Source: Eubacterium sp.
Lineage (GTDB): Bacteria; Bacillota; Clostridia; Oscillospirales; Acutalibacteraceae
Direction of reading: 5' to 3'
Assembly: GCA_017446095.1 (NCBI GenBank)
Contig: JAFSRN010000002.1
Span: forward strand, 47,674-111,673
Length of the DNA stretch: 64,000 nucleotides
This document shows positions 1 to 64,000 of this stretch, piece after piece. Numbering within the stretch: the first letter of the stretch is position 1; each line of letters starts with the position of its first letter. The notes beneath the pieces were generated by a model. That model did not search any database, was not told the DNA's origin, and was given only the letters and a program-made list of their open reading frames with translations. A program made the translations under genes and the position numbers.

Positions 1-3000
1 CAGTGGATAACAACCGAGTTGTAAATGCCGTAGTTGCTCACCTTGTACGCGCCGATTGAGTAGTCGGCAATCTGCGTGTCCTTTGAAAGAATGGTGAACT
101 TGTTAAGCTGCGTGCAGGAAATAAATGCGTCCGTGGCGATATATTCACAGTTAGTGAGGGTTATCTCTTTAAGCGGATAGCAACCGCGAAACGCCTCTTT
201 GCCGATACCGCGCACCGCACTGTCCATATCAAAAACGGTAATCGCCTTGCGGCTGAGGTACCACGGCGTGTTTTTGTAGTAAGTGACGTCGCCGCTTACA
301 TAGTCGTCCGTGTAGCCCGTGCCGTGGGTGAAATGAATCGTCTTAATCGCCGTGCAGTTGTACCACACGGTGGTGTTTTCCGGCGCGGCAAGGGACAGCG
401 GCAGAGTGAGTTCCGTCATACCCGACGCACCGTAAAACGCGTAGTCGGAAAGCGCGGTAACGCCGTCGCCGATAACCGCCTTGCGCAGGGACGGGAGGTA
501 TTCGTTCCACGGAACAGCGGCGGCTGTTGAGTAGGCGTACATATCCCCTGTTCCGCTGATAGCAAGGGTTTTGCTGTCCGTATCAAAGTGCCACTGCAGG
601 TCGTCGCCGCACACGCCCTTGTTGTAGGTGTGCAGGTCAAAGCCGTGCAAAGTTGCGTAGTCCGCGGCGGTGCTGACGTCGTATGTTTCAAACGTGACGT
701 CGCGCCTGATCAGCGTGCCGCTAAACACATAGCCTGCCGAGTAACTGCCGAACACAGCCGCGCGCGTTTCCACGCTGAAGGTCTGCGGATAAGATGTAAG
801 AATAAACGCGTAGTCGTGCAGTTTAATATCGTTTTCAATAGCGAAATCCGTTTGCGTAAACGCGGCGAGCGCGCAGATTATATCGCCGTTTGTGCCGTAG
901 ACGATGCCGTTTTCCACAGTGAAATTGCTGTTAAAGCGCACCGCAGCCGTGCCGCTTAGCAGGAATGCTGACGCGTTAAAATCAGTAACCGTTTGCGGCA
1001 TAGTGTAAACCGAGCCGCTGATTTTTGGCAACAGCACAAGCGCGGTGCCGTCCTTTGAATACAGCACGTTATCAACCGATTTATACAGCACATTATCTTC
1101 CGAGCAACGGATTTTTACCGCGTTGCAGCCGTAAAACGCAAAGGGCGAGAGTTCGCCCGCATCCGAATTAATCTGAATAACGCTTACGCTGTCCGCATAG
1201 TCAGCCCACGGAACAGCGGTTTGTGAGTAGTCGTACATATCGCCGCTGCCGCTGATGGTAAGCTTGCCTGTATCATCAACGGTGTAGGTCAGGCTGTCGC
1301 CGCAGGCGCCGCTGTCAATAACTGTCGGCACGATGTACGCGCCGTTATATGTGTCGCCGCATACGGTGCAGGTGTAGATTGTGTAGCCCTCTTCGGTGGA
1401 GGTGGGGTCGATAATATCAACAAGGTAGTGGTGGCGGCAGCCGATAGCGTTAAAGGTGACGTTTTCCGCAAGGGCATATGTTTCCGCAGGGGTGTTGCGG
1501 TAGCCGTTTATTACAAAATTCTCTATGCCGCCAAACGCACCCTCGCCAACTTCCTTGCACTCCTCTGTAAAGGTGTAAGACTTTACGTTTTTGCAACCAT
1601 AAAAGGCGTATTTGCCGATTTTCTCAAGGTTTTGCGGAATTGTAAAGTTATTTGCCTTTACATTGTAAAGGTTATAATCGCCTATTCTTTCAACATCATC
1701 CGACACGTTAACGGTGTTCAGGTTGCCTGCAAACAGCCGCCACGGCAGAGTAGTTGCGGTGTAGTCCTTTGTGCCGTAAATATTCAGCGTACCCTCGGGG
1801 ATATTCAGCGTATAACTCTCGCCGTCGGTGTACAAAATGCTGCCGATATTCGGCATGCCCCAGCCGTAATAGTAGTCCTTGCCCTCATCGCCGAAATCGG
1901 TGCAGAAGTCCTGCAGCACGCCGCACAAATCGTCAACGGGCATACTGTTATCTGTCGTTTTAAGGCAGGCGCACAGCGCTGCAATGTACGGCGAGGAGAA
2001 CGAAGTTCCGCTGTTTTTTCTGTAATGCGAATCGCTGCTGCTTGTGTACGGCGCAAGGGATACAATCTTCCTGCCCGTTGCGCAAAAGTCAACCGCCGCG
2101 CCGTAGTTGGAAAACTCGGCAAACGTGGCAAAGTCGTCCTCTAAAGCAGATACTGTAATCGTTTCGCTAATCGCAGCAGGATAGAGGTACTTAATCTCTT
2201 TTGACTGGTTGCCTGCCGCCGCGCAAACGCACACGCCGCTGCTTTTTGCATTTTGAATAGCGTTCCTGAACGAGTTTGCGCCCGACGACGAAGTGATACT
2301 AATATTGATAACCGTGGCGCCGTTTGCCACAGCGTCGTTAATTGCGGAAACCATTGACGACGAGGTCGCCGTGTTCGCGCCGAACGGCACAACCTTGTAC
2401 GGCAGAATCTTAACCGTATCGGGCGTGTTGTCGGCAAGAATACCGGCAATAAACGTGGCGTGACCGTACACGCTGCCGGCTTTGCTCGTATCAAAGTACG
2501 CGTCCGCGCAGCCGTCGTCCGAAAAGTCGTAGCCGTGGCTTACAAACCTGCCCTGCAAATCGATGTGGTCGTACATAACGCCTGTGTCAATCAGCGCAAC
2601 GGTCACGTCGTCGCTGCCCATTGCGTACTTGCCTATGTACTGCGTGGTGCCAAGCGCATTACTGCCTGCAGGATAAAGGCTGCCCTTCTCCGTTTCGCAC
2701 AGCTCGGCAGTGCCTTCGGTATCCACCAAAAGCCCGTCCGCCTGGAATTTGTAGTACGCGTTTTCCGCTTCTTTAGGTGTTTTGTACTGCAGCACGGCAA
2801 AGCCGTTTGGCTCGTCGTAAGCAGTCATCACCGCGCCGTACTTTTTGCCGTTATAGTCGTTAACAAGCAGGCGCGCAAAGGCAAAGGTGTTGCCGCGTGC
2901 AAAGTCGTCATACGCCTCTTTGGTATTATAGGTTTTATATATCTGCGTGAGGTTTGCACGATACGTTTCGCGGTCAAATGTTTTTTTATACGACGAAAAG

Positions 3001-3092
3001 ACCGTTGCTGTAACCACAACAACAGCCGCGAGTACCGCCGCAAGCAGAATAAGCAGCGCGGCAGATATGCGTTTTTTCGCCTTAAAAAACAT
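1..3092 (-). CDS. Membrane-anchored subtilisin-like (S8) protease with BspA-type LRR repeats, 3'-truncated by window edge
   Basis: This reading frame is open from an ATG at 3092-3090 (GGTGA ribosome site just upstream) to the left edge, so the C-terminus is missing. Residues about 9-30 form a hydrophobic N-terminal anchor. A subtilase domain follows with a complete triad: Asp169 in VALIDTG, His211 in YGHATFIAGI and Ser364 in SGTSFSSP; the spacing is normal for family S8. From about residue 420 on there are BspA-like leucine-rich repeats (IGKYAFYGC-type units) and at least two copies of the repeat-leader signature ending LxISGxGDM. A Cys-rich insert with a TCTVCG motif sits near residue 570. 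The likely role is an extracellular, membrane-tethered protease with a large adhesive ectodomain. An extended -10 (TGTTATAAT) lies on this strand near 3130. The protease call is firm; the substrate is unknown. Confidence 0.9.
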   Translation of the reverse strand, partial: MFFKAKKRISAALLILLAAVLAAVVVVTATVFSSYKKTFDRETYRANLTQIYKTYNTKEAYDDFARGNTFAFARLLVNDYNGKKYGAVMTAYDEPNGFAVLQYKTPKEAENAYYKFQADGLLVDTEGTAELCETEKGSLYPAGSNALGTTQYIGKYAMGSDDVTVALIDTGVMYDHIDLQGRFVSHGYDFSDDGCADAYFDTSKAGSVYGHATFIAGILADNTPDTVKILPYKVVPFGANTATSSSMVSAINDAVANGATVINISITSSSGANSFRNAIQNAKSSGVCVCAAAGNQSKEIKYLYPAAISETITVSALEDDFATFAEFSNYGAAVDFCATGRKIVSLAPYTSSSDSHYRKNSGTSFSSPYIAALCACLKTTDNSMPVDDLCGVLQDFCTDFGDEGKDYYYGWGMPNIGSILYTDGESYTLNIPEGTLNIYGTKDYTATTLPWRLFAGNLNTVNVSDDVERIGDYNLYNVKANNFTIPQNLEKIGKYAFYGCKNVKSYTFTEECKEVGEGAFGGIENFVINGYRNTPAETYALAENVTFNAIGCRHHYLVDIIDPTSTEEGYTIYTCTVCGDTYNGAYIVPTVIDSGACGDSLTYTVDDTGKLTISGSGDMYDYSQTAVPWADYADSVSVIQINSDAGELSPFAFYGCNAVKIRCSEDNVLYKSVDNVLYSKDGTALVLLPKISGSVYTMPQTVTDFNASAFLLSGTAAVRFNSNFTVENGIVYGTNGDIICALAAFTQTDFAIENDIKLHDYAFILTSYPQTFSVETRAAVFGSYSAGYVFSGTLIRRDVTFETYDVSTAADYATLHGFDLHTYNKGVCGDDLQWHFDTDSKTLAISGTGDMYAYSTAAAVPWNEYLPSLRKAVIGDGVTALSDYAFYGASGMTELTLPLSLAAPENTTVWYNCTAIKTIHFTHGTGYTDDYVSGDVTYYKNTPWYLSRKAITVFDMDSAVRGIGKEAFRGCYPLKEITLTNCEYIATDAFISCTQLNKFTILSKDTQIADYSIGAYKVSNYGIYNSVVIH

Positions 3093-3141
3093 ACAATCAC
3101 CGCGAATAATCCAATTCATTATGTAATTATAACACAAATTA

Positions 3142-3170
3142 TTGACTTGTGCCACTAAAATATGTTAAAT
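3142..3170 (+). promoter_or_regulatory. Sigma-A type promoter for GPH symporter 1
   Basis: TTGACT at 3142-3147 and TTAAAT at 3165-3170 are separated by 17 bp, about 40 bp upstream of the symporter start. The -10 is imperfect. Confidence 0.5.
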
Positions 3171-3209
3171 TGTAATAAAGATTATAATATAAGGTGATCA
3201 GGGGGAAAT

Positions 3210-4688
3210 ATGGAAAAACAGACTTTTGTGCCCAAAAAAGAGTGGCTTGCCTACGGCATAGGCGCGCTCGGTCAGGGTATGATTTACGGAATTATGAGTT
3301 CGTACATATCGGACTTCTACCTGAACGTGCTTAAGGTTACGCCGATTTTTGTGCTGCTGCTTATGCTGCTGGCGCGAATCTGGGACGCAATCAACGACCC
3401 GATTATGGGCTTTATCGTTGACCACGCTAACCCGAAGCGCGGCAAGCTGAAAGCGTACCTGCTGTACACGCCGATACCCGTTGCAATACTTACAATGCTG
3501 CTGTTTTACGCACCGAATCTGTCGGACACACAGCGCATGATTTACGCAGGCGTTACCTACGTTGCGTGGGGTATGATTTACACCTCGTCGGACGTGCCGT
3601 TCTGGAGTCTGCCGAACGCGATGACTCCAAATGCTGATGAGCGCGGCTCGATTATCTCAAAGGCGAGAACGCTGAACGGCATAGGCTCGGCAGTACCGAT
3701 GGCAATGTTTATGGCGCTCGGCTTCATTCTGCCGAAGTTCAACCTGTCGGGCAGCGAGCTTGAGCAGAAAAAATATGTGATTATGGCACTCACGGCTTCA
3801 ATCATCGGCAACCTGCTGTTTATACGCGTGTACTTTAAAACAAAAGAGCGCGTTAACATCCCGATTCCGCCGAAGAAGGACAAGTCGCAGCCAAGCACGC
3901 TCAAGCTGATTTTCACCTGCAAGCCGCTTATGATGACCGCACTTATGGGCATCATCTCGGGCGCAAGGTATATGTTCCAGGCAGGCGCGGTACACGTAGC
4001 AAGATATTCCTTCTACATCGGCAAGGACCCGTCCACCCTCACGGGGCAGGAACTTGAAGCAGCGCTGCAGGGCAACATTTCCAAAGTTTCGCTCGTGCTG
4101 CAGGCTGCAAGCGCAATAGGAATGTTCGGCGCGATGATTGCAGTAACGCCGCTTATCAAAAAGTTTTCGTACAAGCAGATTATCATCGCTTCGTCGCTGC
4201 TCGGAGCGGCATCGTCGCTTGTTATGTGGTTTGTGGGCTACAACCACTTCTGGGTGTGCGCAGCGTGCCTGCTTGTTTCCACAATTCCGTGCGGCACAAT
4301 CAACGTTTGCGCGTTTGCCATGGTTGGCGACTGCCTTGACTATATGGAACTCAAAACGGGCGTGCGCCTTACGGGAATGGGCAACGCGATACAGAGCTTT
4401 GTTACAAAGTTCGGCAACGCGATTGCGACCTCGGCAATCATTCTGATGTACATAGTTGTAAAACTTGACGTTGCATCAATTTCCGCAAAAGTTACGGCAA
4501 ATCCGCTGGATATGACGCACACGGTACGTCAGGGAATGTTCAGCATAATTTCAATAATTCCTGCAGTATCGCTGCTGCTTTGCATAATCCCGATGCTGTT
4601 CTACCACCTTACAGGCGAGTACAAGGAACAGATGGAACGCGACCTCGCAAAACAGCGTGAGGAAAAAGGAATTACGATAGAAGCGTAG
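3210..4688 (+). CDS. GPH-family sugar:cation symporter (MFS), copy 1
   Basis: A 492-residue polytopic membrane protein of the glycoside-pentoside-hexuronide:cation symporter family (MelB/XylP type). About twelve hydrophobic segments are visible, and near residues 55-70 there is the family signature ARIWDAINDPIMGFIVD. The expected function is uptake of a glycoside or oligosaccharide coupled to Na+ or H+. The start has a strong AGGGGG ribosome site. The gene is divergent from the subtilase, and no glycosidase is directly attached, so the sugar cannot be named. A second family member lies at 27273-28664. An AATTCGG heptamer array begins directly after the TAG stop. Confidence 0.93.
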   Translation: MEKQTFVPKKEWLAYGIGALGQGMIYGIMSSYISDFYLNVLKVTPIFVLLLMLLARIWDAINDPIMGFIVDHANPKRGKLKAYLLYTPIPVAILTMLLFYAPNLSDTQRMIYAGVTYVAWGMIYTSSDVPFWSLPNAMTPNADERGSIISKARTLNGIGSAVPMAMFMALGFILPKFNLSGSELEQKKYVIMALTASIIGNLLFIRVYFKTKERVNIPIPPKKDKSQPSTLKLIFTCKPLMMTALMGIISGARYMFQAGAVHVARYSFYIGKDPSTLTGQELEAALQGNISKVSLVLQAASAIGMFGAMIAVTPLIKKFSYKQIIIASSLLGAASSLVMWFVGYNHFWVCAACLLVSTIPCGTINVCAFAMVGDCLDYMELKTGVRLTGMGNAIQSFVTKFGNAIATSAIILMYIVVKLDVASISAKVTANPLDMTHTVRQGMFSIISIIPAVSLLLCIIPMLFYHLTGEYKEQMERDLAKQREEKGITIEA

Positions 4689-4690
4689 AA

Positions 4691-4760
4691 TAATTCGGAA
4701 TTCGGAACTCGGAATTCGGAATTATATGATATGTAGGGAACGGCGACCCAGACGTTCCAC
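4691..4760. repeat. Heptamer array (AATTCGG) plus P2-type palindrome
   Basis: Four to five degenerate AATTCGG units start 2 nt after the stop codon of the symporter. They are followed by a GTAGGGAACG...CGTTCC palindrome at about 4733-4759. No opposite arm is obvious here. Confidence 0.75.
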
Positions 4761-4789
4761 AAAAAATACCCAAGGCAAAGGAGATTATT

Positions 4790-6208
4790 ATGAAAAAGGT
4801 ATTATCATTTTTAATGGCAGTTGTTATGGTGGCGGCGTTTATGCCGGTGAGCACCTATGCTGCCGATCTGGACACGGACGCATACATCAACGGCGTTACG
4901 CTTGACGCACCGACCGTTGACTGCTACGGCGGATACAAGGTTACGCGCGCAAGCGACCCAACCGGGCTTTACGCTGCTGCTGAAGGCTGGAAGGGCGACG
5001 ATGAAAACACAAAGTACTACTTTGTTTCCCACTACGTTTACCTTGCAAAATACGACGCTTACGTTGCTGATGAGGACTTTGGCGTATACGGCAGTGATGA
5101 TGTTCTGAAGGCTGATTTTGCAGCAAGCGAATACTCGTTTATCGGCACAACCACCACTGAAAAAGCAGAGGTTGCGTATTATGATGCGGACGCGCTTGAC
5201 GGCACAACGTACCATACGGAAAAGAAGCTCAACAACGCAAACGACCCCACCGGCGTTTACGGCTGTAACGCTTACACAAGCAGCGACGGCGAAGGTAATT
5301 TGCTCGAAACCGGCGTTATGATTCACCGCTTTGTTATTGCCCCCGGCACAACAAAGTACATCAAGGACTCCACCTTTGCAGAGGTCAGAATCACCGATGA
5401 GAACCTTCCGTCTTCCCCATACTCATATGTATATGAGGAAGTTTTCAACCACGAATATCTTGAGTGGACGGGCAACGTTGCAATCGGTCAGTTCGGCAAC
5501 TTCAAGGACGCAAACGGCACGCACTACGCTGTTGACGACGCGCACAATGTTTACACTCTTGACGGCGACACAGTACAGGTTGGAAACACCGAATACTTCT
5601 ACCTTACAAGGACAAGCGCTGTAAAGTACAACGACCTTACACCCGCAGTTGAAGGCTATGTCCCCTGCACACACAACTACAAGGGCGAATACACAAATAC
5701 TCCTACCTGCACGGCGGCAGGCACAATTCTGTGGACTTGCACCAAGTGCGGCGACAGCTATACTTCTACAGCTGCGGCGCTCGGTCACTCCTGGAACGCA
5801 GGCAAAGTTACAAAGAAAGCTACCCCGACTGCAACAGGCGTTAAGACCTTCACCTGCACAAGATGCGGCGCTAAGAAAACGCAAACCATTAAAAAGTGTG
5901 CAAAGTATGCAAACCCGATGGTTGCAAAGGCAAATGCACCCAAAATTAAGTATAGTAAACTGAAAAATAAAAACCAGACAATTGCCAAGAAAAATGCCTT
6001 CAATATCACAAAAGCGCAGGGCAAGGTTACATTCACCAAGAAATCCGGCAACAAGGCAATTACCGTAAATTCCGCAGGTAAGGTTACTGTTAAAAAGGGT
6101 CTTAAAGTCGGCACATACAAAGTAAATGTTCAGGTTAAAGCCGCAGGCAACGCGACCTACAAAGCAAAAACAACAACCGTTACATTAGTAGTTAAGGTTG
6201 TTAAATAA
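4790..6208 (+). CDS. Secreted surface protein with Cys-rich module and C-terminal Ig-like domain
   Basis: This 472-residue protein has a Sec signal peptide (positive MKK, hydrophobic stretch, cleavage near TYAAD at about residue 25). I do not recognise residues 30-290. Residues about 290-365 carry two Cys-rich units of the form C-x20-CTKCG followed by LGHSW, a spacer module that recurs in other secreted proteins of this window. The last ~95 residues are very Lys-rich and resemble bacterial Ig-like repeats (TITVNSAGKVTVKKG-like core). The ribosome site is AAGGAG. Only 25 bp separate it from the next secreted protein, which suggests one transcript. The role is probably at the cell surface; the function is unknown. 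Confidence 0.8.
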   Translation: MKKVLSFLMAVVMVAAFMPVSTYAADLDTDAYINGVTLDAPTVDCYGGYKVTRASDPTGLYAAAEGWKGDDENTKYYFVSHYVYLAKYDAYVADEDFGVYGSDDVLKADFAASEYSFIGTTTTEKAEVAYYDADALDGTTYHTEKKLNNANDPTGVYGCNAYTSSDGEGNLLETGVMIHRFVIAPGTTKYIKDSTFAEVRITDENLPSSPYSYVYEEVFNHEYLEWTGNVAIGQFGNFKDANGTHYAVDDAHNVYTLDGDTVQVGNTEYFYLTRTSAVKYNDLTPAVEGYVPCTHNYKGEYTNTPTCTAAGTILWTCTKCGDSYTSTAAALGHSWNAGKVTKKATPTATGVKTFTCTRCGAKKTQTIKKCAKYANPMVAKANAPKIKYSKLKNKNQTIAKKNAFNITKAQGKVTFTKKSGNKAITVNSAGKVTVKKGLKVGTYKVNVQVKAAGNATYKAKTTTVTLVVKVVK

Positions 6209-6233
6209 AAATTTTTAAAAAGGAGTAAAAATT

Positions 6234-7904
6234 ATGAAAAAATCATTATCACTTGCGATTTCACTTATAATGATAATCGCATCACTCACGGCACTGCCGT
6301 TTACCGCACAGGCACTTGATTCAAGCGGCACCTGCGGCGTCAACGTAAACTACACGTTTGATTCCGAAACCGGCGCGCTCGTTATCAGCGGCAAAGGCGC
6401 AATCAACGATTACGGCACAAACTCAAACAAATCACCGTTCAATATGGCAACAGGAGTTAAATCCATCGAAATTAAGGAAGGCGTAAAGGGCATTGGCAAT
6501 AACGCATTTTATCTTTGCCCTAACGCGGCAAGCATCACGATTCCGGCAAGCGTAGAGAGCATCGGCGTGGGCGCATTCCGCCAGTGCTACCACTTAAAAA
6601 GCGTGATTATTCCCGACGGCATTAACGATATTGAAGAAAGCGCATTTTATTACTGCAACCGTCTCGAGCGCGTGGTGCTTCCCGCAAGCGTAGTGTACAT
6701 CGGTCCCTCTGCATTCACCAGCTGCGGCAACCTTAAAGCTATACTTTATAAAAACGATGAATCGCACTGGGGAGCTATCTCAATAAGCGACACCGGCAAC
6801 GAACCTCTCAGCAGCACGCCAATAGTTTTCAACGTAAACGACGCAACGTTTTCAGGCACCTGCGTCAATGAAATTACGGGCGACAAAACATATTATTCAT
6901 ATGATATGGATACCGGAACTATGACAATCAGCGGCAAAGGCGAGATGGCTGATTTTGAAAAGCCGAGTGATTCACCGTTTTATGCCAACGCAGCAATTAA
7001 TACCGTTATTATTAAAAAAGGTATAGAGACCATCGGCGAATATGCATTTGCCGAATGCACGGGTTTAGAGGATGTTATAATTGCAGAGGGCACTTTAACC
7101 ACAATCGGCTGGGAGTCTTTTTACAACTGCACGGGCTTAAAGACTATTAATATTCCCGACAGTGTTATTTATTTCAGCGACGAAACCTTTGACGGCGCAA
7201 GCGACACCTTTACCATAACTGCAAGCTGCGAAAAAGCTTCGGTGTTAGCCGACTATGTAGAAGGCACGAACCGTGTTTGGAACAAAACGCACCCTTGCAG
7301 AGATTACGTAACAAAGGCAACGCTCAGCAAGAACGGCACCGTTGTAAACAGATGCGCATGCGGCGATGTTGTTAACAGCACCAAAACAATCATCCGTCCG
7401 AAAACCATTAAGCTGTCTGCCACAAATTACACCCACAACGGCAAGGTTAAAAAGCCGAAGGTAACGGTTAAGGACTCCAAGGGCAAAACAATTGCCGCAA
7501 AGAATTACACCGTAACCTACGCAAAGGGCAGGAAGAACATTGGCAAGTACGCTGTTAAGATTAAGTTCAAGGGCAATTACAGCGGCACAAAAACGCTCAG
7601 CTTCAACATCAACCCCAAGGGTACAAGCATCAGCAAGATTACCGGCGGCAAAAAGAAGTTTACTGTTAAATGGAAAAAGCAGACAAAGCTGACCTCCGGC
7701 TATCAGATTATTTACAGCCCTAACAAGAGTTTCGGCATTTATTATCCGTATGTAACCGTAAAGGGCAACAAAAAAACGAAGAAAACCGTTACCAATATTT
7801 CCGAAAGCGGAACATACTATGTTAAGATTCGCACCTACAAAACCGTAAAAGGTAAAAAGTATTACAGCAAATGGAGTGAGGCAGTTAAGGTTAAAGTAAA
7901 ATAG
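6234..7904 (+). CDS. Secreted BspA-type LRR protein with Ig-like/Fn3-like C-terminal tail
   Basis: A 556-residue protein with a signal peptide ending near AQA (residue 27). Two BspA-like leucine-rich-repeat blocks follow, each opened by a GTCGVNVNYTFD or SGTC-type leader and the LVISGKGA or MTISGKGEM strand, with YIGPSAFTSC-like units. Residues about 385-556 form a basic two-module tail: an Ig-like unit (KPKVTVKDSKGK, then YTVTYAKG) and an Fn3-like unit ending in YYVKIRTYKTVKGKKYY. The same tail ends the proteins at 30613-33609 and 47747-48964. It lies 25 bp downstream of the preceding secreted protein, with a good AAGGAG site, and a terminator follows. Adhesion or carbohydrate contact is plausible but not shown. 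Confidence 0.85.
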   Translation: MKKSLSLAISLIMIIASLTALPFTAQALDSSGTCGVNVNYTFDSETGALVISGKGAINDYGTNSNKSPFNMATGVKSIEIKEGVKGIGNNAFYLCPNAASITIPASVESIGVGAFRQCYHLKSVIIPDGINDIEESAFYYCNRLERVVLPASVVYIGPSAFTSCGNLKAILYKNDESHWGAISISDTGNEPLSSTPIVFNVNDATFSGTCVNEITGDKTYYSYDMDTGTMTISGKGEMADFEKPSDSPFYANAAINTVIIKKGIETIGEYAFAECTGLEDVIIAEGTLTTIGWESFYNCTGLKTINIPDSVIYFSDETFDGASDTFTITASCEKASVLADYVEGTNRVWNKTHPCRDYVTKATLSKNGTVVNRCACGDVVNSTKTIIRPKTIKLSATNYTHNGKVKKPKVTVKDSKGKTIAAKNYTVTYAKGRKNIGKYAVKIKFKGNYSGTKTLSFNINPKGTSISKITGGKKKFTVKWKKQTKLTSGYQIIYSPNKSFGIYYPYVTVKGNKKTKKTVTNISESGTYYVKIRTYKTVKGKKYYSKWSEAVKVKVK

Positions 7905-7911
7905 TATTATT

Positions 7912-7936
7912 AAAAGCCACTCGATGAGTGGCTTTT
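7912..7936 (+). terminator. Rho-independent terminator after the two secreted proteins
   Basis: AAAAGCCACT and AGTGGCTTTT arms around a CGATG loop, with flanking A and T runs, start 8 bp after the stop. A palindrome GGGGCGGATT...AATCCGCCC follows at about 7948-7972. Confidence 0.85.
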
Positions 7937-8073
7937 AGTTTGCAGTAGGGGCGGATTTCCCAATCCGCCCGTTTATTATTTATAATATTTCTCTATTCTG
8001 CCGTAGCCGACAATCAGTTTCGAAATGCTCGGCGAGCACTGCTGCCTGTCACTTGTGTAAAACGCGTAAATTA

Positions 8074-8511
8074 TCAGATAACGTAGTTGTTCATATAGCG
8101 CGACTGCTGCTGGTCAAGAATGTCCTGCAGGGTTACGCTGTCAAGGTATTCGTTGATGATTTTTGACAGGTGCGACCATATGGGCAGAGTCGGGCAGTCG
8201 GCGCTGCGCGGGCACTCGTTGGGGTGCTGGTCAACGCAATCAACCGGCGACAGCGAACCTTCCGTAAGGCGCAGAATATCCCCCACCGTGTACTTATCGG
8301 GCGATTTTGCAAGCTTGTAGCCGCCCTGCGAGCCGCGGTTGGTGCGCAGAAAATCGGGCTTGTTTACAATGGCGATAATCTGCTCAAGGTATTTTTTGGA
8401 AATCTCCTGCCGCTCGGATATATCTTTAAGCGGAATGTAGCCGTCGTCCTTATGCTCGGCAAGGTCAATCATCAGGCGCAGAGCGTAGCGGCCTTTGGTA
8501 GAAATCTTCAT
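8074..8511 (-). CDS. Rrf2-family (IscR-like) transcriptional regulator
   Basis: A 145-residue regulator with the Rrf2 winged-helix signature MKISTKGRYALRLMIDLA and the wing motif RGSQGGY. Three cysteines (DCVDQHPNECPRSADC) sit where IscR-type members bind an Fe-S cluster. I place the start at the ATG at 8511-8509: the AGGGGGG ribosome site abuts the other in-frame ATG (8517) but lies 6 nt from this one. No Fe-S assembly genes are adjacent; a cysteine desulfurase is 45 kb away. The promoter and a palindrome around the start site suggest autoregulation. It may sense Fe-S or redox state, or cysteine metabolism as in CymR; the Cys pattern favours the former. Confidence 0.92.
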   Translation of the reverse strand: MKISTKGRYALRLMIDLAEHKDDGYIPLKDISERQEISKKYLEQIIAIVNKPDFLRTNRGSQGGYKLAKSPDKYTVGDILRLTEGSLSPVDCVDQHPNECPRSADCPTLPIWSHLSKIINEYLDSVTLQDILDQQQSRYMNNYVI

Positions 8512-8542
8512 TCCCATCCCCCCTGAATCTTTGCTCTTAATG

Positions 8543-8559
8543 CCTACTGTTATAGTAGG
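8543..8559 (-). promoter_or_regulatory. Palindromic operator in the Rrf2 promoter
   Basis: CCTACT-GTTAT-AGTAGG is a perfect 6-bp inverted repeat just downstream of the -10 box, at the expected transcription start of the Rrf2 gene. This is a typical place for autorepression. A related half-site (CTACTATAA) occurs near 8679-8687. Confidence 0.6.
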
Positions 8560-8570
8560 TGTTCTTATTT

Positions 8571-8599
8571 ATAGTATCACGCCGCTCCGATTTTGTCAA
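8571..8599 (-). promoter_or_regulatory. Sigma-A promoter of the Rrf2 gene
   Basis: On the minus strand, TTGACA (8599-8594) and TACTAT (8576-8571) are separated by 17 bp. Confidence 0.8.
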
Positions 8600-8770
8600 G
8601 GATAATCAGCGCTGCGCATTTTAAGCGCATTAAAAACGCCCCACGCATTGACGGCGGCGCAATTTCCTGCTAAAATACTACTATAATCAGCAAAGGCAGG
8701 TTTTGCAATAGTAAAAATCAGCAACTAATACCAAAACTAATGGCTATTCATTGCTGCATAATAACAAAAC

Positions 8771-8794
8771 AAAACCACCCATCAGGGTGGTTTT
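8771..8794 (-). terminator. Terminator of the initiator tRNA
   Basis: AAAACCACCC/GGGTGGTTTT arms with a 4-nt loop, followed on the minus strand by a T-rich tract, 6 nt past the encoded CCA end. Confidence 0.85.
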
Positions 8795-8800
8795 GCTTTG

Positions 8801-8876
<76 letters not shown>

Positions 8877-8907
8877 ATATTTAAACTGTATCGCTTAGTG
8901 CTATATC

Positions 8908-8935
8908 ATTATAACAGATTATTGTGTTTTGTCAA
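8908..8935 (-). promoter_or_regulatory. Promoter of tRNA-fMet
   Basis: TTGACA (8935-8930), 16 bp, TATAAT (8913-8908) on the minus strand, 31 bp before the tRNA 5' end. Confidence 0.8.
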
Positions 8936-8954
8936 GTATTTTTTTAGCGCATAA

Positions 8955-9154
8955 AAATCTTGCACGCCGCGGCGCAAAAAGTTGCCCTAAATAGCAGGAA
9001 AGAGTAGCACTTAAAAACAAGATACTACCCTTACCCAGCTGTTTAATTATCTGCTGCGTCAAACATTGCACAACATCTCTGGCGGGTTCGTCTCTACTCA
9101 AACCCTGTTATGCACACAACAGTTGCTGCTTCACGCACTAACGCGTGTTACAAC
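8955..9154 (-). ncRNA. Putative ~200-nt structured non-coding RNA (6S RNA-like?)
   Basis: A consensus promoter at 9161-9189 points into a 200-nt stretch with no plausible coding frame. The predicted RNA has many local hairpins: CACGC/GCGTG near the 5' end, CTGTT/AACAG, GGGTTTG/CGAACCC and a GTAG...CTAC stem. Its 5' segment (TTG..CACGC) can also pair with the 3' segment (GCGTGCAA), closing the ends. A GC-rich hairpin near 8975-8958 followed by ATTTTT resembles a terminator. Length, isolated promoter and paired ends fit 6S RNA, but I cannot confirm the family from sequence alone; tmRNA, RNase P RNA and SRP RNA do not fit. Confidence 0.45.
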
Positions 9155-9160
9155 ATCTTT

Positions 9161-9189
9161 AATATACAACATTAATCACAAATTGTCAA
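9161..9189 (-). promoter_or_regulatory. Promoter of the putative ncRNA
   Basis: TTGACA (9189-9184), 17 bp, TATATT (9166-9161) on the minus strand; no gene with a ribosome site follows. Confidence 0.7.
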
Positions 9190-9258
9190 GCACTTTTAAC
9201 GCTGAATTTTAATAAAATGTGAATATTTAAAATAATTTGTATTTTTTATTATACGCAC

Positions 9259-9287
9259 TTGAAATATTTACGCATTGAATATATAAT
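9259..9287 (+). promoter_or_regulatory. Promoter of the small gene / GH38 operon
   Basis: TTGAAA (9259-9264), 17 bp, TATAAT (9282-9287), 30 bp before the ATG at 9318. Confidence 0.75.
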
Positions 9288-9317
9288 AATGTGAAAATAG
9301 AGAAAGGACAACGCGTT

Positions 9318-9539
9318 ATGAAAGTAAGGATTCCTAAACACAGAGAATTTCTTATCAAGTTTGAGGACGGCTATCCGCTTGAAAAGCAGGCGTGGGCTGA
9401 GCTCAACCAGATTGTGAAAGACTACAGTGTTGACGGCAAAAGTGTTTACACCGAAACCTTTATTGAAGATAACGAGGATAAGGTTAAGGCACTGCAGGAA
9501 AAGTACGAGTTTACATACGAAATTATCGAAAAGAATTAG
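9318..9539 (+). CDS. Small acidic protein of unknown function upstream of GH38
   Basis: A 73-residue soluble protein starting at the ATG at 9318, which has AGAAAGGA at proper distance; an upstream in-frame GTG at 9291 has none. There is no signal peptide or membrane segment. It is rich in Glu, Lys and aromatic residues (MKVRIPKHREFLIKFEDGY at the start). The stop lies 12 nt before the alpha-mannosidase start and both share one promoter, so they are almost certainly co-transcribed. I do not recognise the family. A role tied to the mannosidase or its product is a guess from position. Confidence 0.75.
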   Translation: MKVRIPKHREFLIKFEDGYPLEKQAWAELNQIVKDYSVDGKSVYTETFIEDNEDKVKALQEKYEFTYEIIEKN

Positions 9540-9551
9540 CAGGTATTTATT

Positions 9552-12500
9552 ATGCTTGAAAACAGAGTTTACGCTACTTCTACATCTCACCTTGACACCG
9601 TATGGCGCTGGGAACTGCCAAGGACGATTGAAGAGTTTTTACCCGAAACCTTTAACAAAAACTTTGAACTGATTGAAAAATACCCCGAGTACCGCTTCAA
9701 TTTTGAAGGGGCTTACAGGTATGCGCTGATTGAGGAATACTACCCCGAGGCGTTTGAAAAAATCAAAGAATACGTTGCAAAAGGCAGATGGAACCCGTCC
9801 GGCTCGGAATACGAGAACGGCGACGTTAACGTCCCCTCGCCCGAGGCGATTATACGCAACATTCTGTACGGCAACAAGTATTTTGAAGAGAAGTTCGGCA
9901 AAAGAACTACCGACATCTTCCTGCCCGACTGCTTCGGATTCGGCTGGGCGCTTCCGTCGATTATGCACCACTGCGGGCTCAACGGCTTCACCACGCAAAA
10001 GCTGACGTGGGGCGCTGCGCTCGGCAAGGTGCCGTTTGACATCGGCTACTGGCGCGGCGTTGACGGCAACAAGATTTACGCAAACCTTATGCCGCTGTCG
10101 TACCGCCACAGACTGCTTGACGAGCTGCGCGGCAACCTGCGCGTTATCAGCAAGCTTGCGGACAACGGCGTTAACTACAACCTGCCCTGGACTACCTGCC
10201 TTTACGGCACTGGCGACTGGGGCGGCGCACCTGATGAGGAGAGCGTTAAACAGCTCAACGCCGATGTTTTTGACAACAGGTACGATGAGCATACAAAGAT
10301 AGTTTCTGCGTCAACAGACCAGATATTCAAAGACCTTGACAAGCTGACAAACCGTGACAAGGCAAGGCTCCCCGTACACACTACGGAACTGCTTATGAAG
10401 TCGCACGGCGTGGGCGGTTACACATCAAGGACGATGAGCAAAAGGCTCAACTCGCAAAACGAAATCCTTGCGGATTACTGCGAAAAAGCGGCGGTTGCGG
10501 CAAACCTGCTGACGTCGCACGAATACCCTAAAAAGACAATTGACACGGCGTGGAAGCGTGTGATTGCACATCAGTTCCACGACGATATCCCCGGCACCTC
10601 AACCATGAAGGTGTACAACGACAGCTGGAACGACTACTTTGTTTCCCTCTCGCAGTTCAAAGGTGAGTACGAAGCCGCAGTCGGCGCAATCGCAAACGAG
10701 CTTGACACCTCGTGGTGCAAGGAGTGCGCAGTTGTTGTTAACAACCCCGTTGCCATCAGGCGCAAGGACGCTGTTGAGGCGCACGTTAAGCTTGCCCACA
10801 ACGCAAAAAGCATAACCGTGCTTGACGAAATGGGCAAGGAAGTTCCGAGCCAGGTTATCAAAAAGCAGGGCAAGGAGTTTGACATTGTATTTCTTGCCGA
10901 CGTGCCGAGCGTGGGCTACCGCGTTTACGAAGTGCAGGGCGCAGAAAAGCCGTTTGCAAAGCGCGGAAGCGACCTAATTGTCACAGAGCACGAAATGCAG
11001 AACAGCCGCTATTATGTGCGGTTTAACAAAAACGGCGACATCGCTTCAATCTACGACAAGAAGCTTGAAACGGAGATTCTTGAAAAGCCGGTTAAGCTTG
11101 CCGCGCTGCGCAATATGGGCGAGGTAAACTACCCGAGCTGGGAAATGAGGAGCGACGAGGTCAACGCAGAGCCGATTGCCTATGCCAACACGCCTGAATT
11201 TGAGGTTGTGGAAAACGGTGCGGCGCGAGTTGCGGTTAAGATTACACGCCACATTGAGCACACAAGGATTGTGCAGATTGTGTCGCTAACAAGCGACAGC
11301 GACGTTGTGCGCGTGGACAATTACATCGACTGGCAGGAACGCAGAACTATGCTCAAGGCGCAGTTCCCTCTTGCCGTCAGGAATATTTTTGCGGCTTACG
11401 ACCTCGGTCTGGGATACATACAAAGGCAGACGAACACTGAAACCGCTTACGAAGTGCCTGCGCAGAAGTGGGCTGACATCTCCGACTACCGCGGCACTTT
11501 CGGCGTGAGCATATTCTCCGACTGCAAGTACGGCTGGGATAAGCCTGATATCAACACCCTGCGCCTTACCTGCGTACATACGCCTGCGGGCGCGTTTACA
11601 AAGGACGCAAGGCAGGATTTGCAGGACATCGGCAGGAACGCATTTTCGTTTGGCATCTGCGCACACAAGGGCGGCGTTACCTCGATAACACAGCTCGGCG
11701 CGGAAAAGTTCAGCAAAAAGCTTTGCGCTTTCCAGACAAGTTCAAGACGTCAGGGCGCGCTGCCGTCATCATTTTCCGCACTTAAAGTCAGCAGCAAAGG
11801 CGTGCTGCTGCGTGCGATGAAGCAGGCTTACGACGGCAACGGAATCATCCTGCGCTTTAACGAGGGCGGCGGCAAACCGCGCAAGGGCGTTAAGGTTACT
11901 CTGCCGTTTGAAATTGCCGAGGCGTACGAAATTAACGGTCAGGAAATTACGCGCAAGGGCGCAAAGCTCGATAGCGGCTCGCTCACCTTTGATATGAAGC
12001 CGTTTGAACTTAAATCCTTCAGAGTTATACTTAAAAACGAGCGCAACACCGCGAGCGAAAAGTATAAGATGCTCGACCTTGAGGACGAGTTCAACGCGCA
12101 GGGCATTACGAAGGACAGCTACAAAGTCAACGTAATCCTGCAGGGCAGCGGCTGCTCGTTACCCGACGAGCTGATTGACTCGCGCGTGACAATCGACGGC
12201 ATAAAATTCAAGCTGCCGAGCGCAGATATGCAGAGAAACGTGCTTATTCCGCGCGAGCAGGTAATTGAACTGCCAAAGACCTGCACAAAGCTTTACATAC
12301 TTGCGGCAAGCACTCTCGGCGACAGGGAGGTTACCCTGCTGACGGACAGCAAAGAACGCAAAATTATGATGCATTCGATGACCGAGCCCGTGGGTGTGTG
12401 GGATATGGAAGGCCTTGACCAGAAAGCTAAAATCAAGGACGCAAAGGTTGCGCTTGAGTTCACCCACACGCACCACCCCGAGGGTAATCTTGCAAACAAG

Positions 12501-12824
12501 AAGGCGTACTTCTTTATCTACGAGCTGGATATCAGGGGCTGCAAAACGCTGACTCTGCCTGCAGACAGCAGGATTGTAATCCTTGCGATGACTGCGGTTA
12601 AGCGCTTTTCAAACACAAAGCTTGCAACAGCGATTACCGACGAGGTATTTGAGCTTGATTCAATCGGCGCTGCGCCAATCGAAAAGATTATTGATAAGGC
12701 GGACTTTATTACAGTACACGCCGGCAGATATATGGAGCAAAAGCGCTCCGGCAAGGGCAAAGGCTTTAAGCGCGACAACCCTGTAACAAATATGATACGT
12801 TCATTCACCAAGAGTGAGTGGTAA
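9552..12824 (+). CDS. GH38 family alpha-mannosidase, cytoplasmic
   Basis: A 1090-residue glycoside hydrolase of family 38, releasing mannose from alpha-mannosides with retention. The metal site HxD is His13 and Asp15 (TSHLDTVWRWE). Asp126 in FLPDCFGFGW is the expected catalytic nucleophile. A second family motif HQFHDDIPGTS lies at 340-350. The C-terminal two-thirds matches the beta-rich domains of this family. There is no signal peptide, so the enzyme should act on imported oligosaccharides such as N-glycan or mannan fragments. Length is normal for bacterial GH38. It lies 12 nt after a small unknown gene and before a strong terminator. Confidence 0.95.
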   Translation: MLENRVYATSTSHLDTVWRWELPRTIEEFLPETFNKNFELIEKYPEYRFNFEGAYRYALIEEYYPEAFEKIKEYVAKGRWNPSGSEYENGDVNVPSPEAIIRNILYGNKYFEEKFGKRTTDIFLPDCFGFGWALPSIMHHCGLNGFTTQKLTWGAALGKVPFDIGYWRGVDGNKIYANLMPLSYRHRLLDELRGNLRVISKLADNGVNYNLPWTTCLYGTGDWGGAPDEESVKQLNADVFDNRYDEHTKIVSASTDQIFKDLDKLTNRDKARLPVHTTELLMKSHGVGGYTSRTMSKRLNSQNEILADYCEKAAVAANLLTSHEYPKKTIDTAWKRVIAHQFHDDIPGTSTMKVYNDSWNDYFVSLSQFKGEYEAAVGAIANELDTSWCKECAVVVNNPVAIRRKDAVEAHVKLAHNAKSITVLDEMGKEVPSQVIKKQGKEFDIVFLADVPSVGYRVYEVQGAEKPFAKRGSDLIVTEHEMQNSRYYVRFNKNGDIASIYDKKLETEILEKPVKLAALRNMGEVNYPSWEMRSDEVNAEPIAYANTPEFEVVENGAARVAVKITRHIEHTRIVQIVSLTSDSDVVRVDNYIDWQERRTMLKAQFPLAVRNIFAAYDLGLGYIQRQTNTETAYEVPAQKWADISDYRGTFGVSIFSDCKYGWDKPDINTLRLTCVHTPAGAFTKDARQDLQDIGRNAFSFGICAHKGGVTSITQLGAEKFSKKLCAFQTSSRRQGALPSSFSALKVSSKGVLLRAMKQAYDGNGIILRFNEGGGKPRKGVKVTLPFEIAEAYEINGQEITRKGAKLDSGSLTFDMKPFELKSFRVILKNERNTASEKYKMLDLEDEFNAQGITKDSYKVNVILQGSGCSLPDELIDSRVTIDGIKFKLPSADMQRNVLIPREQVIELPKTCTKLYILAASTLGDREVTLLTDSKERKIMMHSMTEPVGVWDMEGLDQKAKIKDAKVALEFTHTHHPEGNLANKKAYFFIYELDIRGCKTLTLPADSRIVILAMTAVKRFSNTKLATAITDEVFELDSIGAAPIEKIIDKADFITVHAGRYMEQKRSGKGKGFKRDNPVTNMIRSFTKSEW

Positions 12825-12827
12825 GAA

Positions 12828-12854
12828 AAAAGCATCCTTTCGGATGCTTTTTTT
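12828..12854 (+). terminator. Terminator after GH38
   Basis: AAAAGCATCC-TTTC-GGATGCTTTTTTT, 4 nt after the stop. Confidence 0.9.
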
Positions 12855-13181
12855 GTAGGGAACGATGACCACATCGTTCCGTTTTTATACACTTATATGC
12901 ATATTATACATAAAATGAATATGCAAAATTTGTAAAGTATATTCACTTTACAGGGTATACGTGTTGAAATAATTGTTCAAAACTCGGTGCAAAATGTTCA
13001 AAACGTTTTACTCTCTGTTGAAAACACGGTTAAAAGTGTTGAAAATGTAAAGGCGTTCAACTTGCTTTGAACGTAGTTTTTAACTTTACAGCCGATTTTT
13101 TTACATTTTGACATTTGTTTGTCAAGGTTAATATACAGTGTTGTTAATAAAACTGTACACTGTCCCCTGTCCGCTATCCAC
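12855..13181. other. AT-rich non-coding gap with several small hairpins
   Basis: No credible gene. A P2-type palindrome (GTAGGGAACGATG...CATCGTTCC) starts the gap. TGCATATT/AATATGCA and GTAAAGT/ACTTTAC hairpins follow near 12900-12952, then repeated GTTCAAAA and GTTGAAAA words at 12960-13045 and a CGTTCAA/TTGAACG hairpin near 13053-13072. The 14-mer CAAAATTTGTAAAG at 12924-12937 recurs at 14501-14514 on the other side of ftsZ. Confidence 0.5.
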
Positions 13182-13216
13182 AAAAAAATGCCGTCCGATA
13201 GGACAGCATTTTTTTA
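13182..13216 (-). terminator. Terminator of ftsZ
   Basis: ATGCTGTCC/GGACGGCAT arms (one U-G pair in the RNA) with long flanking A and T runs, 8 bp past the ftsZ stop. Confidence 0.85.
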
Positions 13217-13223
13217 TGTATTC

Positions 13224-14321
13224 TTATTTCTTGAAGAAGCTTACGATATCGCTGAATGCGTCGTCGTCGCCTGCAGAGAAGCCTGAAGGTGCAGCTGCAA
13301 CTTCGCTCGGAGGAGCAACGTCCTTTGTAGCTGTTACGGACTTAATCTCTTTGCCCGGGCCGTCGTCACCGAAACGTGTAGCGATAACTGTGATAATCAT
13401 CTCGTCCTCAAGCTCTTCATCGAAGTTAGCACCCCAGATGATTTCGCAATCAGGATGAACAGCTTCCATAACAACGCTTGATGCAGCGTCGATTTCCTCA
13501 AGACCGATGTCTGTGGAAGCAGTGATGTTAAGCAGCACGCCGCGTGCGCCGTCGATAGAAGTCTGAAGAAGCGGAGAGGAAATTGCCTGTGCAGCAGCAA
13601 CCTCTGCCTTGTCCTTGCCCTTTGCTCTGCCAACGCCCATGTGTGCGTAGCCTGCGTCCTTCATAATCTCTGTAACGTCTGCGAAGTCGGAGTTTACAAG
13701 ACCTGTTGCGTTAACGAGGTCGGAAATCGACTGAACGCCCTGACGAAGAACGTCGTTAGCAATCTCAAATGCGTTGAGAAGTGTAATCTTTTCGTTAGAA
13801 ACGAGCTTAAGGTTCTCGTTCGGGATAACCATAATAGAGTCAACGTACTGAGCAAGTTCCTCAATACCTTCCTGTGCCTGAGTCATACGGCGCTTACCCT
13901 CAAAAGCAAACGGTGTGGTAACAACACCTACGGTGAGGATGCCCATATCCTTGGCAATCTTAGCAACTACCGGTGCAGCACCTGTGCCGGTTCCGCCGCC
14001 CATACCTGCTGTGATGAATACCATCTCGCAACCTGTAAGGATATCTGTAATTGCTTCGCGTGATTCTTCTGCAGCCTTAAGACCAACCTCCGGTCTTGCG
14101 CCTGCGCCTCTGCCCTTTGTAGCTTTTTCGCCGATCAGGATTTTCTGAGTAGCTGCTGACTTGCTGAGAGCCGGCTTATCTGAATTGATTGCAACAAATT
14201 CTACGTCTTTGATGTTGGCTCTTACCATTCTGTTAACAGCATTTCCGCCGCCACCGCCGACACCGACAACTTTAATCTGTACAACTCTGTTATCGTCTGT
14301 ATCAATTTCGTATCTGCCCAT
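13224..14321 (-). CDS. ftsZ: Cell division GTPase FtsZ
   Basis: A 365-residue tubulin homologue that forms the Z ring at mid-cell. The nucleotide signature GGGTGTG is at residues 108-114, and the N-terminal [17 protein letters not shown] binds the phosphates. The extreme C-terminus (DIVSFFKK) is the conserved tail that contacts FtsA, SepF or other partners. A short Pro/Ala-rich linker precedes it. The start has AAGGAG. The gene has its own promoter (14390-14418) and is the last gene of the dcw cluster before a strong terminator. ftsA and sepF are not next to it. Confidence 0.98.
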
Positions 14322-14354
14322 CTTTAATTCTCCTTAATTTTTTAATTCTTGTCA

Positions 14355-14418
14355 GGCGACTCAATCCTGCGGTCGCCGGTACAAATGCTATTGTAACAGT
14401 TTTGTAACCGGTTTGCAA
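14355..14418 (-). promoter_or_regulatory. ftsZ promoter and leader hairpin
   Basis: TTGCAA (14418-14413), 17 bp, TACAAT (14395-14390) on the minus strand. The 5' leader contains a GGCGAC/GTCGCC hairpin at 14377-14355. Confidence 0.7.
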
Positions 14419-14541
14419 TACTTTTTAAAAAATATTCCTGATAAATTTTACAAACTTTTGCTTTTGTTTTGTTTTTGCTTTGGATAATATGCCCAAATTT
14501 CAAAATTTGTAAAGGTGTTATACTTTACAGTGATTTTTGCA

Positions 14542-15528
14542 TTATTTCTCTGTAAAGTAGATTTGCTTGTCAGATGTTGCCACAATTTCACCGTGTGCTG
14601 CAGGGTTAGTCTTATCGAGCCTGTCTATGGCAGCAAGGGCAGAATAGAGCTTATCCTCCGCCTTATCAATTGAGCCGAGCTTAATTGTGATTCGATTATC
14701 GTACACAATATAATTGTTATTAATATCTTTAGAATATATAGCCGTGACCTTTTTCATATTCACGCTTGCAATCGTGTTGCAAATGCGCTTAAGGTAGCCG
14801 AGCATCTTTTTATCCTTGAGTTCAACTGTGGTTCCTGCAACAGCTGTCTTGATTTTGGCGTTCTTAATCTCAATGCTGTGCGACGGCGCTTTAGCCGCGC
14901 TGTCCTCAAGCACCTTGAATCTGTCGTCAAGCAGGGTGTAGGAATTATCGGCATTCTTTATGCGGTAAACCGTCTTGGTTTCCGTAATCGCAACATTGAT
15001 TGTGGACGGGAACTTGCGCTTAATCTCTGCATTGTAGATGTAAGGCAGATTGGTTTCAAGCTTTTCCTTTGCGCCCTTGGTGTCCGCCATAAAGAGGTTT
15101 TTGCCCTTGTCAATCGGCAACACCGCTGTAATCTGCTGCGTTGTATACTTTTCGTTACCCGTGATATTGATGGTATCAATCTTAAACAGCACGGTGAGGC
15201 TGAGCGCAACAATTATCAGCGCAACAAGCAGAATCAGCATAACTGCATAGAGTGCGCGGCGTACCTTCTTTTTAAGGCGGCGCTTTTTGTTTTGCTGCTT
15301 AACCTTTTCCTGCGGGGTGCGCTGCGCGTTGCGGTTTGCGTTTGCAGGACGGCGGTTCTGCTGCGACTGCCCCCTGCTGCCTGTCTGCTGCTGGCGCTGC
15401 TGTTCCTGACGGCGGTAAACCTTTGGCGGTTCCAGACCGAAGCTGCCAAGCTGGCTGTCAAGGCTGCGCAGGTCGTCCTCACGCGGAGTGCGCTTTGTAT
15501 TGGGTTTTTGTTTGTTGTCCTTTTTCAT
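14542..15528 (-). CDS. ftsQ: Cell division protein FtsQ/DivIB
   Basis: A 328-residue bitopic divisome protein. I use the ATG at 15528-15526 because GGAGAG precedes it; the longer frame to 15708 lies inside murA. Residues about 1-105 are cytoplasmic, basic and Gln/Arg-rich. A single membrane segment (ALYAVMLILLVALIIVALSL) lies near residues 98-120. A POTRA domain follows (FKIDTINITGNEKY, then LPYIYNAEIKRKFPSTINV) and the beta domain completes the protein. It links the early and late divisome with FtsL and DivIC. The first ~50 nt overlap the 3' end of murA, indicating translational coupling. Confidence 0.9.
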   Translation of the reverse strand: MKKDNKQKPNTKRTPREDDLRSLDSQLGSFGLEPPKVYRRQEQQRQQQTGSRGQSQQNRRPANANRNAQRTPQEKVKQQNKKRRLKKKVRRALYAVMLILLVALIIVALSLTVLFKIDTINITGNEKYTTQQITAVLPIDKGKNLFMADTKGAKEKLETNLPYIYNAEIKRKFPSTINVAITETKTVYRIKNADNSYTLLDDRFKVLEDSAAKAPSHSIEIKNAKIKTAVAGTTVELKDKKMLGYLKRICNTIASVNMKKVTAIYSKDINNNYIVYDNRITIKLGSIDKAEDKLYSALAAIDRLDKTNPAAHGEIVATSDKQIYFTEK

Positions 15529-16780
15529 CGTTAACTCTCCGAATGTCAGCGCCGAGCTGGGCGAGCTGACGTTCCGTATTTTCGTATCCCCTGTCGATAT
15601 GTTCAATATTGTAAATGCGCGATTTACCCTGCGCGCCGAGCGCTGCAATGATGAGCGCCGCGCCGCCGCGAAGGTCGGTACAATTGACGTTTGCACCATT
15701 AAGAACATTTACGCCCGTGACAGTAGCGGTATTGCCGCACACCTTAATATCCGCGCCGAATTTACGCAGTTCGTGAACGTGCTGCAGGCGGTTTTCAAAT
15801 ATAGTTTCCGTAATCGCAGACCTGCCGTGCGCCTTGCACAGAGCAGCCATAACGGGCGCCTGCGAATCTGTGGGAAAGCCCGGATACACGCCGGTGACAA
15901 TGCTGTTCACCGCACGCGGACGGTCTGTAAATTCAACTGTGATTTCATTTACAGTAGCGGCGATTTTACCACCCATCTGCCTGAACACGTCAATAACCGA
16001 TGCAACGTGCGCACTGTTTATGCTTTTGAGGCAAATCCTGCCGCTTGCCGAGGCTGCTGCGCACATCAGCGTGGACGCTGCAATTCTGTCCGGCATAACG
16101 GTGTGCTCTGCCGAGTGCAGTTTGGTAACGCCCTCAATCTCAATCACCGTGCTTCCTGCGCCGCTGATTTTTGCGCCTGCGCTGTTGAGGTAATCCGCAA
16201 GGTCGCAGATTTCCGGCTCGCGAGCCGCATTGATAATTGTAGTTCTGCCGCTGAGCAGGACTGACGCGAGAATAACATTTTCCGTTGCGCCTACGCTCGG
16301 GAAAGCAAGTTTAACTGTGCCGCCGTGGGCATTAGCCCTTTCGCAGCAGATGTTGCTGCCGTCAAACGTGATTTTGTAACCGAGTTCGCGCAGCGCTTTA
16401 AGGTGCAAATCAATCGGTCTTGCGCCGATTTTGCAGCCGCCTGGCAGGTACATACACGCCCTGCCGCACCGCGCGGCAACCGAGCCGAGGAAGATAATCG
16501 ACGAGCGCATCTCCCTCATAAGCGACTGCGGCACGGCACATTCGCCGATACCTCTGCCGCTGACGGTAACAACGTCGCCGCTGCGTGTTGCACTGCCGCC
16601 AAGGCAGCGGATAATCCGCAGGCACGCGTCAACGTCGCTGAGGTCGGGGCAGCGACTGAGCACACTTTCCCCCATAGTTAGCACCGCGCCTGCAAGAATT
16701 GGCAGCGCGCTGTTTTTTGCGCCCTGCACCGCGATGCTGCCGTCAAGTCTGTTATTACCGCAAATTTCTATGTACTGCAT
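15479..16780 (-). CDS. murA: UDP-N-acetylglucosamine 1-carboxyvinyltransferase MurA
   Basis: A 433-residue cytoplasmic enzyme that transfers enolpyruvate from PEP to UDP-GlcNAc, the first committed step of peptidoglycan synthesis. The catalytic Cys116 is present in YLPGGCKIGARPIDLHL; it is the residue alkylated by fosfomycin, so target-based resistance by Cys-to-Asp change is not seen. The N-terminal GNNRLDGSIAVQGAKNSALP is diagnostic. The start has GAGGGTG. It sits between murG and ftsQ in the dcw cluster, and the last ~16 residues overlap the ftsQ start. Length is normal, with a slightly long C-terminal tail. Confidence 0.97.
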   Translation of the reverse strand: MQYIEICGNNRLDGSIAVQGAKNSALPILAGAVLTMGESVLSRCPDLSDVDACLRIIRCLGGSATRSGDVVTVSGRGIGECAVPQSLMREMRSSIIFLGSVAARCGRACMYLPGGCKIGARPIDLHLKALRELGYKITFDGSNICCERANAHGGTVKLAFPSVGATENVILASVLLSGRTTIINAAREPEICDLADYLNSAGAKISGAGSTVIEIEGVTKLHSAEHTVMPDRIAASTLMCAAASASGRICLKSINSAHVASVIDVFRQMGGKIAATVNEITVEFTDRPRAVNSIVTGVYPGFPTDSQAPVMAALCKAHGRSAITETIFENRLQHVHELRKFGADIKVCGNTATVTGVNVLNGANVNCTDLRGGAALIIAALGAQGKSRIYNIEHIDRGYENTERQLAQLGADIRRVNDEKGQQTKTQYKAHSA

Positions 16781-16843
16781 AGGTTCACCCTCATTCCATC
16801 GTCATACATCGTTATACTATGAAATGGGGGTGATAATTGTTAA

Positions 16844-17974
16844 TTATGCAAGCGAAAAGATGATTTCTGCAATTCGTTCTCTTGAGTCGAGGATTGCCAT
16901 ATCCTTCGCGTTCTTTTCTATTTCGAGCAGGAGTTCGTCGTTAGCAAGAAGTTCGTCAATCATTGCCCCGAGCGAATCGCCTGTGAGGTCTTTTTCCTCA
17001 ATAATTCTTGCGGCGTTTCTGTCCACAAGAGCCATCGCGTTGTGGAACTGGTGATTTTCCGCAACGTAGGGCGACGGAATAAGGATGGAAGCCTTGCCCA
17101 TCGCTTCAATTTCGGACAGCGAGGACGCGCCTGCCCTGCCGATAACAAGGTTGGCAGCAGCCATGCACCTGTCCATATCGTTTATGTAAAGCCTTACCTC
17201 AACCGTGCCTTTTTTAAGCACGTCGTCGCCTGCCGGCTCAAAGCCGTTTTCGGCAAACTTATCAAGGTAATCTTTGCCGTTTGTGCCTACAGAGTGAATG
17301 TGGTAAACGCTGCAGTCCTCCGCGTGCTTGAGCAGGATGGGAAGCATCGCTTCGTTAAGCGGCTCTGCGCCGAGCGAACCGCCGAAGGAAAGCACAAGCT
17401 TTTTATCCTCGGGGATGTTCAGTTCTTCGCGTGCAGTTTTTCTGTCCTTGCCAAGTATTTCGCCGCGCACGGGCAGCCCTGTAACAGCTGGCTCGTTCTT
17501 TGGGTCAAGGTGCTTTTTTGCATCCTCAACCGTAAGCATTACGCGGTCAACCTTTTTTGCAAGCTGCTTGTTCGTAATGCCGGGGAACGCGTTTTGCTCG
17601 TGGATACAGCAGGGTATGCCGAGTTTAACCGCCTCGTCAAGCACGGGACCTGAAACGTAGCCGCCGAAGCCGATAACTACATCCGGCTCAAATTCCTTGA
17701 GAATCTTTTTGCAGTCGCGCTCTGACTTCACAAGCTTAACAACGGTGTTGACGTTGCGCGCAATCGCCTTGGGCGAAAGTGAGCGGCGAAAGCCCTGAAT
17801 ATCTATAGTTTTAAAATCAAAACCCGCGTCCGGCACAAGGCGTGCTTCCATATGGTCGGCTGTGCCGATAAACATAATTTCGCTGTCGGCTTTAACTTCG
17901 CGGATGTAGGATGCGGTAGCAAGCGCCGGATTGATGTGCCCAGCCGTACCGCCGGTGGCAAATAAATACTTCAT
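16844..17974 (-). CDS. murG: MurG: lipid II-forming GlcNAc transferase
   Basis: A 376-residue peripheral membrane glycosyltransferase adding GlcNAc to lipid I to give lipid II. The N-terminal GGTAGHINPALA loop and the C-terminal AGASSLSEIEAMGKASILIPSP donor-binding region are both present. I start at the ATG at 17974-17972 with AAAGGA upstream. The frame stays open to 18073, but that extension translates the upstream repeat element (residues such as FSILHSPFSI) and is not real. It follows ftsW across a repeat element and precedes murA by 63 bp. Confidence 0.97.
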   Translation of the reverse strand: MKYLFATGGTAGHINPALATASYIREVKADSEIMFIGTADHMEARLVPDAGFDFKTIDIQGFRRSLSPKAIARNVNTVVKLVKSERDCKKILKEFEPDVVIGFGGYVSGPVLDEAVKLGIPCCIHEQNAFPGITNKQLAKKVDRVMLTVEDAKKHLDPKNEPAVTGLPVRGEILGKDRKTAREELNIPEDKKLVLSFGGSLGAEPLNEAMLPILLKHAEDCSVYHIHSVGTNGKDYLDKFAENGFEPAGDDVLKKGTVEVRLYINDMDRCMAAANLVIGRAGASSLSEIEAMGKASILIPSPYVAENHQFHNAMALVDRNAARIIEEKDLTGDSLGAMIDELLANDELLLEIEKNAKDMAILDSRERIAEIIFSLA

Positions 17975-17987
17975 AGTTGTATCCTTT

Positions 17988-18110
17988 GTAATTGAGAATG
18001 GAGAATGTAGAATGGAGAATTTCGGGAGGGCTACGCCCTCACCCATTATAATCTGGTGCGGCTGTGCCGCCATTAATTCTCAATTCTCAACTCTCAATTC
18101 TACATTCTTA
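17988..18110. repeat. Inverted heptamer element, GAGAATT/AATTCTC arms (ftsW-murG gap)
   Basis: Left arm of four GAGAATG/GAGAATT units (about 17992-18021), GC-rich cores GGGAGGGC-TAC-GCCCTC and GGTGCGGC...GCCG, then a right arm of AATTCTC units (about 18074-18110). The right arm runs into the ftsW stop codon. Confidence 0.85.
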
Positions 18111-19316
18111 TACTTTTTTCTGATTTGACTTGCGTGATACCGACAGCACTATGCCCATCTCAAACAACAGCATCAATATTGCCGTGCCGCCGTAAGAGAA
18201 GAACGGCAGCGATATGCCCGTGTTGGGGATTGTGTCGGTAACTACCATTATGTTGAATATCGTCTGCACCGCAACCTGCGACACTATGCCGATTACGAGC
18301 AACGCGCCGAACTTATCGTCTGTGCGCAGGGCAATTTTTACGCCCCTTACAAAGAGTGCTGCAAACAGCGCGATGATTATGCCTGCGCCGATGAAGCCGA
18401 GTTCCTCGCACACAATGGCGAAGATGAAGTCGTTTTGCGGTTCGGACACATACAGGAACTTCTGCTTTGAGTTGCCGAGCCCCGTGCCGAAGAATCCGCC
18501 CGAGCCGATTGCGTACAGCGAGTTGTTAGTCTGCCAGCGCAGTCCGCTTGGGTCAAAGCTCTTGTCGAGCCACGCCTTGATTCTGTCGCCCGCGTAGTTC
18601 ATAAGCACTTCGGGGTTGAGCACCACAACCACAATCACGGCAGCCATCAAGCCGACGCCGAGGGCGAATATCCGCCAGTCCGTACCGCCGCAGAACATAA
18701 TAGTTGCGCCGATGCAGAACACAAGAATTGTGCAGGAAAGGTGGTGTTCAAGATATATAAGTCCGCAGAAAACTGCGAGGATTACCATTGGTATCACGAT
18801 ACCGTGAATGGGCTTGCGCATCTTTTTTGCGTTTTTGCTGACGTAGTCCGCCATAATTGCGATTATGGTGAACTTTGCAATATCCGACGGCTGAAGCGTA
18901 ATAGGACCTAACTGAATCCAGCGCCTGAAGTCGCCCACATTTGTGTGGTAAAAAAGCACCAGCCCGAGCAAACCGATTGTAACTATCGCAAGCGGTAAGA
19001 TTACCACCTTAATCAGCTTGTAGTTGATTTTTGAAACTACGAGCATTACCACTACGCCGAGTATTGCAAAAATCAGCTGACGGCTGAAGAAGTAATAAGA
19101 ATCGTTTTCGTTTTGCAGTGCGTACGGATACGACGATGAAAACAGCATTACAAGCCCGATTGTGAGCAGCGCAATAGTTATTGCGAAAAACGGAACATCC
19201 ATTCCGCCGAGCGTGAAAATGTCGTTCTTATTAATTTTTGTTGAGTGCTTTACAACGTTGCCGCGAGGTTCCGGCTCTTTGCCGTAGCGTTTTGGCGGCT
19301 CAAGATAATCAGACAT
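18108..19316 (-). CDS. ftsW: SEDS-family peptidoglycan polymerase FtsW
   Basis: A 402-residue polytopic membrane protein of the SEDS family, polymerising lipid II with its class B PBP partner at the septum. About ten membrane segments are visible; the first follows a ~35-residue basic cytoplasmic leader. The family pattern FFGTGLGNSKQKFLYVSEPQNDFIFAIVCEE is present in pieces, with VPNTG-like NTGISLPFFSYGG near the end. Genomic position in the dcw cluster favours FtsW over RodA or SpoVE. Start with GGGTG upstream. The stop codon touches a heptamer array. Confidence 0.95.
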   Translation of the reverse strand: MSDYLEPPKRYGKEPEPRGNVVKHSTKINKNDIFTLGGMDVPFFAITIALLTIGLVMLFSSSYPYALQNENDSYYFFSRQLIFAILGVVVMLVVSKINYKLIKVVILPLAIVTIGLLGLVLFYHTNVGDFRRWIQLGPITLQPSDIAKFTIIAIMADYVSKNAKKMRKPIHGIVIPMVILAVFCGLIYLEHHLSCTILVFCIGATIMFCGGTDWRIFALGVGLMAAVIVVVVLNPEVLMNYAGDRIKAWLDKSFDPSGLRWQTNNSLYAIGSGGFFGTGLGNSKQKFLYVSEPQNDFIFAIVCEELGFIGAGIIIALFAALFVRGVKIALRTDDKFGALLVIGIVSQVAVQTIFNIMVVTDTIPNTGISLPFFSYGGTAILMLLFEMGIVLSVSRKSNQKKV

Positions 19317-19338
19317 TTAATCACACCCTTTCATAATT

Positions 19339-19402
19339 AGTTTTCGGTTTTCGGTTTTCAGTTTTCAGTTATTTCAAACGCTGAACACCGAATACCGAAC
19401 AC
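19339..19402. repeat. Heptamer element, GTTTTCG/CGAA(A/C)AC arms (mraY-ftsW gap)
   Basis: Left arm of four GTTTTCG/GTTTTCA units, a short ATTTCAAACGCT spacer, right arm GAACACC-GAATACC-GAACAC ending 5 nt from the mraY stop. murD would be expected here in many Firmicutes. Confidence 0.8.
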
Positions 19403-19407
19403 AAAGA

Positions 19408-20448
19408 TTATCCAAAGTATATCAGCAGCAGCGCGATTGCACAGCCTATAATATTTACAAGTGAGAATACAAGGCAGATTTTCTTTTCGTTCCAGCCGCA
19501 CATCTCAAAGTGGTGGTGGATAGGCGCCATTTTGAAAATGCGCTTGCCGTGCGTTGCCTTGAAGTAGCCAATCTGAATAATATCGCTCATCGTTTCGCAC
19601 ACATAGATGATGCCGATGAAGAGCAGCAGCAGCGGACACTTAATTGCATAGCCAAGGCCTACAACCAAGCCGCCGAGGAAAAGCGAGCCTGTGTCGCCCA
19701 TAAAGGTTTTTGCCGGGTTCCAGTTCCAGCAGAGGAAGCCGCAAACGCCGCCGAGAAGCGCGCCTGCAAGAATGCCGAGCCCTGCGAACTTGAGAATACC
19801 CGAAGCGATGATAAACGTAACCGCAACGGTTGCCGTAACGCTTGAGCAAAGTCCGTCGATACCGTCGGTGAGGTTAACGGAATTAACGCCGCCGTACACA
19901 ATAAAGATTGTGAGCAGCCAGAACACGATGCCTGTAAAAACGTTTTTGCCAAAGTCAACCGAGCCGATAAACGGAATGTACCAGATAACATTGTGCGATA
20001 TCCACAGCGTAGTCGTGAAGCCGAGGGTTAAGATAAGCTGACCGAGAGTCTTTTGCTTAGCGGACAAGCCCTCGTTCCTTTTAAGCTTAATCTTGATGAA
20101 GTCATCAGCAAAACCAACGATGCCGCAGCCGATAGCAAGACCGAGCGCCGCGAACACAAGCACCTTATCCCTTTCCGGGAAGAGCTGACCTGCATCGCTT
20201 TCAAACCTGCCGCCTGTGAGCGAAAACGCAAGAACGCCTGCAACAAACGCAAGCACGATGCCGATGATGAACATAAGTCCGCCCATATTCGGCGTGCCCT
20301 GCTTTGACTTGTGCCACGACGGGCCGATATCAAGAATAGTTTGCCCGAATTTCAGCTTCCTAAGCCACGGGATAATTATAAATCCGAGTGCGCCCGTAAC
20401 GGCAAACGCCACAACAGCGCTGATGATAATTGCTAATGTACTGCTCAT
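19408..20448 (-). CDS. mraY: Phospho-MurNAc-pentapeptide transferase MraY
   Basis: A 346-residue polytopic enzyme moving phospho-MurNAc-pentapeptide to undecaprenyl phosphate, giving lipid I. Conserved cytoplasmic motifs are visible: GTPNMGGLMF near residue 51, VNLTDGIDGLCSSV in the middle (Mg-binding Asp residues), FMGDTGSLFLGG, and the C-terminal APIHHHFEMCGWNE. About ten membrane helices. Start has AGGAG. It is separated from murE by a ~180-bp repeat element where murF would normally be. Confidence 0.97.
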   Translation of the reverse strand: MSSTLAIIISAVVAFAVTGALGFIIIPWLRKLKFGQTILDIGPSWHKSKQGTPNMGGLMFIIGIVLAFVAGVLAFSLTGGRFESDAGQLFPERDKVLVFAALGLAIGCGIVGFADDFIKIKLKRNEGLSAKQKTLGQLILTLGFTTTLWISHNVIWYIPFIGSVDFGKNVFTGIVFWLLTIFIVYGGVNSVNLTDGIDGLCSSVTATVAVTFIIASGILKFAGLGILAGALLGGVCGFLCWNWNPAKTFMGDTGSLFLGGLVVGLGYAIKCPLLLLFIGIIYVCETMSDIIQIGYFKATHGKRIFKMAPIHHHFEMCGWNEKKICLVFSLVNIIGCAIALLLIYFG

Positions 20449-20466
20449 TTTATTCTCCTAATTTTT

Positions 20467-20645
20467 TAATTATGAGTTATGAATTATGAATTATGAATTG
20501 ATGGCGGGACACCCGCACCCATTTTATTGCGGGTCGTCGAGGACGCCGACCCCTACAATTGTAGGGAGCGGCCACTGGACGCTCCGTTTTATTGTCCGAG
20601 GCGAAGCCGAGTAACCTCAATTCATCATTTATCATTCATCATTTT
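20467..20645. repeat. Inverted heptamer element, AATTATG and TGATGAA arms (murE-mraY gap)
   Basis: Left arm of GAATTATG-type units, palindromes GGCGGGACACCCGC, GCGGGTCGTC...GACGCCGACCC, a P2-type GTAGGGAGCGG...CGCTCC and a GTCCGAGGCGAAGCCGAGTAAC module, then a right arm of TCATTTA/TCATTCA units. The murE stop TGA lies inside the right arm. Confidence 0.85.
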
Positions 20646-22069
20646 TCCGAAAGAATTTCGGAAACTACTTCCCTTTCATCGAAATGTATAGTACCCGTAG
20701 GTAAAATCTGATACGTTTCGTGTCCTTTGCCGGCAAGCAGGATTATATCCTTTGGCTGTGCGTTTTCCATAGCCCAGCGGATTGCGTCCTTGCGGTTAAC
20801 AACAACCTCGTAAGGCGTGTCGGTATCCTTCATACCCTCAAGGATATCCTCAATAATAGCATCAGGATTTTCGCTGCGCGGATTATCGGAAGTCACCACG
20901 CAGAAGTCGGACAGTTCAGCCGCGATTTTGCCCATCTTCGGGCGCTTCGTTCTGTCCCTGTCGCCGCCGCAGCCGAACAGCGTAACCACTCTGCCCTGGG
21001 CGATTTCTTTAAGCGAAGTGATGATATTTTCAAGCCCGTCGGGCGAATGTGCGTAGTCAATAATAATGGTATAGTCGGTGTCGGTAGGCACAACCTCAAT
21101 TCTGCCCTTAACGCCGTTTGAACGTGCGATTGCGCCGATAACGTCCTCAATTTCAAAGCCGAGCACAAGCGCAGCGGAAGCAGCACACAGCGAATTGTAA
21201 ACGCTGAACCTGCCGGGAATCGGGCATTTAACTGTGCCGATTCTCTCGCACACAAGCTCATACTTTACGCCGCTTGACGAGAACATAACATTGCGCGCGG
21301 TGAAATCGCTGTTGAGGTTTTTAACGCCGTAGGTTTTAACCTCGCACGGCAGACCTTCCACGATTTTGAGTCCGTATTCGTCGTCCACGTTAGTGAGCGC
21401 GATTTCGCAATTTTCAAAAAGCATACGCTTTGCGGCAAAGTAGTTTTCCCACGTTTTGTGGTAATCAAGGTGATCCTGCGTGAGGTTGGTGAACACGCCG
21501 AGCTTGAAGTTAATACCTGCAACTCTGCCCTGCGCAAGCGCCTGGGATGAAACTTCCATAACGCAGTATTCGCACTTTGCGTCAACCATCTTGCGAAACA
21601 GCGACTGCAGCTCGTGCGGGTCGGGCGTGGTGTAGTGAGCAGGATAAATCTCGTCGCCAACCATATTCTGCACCGTGCCGACAAGTCCCACCTTTTTGCC
21701 CACGTTCTCAAGAATCTGCTTAATCAGGAAAGTGGTAGTGGTTTTGCCGTTTGTGCCGGTAAGACCGATAAGGCTGAGTTTGTCTGCAGGGTTGCCGAAG
21801 AAGTTTGCGCAAATCACGGAATAAGCAGCGCGAGTGTCGTCAACGATAATCTGCCTATCAAGACCGAGGTCGTGGTCAACAACTACCGCAACTGCACCGT
21901 ATTCAAGCATCTCCTTTGCAACTGCGTGGCCGTCGAACATTGCGCCCTTGATACACACAAACAGGTAGCCCTCTTTTACAACGCGCGAATCGGAAGTAAC
22001 CTCAACGGCGTCGCAGTCGGTGTATTCATTTTTTACGTCTACCGATTTTAATAATTCTGTAAGTTTCAT
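20639..22069 (-). CDS. murE: MurE: UDP-MurNAc-L-Ala-D-Glu meso-DAP ligase
   Basis: A 476-residue cytoplasmic Mur ligase adding the third amino acid of the stem peptide. The ATP loop GTNGKT is at about residues 105-110. The substrate-selecting motif DNPR (about 395-398, in VTSDNPRSEN) marks a meso-diaminopimelate enzyme; Lys-type ligases carry different residues here. I start at the ATG at 22069 because AAGGAGG lies 5 nt upstream; the alternative ATG at 22087 lies before that site. The other three ligases (murC, murD, murF) are not in the window. Confidence 0.96.
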   Translation of the reverse strand: MKLTELLKSVDVKNEYTDCDAVEVTSDSRVVKEGYLFVCIKGAMFDGHAVAKEMLEYGAVAVVVDHDLGLDRQIIVDDTRAAYSVICANFFGNPADKLSLIGLTGTNGKTTTTFLIKQILENVGKKVGLVGTVQNMVGDEIYPAHYTTPDPHELQSLFRKMVDAKCEYCVMEVSSQALAQGRVAGINFKLGVFTNLTQDHLDYHKTWENYFAAKRMLFENCEIALTNVDDEYGLKIVEGLPCEVKTYGVKNLNSDFTARNVMFSSSGVKYELVCERIGTVKCPIPGRFSVYNSLCAASAALVLGFEIEDVIGAIARSNGVKGRIEVVPTDTDYTIIIDYAHSPDGLENIITSLKEIAQGRVVTLFGCGGDRDRTKRPKMGKIAAELSDFCVVTSDNPRSENPDAIIEDILEGMKDTDTPYEVVVNRKDAIRWAMENAQPKDIILLAGKGHETYQILPTGTIHFDEREVVSEILSEK

Positions 22070-22089
22070 CGCTGCCTCCTTAGGCATAA

Positions 22090-22368
22090 TGGTTTTAGGC
22101 TTTAAGCTTTAAGTTTTAAGCTATTGGGCGGGCGTTGCCCACACCCATTGTATTGCGGAGCGATGTGGTCATCGCTCCCTACAAGTTGCGTATCAACCGT
22201 AGGGGCGATTCACGAATCGCCCGCGGAGCGATGTGGTCATCGCTCCCTACAAGTTGACCGTCAGAGCGTATTCCGTAGGGACGACCATTGGTCGTCCGAA
22301 ATATAATCAGGTGTGGACGGAGTCCACCATTCGGCTTAACACTCAACACTTAACACTTAAAACTAATC
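22090..22368. repeat. Large inverted heptamer element, CTTTAAG and AACACTT arms (ftsI-murE gap)
   Basis: Left arm CTTTAAG/TTTTAAG units near 22097-22122, then several palindromes: GGGCGGGCGTTGCCC, a P2 palindrome twice (22155-22182 and 22225-22252), the P1 palindrome GGCGATTC/GAATCGCC at about 22200-22224 and GGACGACC/GGTCGTCC. The right arm CTTAACA-CTCAACA-CTTAACA ends 2 nt from the ftsI stop. The whole ~290-bp gap is repeat with no gene. Confidence 0.85.
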
Positions 22369-24579
22369 AAGTACGGATTTTGTACTCTTAAACGACACGT
22401 CTATCACCGTGCCGGCGTCGACCTGGCTGCCCTTTTGCACTGACTGCGAATACGCAACCACGGTTTCGTTAGCGACGGTGTTGCCGCCTATTCTTATGTT
22501 AAGGTTCTTGGCTTGCGCGGCAGATTTTGCCTCGCTTACCGAAAGTCCCGTGAAGTCGGGAACCGTAACCTTCTGATTCTTTGTTTTATCCGTAATCAGC
22601 ACTACAACGCCGCCGCTCGGGATTGACGAGCCTGCCGCAGGCGACTGGTCAACAACCGTGTTGCCGCTACCCACAACAACGTAGTGCAGGTTAGCGCTTG
22701 TGAGTAATCTCATAGTGCTTTCCGCCGTGCCGCCGATAACCGACGGTACCGTGGTGGACATATCCTTGGCTTCCGTTTCGTCATACTTCGGCTCAATGCC
22801 GAGAGTCTGCATAGCCTGTTCCGTAACCTGTGCGGCAATCGGTGCGCAAAGTGCGCCGCCGCCGAGGTCTACGTTAGGTTCGTCAACGAGTACAAGCACT
22901 GCGATTTCGGGCTTATCGGCAGGTGCGATGGCTGCAAATGATACGATGTACTTATCCTTTTCGCCCGCCTTGGATTCACCGAGCTTGGTTGATGTACCCG
23001 TCTTACCGCCCACGCGGTAGCCTGCAACGTAGCCGTTTTTACCTGTACCTTCGTCAACAACGGCTTTCATCATAGTGCGTACTTTTTGGCTTGTGTCCTC
23101 GCTGATAACGCGGCGCACAACTTTTTTCTCCGTCTTTTTAACGGTGTTGCCGTTTGCGTCCTTGATTTCGGACACTATGTACGGCTTTACGAGCGTGCCG
23201 CCGTTTGCAATGGCGCAAAGCCCCGTGCAAACCTGAATAGGCGTAAGCGAGTTTGTCTGACCGAACGACGCGGACGAAAGCTCAACAATGCCGTACTGCC
23301 CTTCGGGATAGTACTGCGACATCGCTTCACCCGGCAGGTCAATGCCTGTTTTCTGCGTGAAGCCGAACGCGTCGAAGTATTTGAAGTAATTTTCCGCCCC
23401 GAGTTTCTGACCGATTGTGATGAAAAACGGGTTGCACGAATTTTCAAGTCCCTGCGTGAGGTTCTGCGTGCCGTGACCTGCGTGGTAGTGGCACTTCATC
23501 CAGTAGGTATCCACCTGAATACCGCCCGTGCAGGTATATGTTGTGTCGAGGTTAACAACGTCCTCCTCAAGCGCAGCGCAGGACATAAACGTCTTGAACA
23601 CCGAGCCGGGAACGTACGTATCGCTGACTGTGAAGTTACGCCACTGGCGCTGAACGCACTCGCTCTCTTTGGTAGCCTTTGCCTTTTTGCCCTGTTCCTT
23701 TGCAATTTCCCTCTTCATCTTTGAGTAGGTAATCTTGTACGGGTCGTTGCAGTCGTAGTCGGGCATAGAGCTCATCGCAAGAATCGCACCTGTGTTGCAG
23801 TTCATAACAATGCCGTAGGTGCCCTTGCACTGGTACTCGTTAAGCGCTTCCTTAAGCCCTTTTTCAAGGTAGTACTGAATCGGCTGATTGATGGTCAGCA
23901 CAAGCGAGTTGCCGTCAATTGCTTCAATCGAGGTTTCGTAATCAGTGGGCAGCTTGTTCGCCTTTGCGTCCTTTACGGTGATAATTCTGCCATTTGTGCC
24001 GGAGAGTTCCTTGTTGTAGTAAGCCTCAATGCCGGAAAGTCCCTGGTTGTCGCCGCCGGTAAAGCCCAGCACCGACGAAGCAAAGCTCTCGTACGGATAG
24101 TAGCGGCGCGTGGTCTGTTCCGTGCCGATAACGTTGCTGAGCCTTTCCTCTGCGGAAAACTTAGTGATTTTTTCCTTAACGGAGTTTTCAACCTTCTTGG
24201 CAACAACAACGTACTTGGTGTCTTTTTTTGTGTTTTCGTAAAGTTCCTTCTTCTCTTTCTCGTCAAATTCCAGGAACTTTGAAAGGTTTTCAACAACGAG
24301 GGTGCGTTTCTCCTCGTCGTTGATATTGGACGGGTCGATGAATATGTTCCACACAGTAGCCGACTGCGCAAGGATATTGCCCTCGCTGTCGTAAATCGTG
24401 CCGCGCATCGCTTTAACCTCGGTGTCTGAAAGCTGCTGCGATTCCGCCTTGGCGGCAAGCTCATCGTGCTTGACAACCTGCAGGTACAGCACCCTCACGC
24501 CGTCCATACAAAACAAAAAGACGACAGCAACAGCAAGAACGAGAATCCTGTAACGCATCCCCTGTTTAAATCCTGCCAT
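22363..24579 (-). CDS. ftsI: Class B penicillin-binding protein (FtsI/SpoVD type) with two PASTA domains
   Basis: A 738-residue septal transpeptidase. One N-terminal membrane anchor (residues about 11-33) is followed by the PBP dimer domain and then the transpeptidase domain, with SVFK at 326-329, SCN at 381-383 and KTG at 526-528. Two PASTA repeats cover about 606-735 (VPSVIGGTAEST; VPDFTGLSVSEA). In sporulating Firmicutes this layout is called SpoVD; in the dcw cluster of non-sporulators it serves as FtsI, and the window cannot tell which applies. Start with GGAGGTG. It should pair with FtsW encoded two genes downstream. Confidence 0.95.
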   Translation of the reverse strand: MAGFKQGMRYRILVLAVAVVFLFCMDGVRVLYLQVVKHDELAAKAESQQLSDTEVKAMRGTIYDSEGNILAQSATVWNIFIDPSNINDEEKRTLVVENLSKFLEFDEKEKKELYENTKKDTKYVVVAKKVENSVKEKITKFSAEERLSNVIGTEQTTRRYYPYESFASSVLGFTGGDNQGLSGIEAYYNKELSGTNGRIITVKDAKANKLPTDYETSIEAIDGNSLVLTINQPIQYYLEKGLKEALNEYQCKGTYGIVMNCNTGAILAMSSMPDYDCNDPYKITYSKMKREIAKEQGKKAKATKESECVQRQWRNFTVSDTYVPGSVFKTFMSCAALEEDVVNLDTTYTCTGGIQVDTYWMKCHYHAGHGTQNLTQGLENSCNPFFITIGQKLGAENYFKYFDAFGFTQKTGIDLPGEAMSQYYPEGQYGIVELSSASFGQTNSLTPIQVCTGLCAIANGGTLVKPYIVSEIKDANGNTVKKTEKKVVRRVISEDTSQKVRTMMKAVVDEGTGKNGYVAGYRVGGKTGTSTKLGESKAGEKDKYIVSFAAIAPADKPEIAVLVLVDEPNVDLGGGALCAPIAAQVTEQAMQTLGIEPKYDETEAKDMSTTVPSVIGGTAESTMRLLTSANLHYVVVGSGNTVVDQSPAAGSSIPSGGVVVLITDKTKNQKVTVPDFTGLSVSEAKSAAQAKNLNIRIGGNTVANETVVAYSQSVQKGSQVDAGTVIDVSFKSTKSVLD

Positions 24580-24596
24580 GTTGTCACCTCCTGTAG

Positions 24597-24680
24597 TAGT
24601 TTTCTGTTTTCGGTTTTCGGTTTTCGGTTTTCAGTTATTTCAAACGCTGAACACCGAATACTGCGAAACAAAGTTTCGCA
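24597..24680. repeat. Heptamer element, GTTTTCG arm (ftsL-ftsI gap)
   Basis: Five GTTTTCG/GTTTTCA-type units, spacer ATTTCAAACGCT identical to the one at 19370-19382, then GAACACC-GAATACT and a GCGAAAC/GTTTCGC hairpin near 24664-24679. Confidence 0.8.
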
Positions 24681-24735
24681 TATAAAGCATTTTAGAGAGT
24701 TCACAGAACTCTCATAAAATATATGCTTATTCGTA

Positions 24736-25302
24736 TTATTTATTACTTTTTGCCGACTTCTGGTCGGTTTTCTGATGCGCCTTCTTTTCGGCTTCGGCTT
24801 TTTCCTTTTCTGCAGCTTTTTTCTGCGCTGCAACAAATTCGTCCACATCCATATACTGAATCTGGTTTGAGTTCATTTTTGTCATACCGAGTTTTTCAAC
24901 AGCAACCTTATCGATAGTTTTCATCGAAACGGCTGAGTTGAGCTGGCTCTGCAGCGAAATGTAATCGCTCTGTGCATTTGCAATAGCGGTCTGCTTTGCG
25001 GATATCTCTTTGGTGAGTTCGTTTTTAAGTGCCATCGAGTGAAGCACCATGCATATCATCCCGAGGCACAAAACAGCAACTGCAGCAACTTTTATTGCTT
25101 TAGCAACAGATATTCTTTCTTCTTTTCTGAGCACGCTCTTGCTCTTTAACTTCTTGTTCTGGCGAAGCTTGAGCGGTTGGGACGGCTCTTCCTGCGGACG
25201 AAGTTTCGGCGCGTGCGAGCCGCGCGTTACGTCAAACGAGTCGATGAGGTAGTTCGAGCTGCCATAGCCCGTGTACCCTCTGAAATCATTGGTATTAGTC
25301 AC
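24736..25302 (-). CDS. ftsL: FtsL-like divisome protein
   Basis: A 188-residue bitopic protein between rsmH and ftsI, the usual ftsL place. A basic cytoplasmic leader of ~75 residues, one membrane segment (KVAAVAVLCLGMICMVLHSM) and a heptad-type coiled coil (KEISAKQTAIANAQSDYISLQSQL) are followed by a Lys/Glu/Ala-rich tail. It likely forms a complex with FtsQ and a DivIC-like partner to activate FtsWI. I choose the GTG at 25302, 8 nt after AGGAGG; the GTG at 25311 overlaps that site. Sequence conservation of FtsL is low, so the call rests on topology and position. Confidence 0.85.
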   Translation of the reverse strand: MTNTNDFRGYTGYGSSNYLIDSFDVTRGSHAPKLRPQEEPSQPLKLRQNKKLKSKSVLRKEERISVAKAIKVAAVAVLCLGMICMVLHSMALKNELTKEISAKQTAIANAQSDYISLQSQLNSAVSMKTIDKVAVEKLGMTKMNSNQIQYMDVDEFVAAQKKAAEKEKAEAEKKAHQKTDQKSAKSNK

Positions 25303-25321
25303 TGTTTTCACCTCCTCTTTT

Positions 25322-25446
25322 TAGTGTTGAGTGTTAAGCCGAATGGTGGACTTGTAGGGAGCGATGACCACATCGCTCCGCAATACAATGGGTGTGGGCA
25401 ACGCCCACCCAATAGCTTAAAACTTAAAACTCAAAACTTAAAACTT
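25322..25446. repeat. Inverted heptamer element, GAGTGTT and AAAACTT arms (rsmH-ftsL gap)
   Basis: Left arm TAGTGTT-GAGTGTT-AAGC, a P2 palindrome (about 25356-25381), GGGTGTGGGC-AAC-GCCCACCC, right arm CTTAAAA-CTTAAAA-CTCAAAA-CTTAAAA. The right arm contains the rsmH stop codon (25438-25440). Confidence 0.85.
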
Positions 25447-26352
25447 TTCAAAACATCTCAGCCTCGACGACCTTGCTCTTGGGTTTTCCTCAAGCTCTGC
25501 CGCGCTCGGGGCTTTTGATTTAAACGGCATTTTGCCAAGCGGCTTTTTGCCGCACACGCATACCGGGAATTCCTTTGGGCAGGTGCAGGGGTTCGCCCAT
25601 TTTGCAAAGCGTTCCTTCACCATTCTGTCCTCAAGCGAATGGAAGGTTATTACGCTTAGCCTGCCGCCGCTGCTGAGCACGTCCATCGCGCCGTCGAGCA
25701 GGTTTGACAGTGCGTCAAGTTCTGCGTTAACCTCTATTCTTATCGCCTGGAAGGTCTTGCGTGCAGGGTGCGAATCACGCATTGCGCGCTGCGGATACGA
25801 CTGTTTGATTATGTCCACAAGCTGAAACGTCGTTTCAATCTCGCCCTTTGCCCTCGCTTCAACAATGTTCTTTGCGATGCGGCGTGCAAACTTTTCCTCG
25901 CCGTATCTGAACAGTATATCCGCAAGTTCCTGCTCGCTGTATGTGTTAACCACGTCCTTTGCGCTCAGCCCCGACTTGCTCATACGCATATCGAGCGGCG
26001 CGTCCCTGTGGTATGAAAATCCGCGTTCTGCAGTGTCGAGCTGGAACGAGCTTACGCCGAGGTCAACGAGTATTCCGTCCACGCCGTCAAGCCCGAGGTC
26101 TGCGACAATCTGCCGTATATTCTCAAAATTATTCTGCACAACCGTAACGTTGCCAAGCTTGTCCAGCCGCTCGTGAAGCACCTGAACAGCGTCCGGGTCG
26201 CGGTCAACTGCGATGAGCCTGCCCGCCTTTGCGGCAATCGCTGCGGAATGTCCGCCGCCGCCTGCCGTGCCGTCTACGATTGTTTTTGTGCTGTCAATGT
26301 TCAGCGAATCAACCGCCTCGTCAAACAGCACGCTCTTGTGTTGAAATTCCAT
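25438..26352 (-). CDS. rsmH: 16S rRNA (cytosine-1402 N4) methyltransferase RsmH (MraW)
   Basis: A 304-residue SAM-dependent enzyme methylating C1402 of 16S rRNA. The SAM loop is DGTAGGGGHS near residues 28-37, and the family motifs ILVDLGVSSFQLDTAERGFS and TFHSLEDRMVK are present. The start is 2 nt after the mraZ stop with no clear ribosome site of its own, so translation is probably coupled. The last codons (EKF and the TAA stop) lie within a downstream heptamer array. Confidence 0.97.
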   Translation of the reverse strand: MEFQHKSVLFDEAVDSLNIDSTKTIVDGTAGGGGHSAAIAAKAGRLIAVDRDPDAVQVLHERLDKLGNVTVVQNNFENIRQIVADLGLDGVDGILVDLGVSSFQLDTAERGFSYHRDAPLDMRMSKSGLSAKDVVNTYSEQELADILFRYGEEKFARRIAKNIVEARAKGEIETTFQLVDIIKQSYPQRAMRDSHPARKTFQAIRIEVNAELDALSNLLDGAMDVLSSGGRLSVITFHSLEDRMVKERFAKWANPCTCPKEFPVCVCGKKPLGKMPFKSKAPSAAELEENPRARSSRLRCFEKF

Positions 26353-26354
26353 AT

Positions 26355-26789
26355 TTATATATCGAATTCGTCGAGGATGTCCTCAACCTCGTCAACTGTA
26401 ATCTGGTTGAGTTCAGCAGCGAACTGGTTGCAATTCCAGATTTCGATATGCTTGCCGTTGCCGAACACCACAGCCGACTCCTGATTATCAAGGTCAACCG
26501 CCTTGCGCAGTTCTTCGTTGAGCAGCAGCCTGCCCTGTCCGTCAAGGCTCATCTTCTCCGCATTGGCAAGGAAGAAGAATTCGAGCTGCTTCCTCTTTTT
26601 ATGTGTAACCGTGTGGATTGAGTTCATAAACTCGTCCCACTCATCAAGAGGGTACAACGCCAGACACTTGCCGAAACCGCGCGACGCAACAAACTCTGCG
26701 CCTAAATCGCCGCGCATATTTGCAGGTATGGATATCCTGCCTTTTGCGTCAATTTTGTTTGTGCGGTTGCCCATAAAACCGTGTTGCAT
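26355..26789 (-). CDS. mraZ: MraZ, dcw-cluster transcriptional regulator
   Basis: A 144-residue AbrB-fold protein with two MraZ repeats: NKIDAKGRISIPANMRGDLG near residues 11-30 and KMSLDGQGRLLLNEELRKA near 80-100. In other bacteria MraZ binds TGGGN repeats ahead of its own operon and modulates dcw transcription. Five TGGGA motifs lie between the promoter and this gene. Start ATG at 26789 with GAGGGGG. It is the first gene of the operon; rsmH follows after 2 nt. Confidence 0.97.
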   Translation of the reverse strand: MQHGFMGNRTNKIDAKGRISIPANMRGDLGAEFVASRGFGKCLALYPLDEWDEFMNSIHTVTHKKRKQLEFFFLANAEKMSLDGQGRLLLNEELRKAVDLDNQESAVVFGNGKHIEIWNCNQFAAELNQITVDEVEDILDEFDI

Positions 26790-26825
26790 AGCGTATTCCC
26801 CCTCTCGTAGTTTTTTCGTAAAAAA

Positions 26826-26902
26826 TGGGATAATCTACAAATCCCACGCAACTCCTTGGAGTAATTTGGGATTTGTATTGATTTTTGTGGGATTTCTTCC
26901 CA
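26826..26902 (-). promoter_or_regulatory. Probable MraZ boxes (five TGGGA motifs)
   Basis: TGGGA motifs lie at 26826-26830, 26867-26871 and 26888-26892 on the plus strand and at 26846-26842 and 26902-26898 on the minus strand. The last two of the set form GTGGGA-AGAAA-TCCCAC. Known MraZ sites are direct repeats near the promoter; here orientations are mixed and the motifs are in the 5' leader. Confidence 0.6.
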
Positions 26903-26911
26903 CTTGTCTAT

Positions 26912-26940
26912 ATTATAATAGGCAACTCCCCCATTGTCAA
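26912..26940 (-). promoter_or_regulatory. Main dcw operon promoter
   Basis: TTGACA (26940-26935), 17 bp, TATAAT (26917-26912) on the minus strand, about 120 bp ahead of mraZ. Confidence 0.9.
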
Positions 26941-26991
26941 GAAAAAATATTGCTTAACGCATTTTGTAACCAAAATGACATATTTAGGGTT

Positions 26992-27205
26992 TAAGTTTTA
27001 AGTTTTAAGTTTTAAGCTATTGGGTGGGCGTTGCCCACACCCATTGTATGCGGAGCGATGTGGTCATCGCTCCCTACAAGTTGCGCATCAACCGTAGGGG
27101 CGATTCACGAATCGCCCGCGGAGCGTCGGGGTGGCCGCTCCACATTATTGTCCGAGCGCAGCGAGTAACCGAAGGCTTAACACCTAACACTTAACACTCA
27201 AATAA
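26992..27205. repeat. Large inverted heptamer element, TTTTAAG and CTTAACA arms (upstream of mraZ)
   Basis: Left arm of four TTTTAAG units (27000-27020), GGGTGGGCGTTGCCC, P2 palindrome (27054-27079), P1 palindrome (27095-27119), GGAGCGTC...GGCCGCTCC and a GTCCGAGCGCAGCGAGTAAC module, right arm CTTAACA-CCTAACA-CTTAACA. It separates the divergent mraZ and GPH symporter promoters. Confidence 0.85.
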
Positions 27206-27215
27206 CAATTTTTCA

Positions 27216-27244
27216 TTGTAAAACCTGCCCGACAATGATATAAT
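27216..27244 (+). promoter_or_regulatory. Promoter of GPH symporter 2
   Basis: TTGTAA (27216-27221), 17 bp, TATAAT (27239-27244). Confidence 0.7.
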
Positions 27245-27272
27245 GTAATAAAATATTATTCAGGAGAATACT

Positions 27273-28664
27273 ATGGAACAAAAAACTACTTGGAGAGAAA
27301 AAATATTCTACGGCGTCGGCGCGGTAGGTCTTGACCTCAGCTATGGTATGTTCTACTCATTTCTGAGTTACTATCTGTCGTCCGTGCTCGGGCTTAAAGA
27401 GGGCTTTTTGCTTCTGCTCACGCCGATTGCGCGTATATGGGACGGTATCAACGACCCGATGATGGGCACGATTGTTGACAATACAAAGACGAAGTTCGGC
27501 AAGTACCGCCCGTGGATTATCATAGGCGCGATTGCAAACGCGACGGTGCTGTTTTTGCTGTTTACAAGCTTTGGTATGAGCGGACTGCCGCTTTACATCT
27601 ACATCGGCGTTATGTACATACTCTGGGGTATGACAAACACAATGGCTGACATTCCGTACTGGAGTATGGTGCCGTCGTTCACCACCGACCCTGACGACAG
27701 GAATATGGTTTCCACCGTGGCGCGTACGTTCAGCGGCTTGGGTCAGGGTATAATTACGGTGCTTACGCCTATCCTGCTGCCCATGCTTTCGTCGGGTATC
27801 AAGACGGAAAAAGGCTACTCGGCAAGCGGATTTTCGCGCTGGGCAGGAATATGCGCACTCGCGCTGATCGCGTTCTCGCTCATCTGCGTGCTGTCCACCA
27901 AGGAAAAGAATGTTGTTTACAACAAGAACTCAAAGTTTTCGTTTAAAAAGGTATTTCAGGTTATCGCGCACAACGACCAGCTTGTTGTGTTTATGATTTT
28001 TGCAATGCTGTCAAACGCAGGCTGGTACCTGACAAGCGGCACGGCTGTATACTATTTCAGCGACGTGCTTGAGCAGCCGAAGGCGCAGTCGCTGTTCCAG
28101 ACAATCGGCGCAGTCGGCTCGGTGCTCGGTCTGCTTGTTATCCCGATTCTGTCAAAGTGGCTTGACAAAAAGAAGATTTACCAGATTTCGCTGTCCGCAA
28201 CAATCTTCGGCTACTTGCTGATGTTCCTGTTCGGACCTGTGCTTAAAATCACTATACTGCTTGACATTTCGTACGTCATCGCGTCCACAGGCATTGCTTC
28301 GATGTTCGTGTCGCAGACCGTTTTCCTTGCCGACATCGTGGACTACGGCGAGTACAAAAACGGCGAGAGGAACGAGAGTATCACCTTCTCGATGAAGGGC
28401 TTTTTGCAGAAAATGGCGTACACAATCCAGACGGTTATCCTGTTCGGCGGGCTTGCACTTGTGAACTACAACGAGCAGATAACCTCTGCCACAAAACAAA
28501 TAAACGCCACCACCAAAACGGCGATAGGCGTTATCTGCTTCGGCGTGCCGCCGATTCTTATACTCATCTCGCTGGTAATCTTCAGCCGCAAATTCAAACT
28601 CCACGGCGACCTCGCGGACAAAGTCCACGACTACATCGTTGAACAGCGCGCAGACGCAGAATAA
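27273..28664 (+). CDS. GPH-family sugar:cation symporter (MFS), copy 2
   Basis: A 463-residue polytopic transporter of the glycoside-pentoside-hexuronide symporter family. The signature near residues 45-65, ARIWDGINDPMMGTIVDNT, matches the family and the first symporter in this window, but overall divergence is large, so they probably carry different sugars. The loop FGKYRPWIIIGA after the second helix pair and the DIVDYGEYKNGERNES motif late in the protein are also family hallmarks. It stands alone with its own promoter and an AGGAG site. Substrate unknown. Confidence 0.93.
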   Translation: MEQKTTWREKIFYGVGAVGLDLSYGMFYSFLSYYLSSVLGLKEGFLLLLTPIARIWDGINDPMMGTIVDNTKTKFGKYRPWIIIGAIANATVLFLLFTSFGMSGLPLYIYIGVMYILWGMTNTMADIPYWSMVPSFTTDPDDRNMVSTVARTFSGLGQGIITVLTPILLPMLSSGIKTEKGYSASGFSRWAGICALALIAFSLICVLSTKEKNVVYNKNSKFSFKKVFQVIAHNDQLVVFMIFAMLSNAGWYLTSGTAVYYFSDVLEQPKAQSLFQTIGAVGSVLGLLVIPILSKWLDKKKIYQISLSATIFGYLLMFLFGPVLKITILLDISYVIASTGIASMFVSQTVFLADIVDYGEYKNGERNESITFSMKGFLQKMAYTIQTVILFGGLALVNYNEQITSATKQINATTKTAIGVICFGVPPILILISLVIFSRKFKLHGDLADKVHDYIVEQRADAE

Positions 28665-28730
28665 GTTCAGCGAGAGGAAAACGAAAAAACGGACAAAGAA
28701 GTAATTCATTAATTGGTTATAAAATAAGAT

Positions 28731-28822
28731 AGTGGCAAGTATGGCAAGGACTTATATAGTAATTCTCTATAGAAAAACTAATTATAAAAAAATACCATTT
28801 TTGTTCTTGCCATCCTTGTCAT
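28731..28822. repeat. Imperfect inverted repeat with GGCAAG words
   Basis: GGCAAGTATGGCAAGGAC near 28734-28751 is matched in inverted orientation near 28803-28820 with three mismatches; the 50-bp centre is AT-rich. Confidence 0.6.
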
Positions 28823-28852
28823 CGGAGCGTCGAGGTCGCCGCTCCCTACAAA

Positions 28853-28979
28853 AAAGGCTTCCCCTTGAGGGGAAGCTGTCACCGCAGGTGACTGATGAGG
28901 TGTAGCAACGAAGTTGCGTTATAATGTTTCCACCTCATCCACCGCAAGCGGTCCCCCTTCCCCTCAAGGGGAAGGCTTT
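28853..28979. mobile_element. MITE-like element, copy 1
   Basis: A 127-bp sequence bounded by 23-bp terminal inverted repeats (28853-28875 and 28957-28979, one mismatch), each itself a CCCCTTGAGGGG-type palindrome. Inner parts pair again (GATGAGGTG with CACCTCATC), so the whole can fold into one long hairpin. It has no coding capacity. A second copy is at 52567-52697. A transposase source is not in the window. Confidence 0.8.
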
Positions 28980-29079
28980 TATACGTTCAATCGTGGACTG
29001 TCCCCATTGACACCATCGGAGCGTCGGGGTCGCCGCTCCCTACAATAAACTGTCCACCGTCCACTGTCCACTGTCCACT
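28980..29079. repeat. P2-type palindrome and CTGTCCA heptamer array before the glnA terminator
   Basis: GGAGCGTCGGGG...CGCTCC at about 29013-29040 and a tandem CTGTCCA array at about 29049-29078. A GGACTGTCCCC palindrome lies near 28993-29005. With the elements to the left, the 440-bp gap after the symporter is all repeat. Confidence 0.75.
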
Positions 29080-29108
29080 AAAAAAGGCTCCAAGCGGAGC
29101 CTTTTTTT
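29080..29108 (-). terminator. Terminator of glnA
   Basis: AAAAAAGGCTCC-AAGC-GGAGCCTTTTTTT touching the glnA stop; symmetric A and T runs. Confidence 0.9.
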
Positions 29109-30450
29109 AATGATTAATCATATATCTGTCAACTTCCCATTTGCTGACTTGCTTGCTGTACTCTGCCCACTCGCGTTTTTTGCCGGCGATGTAGTTGGTG
29201 TAAACGTGCTCGCCAAGCGTTTCGCGGATGAACGGGTCTGCCTCTGCTTCCTTAATCGCCTCTTCAAGCGAGGTCGGCAGATGGTCGATGCCTGCAGCTG
29301 CGATTTCCTCCTGCGTCATATCAAACACATTGTTGTCGTAAGCAGGCGGCGGCGTGAGGTTGTTCTTAATGCCGTCAAGACCTGCCGCAAGGCAAAGCGC
29401 CATTTCAAGATACGGATTGCAGGTCGGGTCGGGTGAACGGAGTTCAACGCGTGTGCCTGCGCCCCTTGATGCAGGGATTCTTACAAGCACGCTGCGGTTT
29501 GAAGTTGACCATGTAAGGTACGACGGTGCTTCGTAACCCGGCACAAGGCGCTTGTATGAGTTAACAGTCGGGTTTGCCACAACGGCAAGTCCCTTAACGT
29601 GCTTAAGTATGCCTGCGATAAACGCGTGCGCTTCCCTGGAAAGACCGAATTCGCCGTTCGGGTCGTCAAACACATTCTTGCCTGTTTTAAGGTCATACAG
29701 GCTCATATTTGTGTGCATACCGCTGCCGTTGATGCCGTAAATCGGCTTTGGCATAAACGTTGCGTGCAGACCGTGCTTTGTGGCGTAGGTCTTAACAACG
29801 TGCTTAAATGTCATAACTCTGTCCGCGGTGAGCATAACCTCGCCGAACTGGAAGTCAATTTCGTGCTGACCGTGCGCAACCTCGTGGTGCGAAGCCTCTA
29901 CCGTGTAGCCCATCTCTTCAAGAGCAAGGCAGATATCGCGGCGGCAATTTTCGCCGTGGTCAATCGGGTTGAGGTCAAAGTAGCCTGCCTTATCGCCCGT
30001 TTCAAGCGTGGGCTTGCCGTCCTCGTCAAGCTTAAAGAGGAAGAACTCGCACTCGGGTCCTACGTTAAAGCCGTAGCCCATCTTTGCAGCCTCGTCAATT
30101 ACGCGCTGCAAAACGTTACGCGGGTCGCCCTCAAACGGGGTTACGTTATCTGCCGTGTAAACAGAGCACATAAGCCTTGCCGTCTGCGCGTTGAGGTGCT
30201 TGCGCCACGGGAACACAGCCCAGGTGCTGTAATCGGGATGCAGGTACATATCGCTTTCATCGATACGCACAAAGCCGTCGATGGACGAGCCGTCGAACAT
30301 ACATTTATTATCAAGCGCTTTTTCAAGCTGGGAAACTGTGATTGCAACGTTTTTCATTCTGCCGAACAGGTCTGTGAACTGCAGGCGTACGAACTCAACG
30401 CCGTTTTCCTTTGCTTCCCTCAAAATCTCTTCTTTTGTGTAATTGCCCAT
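29107..30450 (-). CDS. glnA: Glutamine synthetase, type I
   Basis: A 447-residue cytoplasmic enzyme making glutamine from glutamate, ammonia and ATP. Diagnostic motifs are the N-terminal loop [17 protein letters not shown], the metal-site GPECEFFLF, the ammonia/glutamate segment [13 protein letters not shown], and the ATP-site [20 protein letters not shown]. Length fits the short GS-I alpha group. The Tyr-containing adenylylation segment of GS-I beta is not apparent. Start ATG with AAGGAG. It is monocistronic between a promoter at 30496-30524 and a terminator; no GlnR-type operator is evident. Confidence 0.97.
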
Positions 30451-30495
30451 AAGGTACCACTCCTTCTCATACAGGCTATGCCGTTCTTTATTGCC

Positions 30496-30524
30496 ATTAT
30501 ATTCAATGGCGCATTAATAGTCAA
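30496..30524 (-). promoter_or_regulatory. glnA promoter
   Basis: TTGACT (30524-30519), 17 bp, TATAAT (30501-30496) on the minus strand. Confidence 0.85.
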
Positions 30525-30612
30525 TCAATATTACCGTTTTTCGTGAATATCGGGCGCGGTTTGATTGGCAGGTTAAGGGTTTTTGTGCAACTTATATATA
30601 CTTGGATCGCCC

Positions 30613-33609
30613 CTACTTCACTTTTATCCCCAGTCCCTTCGACCAGGACGAATAGCGCTTTGTGCCGTTTACGGTTTTGTATGTGCGCACGCGGACATAG
30701 TAGATTTTGCGCGACTTAAGCTTTGTCAGCTTTTTGGATACGGTGGTGTTTTTGGTTATGTTTACGGTTTTTGCGCCGCTGAAACTGCTCGACGTGCCGT
30801 ACTGCAGCTGGTAGCCGCTTGTCTGCGTAGCCTGCTTTGCCCACTTGACGGTGAGCGTTTTTTTGCCTGCCGCAACCGACTTAAGCGACGTTCCCTTCGG
30901 CACAATGCTGTACGGAATCTTAATCGAGCCCGAATAGCCGTTGCGCAGGTTAATCACAGCGTACGACGTGCCGATAGCCTTGCCGCCCTTGTAGCTGATT
31001 GTGTAGTAATAAGTGCTGATAGCCTTGCCTGCCGAGTTAAGGAACTTGACGGTTGGCTTGTTAACGCCGCCGTTGTAGATATACGAGGATTTTGACAGCT
31101 TAACCTTGTTGTTTGAACTTGACGGCTTAACGAGATTCCGCGGAGGATTTATGTAAAACTTAAGCGTTGCACTGCCCTCGCAGCCGCCGATGCCCTGAAT
31201 TTTAACATACGCGTAGCCTACCTCAACATTGTTTGTGTAGCCCGTAATCCTGTAGTCCTTGCCCTGCACAAGGTAGGTGTCAAGCCAGTCGAACTTGGTG
31301 GGCTTAACCGCGCTGCCTGTGTAGTAAACCTTGTTGACGGTGTTGGTGTCCGCCGCCTTACCGTTGAAGCCGGAAATATCAAACTTTTTGGAAACCTCGT
31401 AGGGCACGGTGATTTTTGTTCCTGCCTTGACGTTGGAGTTTGCAAGCCCCGTGAGGATAATATTGCCGGTGTTGCCGTATTCAAGCCCCGTGCTTGAGGA
31501 GGTTACGCTGAAGTCGGTATCGGGATACAGCGTTACCGTGCCGACCTTGATGCCGCCGCTTACCATCTGCTTAAAGTAAACCACAGGACTCGTCATACCG
31601 TTTTGCTCGCGGTAGTACTTCGGCATATACTGGTACACTCTCTTGGAATATGACAGACGGCTCAAATCCACGCCGTCCATAGTGAAGTCGAGGTAGTAAA
31701 CGCCGTAGTAGTTGCCCGTGTACTCTATACGGATTTTGTACTCGCCGATATCCTTAATCTGGCTAACAGTCTGGTTATCCTTGATAAAGCTTACCTTGTA
31801 ATCCCTGTTTTCAACAAGGCGGTTCCTGAACGGGTCTGTAATCGTAATCTGCGGCACAATCGCGTTGCCGGTATAGTTTGCGTAGTCGTAAGCAAGCACA
31901 ACCGAATCGTCCTTGATAGCGTCCTCGGACATATTGCGGCGCGTAATTTCAAACGGGACGGAAAGCGTATCGCCTTCGCCGTATACATCAATTGCGTAGT
32001 TGCCCGCCGTTTTTGCAGTTGCAGAGGTTGCGCCCGTGTCGGTATTTTTAACGGTGAGCGAGGTGGTGAATTCGCCCTCGGACACAGTGCCGTCGTCAAG
32101 AATATTAATGCGGTTAACAACGTACGGCAGCATAACCGAAAATGTTGAACTGTAGCCGGTGTAGATAAAGCCTTCAACTTCCGTGAGGGTAAGACCCTCC
32201 TCGTTAACCTCAATAATCTGGTGGCCGTTCCTGTACAGGATGTGCATATTATGCGCTGAGCCGCCTTCCTCATACACAGTGGTGCGGCAGATTATGTAAC
32301 CGCTTGACAGATTGTCGCTGTTCATATGAACTTTCCTGAACACGTAGTCGCGGTACGAGCTTTCGTTAACGCCGTCGTACCAGTCGTAAAGCTGCTCTTT
32401 TTTGCCGAGTCCCCTGTTTTCGTATGCTTCCTGATGGTTCTTCCAGCCGAAGTATACGTTCTCTTTACCGCACAGGAAGTAGTTGTAGCTGTTGAGGTCA
32501 ATCTGCTTTAAGCTGGCTGTGGACGCGAGTGTGCAGTCCACCTGGAACCACTTGTAGCCGTCGCCGCTTTCGTCCTGCAGGTAGACGTAGTTCCATTCGT
32601 GAGGGTCGCTGTTTTTGCCGCTGTCGGCAATGTAGTCGCCGTCGACAATGTGGCAGCGTATGCCGTTGAATGTGCAAAGGTAGTAGAACAGCTTGGAAAA
32701 GCCTTCGCACACAGCCATACCCTGGTCGTAATTCACGGGCACAGGCGCGTCCGTAACAGTGGATTTAGATGCGAAAACAGTGCCGATTCCGTTGTAAATC
32801 GAGCCGTCCTCAACCATATTCAGGATGTTGCCGTAAATCGCGCCGAACGCCGAGTGCGCAATGTGGTTGCGCTCGGTGCTGACGGTGGTTGTGCTGTTGT
32901 TAAGGCTTGCGTTGTAAACGTCGTAGTCATAGGTGGTGTTGCGCACAATAAAGTCGTAAATCGTCTTAACGCGCTCGTATTCCGTCATCTCGTCATCGAG
33001 GTACATTCCCGAGAACCAGGACGCAAAGTACTCTGTAAGCCTTTCCTGCTCGGGCGTGGTGTAGTACTGAATACCTTCAAACGAGATGCAGAAGGTGTAG
33101 TATCTTATGCTGCCGGGCTGAGGATTGTCCTGCGCCGAAGCGTAGTAGCCCACAGCCGCGTTGCCGAGCGAAACAGAGCCGCCCTCCGTGGTGCCGATAT
33201 TGATAATTGAGTTGTAAAGATACTCACCGCCGCCGATTGTGATACTTGTTTTGCCGATTTCAAAAATATCGTTGATGATATCGTCGTAGAGCTTGTCTGC
33301 AACAGCCTGCGCAGCCGCCTGCTGACTGACCTCTTCGTAGGTGTAAGCATACGTTTCGTCCGTGGTGGCGAAGTAGTATTCAATATTCTCGCTGTGGCTG
33401 ATGAGCGCACTGCGAATCTGATAAACCATCTCGTCATAGTCGGTGTTGAAAGCGAGGTCGCGCCCGTTTGACAGGCGGTGATAAGTGATGTTGCCGTAGT
33501 CGTCCGTTTCAATATAAGGGTAGTTAGCGGCAAACACGCCAAAAGCAGGCGCAAAGACAGAAAGTGCGAAAACTAATGCAAGCATCGCAGACATAATCTT
33601 TTTAGTCAT
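30613..33609 (-). CDS. Large secreted transglutaminase-like protein with Ig/Fn3-type C-terminal tail
   Basis: A 998-residue exported protein with signal peptide ending near VFAA (residue 28). Residues about 180-400 form a transglutaminase-like (papain-fold) domain with an intact triad: Cys301 in GMAVCEGFSKLF, His337 in DPHEWNYVYL and Asp358 in WFQVDCT. Such bacterial domains act as peptidases or protein cross-linkers. Several beta-sandwich repeats follow (about 520-830), then the basic Ig-like plus Fn3-like tail (about 830-998; GYQLQYGTSSSF, YYVRVRTYKTVNGTKRYS), shared with two other secreted proteins here. Start ATG with GGGAGG. Monocistronic as far as seen. Likely a cell-wall or surface-protein modifying enzyme; substrate unknown. 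Confidence 0.88.
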   Translation of the reverse strand: MTKKIMSAMLALVFALSVFAPAFGVFAANYPYIETDDYGNITYHRLSNGRDLAFNTDYDEMVYQIRSALISHSENIEYYFATTDETYAYTYEEVSQQAAAQAVADKLYDDIINDIFEIGKTSITIGGGEYLYNSIINIGTTEGGSVSLGNAAVGYYASAQDNPQPGSIRYYTFCISFEGIQYYTTPEQERLTEYFASWFSGMYLDDEMTEYERVKTIYDFIVRNTTYDYDVYNASLNNSTTTVSTERNHIAHSAFGAIYGNILNMVEDGSIYNGIGTVFASKSTVTDAPVPVNYDQGMAVCEGFSKLFYYLCTFNGIRCHIVDGDYIADSGKNSDPHEWNYVYLQDESGDGYKWFQVDCTLASTASLKQIDLNSYNYFLCGKENVYFGWKNHQEAYENRGLGKKEQLYDWYDGVNESSYRDYVFRKVHMNSDNLSSGYIICRTTVYEEGGSAHNMHILYRNGHQIIEVNEEGLTLTEVEGFIYTGYSSTFSVMLPYVVNRINILDDGTVSEGEFTTSLTVKNTDTGATSATAKTAGNYAIDVYGEGDTLSVPFEITRRNMSEDAIKDDSVVLAYDYANYTGNAIVPQITITDPFRNRLVENRDYKVSFIKDNQTVSQIKDIGEYKIRIEYTGNYYGVYYLDFTMDGVDLSRLSYSKRVYQYMPKYYREQNGMTSPVVYFKQMVSGGIKVGTVTLYPDTDFSVTSSSTGLEYGNTGNIILTGLANSNVKAGTKITVPYEVSKKFDISGFNGKAADTNTVNKVYYTGSAVKPTKFDWLDTYLVQGKDYRITGYTNNVEVGYAYVKIQGIGGCEGSATLKFYINPPRNLVKPSSSNNKVKLSKSSYIYNGGVNKPTVKFLNSAGKAISTYYYTISYKGGKAIGTSYAVINLRNGYSGSIKIPYSIVPKGTSLKSVAAGKKTLTVKWAKQATQTSGYQLQYGTSSSFSGAKTVNITKNTTVSKKLTKLKSRKIYYVRVRTYKTVNGTKRYSSWSKGLGIKVK

Positions 33610-33693
33610 TGCCGTTCACCTCCCTTATGCGTAGACTTTTTCATTATCATTATACCACATTAATTATAGAATGACAATATTAAATAAATATTA

Positions 33694-33749
33694 AAGTGAA
33701 CACTGAAAACTGAACACTGAACACTGAAAACCGAAAACTGAAAACTGAA
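33694..33749. repeat. Heptamer array, GAAAACTG/GAACACTG type
   Basis: About eight tandem 7-bp units (ACTGAAA, ACTGAAC, ACCGAAA variants) between the malic enzyme terminator and the transglutaminase-like gene. No central GC palindrome. Confidence 0.85.
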
Positions 33750-33751
33750 TA

Positions 33752-33778
33752 TAAAAAATCCCGACCGAAGTCGGGAAA
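33752..33778 (-). terminator. Terminator of the malic enzyme gene
   Basis: TTTCCCGACTTCGGTCGGGATTTTTTAT on the minus strand; TTCGGT-like loop, stem CCCGAC/GTCGGG, T run. Confidence 0.85.
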
Positions 33779-33781
33779 TTT

Positions 33782-34954
33782 TTATATTCTCGCCACACCG
33801 TCTTTTCTTGCAGCTTCTGCAACTGCTGCAGCAACAGTGTCTTTAATACGCGGGTCAAATGCGTGCGGCAGGATGTAATCGGGGTTAAGTTCCTCGTCGC
33901 TTACAAGCGAAGCGATTGCATAAGCCGCTGCAATCTTCATACCCTCTGTGATGTCGCTTGCGCGAACATCAAACGTGCCGCGGAAGATACCCGGGAATGC
34001 AAGCACGTTGTTAATCTGGTTCGGGAAGTCGGAACGTCCTGTGCCTACGATGCTTGCGCCAGCCTCTTTAGCGAGGTCGGGCATAATTTCCGGCGTCGGG
34101 TTAGCCATCGGCAGAACAATCGGGTTTGCGTTCATTGAGCGCACCATATCCTGCGAAACGATGCCGGGTGCGGAAACACCGATAAAGATGTCCGTGCCCT
34201 TCATAGCCTCTGCAAGTCCGCCCTTAACCATACCGCGGTTTGTAACCTTGGCAATCTCCTCCTTAAACGGGTTGAGGTTATCTCTGCCCTCGTAGATTGC
34301 GCCGGTTCTGTCACAAAGGATAACGTCCTTAAGACCGAGCGACATAAGCAGCTTTGCAATAGCAACGCCTGCAGCGCCCGAGCCGTTGATAACAGCCTTG
34401 CAGTCGCCGAGCTGTCTGTTAGTGAGCTTCATAGCGTTAATCAGCGCAGCGGATACTACAACAGCCGTGCCGTGCTGGTCGTCGTGGAAAATCGGAATGT
34501 CGCAGCGTTCCTTGAGCTTCTTTTCAATCTCAAAGCAGCGCGGCGCAGCGATATCCTCAAGGTTGATACCGCCGAACGAGCCTGAAATGTTGTAAACAGT
34601 TTCAACAATCTCGTCAACGTCCTTTGTTCTTACGCAGAGCGGGAATGCGTCTACGTCGCCGAATTCTTTAAACAGAACGCACTTGCCTTCCATAACAGGC
34701 ATACCTGCTTCGGGACCGATATCGCCGAGTCCGAGCACAGCCGTGCCGTCCGTGATAACAGCGCACATATTCCAGCGGCGTGTGAGCGTCCAGCTCTTTG
34801 TGTAATCTTCCTGGATTGCGAGGCAGGGCTCTGCAACGCCGGGTGTGTATGCAAGTGAGAGTGCGTCTTTGTTATCAACCTTTGCGCGGGCAATAACTTC
34901 AACCTTGCCTTCCCACTCGCCGTGAAGTCTTAATGATTCTTTTCTGTAGTCCAT
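33782..34954 (-). CDS. NAD(P)-dependent malic enzyme
   Basis: A 390-residue oxidative decarboxylase converting malate to pyruvate and CO2. Motifs: LSLAYTPGVAEPC near residue 30, the metal/substrate segment IFHDDQHGTAVV, the dinucleotide fold VINGSGAAGVAIAKLL and a second CDRTG. It is the short bacterial form without the phosphotransacetylase-like domain of MaeB. The ATG at 34954 has GGAGG; the frame extends to 35074, but this part reads through the repeat element (FSILNSQFSIF). With the adjacent malate/lactate dehydrogenase it suggests a small malate-pyruvate module. Cofactor preference cannot be read safely. Confidence 0.94.
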   Translation of the reverse strand: MDYRKESLRLHGEWEGKVEVIARAKVDNKDALSLAYTPGVAEPCLAIQEDYTKSWTLTRRWNMCAVITDGTAVLGLGDIGPEAGMPVMEGKCVLFKEFGDVDAFPLCVRTKDVDEIVETVYNISGSFGGINLEDIAAPRCFEIEKKLKERCDIPIFHDDQHGTAVVVSAALINAMKLTNRQLGDCKAVINGSGAAGVAIAKLLMSLGLKDVILCDRTGAIYEGRDNLNPFKEEIAKVTNRGMVKGGLAEAMKGTDIFIGVSAPGIVSQDMVRSMNANPIVLPMANPTPEIMPDLAKEAGASIVGTGRSDFPNQINNVLAFPGIFRGTFDVRASDITEGMKIAAAYAIASLVSDEELNPDYILPHAFDPRIKDTVAAAVAEAARKDGVARI

Positions 34955-34971
34955 AGTTTCCTCCGGAAAAA

Positions 34972-35091
34972 TGGAGAATTGAGAGTTGAGAATTGAGAAT
35001 TTCGGGAGGGCTCCGCCCTCACCCATTATACAAATCGGGTGCGGGTGTCCCGCCAATAATTCTCCATTCTCCATTCTCCATTCTCAATTAT
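34972..35091. repeat. Inverted heptamer element, GAGAATT/AATTCTC arms (between malate genes)
   Basis: Left arm GAGAATT-GAGAGTT-GAGAATT-GAGAATT, palindromes GGGAGGGC-TCC-GCCCTC and GGTGCGGGTGTCCCGCC, right arm of four ATTCTCC units ending 3-4 nt from the dehydrogenase stop. Same arm family and core as the ftsW-murG element. Confidence 0.85.
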
Positions 35092-36252
35092 TTATCTTTC
35101 TATATGTGCGCTAACTTTGTAATCTTTATCGTATCCCGTATATCCGTCCTCCCACGGGAAGGTGTAGTCAAGCTTCAGCTCGTCGCGTACTGCGTTGAGC
35201 TCGCCCTGTACGGATTCGTTAATCGGCACGCCGTTCGGCTCGCGCTCTTTCCAGATTTCGTACTCTTTTTCGCCTGCGATGTAGATTCTCTCCTCGCCCG
35301 GCGCTTTTCTTGAAGCGCGTACTGTGCGGATGATGTCGCCGGTCTTTTTGCGGCAGATTTCCTCACCGAGGAAGTGGTTTGTGTCGATAGCGATGAAGAA
35401 GTGACCGAGGTGGTAAGGTCTGATGTTGCCTTCCTCGTCCTTGCCGTCGAGCGCCTTGCCGTATTCGCCGTCCTGAAGGACAGATGAAAGGAACTCAACA
35501 AACATAGCGAAGCCGTAGCCCTTGTAGCCGCCGAGTGCCTCGCCGATACCGCCGAGAGTTGTCAGCGCAGCAGTGCCGCCGCGGATTTTCCTGAGCGCCT
35601 CGCCTGCGTCGCCCTCAACGGGTGTGCCGTCGATGTTGATGATTGTGCCCGGGTGAACAGGCTCGTCGATTCTTGCGTAGTACTCAATCTTACCGTTCTG
35701 GGTGATTGAGGTTGCGCAGTCAAAGTTAAAATCAAACGCCTCGTCCGACGGAACGCCGAGTGTGAACGGGTTTGTGCCGAACATACCCTCTGTACCGAAG
35801 GTCGGTGCAACTGACGGACGCGCGTTGGTGCCTGTCATACCGATGCAGCCGTTCTCGGTAGCCATAGAGGTGTAGTAACCTGCAATACCGTAGTGGCAGG
35901 AATTGCGGACTACAACCATACCCATACCGTACTTTTTAGCCTTGTCAATAGCCATCTGCATAGCCTTTGTGCCGATAACCTGACCCATACCGTTGTGACC
36001 GTCAACTACAGCGGTGGTTTCCGTTTCCTTAAGGATTTCAAAATTTGTTGTAGGTGACTGGATTCCAGCCTTGATTCTGTCAAGATAAATTGGCTTGAAG
36101 CGGTTGCAACCGTGGCTTTCAATACCGCGCTTGTCGGATTCAAGAAGAACGTCAGTACACATTTCTGCTTCCGCACGGGGCACACCGTAACCTTCAAAAG
36201 CGTCTGTTACGAAGTCGGTGATAAGTCCCCACGGACATACTACTTTTGGCAT
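35092..36252 (-). CDS. Malate/L-lactate dehydrogenase family 2 (Ldh_2) oxidoreductase
   Basis: A 386-residue NAD(P)-dependent enzyme of the type-2 malate/lactate/ureidoglycolate dehydrogenase family, unrelated in fold to the Rossmann LDH. Visible hallmarks: DKRGIESHGCNRF (catalytic His48 region), VVRNSCHYGIAGYY, GTNPFTLGVPS and GGYKGYGFAMFVEFLSSVL. The exact substrate (malate, lactate, sulfolactate, ureidoglycolate) cannot be told; the malic enzyme downstream favours malate or a related 2-hydroxy acid. I start at the ATG at 36252 (AAGGAG). A promoter is at 36284-36311. Confidence 0.9.
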   Translation of the reverse strand: MPKVVCPWGLITDFVTDAFEGYGVPRAEAEMCTDVLLESDKRGIESHGCNRFKPIYLDRIKAGIQSPTTNFEILKETETTAVVDGHNGMGQVIGTKAMQMAIDKAKKYGMGMVVVRNSCHYGIAGYYTSMATENGCIGMTGTNARPSVAPTFGTEGMFGTNPFTLGVPSDEAFDFNFDCATSITQNGKIEYYARIDEPVHPGTIINIDGTPVEGDAGEALRKIRGGTAALTTLGGIGEALGGYKGYGFAMFVEFLSSVLQDGEYGKALDGKDEEGNIRPYHLGHFFIAIDTNHFLGEEICRKKTGDIIRTVRASRKAPGEERIYIAGEKEYEIWKEREPNGVPINESVQGELNAVRDELKLDYTFPWEDGYTGYDKDYKVSAHIER

Positions 36253-36283
36253 AATAAATACTCCTTTATTTGAATTTGTTAAT

Positions 36284-36311
36284 ATTATAACATATTGCGA
36301 AAAATTATCAA
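36284..36311 (-). promoter_or_regulatory. Promoter of the malate dehydrogenase-malic enzyme pair
   Basis: TTGATA (36311-36306), 16 bp, TATAAT (36289-36284) on the minus strand. Confidence 0.75.
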
Positions 36312-36321
36312 GATGTTTTTT

Positions 36322-36503
36322 GTAGGGGCGATTCACGAATCGCCCGTTGCGAAACAAACGGTTTCGCAATGTTCAATTGGGGACTGTCCCCAATTGAACA
36401 AATGGTTCTTGTTACATTGTGGTTAAGGTAACCATTTTATTGACCTTCGGTCAATCGGAAAAATCGTTTATTTTTCCGCGGGCGATTCGTGAATCGCCCC
36501 TAC
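36322..36503. repeat. Dense cluster of palindromes inside a 25-bp exact inverted repeat
   Basis: Outer arms 36322-36346 and 36479-36503 are exact 25-bp inverted copies, each itself the P1 palindrome (GGCGATTC-AC-GAATCGCC). Between them, with almost no spacer, are hairpins at 36347-36369 (9-bp arms), 36370-36400 (15-bp perfect arms with one central base), 36402-36435, 36439-36455 (7-bp arms) and 36456-36478 (9-bp arms). Confidence 0.9.
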
Positions 36504-36504
36504 T

Positions 36505-36531
36505 CAAAAAAAGGACGGCGCGCCGTCCTTT
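36505..36531 (-). terminator. Terminator of the zinc uptake operon
   Basis: AAAGGACGGCG/CGCCGTCCTTT with a T run on the minus strand, next to the lipoprotein stop. Confidence 0.85.
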
Positions 36532-36533
36532 TG

Positions 36534-37289
36534 TTAATACTGTGTATTTTCCTCTGTTGTGCAGTCCACAAGCTCGCCGTTTTTTACCGTGCCGTACACA
36601 AGCACAATCGTGCCGAAGGCAGGCAACTCCATATTGTCGCCGGAAATTCCGATTTCCCACGAGCCGTCGTAGTACGCGTCCTGCAGGGTAGTTTCGTCCT
36701 TAACTCTGCCGTAGCAGCAGACGGTCTTGCCTTCAAACGCCTCTTTTTTCTGGATGATATTCGTTATCTCAACCCTCTCGAGCGTGTTGTCCATAGCGAG
36801 CATATCAACATCGTAATCGCGCGCTTCAAAATCCTCCTTAACCGTGATTTTTGCATCAACAATCCAGAGTCCGTCAAGCGCAGCCTCGTTGACCTCGTAC
36901 TTGCCGCTTACCTGAACAAGAGCGCCGTTTGCAGGTGCTTTTGAGGCGTCGTCAAGCTTTATTTCCCACTGCCAGTCGCAGCACTTTGTCTGGTCGTTAT
37001 AGCCCCAGACGTAGTACCTTGCGGTGTCGTTGTACGCATCAATCAGCGTGCCGAACGTGCCTTCCTTAACGGTTTCCTTGCCGTCAAAATCACCCTTCTG
37101 GTCGTTGTAAAAAATGTTCTGATACAGCGTGTATTCCGACGTGTTCAGCGCAGTCGGCATTGTGCCGGACGCGGTATCCGACGCCTTGGCGGTAGTCTTT
37201 TCCTCAGTGCCGTCCTTTGCGCCGGAACAGCCTGCAAACGCCGCCAGAATCATCACCGCGCAGAGTATTAAACTGAATAATCTTTTCAT
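36534..37289 (-). CDS. Lipoprotein with two OB-like domains, zinc operon
   Basis: A 251-residue lipoprotein: signal peptide and lipobox LAAFAGC (Cys20). Two related beta-rich units follow; each has a GK/GxxV...G strand pattern and the first a vicinal cysteine pair (TKCCDWQWEI). The unit resembles the one in the lipoprotein at 40423-40884 (GCCQQGIEF). OB-fold proteins with a CC pair are known near zinc-homeostasis genes, but I infer the fold only from pattern. It starts 3 nt after znuB and ends the operon, so it probably assists metal capture or sensing outside the membrane. No catalytic motif seen. Confidence 0.75.
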   Translation of the reverse strand: MKRLFSLILCAVMILAAFAGCSGAKDGTEEKTTAKASDTASGTMPTALNTSEYTLYQNIFYNDQKGDFDGKETVKEGTFGTLIDAYNDTARYYVWGYNDQTKCCDWQWEIKLDDASKAPANGALVQVSGKYEVNEAALDGLWIVDAKITVKEDFEARDYDVDMLAMDNTLERVEITNIIQKKEAFEGKTVCCYGRVKDETTLQDAYYDGSWEIGISGDNMELPAFGTIVLVYGTVKNGELVDCTTEENTQY

Positions 37290-37292
37290 CCT

Positions 37293-38135
37293 CTATCTCC
37301 TAACTGCCCCGATGAGCCAAAACACAAAAAATCCAACCATATCCGCGCCCACGATTGTGGAACCTACGGGCGTGCCTGCAAGCACGGAAATCACAATTCC
37401 GAGCGCCGCACACACGACGGAAAATACCGCCGAGCATATTGTAACCGACCTGAAGCTTTTGAACACGCGCATTGCCGACAGCGCAGGGAAAATTACGAGC
37501 GCCGATATAAGCAGCGAGCCTACAAGGTTCATTGCAAGCACAATAATCACCGCAATTACAATTGCAATCAGAAGATTGTATGCGCTTGCGTTTGTGCCTG
37601 TTGCGCGTGCAAAATTCTCATCAAAAGTAACAGTAAAAATCTTGTTGTAAAACAGTAAAAACAGCACCACAACCGCAACGGACAAAACCACGCACAGCCA
37701 CACGGAAGCCTTTGACAGCGTGAGGATTGACGTTGAGCCGAACAGCGTTGTGCAAACGTCGCCGGACACATTGCTTGAAGTCGGAAACAGATTCATAACA
37801 ATATAGCCGACTGCAAGCGAGCCCACGCTTATCATCGCAACTGCCGCGTCGCCCTTTATTTTGCGGTTTTTGCCGCCTGCAAGCAGCAGTATTGCGGACA
37901 CAACCGTTACGGGCAGCACAAGCAGCATATTGTTTGTAAGCCCCGTGACCGCCGCCACAGCCATTGCGCCGAACGCAACGTGCGAAAGTCCGTCGCCGAT
38001 AAACGAAAAGCGTTTAAGCACAAGCGTTACACCCATAAGCGACGAGCAAAGTGCAATCAGCACGCCAACAATAAGCGCATAGCGAACAAACGGCAGCGAG
38101 AAATGCATAGAGAGTTGCTGCAATAAGTTACTCAC
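37293..38135 (-). CDS. znuB: Zinc/manganese-type ABC transporter permease
   Basis: A ~280-residue polytopic permease of the ABC-3 (ZnuB/MntB) family with about eight or nine membrane segments. The cytoplasmic coupling segment is RFSFIGDGLSHVAFGAMAVA and a late NLVGSLLISALVIFPALSAM is typical. The GTG at 38135 lies about 8 nt from AGGGGG; the GTG at 38141 is an alternative but nearly touches that site. Either start overlaps the 3' end of the ATPase gene, so translation is coupled. Metal specificity is inferred from the binding protein. Confidence 0.92.
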   Translation of the reverse strand: MSNLLQQLSMHFSLPFVRYALIVGVLIALCSSLMGVTLVLKRFSFIGDGLSHVAFGAMAVAAVTGLTNNMLLVLPVTVVSAILLLAGGKNRKIKGDAAVAMISVGSLAVGYIVMNLFPTSSNVSGDVCTTLFGSTSILTLSKASVWLCVVLSVAVVVLFLLFYNKIFTVTFDENFARATGTNASAYNLLIAIVIAVIIVLAMNLVGSLLISALVIFPALSAMRVFKSFRSVTICSAVFSVVCAALGIVISVLAGTPVGSTIVGADMVGFFVFWLIGAVRR

Positions 38136-38841
38136 TGTCACCGCCCCCTTTCACATTAAGGAACGCGCCTGCTACGCTGCTTGCAAGGTATTCCTGCGTT
38201 GTGCCGAAAAAGCTTTCGCTTCCGATATGCAGAATGTGCGATGCGTTTTCAACCGCGGCTTTTATATCGTGCGAAATCATAATTACTGTAACGCCCTTGC
38301 CGTTGAGCTCGCTGATGAGCGCGTACATATCCGCCGTTACAACAGGGTCAAGACCCGTAACAGGCTCGTCGAGCAGCAGCAGACGCCGTGTTGCGCACAG
38401 CGCCCTTGCAAGCAGAACTCTCTGCTGCTGACCGCCCGAAAGCTCGCGGTAGCACCTTTTTGCAAGGTGTGTTATATCAAGTTCCTGCATAACCTCGGCG
38501 GCGCGCTCTTTGTCCGTCTTTGAGTAAAACGGTCTGAACCCGCTTCTGCCAAGGCATCCCGAGATTACAATCTCGCGCACCGAGGCGGGAAAATCCTTTT
38601 GCACAACCGTCTGCTGCGGCAGGTAGCCGATTTCGTTTTTGCTCAGTCCGTCGCCGTATTCAATTTCTCCGCCGAGCTGTGCCTGCAAGCCGAGCAGCGT
38701 TTTTACAAGCGTGCTTTTGCCCGAGCCGTTTTCGCCCACAATGCACAGGTAATCACCGCTGTTGACTTCAAAACTGACGCCCGAGGCAACCACCTTTGAA
38801 TCGTAGCCGAGTTCAAGATTTTTTACTGTTAAAAGTGCCAT
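38128..38841 (-). CDS. znuC: Zinc/manganese-type ABC transporter ATPase
   Basis: A 237-residue ABC ATPase. Walker A GENGSGKSTLV (about residue 38), Q-loop in LPQQTVVQKDFP, signature LSGGQQQRV (about 137), Walker B LLLLDEPVTGLD and the switch His in MISHD are all intact. The family pattern VREIVISGCLGRSG marks the metal-uptake (MntB/ZnuC) group. Start ATG with GAGGTGAG. It lies 11 nt after znuA and overlaps the permease. Confidence 0.94.
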   Translation of the reverse strand: MALLTVKNLELGYDSKVVASGVSFEVNSGDYLCIVGENGSGKSTLVKTLLGLQAQLGGEIEYGDGLSKNEIGYLPQQTVVQKDFPASVREIVISGCLGRSGFRPFYSKTDKERAAEVMQELDITHLAKRCYRELSGGQQQRVLLARALCATRRLLLLDEPVTGLDPVVTADMYALISELNGKGVTVIMISHDIKAAVENASHILHIGSESFFGTTQEYLASSVAGAFLNVKGGGDSE

Positions 38842-38852
38842 TATCTCACCTC

Positions 38853-39842
38853 TTAAGCGAGTGCCTCTTTCAGCACCGCAAGATTGCTTTGCATAGCTTT
38901 AAGATACGTTGCGCCGCCCTCGACGTCCTTTGCCGTAGTGCTTTGCATCGAATCAAGCACAAGCACCTTCTGGTCTTTAGATTTTGTATTCTGAATAATC
39001 GTGTTTGCGATTTTTTTGTCGCTGCTTTCAATAACCATAATGTTTTTGAGGTTGAGCTCGTCCGCCTTGCCTGCAAGGAAGGTTATCGTTTCAAAACTCG
39101 CCTCGCTCTCTGCAGAGCAGCCCACAAATGCGGCGTAGTATTTGATGCCGTAGTCGTCGGTAAGGTACCTGAACGGGAATCTGTCGCCAAACAGCAGCAC
39201 CTTCGTTTTTGCAGACGCCACAGCGCTTTCGTATTCCTTGTCGAGCTTGTCAAGCTGCGCCTTGTAAGCGGCGGCGTTTGCAGTGTAGGCGTCCTTATTG
39301 GTTGCGTCCGCCTCGCCGAAAGCCGTGCTTATAGCGTCAACAAACACGCCTGCGTTTTTGAGCGACAGCCACACGTGCTCGTCGTACTCCGGTTCTTCCT
39401 CGCCTTCCCCTTCGGCATCCTCTTCTTCCTCGCCCTGCATACCTTCAACAACCTCTTCCTCTTTGGCGCTGTTGCCAAGGGTTTCAAGCAGGTTCACGGT
39501 TTTCATATCCTGATTTGTCGCGTTTTTAAGCGCGTCGTCAACCCACGAATCACTTTCGCCGCCTACATAGATAAACACGTCGCAGGTGGAAATTTTAACG
39601 ATGTCGTCAGCCGTTGGCTGGAAGCTGTGCAAATCGGCGCCCGTATCGAGCAGCAGAGTTACATCGGCTGCTTCAGCCTTGTCGCCAAGCACGTTGAGCG
39701 CCCAGTCGTAGGCAGGGAAAATTGTGCAAACCACCTTGAGTTTGCCGTCGTTTTTCTGCTCTGTTTCCTGTTTTGCGGCACAGCCTGCAAACACAGCAGC
39801 AAGAAGTACCGCGCATAATATAATTGAAATTATTTTTTTCAT
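38853..39842 (-). CDS. znuA: Zinc-type ABC transporter substrate-binding lipoprotein
   Basis: A 329-residue cluster A-I (ZnuA/AdcA) lipoprotein: signal peptide with lipobox AAVFAGC. The metal ligands of the family are visible as His in DTGADLHSFQPT, His in EYDEHVWLSLKNA, and a late Glu/Asp. The third His of the usual FGDRFPFRYLTDDYG region is preserved only in part. A strongly acidic insert (EEEEDAEGEGEEEPEYDEH) replaces the His-rich loop that many zinc binders have just before the second His. I take the ATG at 39842 with AGGAGG; the frame extends to 39902 without support. Zinc is most likely; manganese is possible. Confidence 0.9.
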   Translation of the reverse strand: MKKIISIILCAVLLAAVFAGCAAKQETEQKNDGKLKVVCTIFPAYDWALNVLGDKAEAADVTLLLDTGADLHSFQPTADDIVKISTCDVFIYVGGESDSWVDDALKNATNQDMKTVNLLETLGNSAKEEEVVEGMQGEEEEDAEGEGEEEPEYDEHVWLSLKNAGVFVDAISTAFGEADATNKDAYTANAAAYKAQLDKLDKEYESAVASAKTKVLLFGDRFPFRYLTDDYGIKYYAAFVGCSAESEASFETITFLAGKADELNLKNIMVIESSDKKIANTIIQNTKSKDQKVLVLDSMQSTTAKDVEGGATYLKAMQSNLAVLKEALA

Positions 39843-39927
39843 AATAAAAAACCTCCTGATAAACACTACTAACAGAGGGCGCACTACGCCCCCTGATTGC
39901 AAATTGTAAAAATACAGATTTGCCTGT

Positions 39928-40224
39928 TTAATCAGAAAGTTTTACCTTAAGTGTAATTAAATTTTCAGAATTACGGCACGCCGAAACTGCGCCTATAACG
40001 AGTACAAGCGCAAAAACAACAGCCGCTACAGCATTAATAACCGCAGGGTCGGGCGTGGTATTGTCAAAAATATGCAGGCAGGTGTTTACCGTCTGGCAAA
40101 TCCGGCAGTCGTCGCCCGAGCAGTTATGCTCTGATTCAAATACAACAAAGAGAACGGACAGCACAAAAACAAGCGCGATTGTCACAGCCATAATTGCCGA
40201 AATCCGCTTTTTAGCATTTTGCAT
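39928..40224 (-). CDS. Small two-helix membrane protein with Cys-rich loop, first gene of zinc operon
   Basis: A 98-residue protein with a membrane segment near residues 10-30 and another near 65-85. The outside loop between them has four cysteines and two histidines (EHNCSGDDCRICQTVNTCLH), a likely metal- or disulfide-forming site. The start has GGAGG and a strong promoter precedes it. It heads the znuACB operon, and a CGCCC/GGGCG hairpin lies in the 85-nt gap to znuA. Small proteins of this layout occur next to metal uptake genes in Firmicutes; a role in metal handling is inference. Confidence 0.75.
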   Translation of the reverse strand: MQNAKKRISAIMAVTIALVFVLSVLFVVFESEHNCSGDDCRICQTVNTCLHIFDNTTPDPAVINAVAAVVFALVLVIGAVSACRNSENLITLKVKLSD

Positions 40225-40251
40225 AGCTATCCCTCCTTTGATAATAGGTAT

Positions 40252-40280
40252 ATTATAAAACTATTGATTGACAATGTCAA
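40252..40280 (-). promoter_or_regulatory. Zinc operon promoter with palindromic operator over the -35
   Basis: TTGACA (on the minus strand at 40280-40275 read as TTGACA), 17 bp, TATAAT (40257-40252). The -35 lies in TTGACAATGTCAA (40268-40280), a perfect 6-1-6 inverted repeat, which fits a FUR-family (Zur-like) repressor site by shape but not by the classic Zur sequence. Confidence 0.7.
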
Positions 40281-40342
40281 ATGCAATTGAATTCATATGA
40301 TTGCCTGTTCATCAGTTAGCCGTCAGCAGCCTTATTGCAATA

Positions 40343-40394
40343 GGTATGGGCGAAGCCCATCCCTGCTGAATACAGAACACTGAACACCGAAAAC
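40343..40394. repeat. GGGC-palindrome plus GAACACTG heptamers
   Basis: GGTATGGGC-GAA-GCCCATCC core followed by GAATACA-GAACACT-GAACACC-GAAAAC. Confidence 0.75.
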
Positions 40395-40395
40395 A

Positions 40396-40420
40396 AAAAG
40401 GACGGCATCGCCGTCCTTTT
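40396..40420 (-). terminator. Terminator of the small lipoprotein gene
   Basis: AAAAGGACGGC-ATC-GCCGTCCTTTT, T run on both strands, next to the stop at 40423. Confidence 0.85.
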
Positions 40421-40422
40421 CT

Positions 40423-40884
40423 CTATACTTCCTTAATTGTTGCGTTTTTCAGGTATACGCACTCAACCTCGCTGTTGCCGATGGTGTATGTGTCAAACGT
40501 GCCTGTTACCTCGATTTCGGTATAAATCACAGGCAGTTCGGCAAAATCGGGTTCCTTTTCGCACTTGAATTCAATGCCCTGCTGGCAGCAGCCCTGCGTG
40601 TCCGAAACCTTGCAGGAATAGTGGCGCTCGCCGCTTAAATCATCGTCGGCATACTCAAACTCGCCCTTTACTTTTACGGTTTTGCCCTTATAATTGGCAG
40701 GAGTCATCATCATATCGTACACCTGCGAATAAGCAACCGTGCCGCTCACCTTTGACAGGTCGTAATCAATTTTTGCCGCCTGTGCAGTAGTTTTCTCCGG
40801 CGCGTCCTTTTTGCCGCCTGAACAGCCTGCAAAAAACGTTGCAATAATCACAATGCACAGTATTAAACTAAATAACCTTTTCAT
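40423..40884 (-). CDS. Lipoprotein with single OB-like domain, relative of the zinc-operon lipoprotein
   Basis: A 153-residue lipoprotein with lipobox ATFFAGC. The mature part is one beta-rich unit: NYKGKTVKVKGEFEY, then a vicinal Cys pair in TQGCCQQGIEFKCEKEP and IEVTGTFDTY. Its signal peptide (MKRLFSLILC) and the CC unit parallel the lipoprotein at 36534-37289, so the two are probably paralogues that flank the zinc transporter operon. The ATG at 40884 has GAGGTG; the longer frame runs into a repeat. Function unknown; metal-related role inferred. Confidence 0.75.
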   Translation of the reverse strand: MKRLFSLILCIVIIATFFAGCSGGKKDAPEKTTAQAAKIDYDLSKVSGTVAYSQVYDMMMTPANYKGKTVKVKGEFEYADDDLSGERHYSCKVSDTQGCCQQGIEFKCEKEPDFAELPVIYTEIEVTGTFDTYTIGNSEVECVYLKNATIKEV

Positions 40885-40901
40885 ATTACACCTCGTATTG
40901 A

Positions 40902-41032
40902 TAATGTATTCGGTGTTCAGTTGTCTGGTGCTGCGCACAGCTATTATAATGGGTATGGGCAAAACCCCTCCCTGCTGAATACCGAAAACCGAAAACCGAA
41001 AACTGAAAACTGAAAACCGAAAACCGAAAACT
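40902..41032. repeat. Inverted heptamer element, GTTCAGT and CGAAAAC arms
   Basis: Left GTATTCG-GTGTTCA-GTTGTCT units, GCTGCGCACAGC and GGTATGGGC-AAA-ACCC cores, right arm of about nine CCGAAAA/CTGAAAA units. Confidence 0.85.
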
Positions 41033-41033
41033 G

Positions 41034-41057
41034 AAAAAGCGCCGCACGGCGCTTTTT
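41034..41057 (-). terminator. Terminator of the ABC-2 permease gene
   Basis: AAAAAGCGCCG/CGGCGCTTTTT with a 2-nt centre, at the gene's stop. Confidence 0.85.
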
Positions 41058-41058
41058 C

Positions 41059-41901
41059 TTACAGATGATAAATCAAATCGTCGCTCTTCCAGATGAACAC
41101 GCCAATGCCTATAATCAGCGTAACGATGGAAACTATTGTTGCGTATGCAAGCAGCTTCCAGCTCATCGGTATGCCGTAAAGCACACACTGCCTGAACAGC
41201 TCTATCATCGAATACAGCGGATTTATCTTGATAATTACGATTATCCACCTTGTTGTGATGCGCTGCAACGGATACAGAATCGGCACCATATACATCAGAA
41301 GGCGTGTAACAACGTCCCAGATGTATTCAATATCCCTGAAATACACCGCAAGCACGGACAGTATAAGCCCAACGCCTGTTGAAAACAGCAGGATAAGGAA
41401 CATCGGCACAAAGCACAGCAGCACTCGCCATGTGAGGTGCAGCGCGTGACCGTTGCTGACGCCCGTTGTTTTGAAAAATATCCACACTACAATCAGGCAC
41501 AGAATCGAAATCGCAAATGTTACGAAGGTCGAGAATATGCTCGACAGCGGATACATATACTTTGGTACGTAAACCTTTTTGATTATGGCGGAATTACGCC
41601 TGAATGAGGTCATTGCCTGCTTTGTTGATGTGTTGAAGAAATCGTACAGCAGACGGCCTGTAAACAGGAACACCGGATAGCAGATAACGTGTGAGTTACT
41701 TCTGCCGAAAATTCCGATGAATACAACCGAAAGTACGGTCATATTGAGCAACGGCTGAAGGAAGCTCCAGAATATGCCCATCCACGAATCTCTATACTTG
41801 AGTTTAACGTTTTTACGCGTCAGTTCAAACAGCAAGTTTTTGTATTTGCTAAAGACTTCAACGCCGTGCGTTAACTCCTGTTCTGCTTTATTTTGACTCA
41901 T
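41059..41901 (-). CDS. ABC-2 type polysaccharide/teichoic acid export permease, no ATPase beside it
   Basis: A 280-residue membrane protein of the ABC-2 family (TagG/Wzm/KpsM type). Features: amphipathic N-terminus (ELTRKNVKLKYRDSWMGIFWSFLQPLL, the typical family opening), six membrane segments, and the late motif AVYFRDIEYIWDVV. Such permeases export undecaprenyl-linked polymers with a TagH/Wzt ATPase; that gene is not adjacent on either side. The ATG at 41901 has GAGGTG. The upstream frame to 41973 lacks a ribosome site. Its polymer is unknown. Confidence 0.88.
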   Translation of the reverse strand: MSQNKAEQELTHGVEVFSKYKNLLFELTRKNVKLKYRDSWMGIFWSFLQPLLNMTVLSVVFIGIFGRSNSHVICYPVFLFTGRLLYDFFNTSTKQAMTSFRRNSAIIKKVYVPKYMYPLSSIFSTFVTFAISILCLIVVWIFFKTTGVSNGHALHLTWRVLLCFVPMFLILLFSTGVGLILSVLAVYFRDIEYIWDVVTRLLMYMVPILYPLQRITTRWIIVIIKINPLYSMIELFRQCVLYGIPMSWKLLAYATIVSIVTLIIGIGVFIWKSDDLIYHL

Positions 41902-41979
41902 AAAAGCACCTCGTAAAAGGTAAATCTCATTTTTAATATGTAGCATTATAGCACATTGCAAATAAATTTGCAAGTTTTA

Positions 41980-42103
41980 TAAAATTATGAATTATGAATT
42001 ATAAATTATTAATTTAGGGCAGGCGTTGCCCGCACCCATTATAATGCCCGTGCGGCGAGCACCCATAATTCATCATTCATCATTTATAACTCATCATTCA
42101 TCG
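41980..42103. repeat. Inverted heptamer element, AATTATG and ATTCATC arms
   Basis: Left AATTATG-AATTATA-AATTATT, GGGCAGGCGTTGCCCGC and GCCCGTGCGGCGAGC cores, right arm ATTCATC-ATTCATC-ATTTATA. The aroK stop TGA (42100-42098) lies in the right arm. Confidence 0.85.
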
Positions 42104-42589
42104 CGTCAGCGATGCAATAGTCATCGCCGTCTTACGTGCTGCCATGCTGCCGTCCACGGTTATGTCCGCCGCGGCTTCATATTTGGGGCGACGCTCGTCA
42201 AACAGCGCCCTCGCCTTTTCCCTATCGTTAAACAGCGGACGGTTTGTACTGTCGCCGATACGGTCGCAGATAGTGTCAAAATCCGCGTCGAGGAATACAA
42301 TTTTGCCGCCTTTTTTAAGCGCTTCAACATTGCGCTCAAACGTCACCGCGCCGCCGCCTGTTGAGATAACGCAGTTTTTGAGTTCCGCCGTTTCGCAGCA
42401 AATCTGATACTCAAGGTCGCGGAAAAAGTCCTCGCCGTAAATCTCAAATATCGCCTTAATCGGTATGCCCTGCTTTTTTTCAACAAGCTCGTCCGTATCA
42501 ACAAAACGCCTGCCGCAAATCTTGGCAAGCTCGCGTCCGACAACGGTCTTGCCGCTGCCCATAAAACCGCATAGGATTATGTTGTTCAC
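42098..42589 (-). CDS. aroK: Shikimate kinase
   Basis: A 163-residue P-loop kinase phosphorylating shikimate, step five of the aromatic pathway. Walker A GFMGSGKTVVGR (residues about 8-19), DTDELVE, GEDFFRDLE (shikimate-binding Arg) and STGGGAV are intact. The start is a GTG at 42589 with GAGGTG 7 nt upstream. aroE lies 117 bp upstream on the same strand, with a repeat element between. The rest of the pathway is not in the window. Confidence 0.95.
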   Translation of the reverse strand: MNNIILCGFMGSGKTVVGRELAKICGRRFVDTDELVEKKQGIPIKAIFEIYGEDFFRDLEYQICCETAELKNCVISTGGGAVTFERNVEALKKGGKIVFLDADFDTICDRIGDSTNRPLFNDREKARALFDERRPKYEAAADITVDGSMAARKTAMTIASLTR

Positions 42590-42605
42590 TCGGTTTCACC
42601 TCGTT

Positions 42606-42717
42606 TTAATTCGGAATTCGGAGTTCGGAATGCGGAATTAATGTTTCTTGCTACGCTCTTACAATAAAATGGGTGTGGGCGAAGCCCGCCATCAATTCCT
42701 AATTCCTAATTCCGAGT
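42606..42717. repeat. Inverted heptamer element, AATTCGG/CCGAATT arms
   Basis: Left AATTCGG-AATTCGG-AGTTCGG-AATGCGG, core GGGTGTGGGC-GAA-GCCCGCC, right AATTCCT-AATTCCT-AATTCCG-AGTTCCG-CATT. Even the variant unit AATGCGG is mirrored in the opposite arm. The aroE stop lies inside the right arm. Confidence 0.9.
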
Positions 42718-43524
42718 TCCGCATTGTTTGATTATTTCGTCTACGACGGAATAATCAAACTTGATGTTATTCCATATCTCCTGCGCTACGGCTGCCTGCC
42801 ATACAAGCATTGACAGTCCGTTAACCGCTTTTACATCTGCTTCGCGTGCGTAGCGCAGCAGCAGCGTTTCGCGCGGATTATATATCGCGTCAAACACCGC
42901 GCCCGCCTGCTCAACCACCTCTTTGGGCAGAGGGCTTTCGTCCACATTCGGGTACATTCCGACGGGCGTTCCGTTTATGATTAAATCATACGCGCCGCCC
43001 ACTGTTGACAGCGTGATTATGCGGCAGTCCTTTTTAGTTTTCTCTTTAATCTCTTTCTTGATTTCAAGCGCCTTTGCCGCATTGCGCGCCGCAATAGTCA
43101 CATCTGCGCCTGCGAGCACACTTTCAAAAGCAAACATACGGCTGACGCCGCCGCTGCCGAGCACAAGCACACGTCCGCCGAGCTTAATACCTGCGCCCTT
43201 TAACGCACGCAGAAAGCCCTCGCAGTCGGTGTTGTATCCCCTGCTTTTGCCCTTGGCGTTCTTCACCGTGTTCACCGCGCCGAACAGCGCCGCCTTTTTA
43301 TCAAGCTTATCAAGCGTGGGTATAATATTGATTTTATGAGGAATAGTTACATTGTAGCCGTCAAGCTCATTGAGGTAATCAGCACTGTCAAGCTCTTCGG
43401 GCGGTATCTCGCGGCACAAGTATTCGCCGTCGATATTTGCCGTTTCCATAAGCAGCGCGTGTATCTGCGGGCTTATGGAATGACCGAGCGGATAGCCTAT
43501 TAGCGCAAACTCTTTTTTGCTCAA
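42706..43524 (-). CDS. aroE: Shikimate dehydrogenase
   Basis: A 272-residue NADPH-dependent enzyme reducing 3-dehydroshikimate. Motifs: GYPLGHSISPQIHALL (shikimate site), NVTIPHK with the catalytic Lys, NTDCEGF and the nucleotide fold VLGSGGVSRMF. The start is a TTG at 43524, 7 nt after GAGGTG; no better start exists. The last five residues (CGTRN) and the TAG stop are encoded by the heptamer array, so the native C-terminus has been replaced or extended by repeat DNA. Confidence 0.94.
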   Translation of the reverse strand: MSKKEFALIGYPLGHSISPQIHALLMETANIDGEYLCREIPPEELDSADYLNELDGYNVTIPHKINIIPTLDKLDKKAALFGAVNTVKNAKGKSRGYNTDCEGFLRALKGAGIKLGGRVLVLGSGGVSRMFAFESVLAGADVTIAARNAAKALEIKKEIKEKTKKDCRIITLSTVGGAYDLIINGTPVGMYPNVDESPLPKEVVEQAGAVFDAIYNPRETLLLRYAREADVKAVNGLSMLVWQAAVAQEIWNNIKFDYSVVDEIIKQCGTRN

Positions 43525-43548
43525 ATTGAATCACCTCAAAAAAATGTA

Positions 43549-43577
43549 TTGACAAATACATCAAAAATTTATAATAT
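43549..43577 (+). promoter_or_regulatory. acpP promoter
   Basis: TTGACA (43549-43554), 17 bp, TAATAT (43572-43577); TATAAT at 43570 is an alternative with a 15-bp spacer. Confidence 0.7.
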
Positions 43578-43629
43578 GATAATAGCATATATGTTATTCA
43601 ATAACAACTATTTTTTCAAGGAGTACATT

Positions 43630-43860
43630 ATGATTTTTGACGAAGTTAAAGAGATTTTGGCAGATGAACTTGACATTAATATTGATGATATCGAAATGAA
43701 TTCCAACCTTATGGACGACCTCGGCGCTGACTCGCTGGACGCAATTGATATTGTTATGAGCGTTGAGGATCAGTACTCGATTGAAGTACCCGACGAGGTT
43801 ATAAAATCAATCAAAACGGTTGAGGATATAGTATCGTTTATAGAAAGTAATATAGATTAA
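43630..43860 (+). CDS. acpP: Acyl carrier protein
   Basis: A 76-residue acidic four-helix protein. The phosphopantetheine attachment Ser is in GADSLDAIDIV. The start ATG at 43630 has AAGGAG; upstream in-frame codons to 43549 overlap the promoter. It is monocistronic, away from fatty-acid synthesis genes, between divergent aroE and glpK, with its own promoter and terminator. It may serve fatty acid synthesis or a specialised pathway; the sequence does not decide. Confidence 0.95.
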   Translation: MIFDEVKEILADELDINIDDIEMNSNLMDDLGADSLDAIDIVMSVEDQYSIEVPDEVIKSIKTVEDIVSFIESNID

Positions 43861-43862
43861 CA

Positions 43863-43884
43863 AAAAGAGCCGCGAGGCTCTTTT
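43863..43884 (+). terminator. acpP terminator
   Basis: AAAAGAGCC-GCGA-GGCTCTTTT right after the stop. Confidence 0.85.
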
Positions 43885-43887
43885 GTT

Positions 43888-43997
43888 GTATTCGGTATTC
43901 GGTGTTCAGTATTCGGTTGTTTGGTGAGCTTCGCTCACACTCATTAATTATAATAGGTATGGGCAAAGCCCATCTTTAACTGAAAACCGAAAACTAA
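43888..43997. repeat. Inverted heptamer element, GTATTCG and CGAAAAC arms
   Basis: Left GTATTCG-GTATTCG-GTGTTCA-GTATTCG, hairpins GTGAGC-TTC-GCTCAC and GGTATGGGC-AAA-GCCCATC, right CTGAAAA-CCGAAAA-CTAA. Confidence 0.85.
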
Positions 43998-44046
43998 TTT
44001 GTAATAATAACCAAATATCCGCTTGTTTTTTCGTTAATTATATAAA

Positions 44047-44075
44047 TTGAAAACTTGATAAAATAATAGTACAAT
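44047..44075 (+). promoter_or_regulatory. glpK promoter
   Basis: TTGAAA (44047-44052), 17 bp, TACAAT (44070-44075). Confidence 0.65.
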
Positions 44076-44145
44076 ATAGGTTAGGAGTATTATATACTTC
44101 TGACTTATTTTTATCAGAGGTAAAACAGAATAAAGGAGTGTAATT

Positions 44146-45660
44146 ATGTCCGAAAAATTTGTAATGGCGCTTGACCAGGGCACAACGAGTTCAAGAGCCA
44201 TAATCTTTAACAAAGCAGGCGAAATCGTAAGCAAGAGCCAGAACGAATTTACACAGTACTATCCGCAAAACGGCTGGGTTGAGCACGACCCGAACGAGAT
44301 TTTGTTCAGCGTTATCCAGGCTATGATTGGCTGTATGCGCCCCGCAGGCACGGATAACACGGTTAACCCGAAGCAGATTGCAGGCATCGGCATCACCAAC
44401 CAGCGCGAAACCACAATCGTCTGGGATAAACACACCGGCAAGCCGATTTACAACGCTATCGTGTGGCAGTGCAGACGTACCGCGGAATACTGCGAGGAGC
44501 TAAAAAAAGACGGTCTTTCAGACTATATCAAGGATAAAACAGGACTTTTGATTGACGCATATTTCAGCGCAACCAAGATCAAGTGGATTCTCGACAACGT
44601 TGACGGCGCACGCGAAAAGGCTGAGTCAGGTCAGCTGCTGTTCGGCACAATCGACACCTGGCTGATATGGAATCTCACAGGCGGCAAATCGCACGTTACG
44701 GACTACTCAAACGCGTGCCGCACAATGCTCTTTGACATCGACAAGCTCTGCTGGGACGAGGAACTTTGCGAAAAGCTTGAAATCCCGATGTGCATGCTGC
44801 CCGAGGTTAAGCCGTCAAGCTGCGTATACGGTCATCTTGACAAAATCACCGGTATCGAGGAGCTTGCAGGCTGTCCGATTGCAGGCGCTATCGGCGACCA
44901 GCCCGGCGCTCTGTTTGGCCAGGGCTGTTTTGAAAAGGGTCAGGCAAAGAACACCTACGGCACAGGCTGCTTCCTGCTGATGAACACCGGCGAGGAGAGA
45001 ATTGACAGCAAGTCAAACCTGCTTTCGGGTATTGCCTGGGGTCTTGACGGCAAGGTTATCTACGACCTTGAAGGCTCGGCATTCAATGCCGGCTCGGTAA
45101 TCAAGTGGCTGCGCGACGAGCTTGAACTTATTGACGACGCGCGCGAGTGTGACGAGCTTGCAGAGGAAGTTCCTGACACCAACGGACTGTACCTTGTACC
45201 TGCGTTCACGGGTCTCGGCGCACCGTACTGGGATATGTACGCACGCGGAATTATGGTTGGTATCACACGCTCAATCAACAAGCGCCACGTTTGCCGTGCT
45301 GTGCTTGAGAGCATTACATACCAGATGACCGACCTGCTTGAAGCGATGATGAGCGACAGCGAGATTATGCTCAAAGACCTGCGTGTTGACGGCGGCGCGT
45401 CTGTATCCGACATTATGATGCAGATGCAGGCTGATATGACAGGCTGCAACGTTAACCGCCCTGTTAACCGCGAGGCTACGGCGCTCGGCGCTGCGTACCT
45501 TGCAGGACTTGCAACGGGCGTGTGGAAGGACACCGCGGAGATTGAGGAGAACAGAAAGGTTGATAAAATCTTTGTTCCGTCAATGCCGTCCGACATCAGA
45601 AACAAAAAATATTCCGACTGGAAGCGTGCGGTTGAACGCTCGCGCAACTGGGAGAGATAA
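44146..45660 (+). CDS. glpK: Glycerol kinase
   Basis: A 504-residue FGGY-family kinase forming glycerol 3-phosphate from glycerol and ATP in the cytoplasm. Motifs: [15 protein letters not shown] at the N-terminus, [29 protein letters not shown] and the second FGGY signature. A phosphorylatable His of the PTS-controlled type (near HVCRAVLE) is plausible but uncertain. Length is normal. It is alone, with its own promoter and terminator; no glpF, glpD or glpT is adjacent. Confidence 0.97.
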
Positions 45661-45661
45661 G

Positions 45662-45688
45662 AAAAAAGCCCCTGCTTGGGGCTTTTTT
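45662..45688 (+). terminator. glpK terminator
   Basis: AAAAAAGCCCC-TGCTT-GGGGCTTTTTT directly after the stop; could also act on the convergent CHAP gene. Confidence 0.9.
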
Positions 45689-45689
45689 C

Positions 45690-45815
45690 AGTTAGCAGTT
45701 TGCAGTTGTCGGGCGGGAACCTTGGAGCGGTCGCCAGACCCTTTTGTCACCTGCGGTGACATTTCCCCTAGTAGGGGAATCTTCCCGCACCCGATTGTAT
45801 TGCGGAAGTGCTTTT
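45690..45815. repeat. Composite repeat between glpK and the CHAP gene
   Basis: AGTTAGCAGTTTGCAGTT-type units, GTCACCTGCGGTGAC (45746-45760) and TTCCCCTAGTAGGGGAA (45763-45779), modules also present in the MITE-like elements, and TTAACTGAAAA at the CHAP stop. Confidence 0.6.
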
Positions 45816-46502
45816 TTAACTGAAAAATCTTGCGAAGATTGATTCTTCCTTATCGCTGTCCTCTCTGTCGAGGTTGGTGATTGAAAACTCGCCTACCTCT
45901 TCGGGTGCGACGTTTGTATCCTGCTGATACTGTGTGTTTGTTTCCTGTTTTGCATTAATCAGCTTGTTGCGCAGCTCGGTGGTCATACCGCCGTTATATG
46001 CGTAGATGTAGCCGTAAAACGCCTGACCGTAGTGCGAGGTCATATCCTCGTACGTTCTCACGTCAAAGTATGTGCCGCCCCAGTGCGATTCGCTGATTGT
46101 AACGGAACCGTCTGCGTTTACCTTTTCAACAATGGCAACGTGCCTTGACCAGCAAGCAACTGCGCCAACCTTCGGTTCCTGACCGTAGGGGTAGTAGCCT
46201 GCAGCCTTGTTCATGCCGTACCACTCGCCTGCGTTACCGCCGGGGATAAGCGGCTTTTCGCCGTTCATCTCATATATTCTGCCGTATGCGTATGCAACGC
46301 AGTTGGGCATCGGTGTGCCTGTCTGGTGGTACCAGTTGAGCTGTGATGAATAATACGGTATGCTTGAATCGGGTGCTGTAAGTCTTGGTGTGTAATCTTC
46401 GTCCCCTTCGTACGCTGCAGCCGTCATCGGTGCAAGCGCGGACGCCATAATGGTAAGCATCAGTACAATCGGAATCAGTATCAATGTCTTTTTCTTAGTC
46501 AT
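45816..46502 (-). CDS. Secreted CHAP-domain peptidoglycan hydrolase
   Basis: A 228-residue exported protein with signal peptide (MTKKKTLILIP..., cleavage near AAAYEG). The CHAP (NlpC/P60-like) domain has the catalytic Cys in PMPNCVAYAYG and His in WSRHVAIVEKVN, followed by SESHWG. CHAP enzymes are amidases or endopeptidases cutting the peptide part of the wall. The ATG at 46502 is 8 nt after AGGAGG; the ATG at 46508 is too close, and the frame to 46664 has no support. A Glu/Asp/Gln-rich tail follows the domain. An extended -10 (TGCTATACT) lies near 46568-46576. Confidence 0.88.
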   Translation of the reverse strand: MTKKKTLILIPIVLMLTIMASALAPMTAAAYEGDEDYTPRLTAPDSSIPYYSSQLNWYHQTGTPMPNCVAYAYGRIYEMNGEKPLIPGGNAGEWYGMNKAAGYYPYGQEPKVGAVACWSRHVAIVEKVNADGSVTISESHWGGTYFDVRTYEDMTSHYGQAFYGYIYAYNGGMTTELRNKLINAKQETNTQYQQDTNVAPEEVGEFSITNLDREDSDKEESIFARFFS

Positions 46503-46719
46503 AATCATATCCTCCTTTCGGCATTTGCGCCGTGCTGGATTTGTCTTTTCTTTCGTTCCGACGGCTGACAGTATAGCAAATTTACCGTTTTGTAATCTAT
46601 AGGATATTTTCACAACCATTTTGTAATATTTTTGTAACTTATGTGAACTTTCAACAAAGTTCAACCGTTTCTGTTGACTTTTTAGCAGACATCAGTCTAT
46701 TTTCGACAATATATTATGC

Positions 46720-46748
46720 TTGAAACGCCATAAAAAATGTGGTAAAAT
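46720..46748 (+). promoter_or_regulatory. Promoter of the SCP2-like gene
   Basis: TTGAAA (46720-46725), 17 bp, TAAAAT (46743-46748). The 327-bp gap 46503-46829 holds this promoter, the divergent CHAP promoter and GTTCA/TTGAAC words; no gene is seen. Confidence 0.65.
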
Positions 46749-46829
46749 ATACAATATAAACAAGCCGCATTTCGGTGAAAAATGCGGCGCGTAATTTAAA
46801 ATTATATATTATAATACGGAGGAATAAAA

Positions 46830-47159
46830 ATGGCACTTACTTATGAGCAGGTTGTTGACGCTGCAAGGAACAGATTCAGCGATGTTGACATTTCGTCGGT
46901 AGTCGGCACAAGAGCCTTCCAGATTAACATTGAGGGCAAGGCTGCAAACGGCATTTTTTACATCGAAATCAAGGACGGTCACGTTAACGTTGAGCCGTAT
47001 GAGTACTACGACAGAAACGCCGTGTTCCATATGAACGCAACCAATTTTATTAAGTTGCTTGACGGCAAGCTTGACCCGATTGTTGCTTTTACAGTAGGCA
47101 AAATCAAGGTTGACGGCGACCTCAATGCAGCGCTTGAAATGATTAAGTTTCTCAAATAA
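46830..47159 (+). CDS. SCP2 sterol-binding-like protein
   Basis: A 109-residue soluble protein of the SCP-2 type: strand pattern QINIEGKAANGIFYIEIKDGHVNV followed by the hydrophobic-tunnel helix region (NFIKLLDGKLDPIVAFTVGKIKVDGDL). In bacteria such small members are thought to bind lipids or other hydrophobic ligands; the actual ligand is unknown. GGAGG ribosome site, own promoter, and a terminator directly downstream. Confidence 0.85.
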   Translation: MALTYEQVVDAARNRFSDVDISSVVGTRAFQINIEGKAANGIFYIEIKDGHVNVEPYEYYDRNAVFHMNATNFIKLLDGKLDPIVAFTVGKIKVDGDLNAALEMIKFLK

Positions 47160-47160
47160 A

Positions 47161-47187
47161 AAAAAGACACCTATGGGTGTCTTTTTT
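47161..47187 (+). terminator. Terminator after the SCP2-like gene
   Basis: AAAAAGACACC-TAT-GGGTGTCTTTTTTT; symmetric, so it may also stop the convergent gene at 47228. Confidence 0.9.
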
Positions 47188-47190
47188 TAG

Positions 47191-47226
47191 TGGACAGTGT
47201 ACAGTGAACAGTGGACAGTGGACAGG
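47191..47226. repeat. Heptamer array, GTGGACA type
   Basis: GTGGACA-GTGTACA-GTGAACA-GTGGACA-GTGGACA, five clean 7-bp units ending at the stop codon of the gene at 47228. Confidence 0.9.
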
Positions 47227-47227
47227 T

Positions 47228-47731
47228 TTATGCGAGCTTATCATGAAGCCACTGTGTAAACGTGCCGTAGTTTTTGGGGAAGTTCTGCGAGCCGGACGCC
47301 TTGAGCTTCTTCCCGCCGTTCACACTTGCGGTCAAATTGAACATAGTGCCGTCGAGCACGCCCTTTGGATGCGCACCGTGAAAGCCGTTCCACTTCCCCG
47401 CCTTACATTCGTTGAGTATGTCAATAACCTCCTGCGTGTCGCACTCGGCGCTCTGCAGCAGCTCCCTGTTCTCGCCTTCGCCGCCGTAACGGATCTGGTA
47501 GTGCGCGATTTGCGCCGTACCGCCGTCTGCGATAATCTCATATTCCTCGCTGCCGCGCATACCGCTGATGTGCAGAGTAAGGCTTTCAAACTGCGTAATT
47601 TCGCCAATCGGCTCGGGCTTATTGCCCAAATTCCTGCCAAAGAACATAAATATCACCCCTGCAATTATTGCGCACAGCAGCACCGCTGCTGCCGCCGTTA
47701 TTATTACTGTGCGTTTGCTGACCTGCTTCAT
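47228..47731 (-). CDS. Membrane-anchored extracytoplasmic protein, unknown
   Basis: A 167-residue protein with one N-terminal membrane segment (residues about 9-31) and an outside domain. The outside part has a beta-rich start (ESLTLHISGMRGSEEYEI) and an Asn/Gly-rich end with a motif GKWNGFHGAHPKGVLDG. I do not recognise the family. It lies 15 bp downstream of the secreted nuclease, in the same direction as the carboxypeptidase and sortase-like genes, so a cell-surface role is likely. Start ATG at 47731 with GAGGTG. Confidence 0.7.
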   Translation of the reverse strand: MKQVSKRTVIITAAAAVLLCAIIAGVIFMFFGRNLGNKPEPIGEITQFESLTLHISGMRGSEEYEIIADGGTAQIAHYQIRYGGEGENRELLQSAECDTQEVIDILNECKAGKWNGFHGAHPKGVLDGTMFNLTASVNGGKKLKASGSQNFPKNYGTFTQWLHDKLA

Positions 47732-47746
47732 TTACACCTCATACCG

Positions 47747-48964
47747 CTACTTTGTTTTTACGGATTTTACTGATGACCACGCCGAATAGTACTTCTTGCC
47801 GCCAACTGTTTTGTACGTCCTGATGCGGAAGTAGTACTTCTTTTTTGCCTTGAGCTTTGTGATTTTGCGGCTTGCGGTTGCGTTTTTGCCGACTGTAACA
47901 ACCTTTGCGTTTTTCATTTTTGCCGACAGCGCAAACTGCACCTGATAGCCCGTGGTCTGCGTGCGCTGGCGCTTCCATGTGACGGTAACAGCCTTTTTTG
48001 CGGCTTTGAGTTTGCTTATGGATGTCGACTTCGGCACAATTTTAAATGTGTACTTTTTGCTGCCGGTGTAGTCGTCTTTGCCCTTTACCGTCACGGTTGC
48101 CGTGCCGACGTTGGTGTTTGCCGAATACGCCACTGTGTAGCAGTCTGCAGGCAGCACAGCGCCGCCGAGCTTTATCTTTACCGCAGGTTTGCACGCCTTG
48201 CCGCTGTAAACATACTGCTTTTTGGAAAGCTCTATGTACGCGCCGGAAATGTCGATAGTTTCGCCCGTTTCGATATTATCGCCCGTTGCATAGTCGATGC
48301 TAACGCCGCTCTGCACGTTGTAAACGAACACGCAGAATTTGACCGACGCGCCGTTGTCGTCTACGCTTTCGGCTTCCATAATAACGCCGTAGGCAAGCAG
48401 GTTGTCGCCGGCAAACGCAGGCGTTACGCGGTAAAGCACGTTGTTTGCCGCGTTCTTTTTAACATAGTCGCTTACCTCATTTTCAAACGGCAGCATACCG
48501 CTGACGTTGAAGGCGCGCGTGCCTGTCATAAGATTATTCTTGTTAGCATCCTCGCCCGTGAGCTGCCAGCCGATAAGGTGCGAGCGGTTGTACAGCCAGC
48601 CACCGCTAATGCAGTCGTACTTATTCTGCTTCCAGCCCGTGGGGTAAACGCTGCTGATATCGCCCCTTTTGCCTGTGGGCATAAGCGTTTGGTCGATGTT
48701 TGCAATGCACGCCGTAACCCTGCCGAGGCTGTCAAGCTTGCCGTATGTTTCATAAATACTCTGATTGAGCTGCGACGCGGTAAACTTCGGCTCGCCGCCG
48801 TTAATCACCTCGTAAAAATCGCCGTCGTACGCAGGAATGCTGTACCCTGCAAAAGAAAATGCGGCAATAGTCTTTTTGAAAGCAGACGCAAAAACGCCCG
48901 TCGGCACCTGCAGTGCCGAGAGCGTTATAAATATGGTTATTATAATAGATACTAACCGTTTCAT
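47747..48964 (-). CDS. Secreted DNA/RNA non-specific endonuclease with Ig/Fn3-type tail
   Basis: A 405-residue exported nuclease (EndA/NucM-like beta-beta-alpha metal fold). The active-site motif is NRSHL at about 126-130, with His129 as base, and the metal Asn lies in NKNNLMTGTR (141-150); DRGH is the commoner form of this motif. The segment GMLPFENEVSDYV is also typical. Residues about 240-405 form the same basic two-module tail as in the proteins at 6234 and 30613. The ATG at 48964 has GGTGG. Such nucleases serve nutrient scavenging, DNA uptake or biofilm turnover. Confidence 0.9.
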   Translation of the reverse strand: MKRLVSIIITIFITLSALQVPTGVFASAFKKTIAAFSFAGYSIPAYDGDFYEVINGGEPKFTASQLNQSIYETYGKLDSLGRVTACIANIDQTLMPTGKRGDISSVYPTGWKQNKYDCISGGWLYNRSHLIGWQLTGEDANKNNLMTGTRAFNVSGMLPFENEVSDYVKKNAANNVLYRVTPAFAGDNLLAYGVIMEAESVDDNGASVKFCVFVYNVQSGVSIDYATGDNIETGETIDISGAYIELSKKQYVYSGKACKPAVKIKLGGAVLPADCYTVAYSANTNVGTATVTVKGKDDYTGSKKYTFKIVPKSTSISKLKAAKKAVTVTWKRQRTQTTGYQVQFALSAKMKNAKVVTVGKNATASRKITKLKAKKKYYFRIRTYKTVGGKKYYSAWSSVKSVKTK

Positions 48965-48992
48965 TGTACCACCCAATTCTTGAGCTTTGAGC

Positions 48993-50147
48993 TTAATACT
49001 TCGTATCTGCATATTTATCTATATACTGATACAGCTTTTTCATATCGTCCCAGCGCAGGTTCGCGCTCTTTGCGCCGAGCACCGTAACAACATACGTTTT
49101 GCCGTTGTACTCATACACGCCGCTGAAGCAGCTGCCCGCGTGCGAGGTGTAGCCCGTTTTGCCGCCTTTGTGGTTTGGCGAATAGTCCTTGAGCATATCG
49201 GTAGTGTAAACCGTTTTGCGTTCCTTATCGCGTTTTGTTTTGAAGCTGTACTTGCGCGTTGCAATAACCGTGCGGAATTCCATACTTGTGGAATATATGT
49301 AACCCATCGTCAGCGAAACATCGTACGCCGACGAGTAGTGATTCTTCGCGTCGAGTCCGTGCGGTGTAACGTAGTGCGTGTCCTTAAGCCCGAGTTCCTT
49401 TGCCTTTGCGTTCATCTTTTTTGCAAAGCCGGAAACCGAGCCGCCTATGCCTTCCGCAATCGCGGTTGCCGCGTCGTTTGACGACGGCAGCATAAGCGCA
49501 TACATAAGCGATTTGTAGGTGTAAACATCGCCCGGCGTCATATTGAGATAGCCGTATTCCGTCCACGCCGCATTCCGGGAAACCTTGGTTGTTCCGCCGT
49601 ACTCACCGCTTTCAAGCAGCAGGGTTGCAGTCATAATCTTTGTAGTGCTTGCCTGCTTGCGGCGCTTGCGGCTGAACTTGCCGTAAATAAGCTGCTCATC
49701 CTCAATGCACCAGATGCACGCGCTGCCGGAATTAAGCTTTTTTGTTACAATATTGGTTGTGGTAACAGTTACGTTTTTAACCGCCTTTGTGGCGTTTTTA
49801 TCGCCGTCAACAACAATGCGCCATGTGCCTGTGCGGCGGCGACGGTATTCTTTTGGGAAAGTAATTTTAACCGTTGCCGTGTTGCCCTTTTCAGTTTTGT
49901 AAACCTTAATAGTTCTGTAGCGCTGAGTTTTGTTGCTGTAAAGCTGCAGGCGCACCGTTCTGCCGTCGTTTGCAGGGGTTACGGTGAGGTCGCGCGTGAG
50001 TTCCTTTTTGTAAGAGCAGGTAACTCTGTACGCAACGCCCTTAAGCGTGGTTTTGTCCTTGGCAATCTCTGTGGCAAAAAGGTTTTGCCCGGTGAAGACT
50101 GAGAACATCACAACAAAAATCAGTATCTTTGCTATGGTTTTTTTCAT
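48993..50147 (-). CDS. D-alanyl-D-alanine carboxypeptidase (S11, DacF/PBP5 type) with N-terminal Ig-like domain
   Basis: A 384-residue exported DD-carboxypeptidase trimming the stem pentapeptide. Signal peptide ends near LFATE. Residues about 31-130 form an Ig-like extra domain not found in classical PBP5 proteins. The S11 domain follows: STTK at 167-170, SSN at 222-224, KTG at 330-332. The C-terminal beta domain of PBP5 is missing; the protein ends shortly after the catalytic domain. It starts 1 nt before the end of the sortase-like gene, so the two are coupled. Confidence 0.93.
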   Translation of the reverse strand: MKKTIAKILIFVVMFSVFTGQNLFATEIAKDKTTLKGVAYRVTCSYKKELTRDLTVTPANDGRTVRLQLYSNKTQRYRTIKVYKTEKGNTATVKITFPKEYRRRRTGTWRIVVDGDKNATKAVKNVTVTTTNIVTKKLNSGSACIWCIEDEQLIYGKFSRKRRKQASTTKIMTATLLLESGEYGGTTKVSRNAAWTEYGYLNMTPGDVYTYKSLMYALMLPSSNDAATAIAEGIGGSVSGFAKKMNAKAKELGLKDTHYVTPHGLDAKNHYSSAYDVSLTMGYIYSTSMEFRTVIATRKYSFKTKRDKERKTVYTTDMLKDYSPNHKGGKTGYTSHAGSCFSGVYEYNGKTYVVTVLGAKSANLRWDDMKKLYQYIDKYADTKY

Positions 50148-50148
50148 G

Positions 50149-51324
50149 CTAAAAATCCTTTGCAGTTAACTGTTTGGTTTTTGTGTGGTCTTTGTTTGTA
50201 TATATTTCAGGGTACCAGTCGGTTGCAAGCGTGTATGGATTTTGCTCTTTGTTTTCATCGTACCACGCCTGCGTGTGACGGATTCGTTTGTTTTCCTTTG
50301 TGGTTTCTATTTTCTTGAACTTCCTGCCGCTCACGCGCTTGCATAAAAGCACAAAACGCGAATCGGGCTCGGTGTCCGTTGGCATATTTATTGAAAGATA
50401 GTAGTCGTCGTAGTCAAACTCTGCGGTTGTAACGTACAGCGAGCGCGTTCCCACACGGTCAATATACGACTTAAAGCTGCGCTCTGTCAGGTTGCCCCAC
50501 GCGTTATATGGGAACACATAGCCGTTGTCGTTATCGGGGTTAGTGTTTGCGTAGTAAGCCGCAACCACCTGATAAACCTCGTCGTCAAACAGCGTTTTGA
50601 ACACAACGCGCTGCTTTGCGCTGATATATGACGCCGACGTTGAGTAGTAAACCTCAAGCGGGTTATCCTCAAGCGCAACGGAACGCAGGTGCTGATCCTT
50701 AAGCACCGTACCGCCGAATTCCATAAGCGCCGCGCCGCCCTTCTTTGTGCCGCTGACGGGTATGCTCTTGTCGTAATCGCCAAATTCAAGCGTGCCGGCA
50801 GCCTTTACGTCCATGCCGTATACGTCGCAAAACTCCTCGCGTATGCCTTTGGGGTAATCAACGCCGTACTTTTCAATATACGGCTTGAGGTACGCAACCC
50901 GCATATAGTCGTAAATCCGCATACCGCCGAACACCGCGCCTGCAATGACAGCAAGCGCAATAACCGCAAACGCAAGACGGCGTGTGAACACCTTTTTGAT
51001 AAAGCCTTTGATTGCAGGCATAAGCCGCGTTTTTGCATTAGCCTTGATGATGTCCTTGTTCGGCTTGATTATCGGCTTTTTCTCTGCCTTTTCTTTCTTG
51101 GGTTTAGGCTGTTTTTCAGGCTTTTCCTTCTTGGGTTTCGGTTCCTTTTTCGGCTTGGGCTCTTCCTTTGGCTTCGGCTCTTTTTCAGGCGCTTTTGTTT
51201 CAGTCGGTTCTTCGCTTTTTGCAGGCTCACGCTGAACGTTAAACGCTCTTAACGCTTCTTCCTGCTCTTCCCTTATGCGCTGTAAAACATTTTCAAGTTC
51301 GTTATAATCAAAATTGTCAGACAT
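50149..51324 (-). CDS. Membrane protein with degenerate class B sortase-like domain
   Basis: A 391-residue protein. Residues 1-110 are cytoplasmic and very rich in Lys, Glu and Pro (KPKEEPKPKKEPKPKKEKP-type runs). One membrane segment is near 115-138. The outside domain (about 180-345) follows the class B sortase pattern: FKTLFDDEVYQVVAAYY, then YVFPYNAWGNLTERSFKSYIDRVGTRSLY, then a DDYYLSINM strand and SRFVLLCKR. The last strand is where TLSTC carries the catalytic Cys; here it reads LSINM, and the GHN-type His is not seen, while the Arg remains. It is probably an inactive sortase fold acting as a scaffold. It heads an operon with the carboxypeptidase and nuclease. Fold assignment is by eye. 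Confidence 0.65.
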   Translation of the reverse strand: MSDNFDYNELENVLQRIREEQEEALRAFNVQREPAKSEEPTETKAPEKEPKPKEEPKPKKEPKPKKEKPEKQPKPKKEKAEKKPIIKPNKDIIKANAKTRLMPAIKGFIKKVFTRRLAFAVIALAVIAGAVFGGMRIYDYMRVAYLKPYIEKYGVDYPKGIREEFCDVYGMDVKAAGTLEFGDYDKSIPVSGTKKGGAALMEFGGTVLKDQHLRSVALEDNPLEVYYSTSASYISAKQRVVFKTLFDDEVYQVVAAYYANTNPDNDNGYVFPYNAWGNLTERSFKSYIDRVGTRSLYVTTAEFDYDDYYLSINMPTDTEPDSRFVLLCKRVSGRKFKKIETTKENKRIRHTQAWYDENKEQNPYTLATDWYPEIYTNKDHTKTKQLTAKDF

Positions 51325-51335
51325 ACTTTCACCGT

Positions 51336-51374
51336 TTATTTAATTCCGAATTCCTAAATCCGAATTCCGAATTA
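51336..51374. repeat. Heptamer array, AATTCCG/AATTCCT type
   Basis: AATTCCG-AATTCCT-AAATCCG-AATTCCG-AATT between the sortase-like gene and thiI, ending 1-2 nt from the thiI stop. Confidence 0.8.
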
Positions 51375-51375
51375 A

Positions 51376-52545
51376 CTACTTTATAACCGTTTTCCTCGCG
51401 CCGTCGACTGCGCGCTGAATAAGCGCTTCGCTGTCGAGCGCGGATTCCGCTTCGATCACCGCGTCAAGCTGCGGACGCGTTTTCGGGTGCTTTGGCGTGA
51501 ACACCGTGCAGCAGTCCTCGTACGGTAAAATCGAGGTATCAAACGTGTCAATCCTGCGCGAAATGCGTATAATCTCGTCCTTGTCCATACCGATGCAGGG
51601 GCGGAAAACAGGCATCACGCACGCCGCGTCCGTACAGCCGAGCGCATAGATTGTCTGGCTTGCGACCTGCCCCACGCTTTCGCCTGTGATGAGGGCAGAG
51701 CAGTTCTGGTGATTTGCAATAATCTCGCTCACCTTCATCATATATCTTCTCATAATAATAGTAAAATATTCCTCGGGGCAGTCCTTGCGGATTTGCTCCT
51801 GGATTTCCGTAAACGGCACAACGTAGGTTGCAATCGGTCCGCTGTACTTTGCCACGCGGTGCAGAAGTTCCATAACCTTTTGCTCTGCAAGTTCGGTGGT
51901 GTACGGCGGCGAAGCAAAGTGTACTGCAACAAGTTCGATGCCGCGCTTTGCCATCATATACGCCGCGACGGGTGAATCAATGCCGCCGCTTATCAGCACA
52001 GCCGCCCTGCCGCTGGTGCTTACAGGCATACCGCCTGCGCCCTTGATGTTGTTGCCGCGCACAAAGGCGTAATTGTCGCGAATTTCCACCGTAACGGTTA
52101 CGTCGGGGTTATGCACGTCGACCTTGAGGTGGTTGAACTTTGACAGCAGGTAGCCGCCGAGTTCGCGCGCGATTTCGGGCGATTTGAGCGGAAAACGCTT
52201 GTCGCTGCGCTTCGCCTCAACCTTAAAGGTTTTTGCAAGCGAAAGCTCGTCCTCAAGGTACTCGCTGCTGGTTGCCCTGATGGAATCCATATCCTTTTCT
52301 GCAACAGCCGCGCGCGACAGCGCCGCAATGCCAAAAACCTTTTTGAGCCTGTCCACCGCGTCGTCAAGGTCGGTGTTTTCGTCCACAGGCTTAACCATAA
52401 TGGTCGACTGGCTTTTGGTGAAAGTGAACTCGCCAAGATCGCGCAGCGCCTTTTTCATATTCTTAATGAGTATGTCCTCAAAGGTGTTGCGGTTAAGCCC
52501 TTTGAGCACAAGCTCGCCGTTTTTGATTAAAACAATTTCGTTCAT
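51376..52545 (-). CDS. thiI: tRNA 4-thiouridine sulfurtransferase ThiI
   Basis: A 389-residue enzyme adenylating U8 of tRNA and inserting sulfur; it may also feed thiamin thiazole synthesis. An N-terminal ferredoxin-like and THUMP region (about 1-165) precedes the PP-loop domain with SGGIDSP at 186-192. There is no C-terminal rhodanese domain, as in Bacillus-type ThiI, where a dedicated cysteine desulfurase hands over sulfur. Such a gene lies directly upstream. Cys residues in CVMPVFRPC and YEDCCTVF are candidates for the sulfur-carrying thiol. Start ATG with GGAG. Confidence 0.95.
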   Translation of the reverse strand: MNEIVLIKNGELVLKGLNRNTFEDILIKNMKKALRDLGEFTFTKSQSTIMVKPVDENTDLDDAVDRLKKVFGIAALSRAAVAEKDMDSIRATSSEYLEDELSLAKTFKVEAKRSDKRFPLKSPEIARELGGYLLSKFNHLKVDVHNPDVTVTVEIRDNYAFVRGNNIKGAGGMPVSTSGRAAVLISGGIDSPVAAYMMAKRGIELVAVHFASPPYTTELAEQKVMELLHRVAKYSGPIATYVVPFTEIQEQIRKDCPEEYFTIIMRRYMMKVSEIIANHQNCSALITGESVGQVASQTIYALGCTDAACVMPVFRPCIGMDKDEIIRISRRIDTFDTSILPYEDCCTVFTPKHPKTRPQLDAVIEAESALDSEALIQRAVDGARKTVIK

Positions 52546-52566
52546 ATATAATCTCCAAACCTATTT

Positions 52567-52697
52567 GCCTTCCCCTTGAGGGGAAGGGGGACCGCTTGCG
52601 GTGGATGAGGTGTAACTTTAAAGTAACGTTACATATTGTTTTCCACCTCATCCGTCACTCCCGATGGTCGTGACACCTTCCCCTCAAGGGGAAGGCT
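52567..52697. mobile_element. MITE-like element, copy 2
   Basis: A 131-bp element bounded by inverted TGCCTTCCCCTTGAGG-type ends, with the inner GATGAGGTG/CACCTCATC pair as in copy 1 (28853-28979) but a different centre. It fills the gap between thiI and the cysteine desulfurase; its right end touches the desulfurase stop codon (52700-52698). Confidence 0.8.
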
Positions 52698-53828
52698 TTA
52701 TTGTTTGTAATCTTCCACTGTTTCCTTTATTGCCGTAACGAGCGCGTCCACGTCGTCCTTCGTCGTATTGCGTGAAAATGACACACGCACCGAGCGTTCA
52801 ATCGTATTGTCCGGCAACTTCATTGCCGTGAGGACATGGCTCTTTTTGCCCTTGGCGCACGCCGAGCCGTTACTGATGCAGATGCCGTACTTTGACGACA
52901 GATGCTGCACAACCGTCTGGCTTGTCATAAACACAGGCACATAAAAGTTGATTATATAGTCGCTCGCATTATCGGGCGAATTGATTGCAACGCCGTCAAT
53001 CGCAAGCAGATTTTCCCTTGCATATGCGTTAATTTGCGCCATATTCGCGGCAGTTTTGTCAAGGTCAGATGCAAGTTCGCACGCCTTGCCGAAGCCTGCG
53101 ATAAGCGGAATCGCTTCCGTGCCGGGGCGCAGCTTTTTTTCCTGCTCGCCACCGAACTGCTGCGGCAGAATACGCACGCCTTTTTTAACATATAGCGCGC
53201 CGACGCCCTTTGCGCCGTGGATTTTATGCGCCGTTACGCTGACTAAATCCGCGCCGAGTTTTGACGGGCGCACGGGAATTTTGCCAAACGCCTGCACGCA
53301 GTCTATATGCACAAGCGCGTTTGCGCCTGCGCGCTGCACCGCCTTGCGGATAAACTCAACAGGCAGCACAGATCCGACTTCGTTATTAACGTACATCATC
53401 GACACAAGGATTGTGTCCGCCGTCACCGCTTCCGCAATCTGCGCCTTGGTGATGTTGCCCTCTCTGTCAGGCATAAGGCGGACAACCTCAAAGCCCTGCT
53501 TTTCAAGTTCGTCAACTGTCTGCAGCACGCTTTCGTGCTCGATTGCGGTGGTGACAATCCGCTTGCCGCGGCGCTTTAACGCCTGCGCAGCGCCCATAAT
53601 TGCAAGGTTGTTCGCTTCCGTACCGCCCGAGGTGAAATACACTTCCTCACTCTCGCAGCCAAGCAGCTTTGCCACGCTCGCGCGAGCCTCGCGCAGCTTT
53701 GCGTTGGCGTCAAGCCCTGCCTTATGAAAGCTCGACGGATTGCCGAAGTTCACCGTGAGCATATTGTAAATTTCATCTGCAACCGCCCTGTCGGGTATCG
53801 TGGTTGCGCTGTTGTCAAGATATATCAT
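52698..53828 (-). CDS. Cysteine desulfurase (NifS/NifZ-like), partner of ThiI
   Basis: A 376-residue class V PLP enzyme taking sulfur from cysteine as a persulfide. The PLP Lys202 is in VTAHKIHGAKG and the persulfide Cys324 in ISNGSACAKG. The short GSAC loop without long insertion resembles the NifS/NifZ group. Its position just upstream of thiI matches the NifZ-ThiI pair known in Bacillus for 4-thiouridine synthesis. The start ATG at 53828 lacks a strong ribosome site; the bases ahead of it are a GTTTGAGCGAAGCGAGTAAC repeat module. Confidence 0.93.
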   Translation of the reverse strand: MIYLDNSATTIPDRAVADEIYNMLTVNFGNPSSFHKAGLDANAKLREARASVAKLLGCESEEVYFTSGGTEANNLAIMGAAQALKRRGKRIVTTAIEHESVLQTVDELEKQGFEVVRLMPDREGNITKAQIAEAVTADTILVSMMYVNNEVGSVLPVEFIRKAVQRAGANALVHIDCVQAFGKIPVRPSKLGADLVSVTAHKIHGAKGVGALYVKKGVRILPQQFGGEQEKKLRPGTEAIPLIAGFGKACELASDLDKTAANMAQINAYARENLLAIDGVAINSPDNASDYIINFYVPVFMTSQTVVQHLSSKYGICISNGSACAKGKKSHVLTAMKLPDNTIERSVRVSFSRNTTKDDVDALVTAIKETVEDYKQ

Positions 53829-53831
53829 ATT

Positions 53832-53943
53832 AGTTACTCGCTTCGCTCAAACAAAACGGTGTTCTGTTTTCGGTGTTCGGTATTCGGTATAATGGGTGTG
53901 GGCGAAGCCCGCCAAATAACTGAAAACCGGAAACTGAAAACTG
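53832..53943. repeat. Inverted heptamer element, GTTTTCG/CGAAAAC arms
   Basis: A GAGCGAAGCGAGTAAC module (minus strand) next to the desulfurase start, GTTCTGT-TTTCGGT-GTTCGGT-ATTCGGT units, core GGGTGTGGGC-GAA-GCCCGCC, then CTGAAAA-CCGGAAA-CTGAAAA-CTG ending 2 nt from the next stop. Confidence 0.85.
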
Positions 53944-53944
53944 C

Positions 53945-55114
53945 TTACTGCATTAAAACCTTGAGTTTTAATGCTGCCGCAACGGTTTTTGCGTCCTTGA
54001 TTTCGCCGGACATTACGCGCGATATCAGTTCGTCAAACGGCATTTTTACTATTTGCAAAAATTCGTCGTCGTCAAGGTTCTGCTCTTCAAAATGCAGTCC
54101 TGTTGCACCGTAAAGGCGTATAATTTCGTTTGTATAACCCGGCGTCGGGTACAGTTCGCCGAGGGAAAAATAGTTGTCCGCAACCGCGCCGCATTCCTCT
54201 TTGAATTCGCGCACGCCTGCCTCAAACGGATCCTCGCCCTTTTCAAGCTTGCCTGCAGGGATTTCAAAAATAATTTCCTTATACGGATAGCGGAACTGGC
54301 GCACGAGTAAAACCTCGTTGTCGTCGGTAAGACCGATAACCGCCACGCCGCCCGGGTGGTCCACACATTCGCGCAACGCCTGTGAGCCGTTGCACAAAGT
54401 GACCTCGTCGTGATGCACAATCAATATTTTGCCGTTGAAAATTCCGTTAACGCGGTCGGTCTGCTCGTATAAATCAAGCGCAACAGCCTCAACGTCCTGC
54501 GGATTTTCCAGAATGAAATCCGCGCCGCTTTCTATAAGTTCAAACTTCGTGCCGTAGCCCCACAACACGCCGATTGAGCGCAGTCCGTTTTCCTTTGCGC
54601 CGTCGATGTCGTACCTTGTGTCGCCCACCATAAAGGTGTTCTGCACGCTTGCGCCAAGTTCCTCAACGCAGCGCGCGATGATGCTCGGCTTCGGCTCGCA
54701 GTCAGCCTGGAAGGAAACGCCGCAAATACTGTCAAACAAATCAATAATGCCAAAGTGGTTAAGCAATTTTTCTATAAAAGTCTGCGGCTTTGACGACGCA
54801 ATACCGAGCTTGAAGCCGTCGCTTTTAAGCGACTTAAGCAGGTTGTAAACACCGTCGTAGAGGTTGCTTTCAAACAGCCCTGTTGTGCTGTAGCGCTCGC
54901 GGAATTTTTTTACAAGCTCATCCGCTTCCTGCGGTGATTTGCCGAATTTTTCCTGAAACGTAACAAGCAGCGGCGGACCGATAAAATAGTCAAGTTCATC
55001 CCATTCGGGCGCATCAATTCCAAAGGATTCAAGCGCAAAATGGGCGCATTTTTTTATGCCTTCTCCTGTGTCACAGATAGTGCCGTCAAAGTCAAAAATC
55101 AGAGCGTTTGTCAT
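53945..55114 (-). CDS. Fusion of HAD phosphatase and Nudix ADP-ribose pyrophosphatase
   Basis: A 389-residue two-domain cytoplasmic protein. Residues 1-215 are a PGP-type HAD hydrolase: nucleophile Asp8 and acid Asp10 in IFDFDGT, Ser/Thr motif in GIASSKP, Lys in CEPKPSI and the acidic pair in VGDTRYDIDGA. Residues about 228-389 are a Nudix domain of the ADP-ribose pyrophosphatase type, with a full Nudix box at 288-310 (GKLEKGEDPFEAGVREFKEE, then CGA) and the GYTNEIIRLY segment after it. The two activities are normally separate proteins. One reading frame with no internal ribosome site argues for a true fusion. Nudix cleavage of ADP-ribose gives ribose 5-phosphate and AMP; whether the HAD part acts on a product is unknown. 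Confidence 0.9.
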   Translation of the reverse strand: MTNALIFDFDGTICDTGEGIKKCAHFALESFGIDAPEWDELDYFIGPPLLVTFQEKFGKSPQEADELVKKFRERYSTTGLFESNLYDGVYNLLKSLKSDGFKLGIASSKPQTFIEKLLNHFGIIDLFDSICGVSFQADCEPKPSIIARCVEELGASVQNTFMVGDTRYDIDGAKENGLRSIGVLWGYGTKFELIESGADFILENPQDVEAVALDLYEQTDRVNGIFNGKILIVHHDEVTLCNGSQALRECVDHPGGVAVIGLTDDNEVLLVRQFRYPYKEIIFEIPAGKLEKGEDPFEAGVREFKEECGAVADNYFSLGELYPTPGYTNEIIRLYGATGLHFEEQNLDDDEFLQIVKMPFDELISRVMSGEIKDAKTVAAALKLKVLMQ

Positions 55115-55186
55115 TTTTCAGCCACCTTTTGAAAATCATTGGCAAATATTATACCATAAAATTATATGTTTTTCAAGTTCTGCATT

Positions 55187-55208
55187 GCTACTGTCCACTG
55201 TCCACTAA
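55187..55208. repeat. Short heptamer array, CTGTCCA type
   Basis: CTACTGTCCACTGTCCACTA: two to three 7-bp units. Confidence 0.6.
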
Positions 55209-55287
55209 TATTATAAATTGTTCTTGCTACTAAAACTAATTTATGATATTATATAAGTTAGGATATTATCGTCACAGAGGTGATTAT

Positions 55288-56049
55288 ATGCTTTTGGCAA
55301 TTGATGTGGGCAACTCAAACATCGTTATCGGCGTAATTGACGGCGACACGATTATACACAAAGGCAGGATGCACACTAATATTCAGGAAACCACCGACGA
55401 ATACGCAATCAAGCTGCACTCGTTTTTGCAGCTGCGCGGCGTTGTTGACAAAATCGACGGCGCGATTATCGCAAGCGTTGTACCGCCGCTCATCCGTTCG
55501 CTCAAAAAAGCGGTTAAACTTGTAACGGGGCAAAACGCGCTTGTGGTAGGTCCGGGGATTAAAACAGGGCTGTCGATTATGATTGACGACCCGTCCGAGC
55601 TTGGCGCGGATATGGTTGTGGGCGCAGTTGCGGCAAAGGAAAAGTACCCCTGCCCGCTGATTATATTCGACCTCGGCACGGCTACAACAGGTTCGGTTAT
55701 TGACAAAAACGGCAACTTCATAGGCGCGGTAATCACCGCAGGCGTAAAGACTTCGCTTAACGCACTTGCAAGCGGAACTGCGCTGCTGCCGCTGATTGAT
55801 ATTTCCGCACCTAAAAAGGTTATCGGCACAAATTCAATCGACAGTATGCGCTCGGGCGCGGTAATCGGCACAGCCGCTATGATTGACGGCTTGATTGATA
55901 AGTTTGAAGCCGAACTTGGCGAAAAGGCAACGGTAATTATCACAGGCGGACTCGGCACGGAGGTCAGCAAAAACTGCGTGCATGAGGTTGTGCTGCTGCA
56001 GAACCTGCTGCTTGACGGACTTAAGATTATTTACGATAAGAATAAGTAG
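55288..56049 (+). CDS. coaX: Type III pantothenate kinase CoaX
   Basis: A 253-residue ASKHA-fold kinase making 4'-phosphopantothenate for coenzyme A. Motifs: MLLAIDVGNSNIVIG (phosphate loop), GIKTGLSIMIDDPSELGADMV with the catalytic Asp, and IIFDLGTATTGSVID. I start at the ATG at 55288 with GAGGTGA; the frame to 55243 lacks a ribosome site. A type III kinase does not need K+-independent feedback control by CoA. Monocistronic; a heptamer array begins at its stop. Confidence 0.95.
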   Translation: MLLAIDVGNSNIVIGVIDGDTIIHKGRMHTNIQETTDEYAIKLHSFLQLRGVVDKIDGAIIASVVPPLIRSLKKAVKLVTGQNALVVGPGIKTGLSIMIDDPSELGADMVVGAVAAKEKYPCPLIIFDLGTATTGSVIDKNGNFIGAVITAGVKTSLNALASGTALLPLIDISAPKKVIGTNSIDSMRSGAVIGTAAMIDGLIDKFEAELGEKATVIITGGLGTEVSKNCVHEVVLLQNLLLDGLKIIYDKNK

Positions 56050-56175
56050 TTTTAAGTGTTATGTGTTATGTGTTAAGAGTTAAGCTTATTGGAGGGCTCT
56101 GCCCTCACCCGAATTAATTGTTTGAGCGCAGCGAGTAACCAATAGCTTAAAACTCAAAACTTAAAACTTAAAACT
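56050..56175. repeat. Inverted heptamer element, TTTTAAG/CTTAAAA arms
   Basis: Left TTTTAAG-TGTTATG-TGTTATG-TGTTAAG-AGTTAAG from the coaX stop, GGAGGGC-TCT-GCCCTC core and GTTTGAGCGCAGCGAGTAAC module, right CTTAAAA-CTCAAAA-CTTAAAA-CTTAAAA. Confidence 0.85.
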
Positions 56176-56194
56176 ATGATTTGGGAGTAAAACA

Positions 56195-59100
56195 ATGAAA
56201 AAAATCGTATCTTTATCACTTAGCGTTATACTTGCGCTGACGGCTATGTTCAGCGTAGGCTTCAGCGCGCTTGCCGACGGTTCGGGCAATTGCGGCACGA
56301 ACGGCGACAATGTCACCTGGACGCTGTCGGGCAGCACGCTGACTATTAACAAGGGCTCGTCGGGCGAAGCGCGTATGGCGGACTTTGTCAACGGCGGTGC
56401 TACGCGTCCCGGTTGGTACGACAGCCGCACGAGCATCACAAAAATTGTTATTGAGGAAGGCGTTGTAAACATCGGCGCGTACGCGTTTGACGGCTGCTCA
56501 AATCTTACAGAGATTGACTTCGGCACGATTGACACAATCGGCAACCACGCGTTTCATGACTGTACGTCGCTTAAAAGTGTTTCGCTTCCGAGTACGTTTA
56601 ACTGGATGTATTCCGCTGTGTTTGACGGCTGTACCGCGCTTGAATCCGCGTACCTCGGCGAACGCTGGTGGACAGAAGGCACCGTGCCGGATTACTTTTT
56701 TAACAACTGCACCTCGCTGCGAGTTATCAGGATGGGCAGCAAGTTCACAGGCTTTAACACAGGCGCGCTGAACAACTGCACCTCTCTTAAGGTTATCATC
56801 ACCGACAACACTGATATTTCTGTTGACGGCGTTATCAGGGCGCCCACAAGCGTGCTTGGTGGCACCTGCTCTGAAAACACATATTCAAGCACTAACCTTA
56901 CATACAGTTACGATATGTTCAACTTCGCGCTGAGCTTCACAGGCTCGGGCGATATGGTTGACAACCCGCCGTGGGGCGCTATTTCGTCAATTATCGACAC
57001 GGTTTCTTTTGCAGGAACGGACGCTAAAACCTCTGTTTCAACCACGGCTTTCAAGGCTTACGCAAATCTGAAAAGCGTTAATTTCACCAATGTTTACGCT
57101 ATCGGCTGGGGCGCGTTCAGCGATAACCCGAAGCTCGGCAGCGTTCAGTTTGACGACGAGCTTGTGGAAATCTGGGACTGGGCATTTTCCGGCTGCACGG
57201 CGATTGAAACCATTCAGTTCGGCAACGGCAGCGACGATTTGCACATCCGCAACCACGCATTTAACAACTGCACCGCCACGACCTACTGGCTTAACCTGCC
57301 TGCCAACACAAAGTACGTTGACGAATACGCATTCTGGTGCACAAACTTTAACTACATTCACATTTACAATGCAAACATTGTTTTCGGCGATGAGGCATTT
57401 GGCGACGGCAATGGCGGCTACGCGCGTTTCTTCGGTCCTGACGGCACGCACACAAGCATATACGATTACGTGCAGCAGTACAAAAAGAACAAGGCGTACA
57501 ACTGGCATTACTACTGCGACAGCACGCACTACTACGCAACCACAACCGTTGCGCCTACCTGCACGGAGCAAGGCTACGAGCGCTACGGCTGCATTTACTG
57601 CGAGGACAGCGAGTACAAGAGCGACTTTGTAGACGCGCTTGGTCATGACTACAATTATAAAGGCTGGGAAGACAATTGCTACACCTATGAATGCACACGC
57701 TGCGGCGGAAAGGATTTTCAGTTATCAGCCTTTGAGCCGATGCACTACTTCCGGAAAGCTCTGTCAACAACCGATATTGACAACGCATACAATCAGCCTA
57801 ACTACGACGGTCGCGTTGACGTGAACGCAGACGGCTTTATCAACGGTCGCGACTGGGCGATAATCACAAGCAACATCAGCAAAATTGACACAACAGGCAA
57901 AGCGACGGTTCTTGATATGAACTCCCGCTTCCAGACTATCGAAGGCTGGGGCGCATCGGGCGCATGGTGGTCACCCGAGGTCGGCACCTGGGAAAATACG
58001 GACGACATCGTCAGCCTGCTTTATTCAAAGAAAAACGGTATAGGTCTTAACATCTACCGCTACAACCTCGGCGCAGGTTCGCTTAACGACAGTTCGCTTT
58101 ACAGCGTGGGCACAAGGACAGACTGCTTCCTTAAATCCGACGGCACATATGACTGGACTGCAGACGCAGGTGCAATGAACACACTTGCAAGCGTAAATAA
58201 GTTCTGCCTGAATGTTAAGGTTGAACTTTTCTCCAACTCCGCGCCGGTATCCCTGACAAAGAACGGCAGAGCTTACGGAAGCCCTACCGCAGAGGGCGAG
58301 GACGCACAGTGCAACCTTGACAGCAGCAACTTTGCTGCATTTGCGGACTACGTTGTAAAGAGCGCAGAGCATTTCCTTGATGAGGACTACAACGTTACCG
58401 AGGTATCGCCTATCAACGAGCCCGAATGGGGCTGGACGGGTTGGTACAACGGCGACGGCAGTATCTCTGCCGGTCAGGAAGGCTGCCACTTTGAGCCGAG
58501 CGAAGCGCGCGATTTCTACAACAACGCAATGATTCCTGCGCTGCAGAACAGCGAAAAGCTTAACGGCAAAGTTGAGCTTGCAGTATGGGAATGCGCACAG
58601 CTTAACCACGGCTGGTGGTGGAGCAACGACTACAACGGCGGTTTTCTTAACACTAACTTCTCATCAAAGAGGAGCAAGGACTGGCTCGGCAGAAGTAAAG
58701 ATGATGACTGGCAGGCGTGGAACTCGAATATACGCAGTTACGTAAACACGCTCGACACTCACTCATACTGGGTAAGCGCAGCCGACAGAAACGCTGTTAT
58801 GTCGCAGATTGACAATGATTATTACAGAACTATTCAGAAAATCAAATGCTCCGAATACTGCCAGATGTACAACGACGGCAACTCCGGCGTTGTAGGTCAC
58901 ACGCAGGCGGCAGGCGGCTCAACAAACGGTATGGGCATTGACTACGGTCTTGCGATGGCTGACATCATCTACCAGGATATGACAATTCTCAACGCGGTTG
59001 AGTGGGATTGGTGGACAGCGTGCGGCAAGGGCATTTACACTGACAGCCTCGTTTACGTTGACGCAAACGACCACGATAATATTCAAACTTCAAAGAGGCT

Positions 59101-60427
59101 CTGGTGCCTTGGCAACTACTCCAGATTCATTCAGGAGGGCGCGCAGAGAATCAAGGTTACAACGGGCTCGCAGTTCGGCGCTAACCTTTACACCAAGCCG
59201 GAAAACATCTACACCTGGAAGGACGGCGACAACACCGGTACCGATAAAAACAATTACCTTGATGTTTCCGCTTACCTGAACCCGGACAATTCCATTGCAA
59301 TTGTTTACGTCAACAACTCCGACACCATTGAGTACACAAGCGTTAACACAACAGGTTACAGTAACTTCAAGACTTATGTAACAGACGAAACGAAGGACCT
59401 TGAACTGTATCAGGAAGGTGAAATCACGGACGCAGTTTGCATCCCTGCACGTTCCTGCACCACCGTTGTGCTTGACAATAACAACGCAAAATACCTGTTT
59501 GCATACTTCACTGGCAACAGCCAGAAGGAACAGCGCATCCACTTTGCAACCTCAAACGGCGGCAAGGCATTCAGAGCGCTTGCAAACGGCGGCGAGGTAA
59601 TCAAGCAGGCAAAGGGCACTCTCAACTGCCGCGACCCGTATATCTTCAAAGGTCACGACGATTACTACTACATTATCGCAACCGATATGGACGCATCGGG
59701 CAATGTTTGGTGGGGCAACAGCACATCAATGGTAATCTGGCGTTCAAAGGATTTAGTTAACTGGACGGACGAAACCATTATTGATATGGCAACGCTCACC
59801 AACACCTGGATTGGCAGATGCTGGGCGCCGCAGGTAATCTGGGACGACAACGAGCAAAAGTACCTTGTTTACCTGTCGCTTTACACCAGCGGCGACGACA
59901 ACGGCACCGTAATTTATTACAGCTACACCGACGACCTGCTTGACCAGAGCCACTACTCGCAACCGCACGTACTGTTTGACCCGAACACGGGCAAGGACGC
60001 GATTGACGGCGATATCACAGAGTTCAACGGCACGTACTATATGTTCTACAAGGACGAGGACGCTGCGACAATCTGCGTTACATCGGCAAGCAGCCTCACA
60101 GGCGAATACAGCACTACCGACATCCTTACGCTTAACACGTCGTTTAACGACGGTAAGGCAGAGGGACTTGAGGGCTGCCAGGTTTACAAAGAGGCTGACG
60201 GCAACTACATCTTTATTGCCGACCGCTACGGCGCAAACGGCGTATTTGCAGCGTTTAACCTCGGCACAGACCTTGCTGCTTCAATCAACCTGATTAAAAA
60301 CGGCAAGTCGGTTATGGACTACTATGACTCTGCACTCACCTCGCAGCTCAGCAAGCTCGGTCCGCGCCACGGCAGTATGATTTCCATTTCCGACGACGAG
60401 TACGAAACTTTGAAACTCAATTTCTAA
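56195..60427 (+). CDS. Giant secreted LRR-dockerin-GH30-GH43 polysaccharide-degrading protein
   Basis: A 1410-residue exported protein. Signal peptide to about residue 28 (SALADG). Residues about 30-430 are BspA-type leucine-rich repeats. About 440-520 is the Cys-rich spacer (CTEQGYERYGCIYCEDS, then ECTRCGGKD). About 530-572 is a dockerin-like segment with one clear Ca loop (DVNADGFINGRD). About 580-1080 is a GH30-type barrel plus beta domain, with acid/base Glu742 in INEPEWGW and nucleophile Glu887 in CSEYCQ. About 1110-1410 is a GH43-type propeller: CRDPYIF, RCWAPQVIWD, EGLEGCQVYK and GPRHGSM. Such pairs degrade xylan or galactan side chains. The start has GGGAG. The order with the dockerin in the middle is unusual. 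Confidence 0.88.
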   Translation: MKKIVSLSLSVILALTAMFSVGFSALADGSGNCGTNGDNVTWTLSGSTLTINKGSSGEARMADFVNGGATRPGWYDSRTSITKIVIEEGVVNIGAYAFDGCSNLTEIDFGTIDTIGNHAFHDCTSLKSVSLPSTFNWMYSAVFDGCTALESAYLGERWWTEGTVPDYFFNNCTSLRVIRMGSKFTGFNTGALNNCTSLKVIITDNTDISVDGVIRAPTSVLGGTCSENTYSSTNLTYSYDMFNFALSFTGSGDMVDNPPWGAISSIIDTVSFAGTDAKTSVSTTAFKAYANLKSVNFTNVYAIGWGAFSDNPKLGSVQFDDELVEIWDWAFSGCTAIETIQFGNGSDDLHIRNHAFNNCTATTYWLNLPANTKYVDEYAFWCTNFNYIHIYNANIVFGDEAFGDGNGGYARFFGPDGTHTSIYDYVQQYKKNKAYNWHYYCDSTHYYATTTVAPTCTEQGYERYGCIYCEDSEYKSDFVDALGHDYNYKGWEDNCYTYECTRCGGKDFQLSAFEPMHYFRKALSTTDIDNAYNQPNYDGRVDVNADGFINGRDWAIITSNISKIDTTGKATVLDMNSRFQTIEGWGASGAWWSPEVGTWENTDDIVSLLYSKKNGIGLNIYRYNLGAGSLNDSSLYSVGTRTDCFLKSDGTYDWTADAGAMNTLASVNKFCLNVKVELFSNSAPVSLTKNGRAYGSPTAEGEDAQCNLDSSNFAAFADYVVKSAEHFLDEDYNVTEVSPINEPEWGWTGWYNGDGSISAGQEGCHFEPSEARDFYNNAMIPALQNSEKLNGKVELAVWECAQLNHGWWWSNDYNGGFLNTNFSSKRSKDWLGRSKDDDWQAWNSNIRSYVNTLDTHSYWVSAADRNAVMSQIDNDYYRTIQKIKCSEYCQMYNDGNSGVVGHTQAAGGSTNGMGIDYGLAMADIIYQDMTILNAVEWDWWTACGKGIYTDSLVYVDANDHDNIQTSKRLWCLGNYSRFIQEGAQRIKVTTGSQFGANLYTKPENIYTWKDGDNTGTDKNNYLDVSAYLNPDNSIAIVYVNNSDTIEYTSVNTTGYSNFKTYVTDETKDLELYQEGEITDAVCIPARSCTTVVLDNNNAKYLFAYFTGNSQKEQRIHFATSNGGKAFRALANGGEVIKQAKGTLNCRDPYIFKGHDDYYYIIATDMDASGNVWWGNSTSMVIWRSKDLVNWTDETIIDMATLTNTWIGRCWAPQVIWDDNEQKYLVYLSLYTSGDDNGTVIYYSYTDDLLDQSHYSQPHVLFDPNTGKDAIDGDITEFNGTYYMFYKDEDAATICVTSASSLTGEYSTTDILTLNTSFNDGKAEGLEGCQVYKEADGNYIFIADRYGANGVFAAFNLGTDLAASINLIKNGKSVMDYYDSALTSQLSKLGPRHGSMISISDDEYETLKLNF

Positions 60428-60430
60428 GTG

Positions 60431-60554
60431 TAATTATAAATGATAAATGATGAAGGACGAATTAATGTTGGGCGTTGCCCACACCCATTGTATTATTGTT
60501 CGAGCAAAGCGAGTAACATCCATTCATAATTCATAATTCATAATTCTCAATTCC
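60431..60554. repeat. Inverted heptamer element, AAATGAT and AATTCAT arms
   Basis: Left ATAAATG-ATAAATG-ATG units a few bases after the stop, GGGCGTTGCCC core, GTTCGAGCAAAGCGAGTAAC module, right CATTCAT-AATTCAT-AATTCAT-AATTCTC-AATTCC reaching the metY ribosome site. Confidence 0.85.
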
Positions 60555-60571
60555 ACAGGAGGACTATACCA

Positions 60572-61840
60572 ATGAACATTGACACTTTATGCGTGCAAGG
60601 CGCGTACAAACCAAAAAACGGCGAACCGAGAGTAATCCCGATCGTGCAGTCTACTACCTTCAAATACGAGTCGTCAGAGGCTATGGGCGACCTGTTTGAC
60701 CTCAAGGCTGCAGGTTACTTCTACACCCGTCTGCAGAACCCGACCAACGACCACGCGGCTGCAAAAATTGCTCTGCTTGAGGGCGGCGTTGCAGGTATGC
60801 TTACCGCGTCGGGACAGGCTGCAAACTTCTACGCAATCTTCAATATCGCACAGGCAGGCGACCACATTGTTTCCTCATCTGCGATTTACGGCGGCACGTT
60901 CAACCTGTTTAACGTGACTATGCGCAAGCTCGGAATCAACTTCACCTTCGTTTCCCCGCACGCTACGGCAGAGGAAATTCAGGCGGCGATTCAGCCGAAT
61001 ACAAAGGCGATTTTCGGCGAAACCGTATCAAACCCGAGCCTCGATATTATGGATATCGAAGTGTTTGCAAAAGTCGCTCACGACAACGGCATTCCGCTTA
61101 TTATCGACAACACCTTTGCAACACCAGTTAACTGCCGCCCGTTCGATTTCGGCTGCGACATCGTAACCCACTCCACCACCAAGTATATGGAGGGTCACGC
61201 TTCAACAATCGGCGGCGCAATCGTTGACAGCGGCAAGTTCGACTGGACGCAGAACGATAAATTCCCCGGTCTTACCACGCCGGACGACAGCTACCACGGC
61301 ATCGTTTACACGGACACTTTCGGCGAAGGCGCGTACATCACAAAGGCTACGGTTCAGCTTATGCGCGACCTCGGTTCAATTCAGGCACCGCAGAATGCGT
61401 TCCTTCTCAACGTAGGTCTGGAAACTCTGCACCTGCGTATGGCTCGCCACTGCGAAAATGCAATTAAGGTTGCCGAGCATCTGCAAAAGCACCCCAAAAT
61501 CACCTGGGTTAAGTGCGCTATGCTCCCCGATGACGACCAGCATTCGCTTGCACAAAAGTATATGCCACACGGCACCTGCGGCGTAGTTTCGTTTGGTATT
61601 GAGGGCGGCAGAGCGGCTGCCACCAAGTTTATGGACAGCCTTGAGCTTGCTGCAATAGTTACCCACGTTGCGGACGCGCGCACCTGCTGCCTGCATCCTG
61701 CATCAACCACACACCGTCAGTTAACCGACGAGCAGCTTAACGAATGCGGCGTTGCGCCCGACCTTATCCGCTTCTCCTGCGGTATTGAGGCTGCGGAGGA
61801 TATTATTGCAGACATCGACCAGGCGCTTGAAAAAATCTGA
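60572..61840 (+). CDS. metY: O-acetylhomoserine sulfhydrylase / Cys-Met metabolism PLP enzyme
   Basis: A 422-residue PLP enzyme of the Cys/Met metabolism family. The PLP Lys is in HSTTKYMEGHAS, and the N-terminal PIVQSTTFKYES, GYFYTRLQNPTND and SGQAAN loop are family hallmarks. Length and the long insert before GLTTPDDSYHG fit O-acetylhomoserine (thiol)-lyase rather than cystathionine synthase or lyase. It would make homocysteine or methionine directly from sulfide or methanethiol. AGGAGG start. The next gene (lipoprotein) begins 20 nt after the stop. Confidence 0.92.
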   Translation: MNIDTLCVQGAYKPKNGEPRVIPIVQSTTFKYESSEAMGDLFDLKAAGYFYTRLQNPTNDHAAAKIALLEGGVAGMLTASGQAANFYAIFNIAQAGDHIVSSSAIYGGTFNLFNVTMRKLGINFTFVSPHATAEEIQAAIQPNTKAIFGETVSNPSLDIMDIEVFAKVAHDNGIPLIIDNTFATPVNCRPFDFGCDIVTHSTTKYMEGHASTIGGAIVDSGKFDWTQNDKFPGLTTPDDSYHGIVYTDTFGEGAYITKATVQLMRDLGSIQAPQNAFLLNVGLETLHLRMARHCENAIKVAEHLQKHPKITWVKCAMLPDDDQHSLAQKYMPHGTCGVVSFGIEGGRAAATKFMDSLELAAIVTHVADARTCCLHPASTTHRQLTDEQLNECGVAPDLIRFSCGIEAAEDIIADIDQALEKI

Positions 61841-61860
61841 CATCTGCCAGAGGTAAAAAT

Positions 61861-62319
61861 ATGAGCAAAAGAATTATTACCCTGCTGCTTGCCGCGGTGA
61901 TGCTCGCCTGCTGCGCTTCGCTTACGGCGTGCCGCAAAAAAGAGGAGGTCAAAACCCCTACCGAAGCGGCACAGCGCTATGACAGCCTGCAGGATATCAA
62001 GGAAGAACTTGATTTTGACATCAAGGTACCCAAGGGCATAGACGTTGAGGCGTACCAGATTTATAAGAAAAACACCTTGCAGGTTGTGTTTGACGGCGGC
62101 TACATCCGTAAAAAACTGGCGTCCAAGTACATCGGCGGCAAAATCGAGGGCGCAGAAGTAAAAAAGGAAACCATCGGCGATAAAGAAATCCGCTTTTACT
62201 ATAAGGACGACAAGGTTTACCTTGCGTCGTGGATTGAGGGACAATATGCCTACTGCATAGGCTTCCACCTCGGCGTGGAAAAGGATGCCGCGCTGCAGTA
62301 TATTGCCGAAATAGAGTAA
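61861..62319 (+). CDS. Small lipoprotein, unknown
   Basis: A 152-residue exported lipoprotein: signal peptide and lipobox ASLTAC. The mature part opens RKKEEVKTPTEAAQRYDSL and continues with an alpha/beta pattern containing DIKVPKGIDVEAYQIY and VVFDGGYIRKKLASKY. I do not recognise the family; the pattern loosely resembles small DUF4367-like domains. GAGGT ribosome site, 20 nt after metY, and a terminator follows. A link to methionine uptake cannot be shown. Confidence 0.75.
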   Translation: MSKRIITLLLAAVMLACCASLTACRKKEEVKTPTEAAQRYDSLQDIKEELDFDIKVPKGIDVEAYQIYKKNTLQVVFDGGYIRKKLASKYIGGKIEGAEVKKETIGDKEIRFYYKDDKVYLASWIEGQYAYCIGFHLGVEKDAALQYIAEIE

Positions 62320-62322
62320 CAA

Positions 62323-62353
62323 AAAGCCGGGTGAATCTACTCACTCGGCTTTG
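62323..62353 (+). terminator. Terminator after the metY-lipoprotein pair
   Basis: AAAGCCGGGTGA/TCACTCGGCTTT with 6-nt loop, followed by TGTTTTATT. Confidence 0.8.
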
Positions 62354-62364
62354 TTTTATTCGAA

Positions 62365-62396
62365 TTGTAAACCATAATATAATTATTTGTTGACAA
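62365..62396 (+). promoter_or_regulatory. BirA operator
   Basis: TTGTAAACC (62365-62373), exactly 14 bp, TGTTGACAA (62388-62396). This matches the BirA biotin-repressor consensus TTGTAAACC-N14-GGTTTACAA in layout with two changes. It covers the bioY -35. Confidence 0.85.
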
Positions 62397-62418
62397 TATG
62401 TTTTGTCGGGTATACAAT
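62390..62418 (+). promoter_or_regulatory. bioY promoter, probably giving a leaderless mRNA
   Basis: TTGACA (62390-62395), 17 bp, TACAAT (62413-62418). Seven bases after the -10 is the A of the bioY ATG, so the expected transcription start coincides with the start codon. Confidence 0.75.
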
Positions 62419-62424
62419 TGATTT

Positions 62425-62976
62425 ATGGATAAAAAAGAAGGACAAAAAATACGCACGCTCGACCTCGTTTACATCGGCTTGTCGGTGGCGCTGATTGCAG
62501 TGTGCTCGTGGATTTGCATACCGCTGACGGTGCCGGTAACGCTGCAAACGCTCGGCATCTGCCTTGTCAGCGGACTGTTCGGCTTGCGGCGCGGAACGCT
62601 TGCAACGGCGGTTTTCATAATCCTCGGCGTAATCGGCGTGCCAGTGTTCTCGCACTTTTCGGGCGGTATCGGGGTAATCACAGGGGCAACGGGCGGCTAC
62701 ATAATCGGCTTTGTGTTCACCGCCCTGATCGTCGGCTTCGCGTCGGATAAATGGCAGGGCAAGCTGTGGGCGCTGGTGCTGTCAATGGTGCTCGGCATAC
62801 TCGTATGCTATGCGTTCGGCACGCTGTGGTTCGCAGTCGTGTACTCAAAGGGCGACAAATCAGCAGGGCTCATAACAATCCTTGCAACCTGCGTGTTCCC
62901 CTTCATACCGTTTGACGCGGTAAAAATTGCCGTTGCGGTGCTGCTTGTTAACAGGCTGAAGCGGTTTATAAAGTGA
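62425..62976 (+). CDS. bioY: Biotin transporter BioY
   Basis: A 183-residue polytopic membrane protein, the substrate-binding S component of the biotin ECF transporter. Six membrane segments; BioY hallmarks are the N-terminal IPLTVPVTLQTLGICLVSGLFG (biotin loop), GGIGVITGATGGYIIGF, and the late FIPFDAVKIAVAVLL. The BirA operator upstream supports the biotin role. There is no Shine-Dalgarno before the ATG. EcfA/EcfT genes are not adjacent. The protein ends normally; a terminator follows at 63019. Confidence 0.95.
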   Translation: MDKKEGQKIRTLDLVYIGLSVALIAVCSWICIPLTVPVTLQTLGICLVSGLFGLRRGTLATAVFIILGVIGVPVFSHFSGGIGVITGATGGYIIGFVFTALIVGFASDKWQGKLWALVLSMVLGILVCYAFGTLWFAVVYSKGDKSAGLITILATCVFPFIPFDAVKIAVAVLLVNRLKRFIK

Positions 62977-63018
62977 AAAACGCGTATGTATAACAGACCC
63001 CACATATATGCGTTAAAA

Positions 63019-63039
63019 GGCGGCAGATTTTCTGCCGCC
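63019..63039. terminator. Bidirectional terminator between bioY and the glycosylase gene
   Basis: GGCGGCAGA-TTT-TCTGCCGCC with a T tract to the right and a shorter one on the minus strand. Confidence 0.85.
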
Positions 63040-63045
63040 ACTTTT

Positions 63046-63543
63046 TTATATATACTTATTCAGCTCGTTTTTCCACTTTTCGCACAGCCTGTCAAACGTC
63101 CAAGCGGCGTTTGCGGGGCTTGTAGACGGCAGGCACACCGCCGCCTTCCCCGTTGTGTGAAACTGGTATTTTTTATACAGCTCGTCCGCCTTTTTGCCGT
63201 TGGTAAAAACCTGCTGTATGTCCGCGATTTCAAGGATTTTTTCAAGGTCGGTAGGCACGGCATTTCTTATCGAACTATCAGCAGACCCTACAATCTCGCA
63301 CGAGTAAATCACGTCCCAAACGGCAATACCGTTGCGCAGCAAAAAAGCGCGTTTTTCATCATTAGTAGTCGGCGCATCTTCACCGCAAACCGCAGCAATC
63401 ACGCGCCAGAAACGGTTTTGCGGATACCCGTAAAAGAAGCCATATTCGCGCGACTTAACCGACGGAAAAGAGCCGAGTATCAGTATCTTCGACCTCTCAT
63501 CAAACACCGCCTCAATCGGGTGCACAATCATTTCACTTTTCAC
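63046..63543 (-). CDS. DNA-deoxyinosine glycosylase (uracil-DNA glycosylase superfamily)
   Basis: A 165-residue repair enzyme of the hypoxanthine/uracil-DNA glycosylase family that removes deaminated adenine. Motif 1 is LILGSFPSVKSREYGFFYG, then YPQNRFWRVI; motif 2 is LPSTSPANA. The first motif is that of the hypoxanthine-DNA glycosylase branch, not classical UNG. The start is a GTG at 63543, overlapping the upstream stop as GTGA, with GGAGAA at proper distance. It is coupled to the small GNAT gene. Substrate preference is by family resemblance. Confidence 0.88.
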   Translation of the reverse strand: MKSEMIVHPIEAVFDERSKILILGSFPSVKSREYGFFYGYPQNRFWRVIAAVCGEDAPTTNDEKRAFLLRNGIAVWDVIYSCEIVGSADSSIRNAVPTDLEKILEIADIQQVFTNGKKADELYKKYQFHTTGKAAVCLPSTSPANAAWTFDRLCEKWKNELNKYI

Positions 63544-63791
63544 TTATTCTTCTCCAGATAATGCACGGCGTAAGAACAAATCGGGATAACCCCCTTGCCC
63601 TCTTTTTCGGCAGCATCAAGCACACACTCAAGCACCTTGCGCGCAAGCCCCTGCCCCTGATAATCAGGGCTTACAATCGTATGCGTAATCGCCCACTTGT
63701 CGTCGCGCTCTTCATAAGTGCAAACGCCGATTTCCTTATCGCCGTCATAAATAGCCGCTCTTTGATTCTCTTTTTCAAAAATGATATTCAT
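63540..63791 (-). CDS. Small GNAT-family N-acetyltransferase (YjdJ/NATD1-like)
   Basis: An 83-residue minimal GNAT protein. The acetyl-CoA loop is VSPDYQGQGLARKVLE, then the end CSYAVHYLEKN matches the compact family in which the C-terminal strand carries Cys/Tyr. The acceptor is unknown. Promoter at 63807-63835; GGGTGAT ribosome site. The stop overlaps the glycosylase start. Confidence 0.88.
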   Translation of the reverse strand: MNIIFEKENQRAAIYDGDKEIGVCTYEERDDKWAITHTIVSPDYQGQGLARKVLECVLDAAEKEGKGVIPICSYAVHYLEKNK

Positions 63792-63806
63792 ATTATCACC
63801 CTATAT

Positions 63807-63835
63807 ATTATAACAATTATATATCACGTTGTAAA
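63807..63835 (-). promoter_or_regulatory. Promoter of the GNAT-glycosylase pair
   Basis: TTTACA (63835-63830), 17 bp, TATAAT (63812-63807) on the minus strand. Confidence 0.75.
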
Positions 63836-63866
63836 TAGCAAACGCATCACACACAGCAAAAAGAAA

Positions 63867-63892
63867 AAAGTCACTCATAAGAGTGACCTTTT
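63867..63892 (-). terminator. rRNA operon terminator
   Basis: AAAAGTCACTC-ATAA-GAGTGACCTTTT; T run on the minus strand just past the 5S 3' end. Confidence 0.85.
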
Positions 63893-63896
63893 CTTT

Positions 63897-64000
63897 ATGT
63901 CGGCATCGACCTATTTTCCCAGGCAGCTGCCCGCCAAGTATTTTCGGCACGCGTGAGCTTAACTACCGTGTTCGGGATGGGAACGGGTGGACCCTCAGCG
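63897..64000 (-). rRNA. 5S ribosomal RNA, 5' end outside window
   Basis: The minus strand reads CACCCGTTCCCATCCCGAAC, then ACGGTAGTTAAGCTC, and ends GGTCGATGCCG, the conserved 5S rRNA core. About a dozen 5' bases are cut by the window edge. Transcription runs leftwards, so 23S and 16S genes should lie to the right. Confidence 0.95.

What the first reader, a model, noticed from the sequence alone, without database searches (positions are those of the whole stretch)
4691..60554. Family of composite intergenic elements built from 7-bp tandem repeats with inverted arms
Seen directly: about twenty gaps hold tandem units of exactly 7 bp, and many carry a second array in inverted orientation around GC-rich palindromic cores. 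Good examples are 17988-18110, 25322-25446, 26992-27205, 34972-35091, 42606-42717, 53832-53943 and 56050-56175. Unit families differ (AATTCTC, CTTAAAA, GTTTTCG, AATTCGG, AATTCAT, CTGTCCA) but the period is always 7. I know of heptanucleotide STRR repeats in cyanobacteria, but not of this palindromic arrangement as a described element family. These could be a non-mobile palindrome family, a mobile element, or 3' mRNA structures.
Basis: seen in the sequence. Interest (0 to 1): 0.8.

Follow-up and report, generated by a model that had tools for sequence, protein, structure and literature searches.

The report
Hairpin elements with seven-base repeat arms
Many gaps between genes of this gut bacterium hold copies of a small DNA hairpin whose two arms are made of seven-base repeats, spread like a tiny mobile element, which gives a concrete lead on why bacterial genomes favour seven-base repeats.

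Summary
Period 7 dominates in the window (23 regions, 0 in shuffles) and in 464 kb of the genome (93 v 0). Arrays are intergenic (122 of 130), mostly right after stop codons or terminators.

The typical unit is a 110-135 bp element: a heptad arm (mostly four units), a GC-rich hairpin module, an AT-rich centre, an inverted module and an inverted heptad arm. Arms pair with strong compensatory change but mismatch at one unit position every 7 nt. In 34 of 43 own elements one arm carries T there and the other G or A (17 expected, 0 of 5000 re-pairings).

Arms and core copy together into unrelated flanks. Sister species have the gap empty or filled by another version. There is no target-site duplication.

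Best reading: a non-autonomous, MITE-like palindromic element with heptad-array ends; the mobilising enzyme is unknown. REP transposases correlate with it but lie beside it no more often than other genes.

Tandem intergenic heptamers, inverted heptamer pairs (Xanthomonas) and heptad-built stems (Nostoc trnL) are known. The composite element, the T/non-T rule and related arms elsewhere in the phylum were not found in my paper searches.

The parts
17987..18110 (.). composite element, GAG family (AATTGAG arm / AATGGAG arm), two M1 hairpin modules; fills murG-ftsW gap
   Evidence: orthologous gap 5 nt in L049 and overlapping in L051
19337..19402 (.). element of the AGTTTTC family with a very short core; fills ftsW-mraY gap
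20466..20647 (.). composite element, ATG family, modules M1 and M2 with nested GTAG-type palindromes; mraY-murF gap
22090..22367 (.). composite element, AGTTTTA/AGTGTTA family, with several nested GTAG-type palindromes; murF-pbp gap, which is 22 nt or less in 14 of the 15 other genomes where it was read
24598..24665 (.). element of the AGTTTTC family in the pbp-ftsL gap (right end approximate)
25318..25448 (.). composite element, AGTTTTA/AGTGTTA family; ftsL-mraW gap
26982..27202. composite element, AGTTTTA/AGTGTTA family with nested GTAG-type palindromes; used as query
34968..35092 (.). composite element, GAG family, M1/M1
41980..42103 (.). composite element, ATG family; orthologous gap empty in G020
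42606..42722 (.). composite element, CGG family; supplies the stop codon of the upstream gene; same gap holds a GAG-family element in G006/G021 and none in G020
43886..43995 (.). composite element, GTATTCG/GTTTTCG family, after a terminator
53857..53951 (.). composite element, GTTTTCG family; gap in G006/G021 holds a single GTTTTAG array
56047..56179 (.). composite element, AGTTTTA/AGTGTTA family, between a stop codon and the next start; empty in G020 and G006/G021
60430..60554 (.). composite element, ATG family
4691..4724 (.). single heptad array, CGG family, 2-3 nt after a stop codon
29049..29081 (.). single array ACTGTCC next to an intrinsic terminator
33693..33758 (.). single array AAACTGA, about 8 units
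40975..41038 (.). single array GAAAACC/GAAAACT, 8.7 units, next to a terminator
47189..47226 (.). single array AGTGGAC directly after a terminator
51342..51373 (.). single array AATTCCG

Best explanation
These are copies of one class of non-autonomous, MITE-like palindromic element of about 110-135 bp. Each end is an arm of about four 7-nt units (frame A-R-T-x-N-N-N, closed by AATT or AGCT). The arms enclose two inverted GC-rich hairpin modules around an AT-rich centre. Shown here: arms and core travel together into unrelated flanks; copies sit in AT-rich spots directly after stop codons or terminators; arms are kept complementary except at one unit position (T in one arm, G or A in the other); sister species lack the element at the same gap or have another version; unit number and unit sequence turn over in place while the core is kept. 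Inferred: a protein acting in trans moves the element through a single-stranded hairpin intermediate. This would explain the lack of target-site duplication, the conserved fold, and (weakly supported) the strand bias of wobble pairs and the orientation bias. Ectopic recombination among the many copies would shuffle modules and arms. The enzyme is not identified.
For: Period-7 excess. Arms inverted and matched within an element: 34 of 56 array pairs match in at least 6 of 7 consensus positions, against about 9 for shuffled partners and 0 when not reverse-complemented. Four units in 52 of 81 arms. Covariation on 24 elements (9 of 33 with longer or mosaic cores left out): 83.1% paired v 64.3% shuffled, 147 double-changed cells v 56.4, score 0.553 v 0.207, 0 of 500 shuffles; unpaired columns exactly 7 apart (16, 22 and 22 of 24 sequences). 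T/non-T pairing in 34 of 43 own elements v 17.0 +- 2.9, and in 14 of 41 elements of six other genus genomes v 8.7 +- 1.2, both 0 of 5000. Similarity between copies ends within 8 nt of the array edge in 77 of 92 long alignments on each side. In the dcw cluster of 17 genomes, 23 of 109 gaps hold arrays (median gap 127 nt); the other 86 have a median of 20 nt. R1 matches in 21 of 60 genus genomes (own included), none in 39. Orthologous element in G007/G048/G061 with the core kept and arms changed. No shared flanking words (mean 4.12 v 4.05 +- 0.15).
Against: No transposition was observed, and there are no strain-level comparisons. No clear autonomous copy: only 3 inverted array pairs lie 300-2600 bp apart (their genes not tested by family search). 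Two RAYT genes of G007 lie between inverted arms (L158, L250), but RAYT genes have an array within 250 nt no more often than other genes (4 of 27 v 8 of 45). Eight of 21 genomes with elements lack a RAYT relative at E <= 1e-20, three of them with 43-53 R1 matches. In the other genus genomes the T/non-T rule is weaker: 14 of 41, with 10 TT, 1 VV and 16 ambiguous. Many copies share ancestry, so pairing and wobble counts are not independent. Orthologous elements inherited in place show that not every copy is a fresh insertion. Ten of 56 array pairs match in 4 or fewer positions and some are mosaics of two families.
Confidence: 0.6

Rival explanations
1. Non-mobile RNA structures at 3' ends of transcripts (terminators, stabilisers or insulators between operon genes) that are selected in place for pairing.
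For: 56 of 371 genes tested have an array starting near the stop codon. Gaps with arrays: codirectional 69 of 188, convergent 13 of 37, divergent 6 of 38. Stems fold well (ten folds of eight elements as DNA, z -1.8 to -6.3).
Against: In transcript orientation A.C mismatches exceed G.U pairs 68 to 29; elements with more A.C outnumber those with more G.U 25 to 7, 9 ties. RNA-level selection should give the reverse. Copies share arms and core but not flanks. 39 of 60 genus genomes have no R1 match.
Confidence: 0.15
2. Plain polymerase slippage makes heptamer arrays (hypothesis cited in PMC4692102); the inverted arms are a by-product.
For: Unit number differs between orthologous elements (about 9, 4 and 3 units in the left arm of G007, G048, G061). 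One array of nearly 9 units in the window.
Against: Most arms keep four units, with position-specific variants (AGTTNNN as third unit) across different unit families. Each arm's unit matches its partner, with the T/non-T rule. Slippage does not copy a core and two arms to new places.
Confidence: 0.1
3. They are REPINs of a divergent REP transposase (RAYT) of the same genomes.
For: RAYT relatives (E <= 1e-20) in 13 of 21 genomes with elements and 7 of 39 without. No target-site duplication. GTAG-type palindromes nested in 12 of 43 cores. Two RAYT genes of G007 sit between inverted heptad arms, one (L250) at the AT-rich centre of what looks like an element; this last fact, found on re-checking, raised the odds from 0.13 to 0.15.
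Against: Arms and M modules lack the GTAG tag. All 27 RAYT genes examined carry their own GTAG palindromes. They have an array within 250 nt in 4 of 27, other genes of the same loci in 8 of 45; on both sides 2 of 27 v 1 of 45. Eight of 21 genomes with elements have no RAYT at E <= 1e-20. The correlation is not corrected for kinship.
Confidence: 0.15

Closest known systems
Inverted GGGAATC/(GGGANTN) heptamer repeats of Xanthomonas and GGGGA(C/T)T of Nostoc (PMC4692102; sections 10 and 16 and passages read)
   Same: Intergenic tandem heptamers near the upstream ORF's end; preference for four units; inverted pairs close together (70 cases in Xcc with 186 repeats, 75 in Xac with 183); rare between divergent genes
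   Different: G-rich units, which the authors link to quadruplexes. Here several AT-rich units in one genome, with shared core hairpin modules, paired arm types and whole-element copying
P6b stem of the Nostoc trnL intron, Class I TDNGATT / Class II NNTGAGT (PMC4476775; passages read)
   Same: Stem built of heptanucleotide repeats; unit class replaced while structure is kept; units fit the same A-R-T frame (AATCNHA, AGTNNTG by my rotation)
   Different: A single intron locus, not a dispersed intergenic element
STRR repeats of cyanobacteria
   Same: Intergenic tandem heptamers
   Different: Known to me as direct repeats; details recalled, only a listing of papers naming the term was seen
TAACTGA repeats of Beggiatoaceae (PMC4679880; abstract, outline and passages read)
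   Same: Intergenic heptamers, 2-6 copies per set, in distant phyla
   Different: Direct (one inverted case reported), mostly upstream of start codons
GTAG REPs/REPINs and TIRYT elements (PMC3733652; abstract, sections 5 and 16 and passages read)
   Same: Small palindromes mostly downstream of genes, often in inverted dimers, some supplying stop codons; long TIRs beside some tyrosine transposases
   Different: No GTAG tag in arms or M modules, no transposase partner shown; Firmicutes and heptanucleotide had no hit in that paper in my term search
BrickBuilt-type MITE of Porphyromonas gingivalis (PMC4596501; listing and start of abstract only; the name is recalled)
   Same: MITE containing tandem repeats
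   Different: A minisatellite inside the element; here the terminal arms themselves are heptad arrays

Membership tests
MITE | short, non-coding, dispersed copies with terminal inverted repeats | tested here: met
MITE | target-site duplication | tested here: not met
   shared flanking word 4.12 v 4.05 +- 0.15 in 43 elements
MITE | parental autonomous transposon with the same ends | tested here: inconclusive
   3 spaced inverted pairs only, two RAYT genes of G007 between arms; most of each genome not sampled
MITE | presence/absence at orthologous sites | tested here: met
   species level only
GTAG REP / REPIN | GTAG tag next to the palindrome | tested here: not met
   arms and M modules lack it by eye in the alignments; GTAG palindromes are nested extras in 12 of 43 cores
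GTAG REP / REPIN | flanking a cognate RAYT gene | tested here: not met
   array within 250 nt of 4 of 27 RAYT genes v 8 of 45 other genes; both sides 2 of 27 v 1 of 45
GTAG REP / REPIN | RAYT in the same genome | tested here: inconclusive
   13 of 21 genomes with elements, 7 of 39 without, at E <= 1e-20
tandem heptamer repeats (STRR and similar) | tandem 7-nt units, intergenic | tested here: met
inverted heptamer pairs as in Xanthomonas | two arrays of the same unit in inverted orientation close together | tested here: met
inverted heptamer pairs as in Xanthomonas | G-tract unit able to form quadruplexes | tested here: not met
   units AATTGAG, AATTATG, AGTTTTA, AGTTTTC have no G-tract of three
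known RNA family | Rfam match | tested here: not met
   only 5S rRNA and tRNA in the window at gathering score

The most novel reading that the evidence does not exclude
Intergenic tandem heptamers of bacteria at large are the arms, or remains of the arms, of one ancient class of hairpin element with a common unit grammar (A-R-T, then one or two unpaired positions, then two or three paired ones). The prime-number period that earlier surveys could not explain would be the pitch of that hairpin: five or six paired bases plus one or two unpaired, repeated about four times. In favour: of ten genomes of ten other families sampled after the R1 search, seven show inverted heptad pairs by the script, 20 pairs in all, and the loci read have unrelated cores. 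The A-R-T frame is commoner among distinct units than in letter shuffles (own 76% v 59 +- 7, genus 84% v 65 +- 6, other families 70% v 55 +- 6; the best of 200 shuffles gives 79, 81 and 68%). Published units (GGGANTN, GGGGAYT, TAACTGA, GTGATTA, TDNGATT, NNTGAGT) can be rotated into it. Against: the own value lies within the shuffles; the other-family sample was picked by a model that already contains the frame; mismatches there fall on unit position 5 (9) more than 4 (4); and the Chloroflexus unit GATAGRA (PMC6749651, passage) does not fit.
Probability: 0.22. Interest if true: 0.85.

Novelty: new variant of a known kind. Interest (0 to 1): 0.62.

Why it matters
A paper on 7006 prokaryotic genomes called tandem heptamers the most abundant of the periodic DNA repeats it found in intergenic regions and said there was 'no clear clue' to their function (PMC6344855, discussion read). 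Here the heptamers are shown to be structured arms of a copied element, with a rule for which bases pair and which do not. That turns an open statistical curiosity into something testable: build the element, change the unpaired position or the unit number, and measure movement or stability. It also gives a covariance model that finds such elements in other genomes, and a genus (21 of 60 genomes with matches, 39 without) in which to look for the enzyme.

Tried and rejected
Target-derived units: in the dcw cluster some units looked like the last 7 nt of the upstream gene. The profile over 56 genes rejected it (match at -7 to -1 of the stop 0.29-0.55 v 0.25-0.38 in 315 controls); in some genes the array itself supplies the stop.

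Stop codons in all frames as the reason for 7: rejected; 6 of 11 units tested lack all-frame stops on the sense strand, and 6 of 11 on the antisense strand.

'Absent from sister species': the first impression from 78 of 80 related dcw loci without arrays was too strong; G020 and G006/G021 hold elements elsewhere.

RAYT as carrier: correlation, but arrays lie beside RAYT genes no more often than beside other genes; two G007 genes between arms keep it open. Autonomous copy: none clear. Target-site duplication: none. Rfam: none.

Orientation bias: T-arm towards the 3' side in 27 v 10, then 28 v 14 over seven genomes with a second classifier (p 0.044); treated as weak. Wobble on the T-arm-first strand: G.T 63 v A.C 37, but this comes from elements the script labelled GAG (52 v 21); the rest give 11 v 16.

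A phylogenetic correction of the RAYT correlation was not done. Alignment A2 used wrong coordinates and was replaced. One script failed and was mended.
Full report
What was checked. TRF lists 38 rows of period 7 among 69 rows in the window. A threshold count gives 23 period-7 regions in the window and almost nothing at other periods. In 464 kb of the same genome (window plus 400 kb from contigs C1, C2, C3, C10, C13; 22% of 2.09 Mb) there are 93 period-7 regions against 0 in a second-order Markov sequence. With a looser cut there are 130 arrays: 122 intergenic by a home-made gene caller, 8 in coding sequence, where about 60 kb of 464 kb is intergenic. Gaps of 20 nt or more hold an array in 69 of 188 codirectional, 13 of 37 convergent and 6 of 38 divergent cases.

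Anatomy. Elements share one plan. A heptad arm reads toward the core as A-R-T-x-N-N-N repeated, closing in AATT (or AGCT, AGTT). Then comes a GC-rich hairpin module: M1, GGYGGRC-loop-GYCCRCACCY; M2, GGTTACTCGCTTCGCTCGGACAAT; M3, GGTGCTGCGCACGGC. Then an AT-rich centre (ATTATA), a module in inverted orientation, and an inverted arm. Among 81 arms followed by a recognised module (47 others left out) 52 have 4 units, 18 have 3, 5 have 5, 4 have 2, and 6 and 7 units occur once each. Position-specific variants recur across unit families, such as AGTTNNN as third unit of AATTGAG and AATTATG arms alike. Families in the sample are NNN = GAG, ATG, TTA, TTC, CGG and a few rarer ones. Some elements are mosaics of two families. 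GTAG-type palindromes are nested in 12 of 43 cores.

Pairing rule. For 56 neighbouring array pairs (own sample plus 12 kb), the arm consensus units match in at least 6 of 7 positions in 34 after reverse complement. Shuffled partners give about 9 and un-reversed pairs 0. On 24 elements (alignment A1; 9 of the 33 found, with longer or mosaic cores, were left out) a 28-bp arm pairing has 83.1% paired cells and 147 cells with both sides changed (shuffles 64.3% and 56.4). Sliding the partner by one column drops the pairing to 46-49%. The columns that fail to pair lie exactly 7 apart: 16, 22 and 22 of 24 sequences unpaired. In unit terms this is position 4. Searches kept pairs whose units agree in at least 5 of the other 6 positions: 43 own and 41 from six other genus genomes. 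Position 4 accounts for 35 of 46 consensus mismatches in the own genome and 22 of 40 in the others. One arm carries T and the other G or A in 34 of 43 own elements (TT 3, VV 1, ambiguous 5); random re-pairing within genome and family gives 17.0 +- 2.9 and never reaches 34 in 5000 trials. In the others it is 14 of 41 (TT 10, VV 1, ambiguous 16) against 8.7 +- 1.2, also never reached. Copies are related by descent, so these are not independent events.

Copying as a unit. Among 45 own elements with 80-nt flanks, 197 pairs align at E <= 1e-10. In 92 alignments of at least 90 nt the similarity stops within 8 nt of the array edge in 77 on the left and 77 on the right, measured on the query. Arms and core therefore move together, while flanks are mostly unrelated. 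Flanking words shared by the two sides are no longer than chance (4.12 v 4.05 +- 0.15 in 43 elements). The 6 nt outside the arms are 68% A+T against 60% further out.

Comparison between species. The dcw gene cluster (ftsZ to mraZ, window 13224-26789; families, ftsL and mraZ by position only) was compared gap by gap. In 17 genomes 109 gaps could be read (murA-ftsQ, ftsQ-ftsZ and one gap over 500 nt left out). 23 hold a period-7 array with a median gap of 127 nt, and 86 do not, with a median of 20 nt. One of the 23 (G020, 38 nt) is an AT-rich chance hit by eye. The pbp-murF gap holds a heptad element only in the own genome; of 15 other genomes 14 have at most 22 nt and G007 has an unrelated 162-nt insert. 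In the mraY-ftsW gap G007, G048 and G061 share one element: the core agrees, but the left arm has about 9, 4 and 3 units and the unit shifts from GAG to GAA and mixed forms. So elements are both gained and inherited, and their arms turn over in place. In the gap at window 42589-42754 the own genome has CGG arms, G006/G021 has GAG arms starting at about the same codon, and G020 has nothing.

Distribution. A covariance model (R1) finds 141 matches in the own genome, both strands counted and only 150 of 935 candidates scored, best E 2.6e-27. In 60 genus genomes (own included) 21 match, eight of them with over 40 matches (both strands, at most 58 candidates scored), and 39 have none, including many at least 98% complete. 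In 398 genomes of the phylum 20 match: the own one and 19 others with weaker scores (best 1.8e-11), with only 8 candidates scored each. Of those 19 loci 9 show an inverted heptad pair by the script; 14 were printed, and a pattern search found no M1, M2 or M3 in them. In 20 stretches from ten of these genomes, each of another family, period 7 again dominates, 80% of 104 arrays fit the A-R-T frame (67% after shuffling letters), and 20 inverted pairs occur in seven of the ten. Their mismatches fall on position 5 (9) more than 4 (4), so the strict position-4 rule belongs to this genus.

Strand. In transcript orientation the arms of 41 codirectional elements show A.C mismatches 68 times and G.U pairs 29 times, the reverse of what selection on the transcript should give. 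The T-arm lies toward the 3' side in 27 v 10, or 28 v 14 with a second method over seven genomes. On the strand where the T-arm comes first G.T pairs exceed A.C, 63 to 37, but only in elements labelled GAG (52 v 21; the rest 11 v 16). This is compatible with a hairpin acting as single-stranded DNA of one strand. It rests on few ancestral variants and is weak.

Enzyme. REP transposases (RAYT) occur in 13 of 21 genomes with elements and 7 of 39 without at E <= 1e-20, uncorrected for kinship; of the 8 genomes with elements and no such RAYT, 7 are at most 92% complete. All 27 RAYT genes examined carry two inverted GTAG palindromes inside their own reading frame. A period-7 array lies within 250 nt of 4 of 27 RAYT genes and of 8 of 45 other genes in the same loci. 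Two RAYT genes of G007 lie between inverted arms: L158, and L250 at the AT-rich centre of what looks like an element with unlike arms. These could be autonomous forms or chance insertions. RAYTs more likely serve the GTAG palindromes.

Known work. Rehm et al. (PMC4692102) describe intergenic GGGAATC-type heptamers with a preference for four units and with inverted pairs. They note that four is the minimum for a quadruplex; the same preference here in AT-rich units argues against that as a general reason. The Nostoc trnL P6b stem is built of heptanucleotide repeats of two exchangeable classes (PMC4476775). The SPADE paper (PMC6344855) states that heptamers are the commonest intergenic tandem repeats it found and unexplained. 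My ten paper searches listed no description of this composite element in Clostridia; most subscription papers are not covered.

Verdict. A real, dispersed, structured element family. It works like a MITE or REPIN but fails defining tests of both (no target-site duplication; no GTAG tag, no consistent flanking RAYT). It is a new variant of a known kind, with a concrete bearing on why bacterial intergenic repeats favour seven. On re-checking, the odds of the RAYT rival were raised from 0.13 to 0.15 because of L250.

Noticed in passing
L149:2852-3355 (G000:C22) and 26 further RAYT genes, L154-L159 and L249-L268: All 27 REP transposase genes examined carry two inverted GTAG palindromes (L266 three) inside their own ORF at about nt 80-160 and 245-330. 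The palindrome differs between most genes but the two copies within a gene largely match. L154's matches the GTAG palindrome nested in cores at window 22090-22367 and 26982-27202.
   Followed up: partly
L158:2450-3300 and L250 (both G007:C21): Two RAYT genes lie between inverted heptad arms. In L250 the gene sits at the AT-rich centre, between a left half (AATTCGG arm plus hairpin) and a right half (hairpin plus AGTGGAG arm) of what looks like an element. Candidate autonomous forms.
   Followed up: partly
window 52546-52696: Another repeat (CCTTCCCCTTGAGGGGAAGG with inverted copy, about 150 bp); the orthologous site in G020 (L215) is much shorter without it. Similar sequences sit in mraW-ftsL gaps of G002 and G006.
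   Followed up: partly
window 45655-45820: Terminator followed by a module (CCTTGGAGCGG...GGTGACA...CCCCTAGTAGGGG) that recurs nested in elements of L130, L132 and in G006/G021.
   Followed up: no
ftsL-pbp gap, window about 24680-24735, and the seven genomes whose gap was read: A hairpin (TATGAGAGTT...AACTCTC, with a compensating change in G002) between ftsL and the penicillin-binding protein gene, kept in all seven; perhaps an attenuator or leader.
   Followed up: no
murG-murA gap, window 16781-16843: An inverted motif (CACC...TTCATAG...GGGTG) recurs in most genomes; looks regulatory.
   Followed up: no
window 63898-64000: 5S rRNA gene running off the window end.
   Followed up: no
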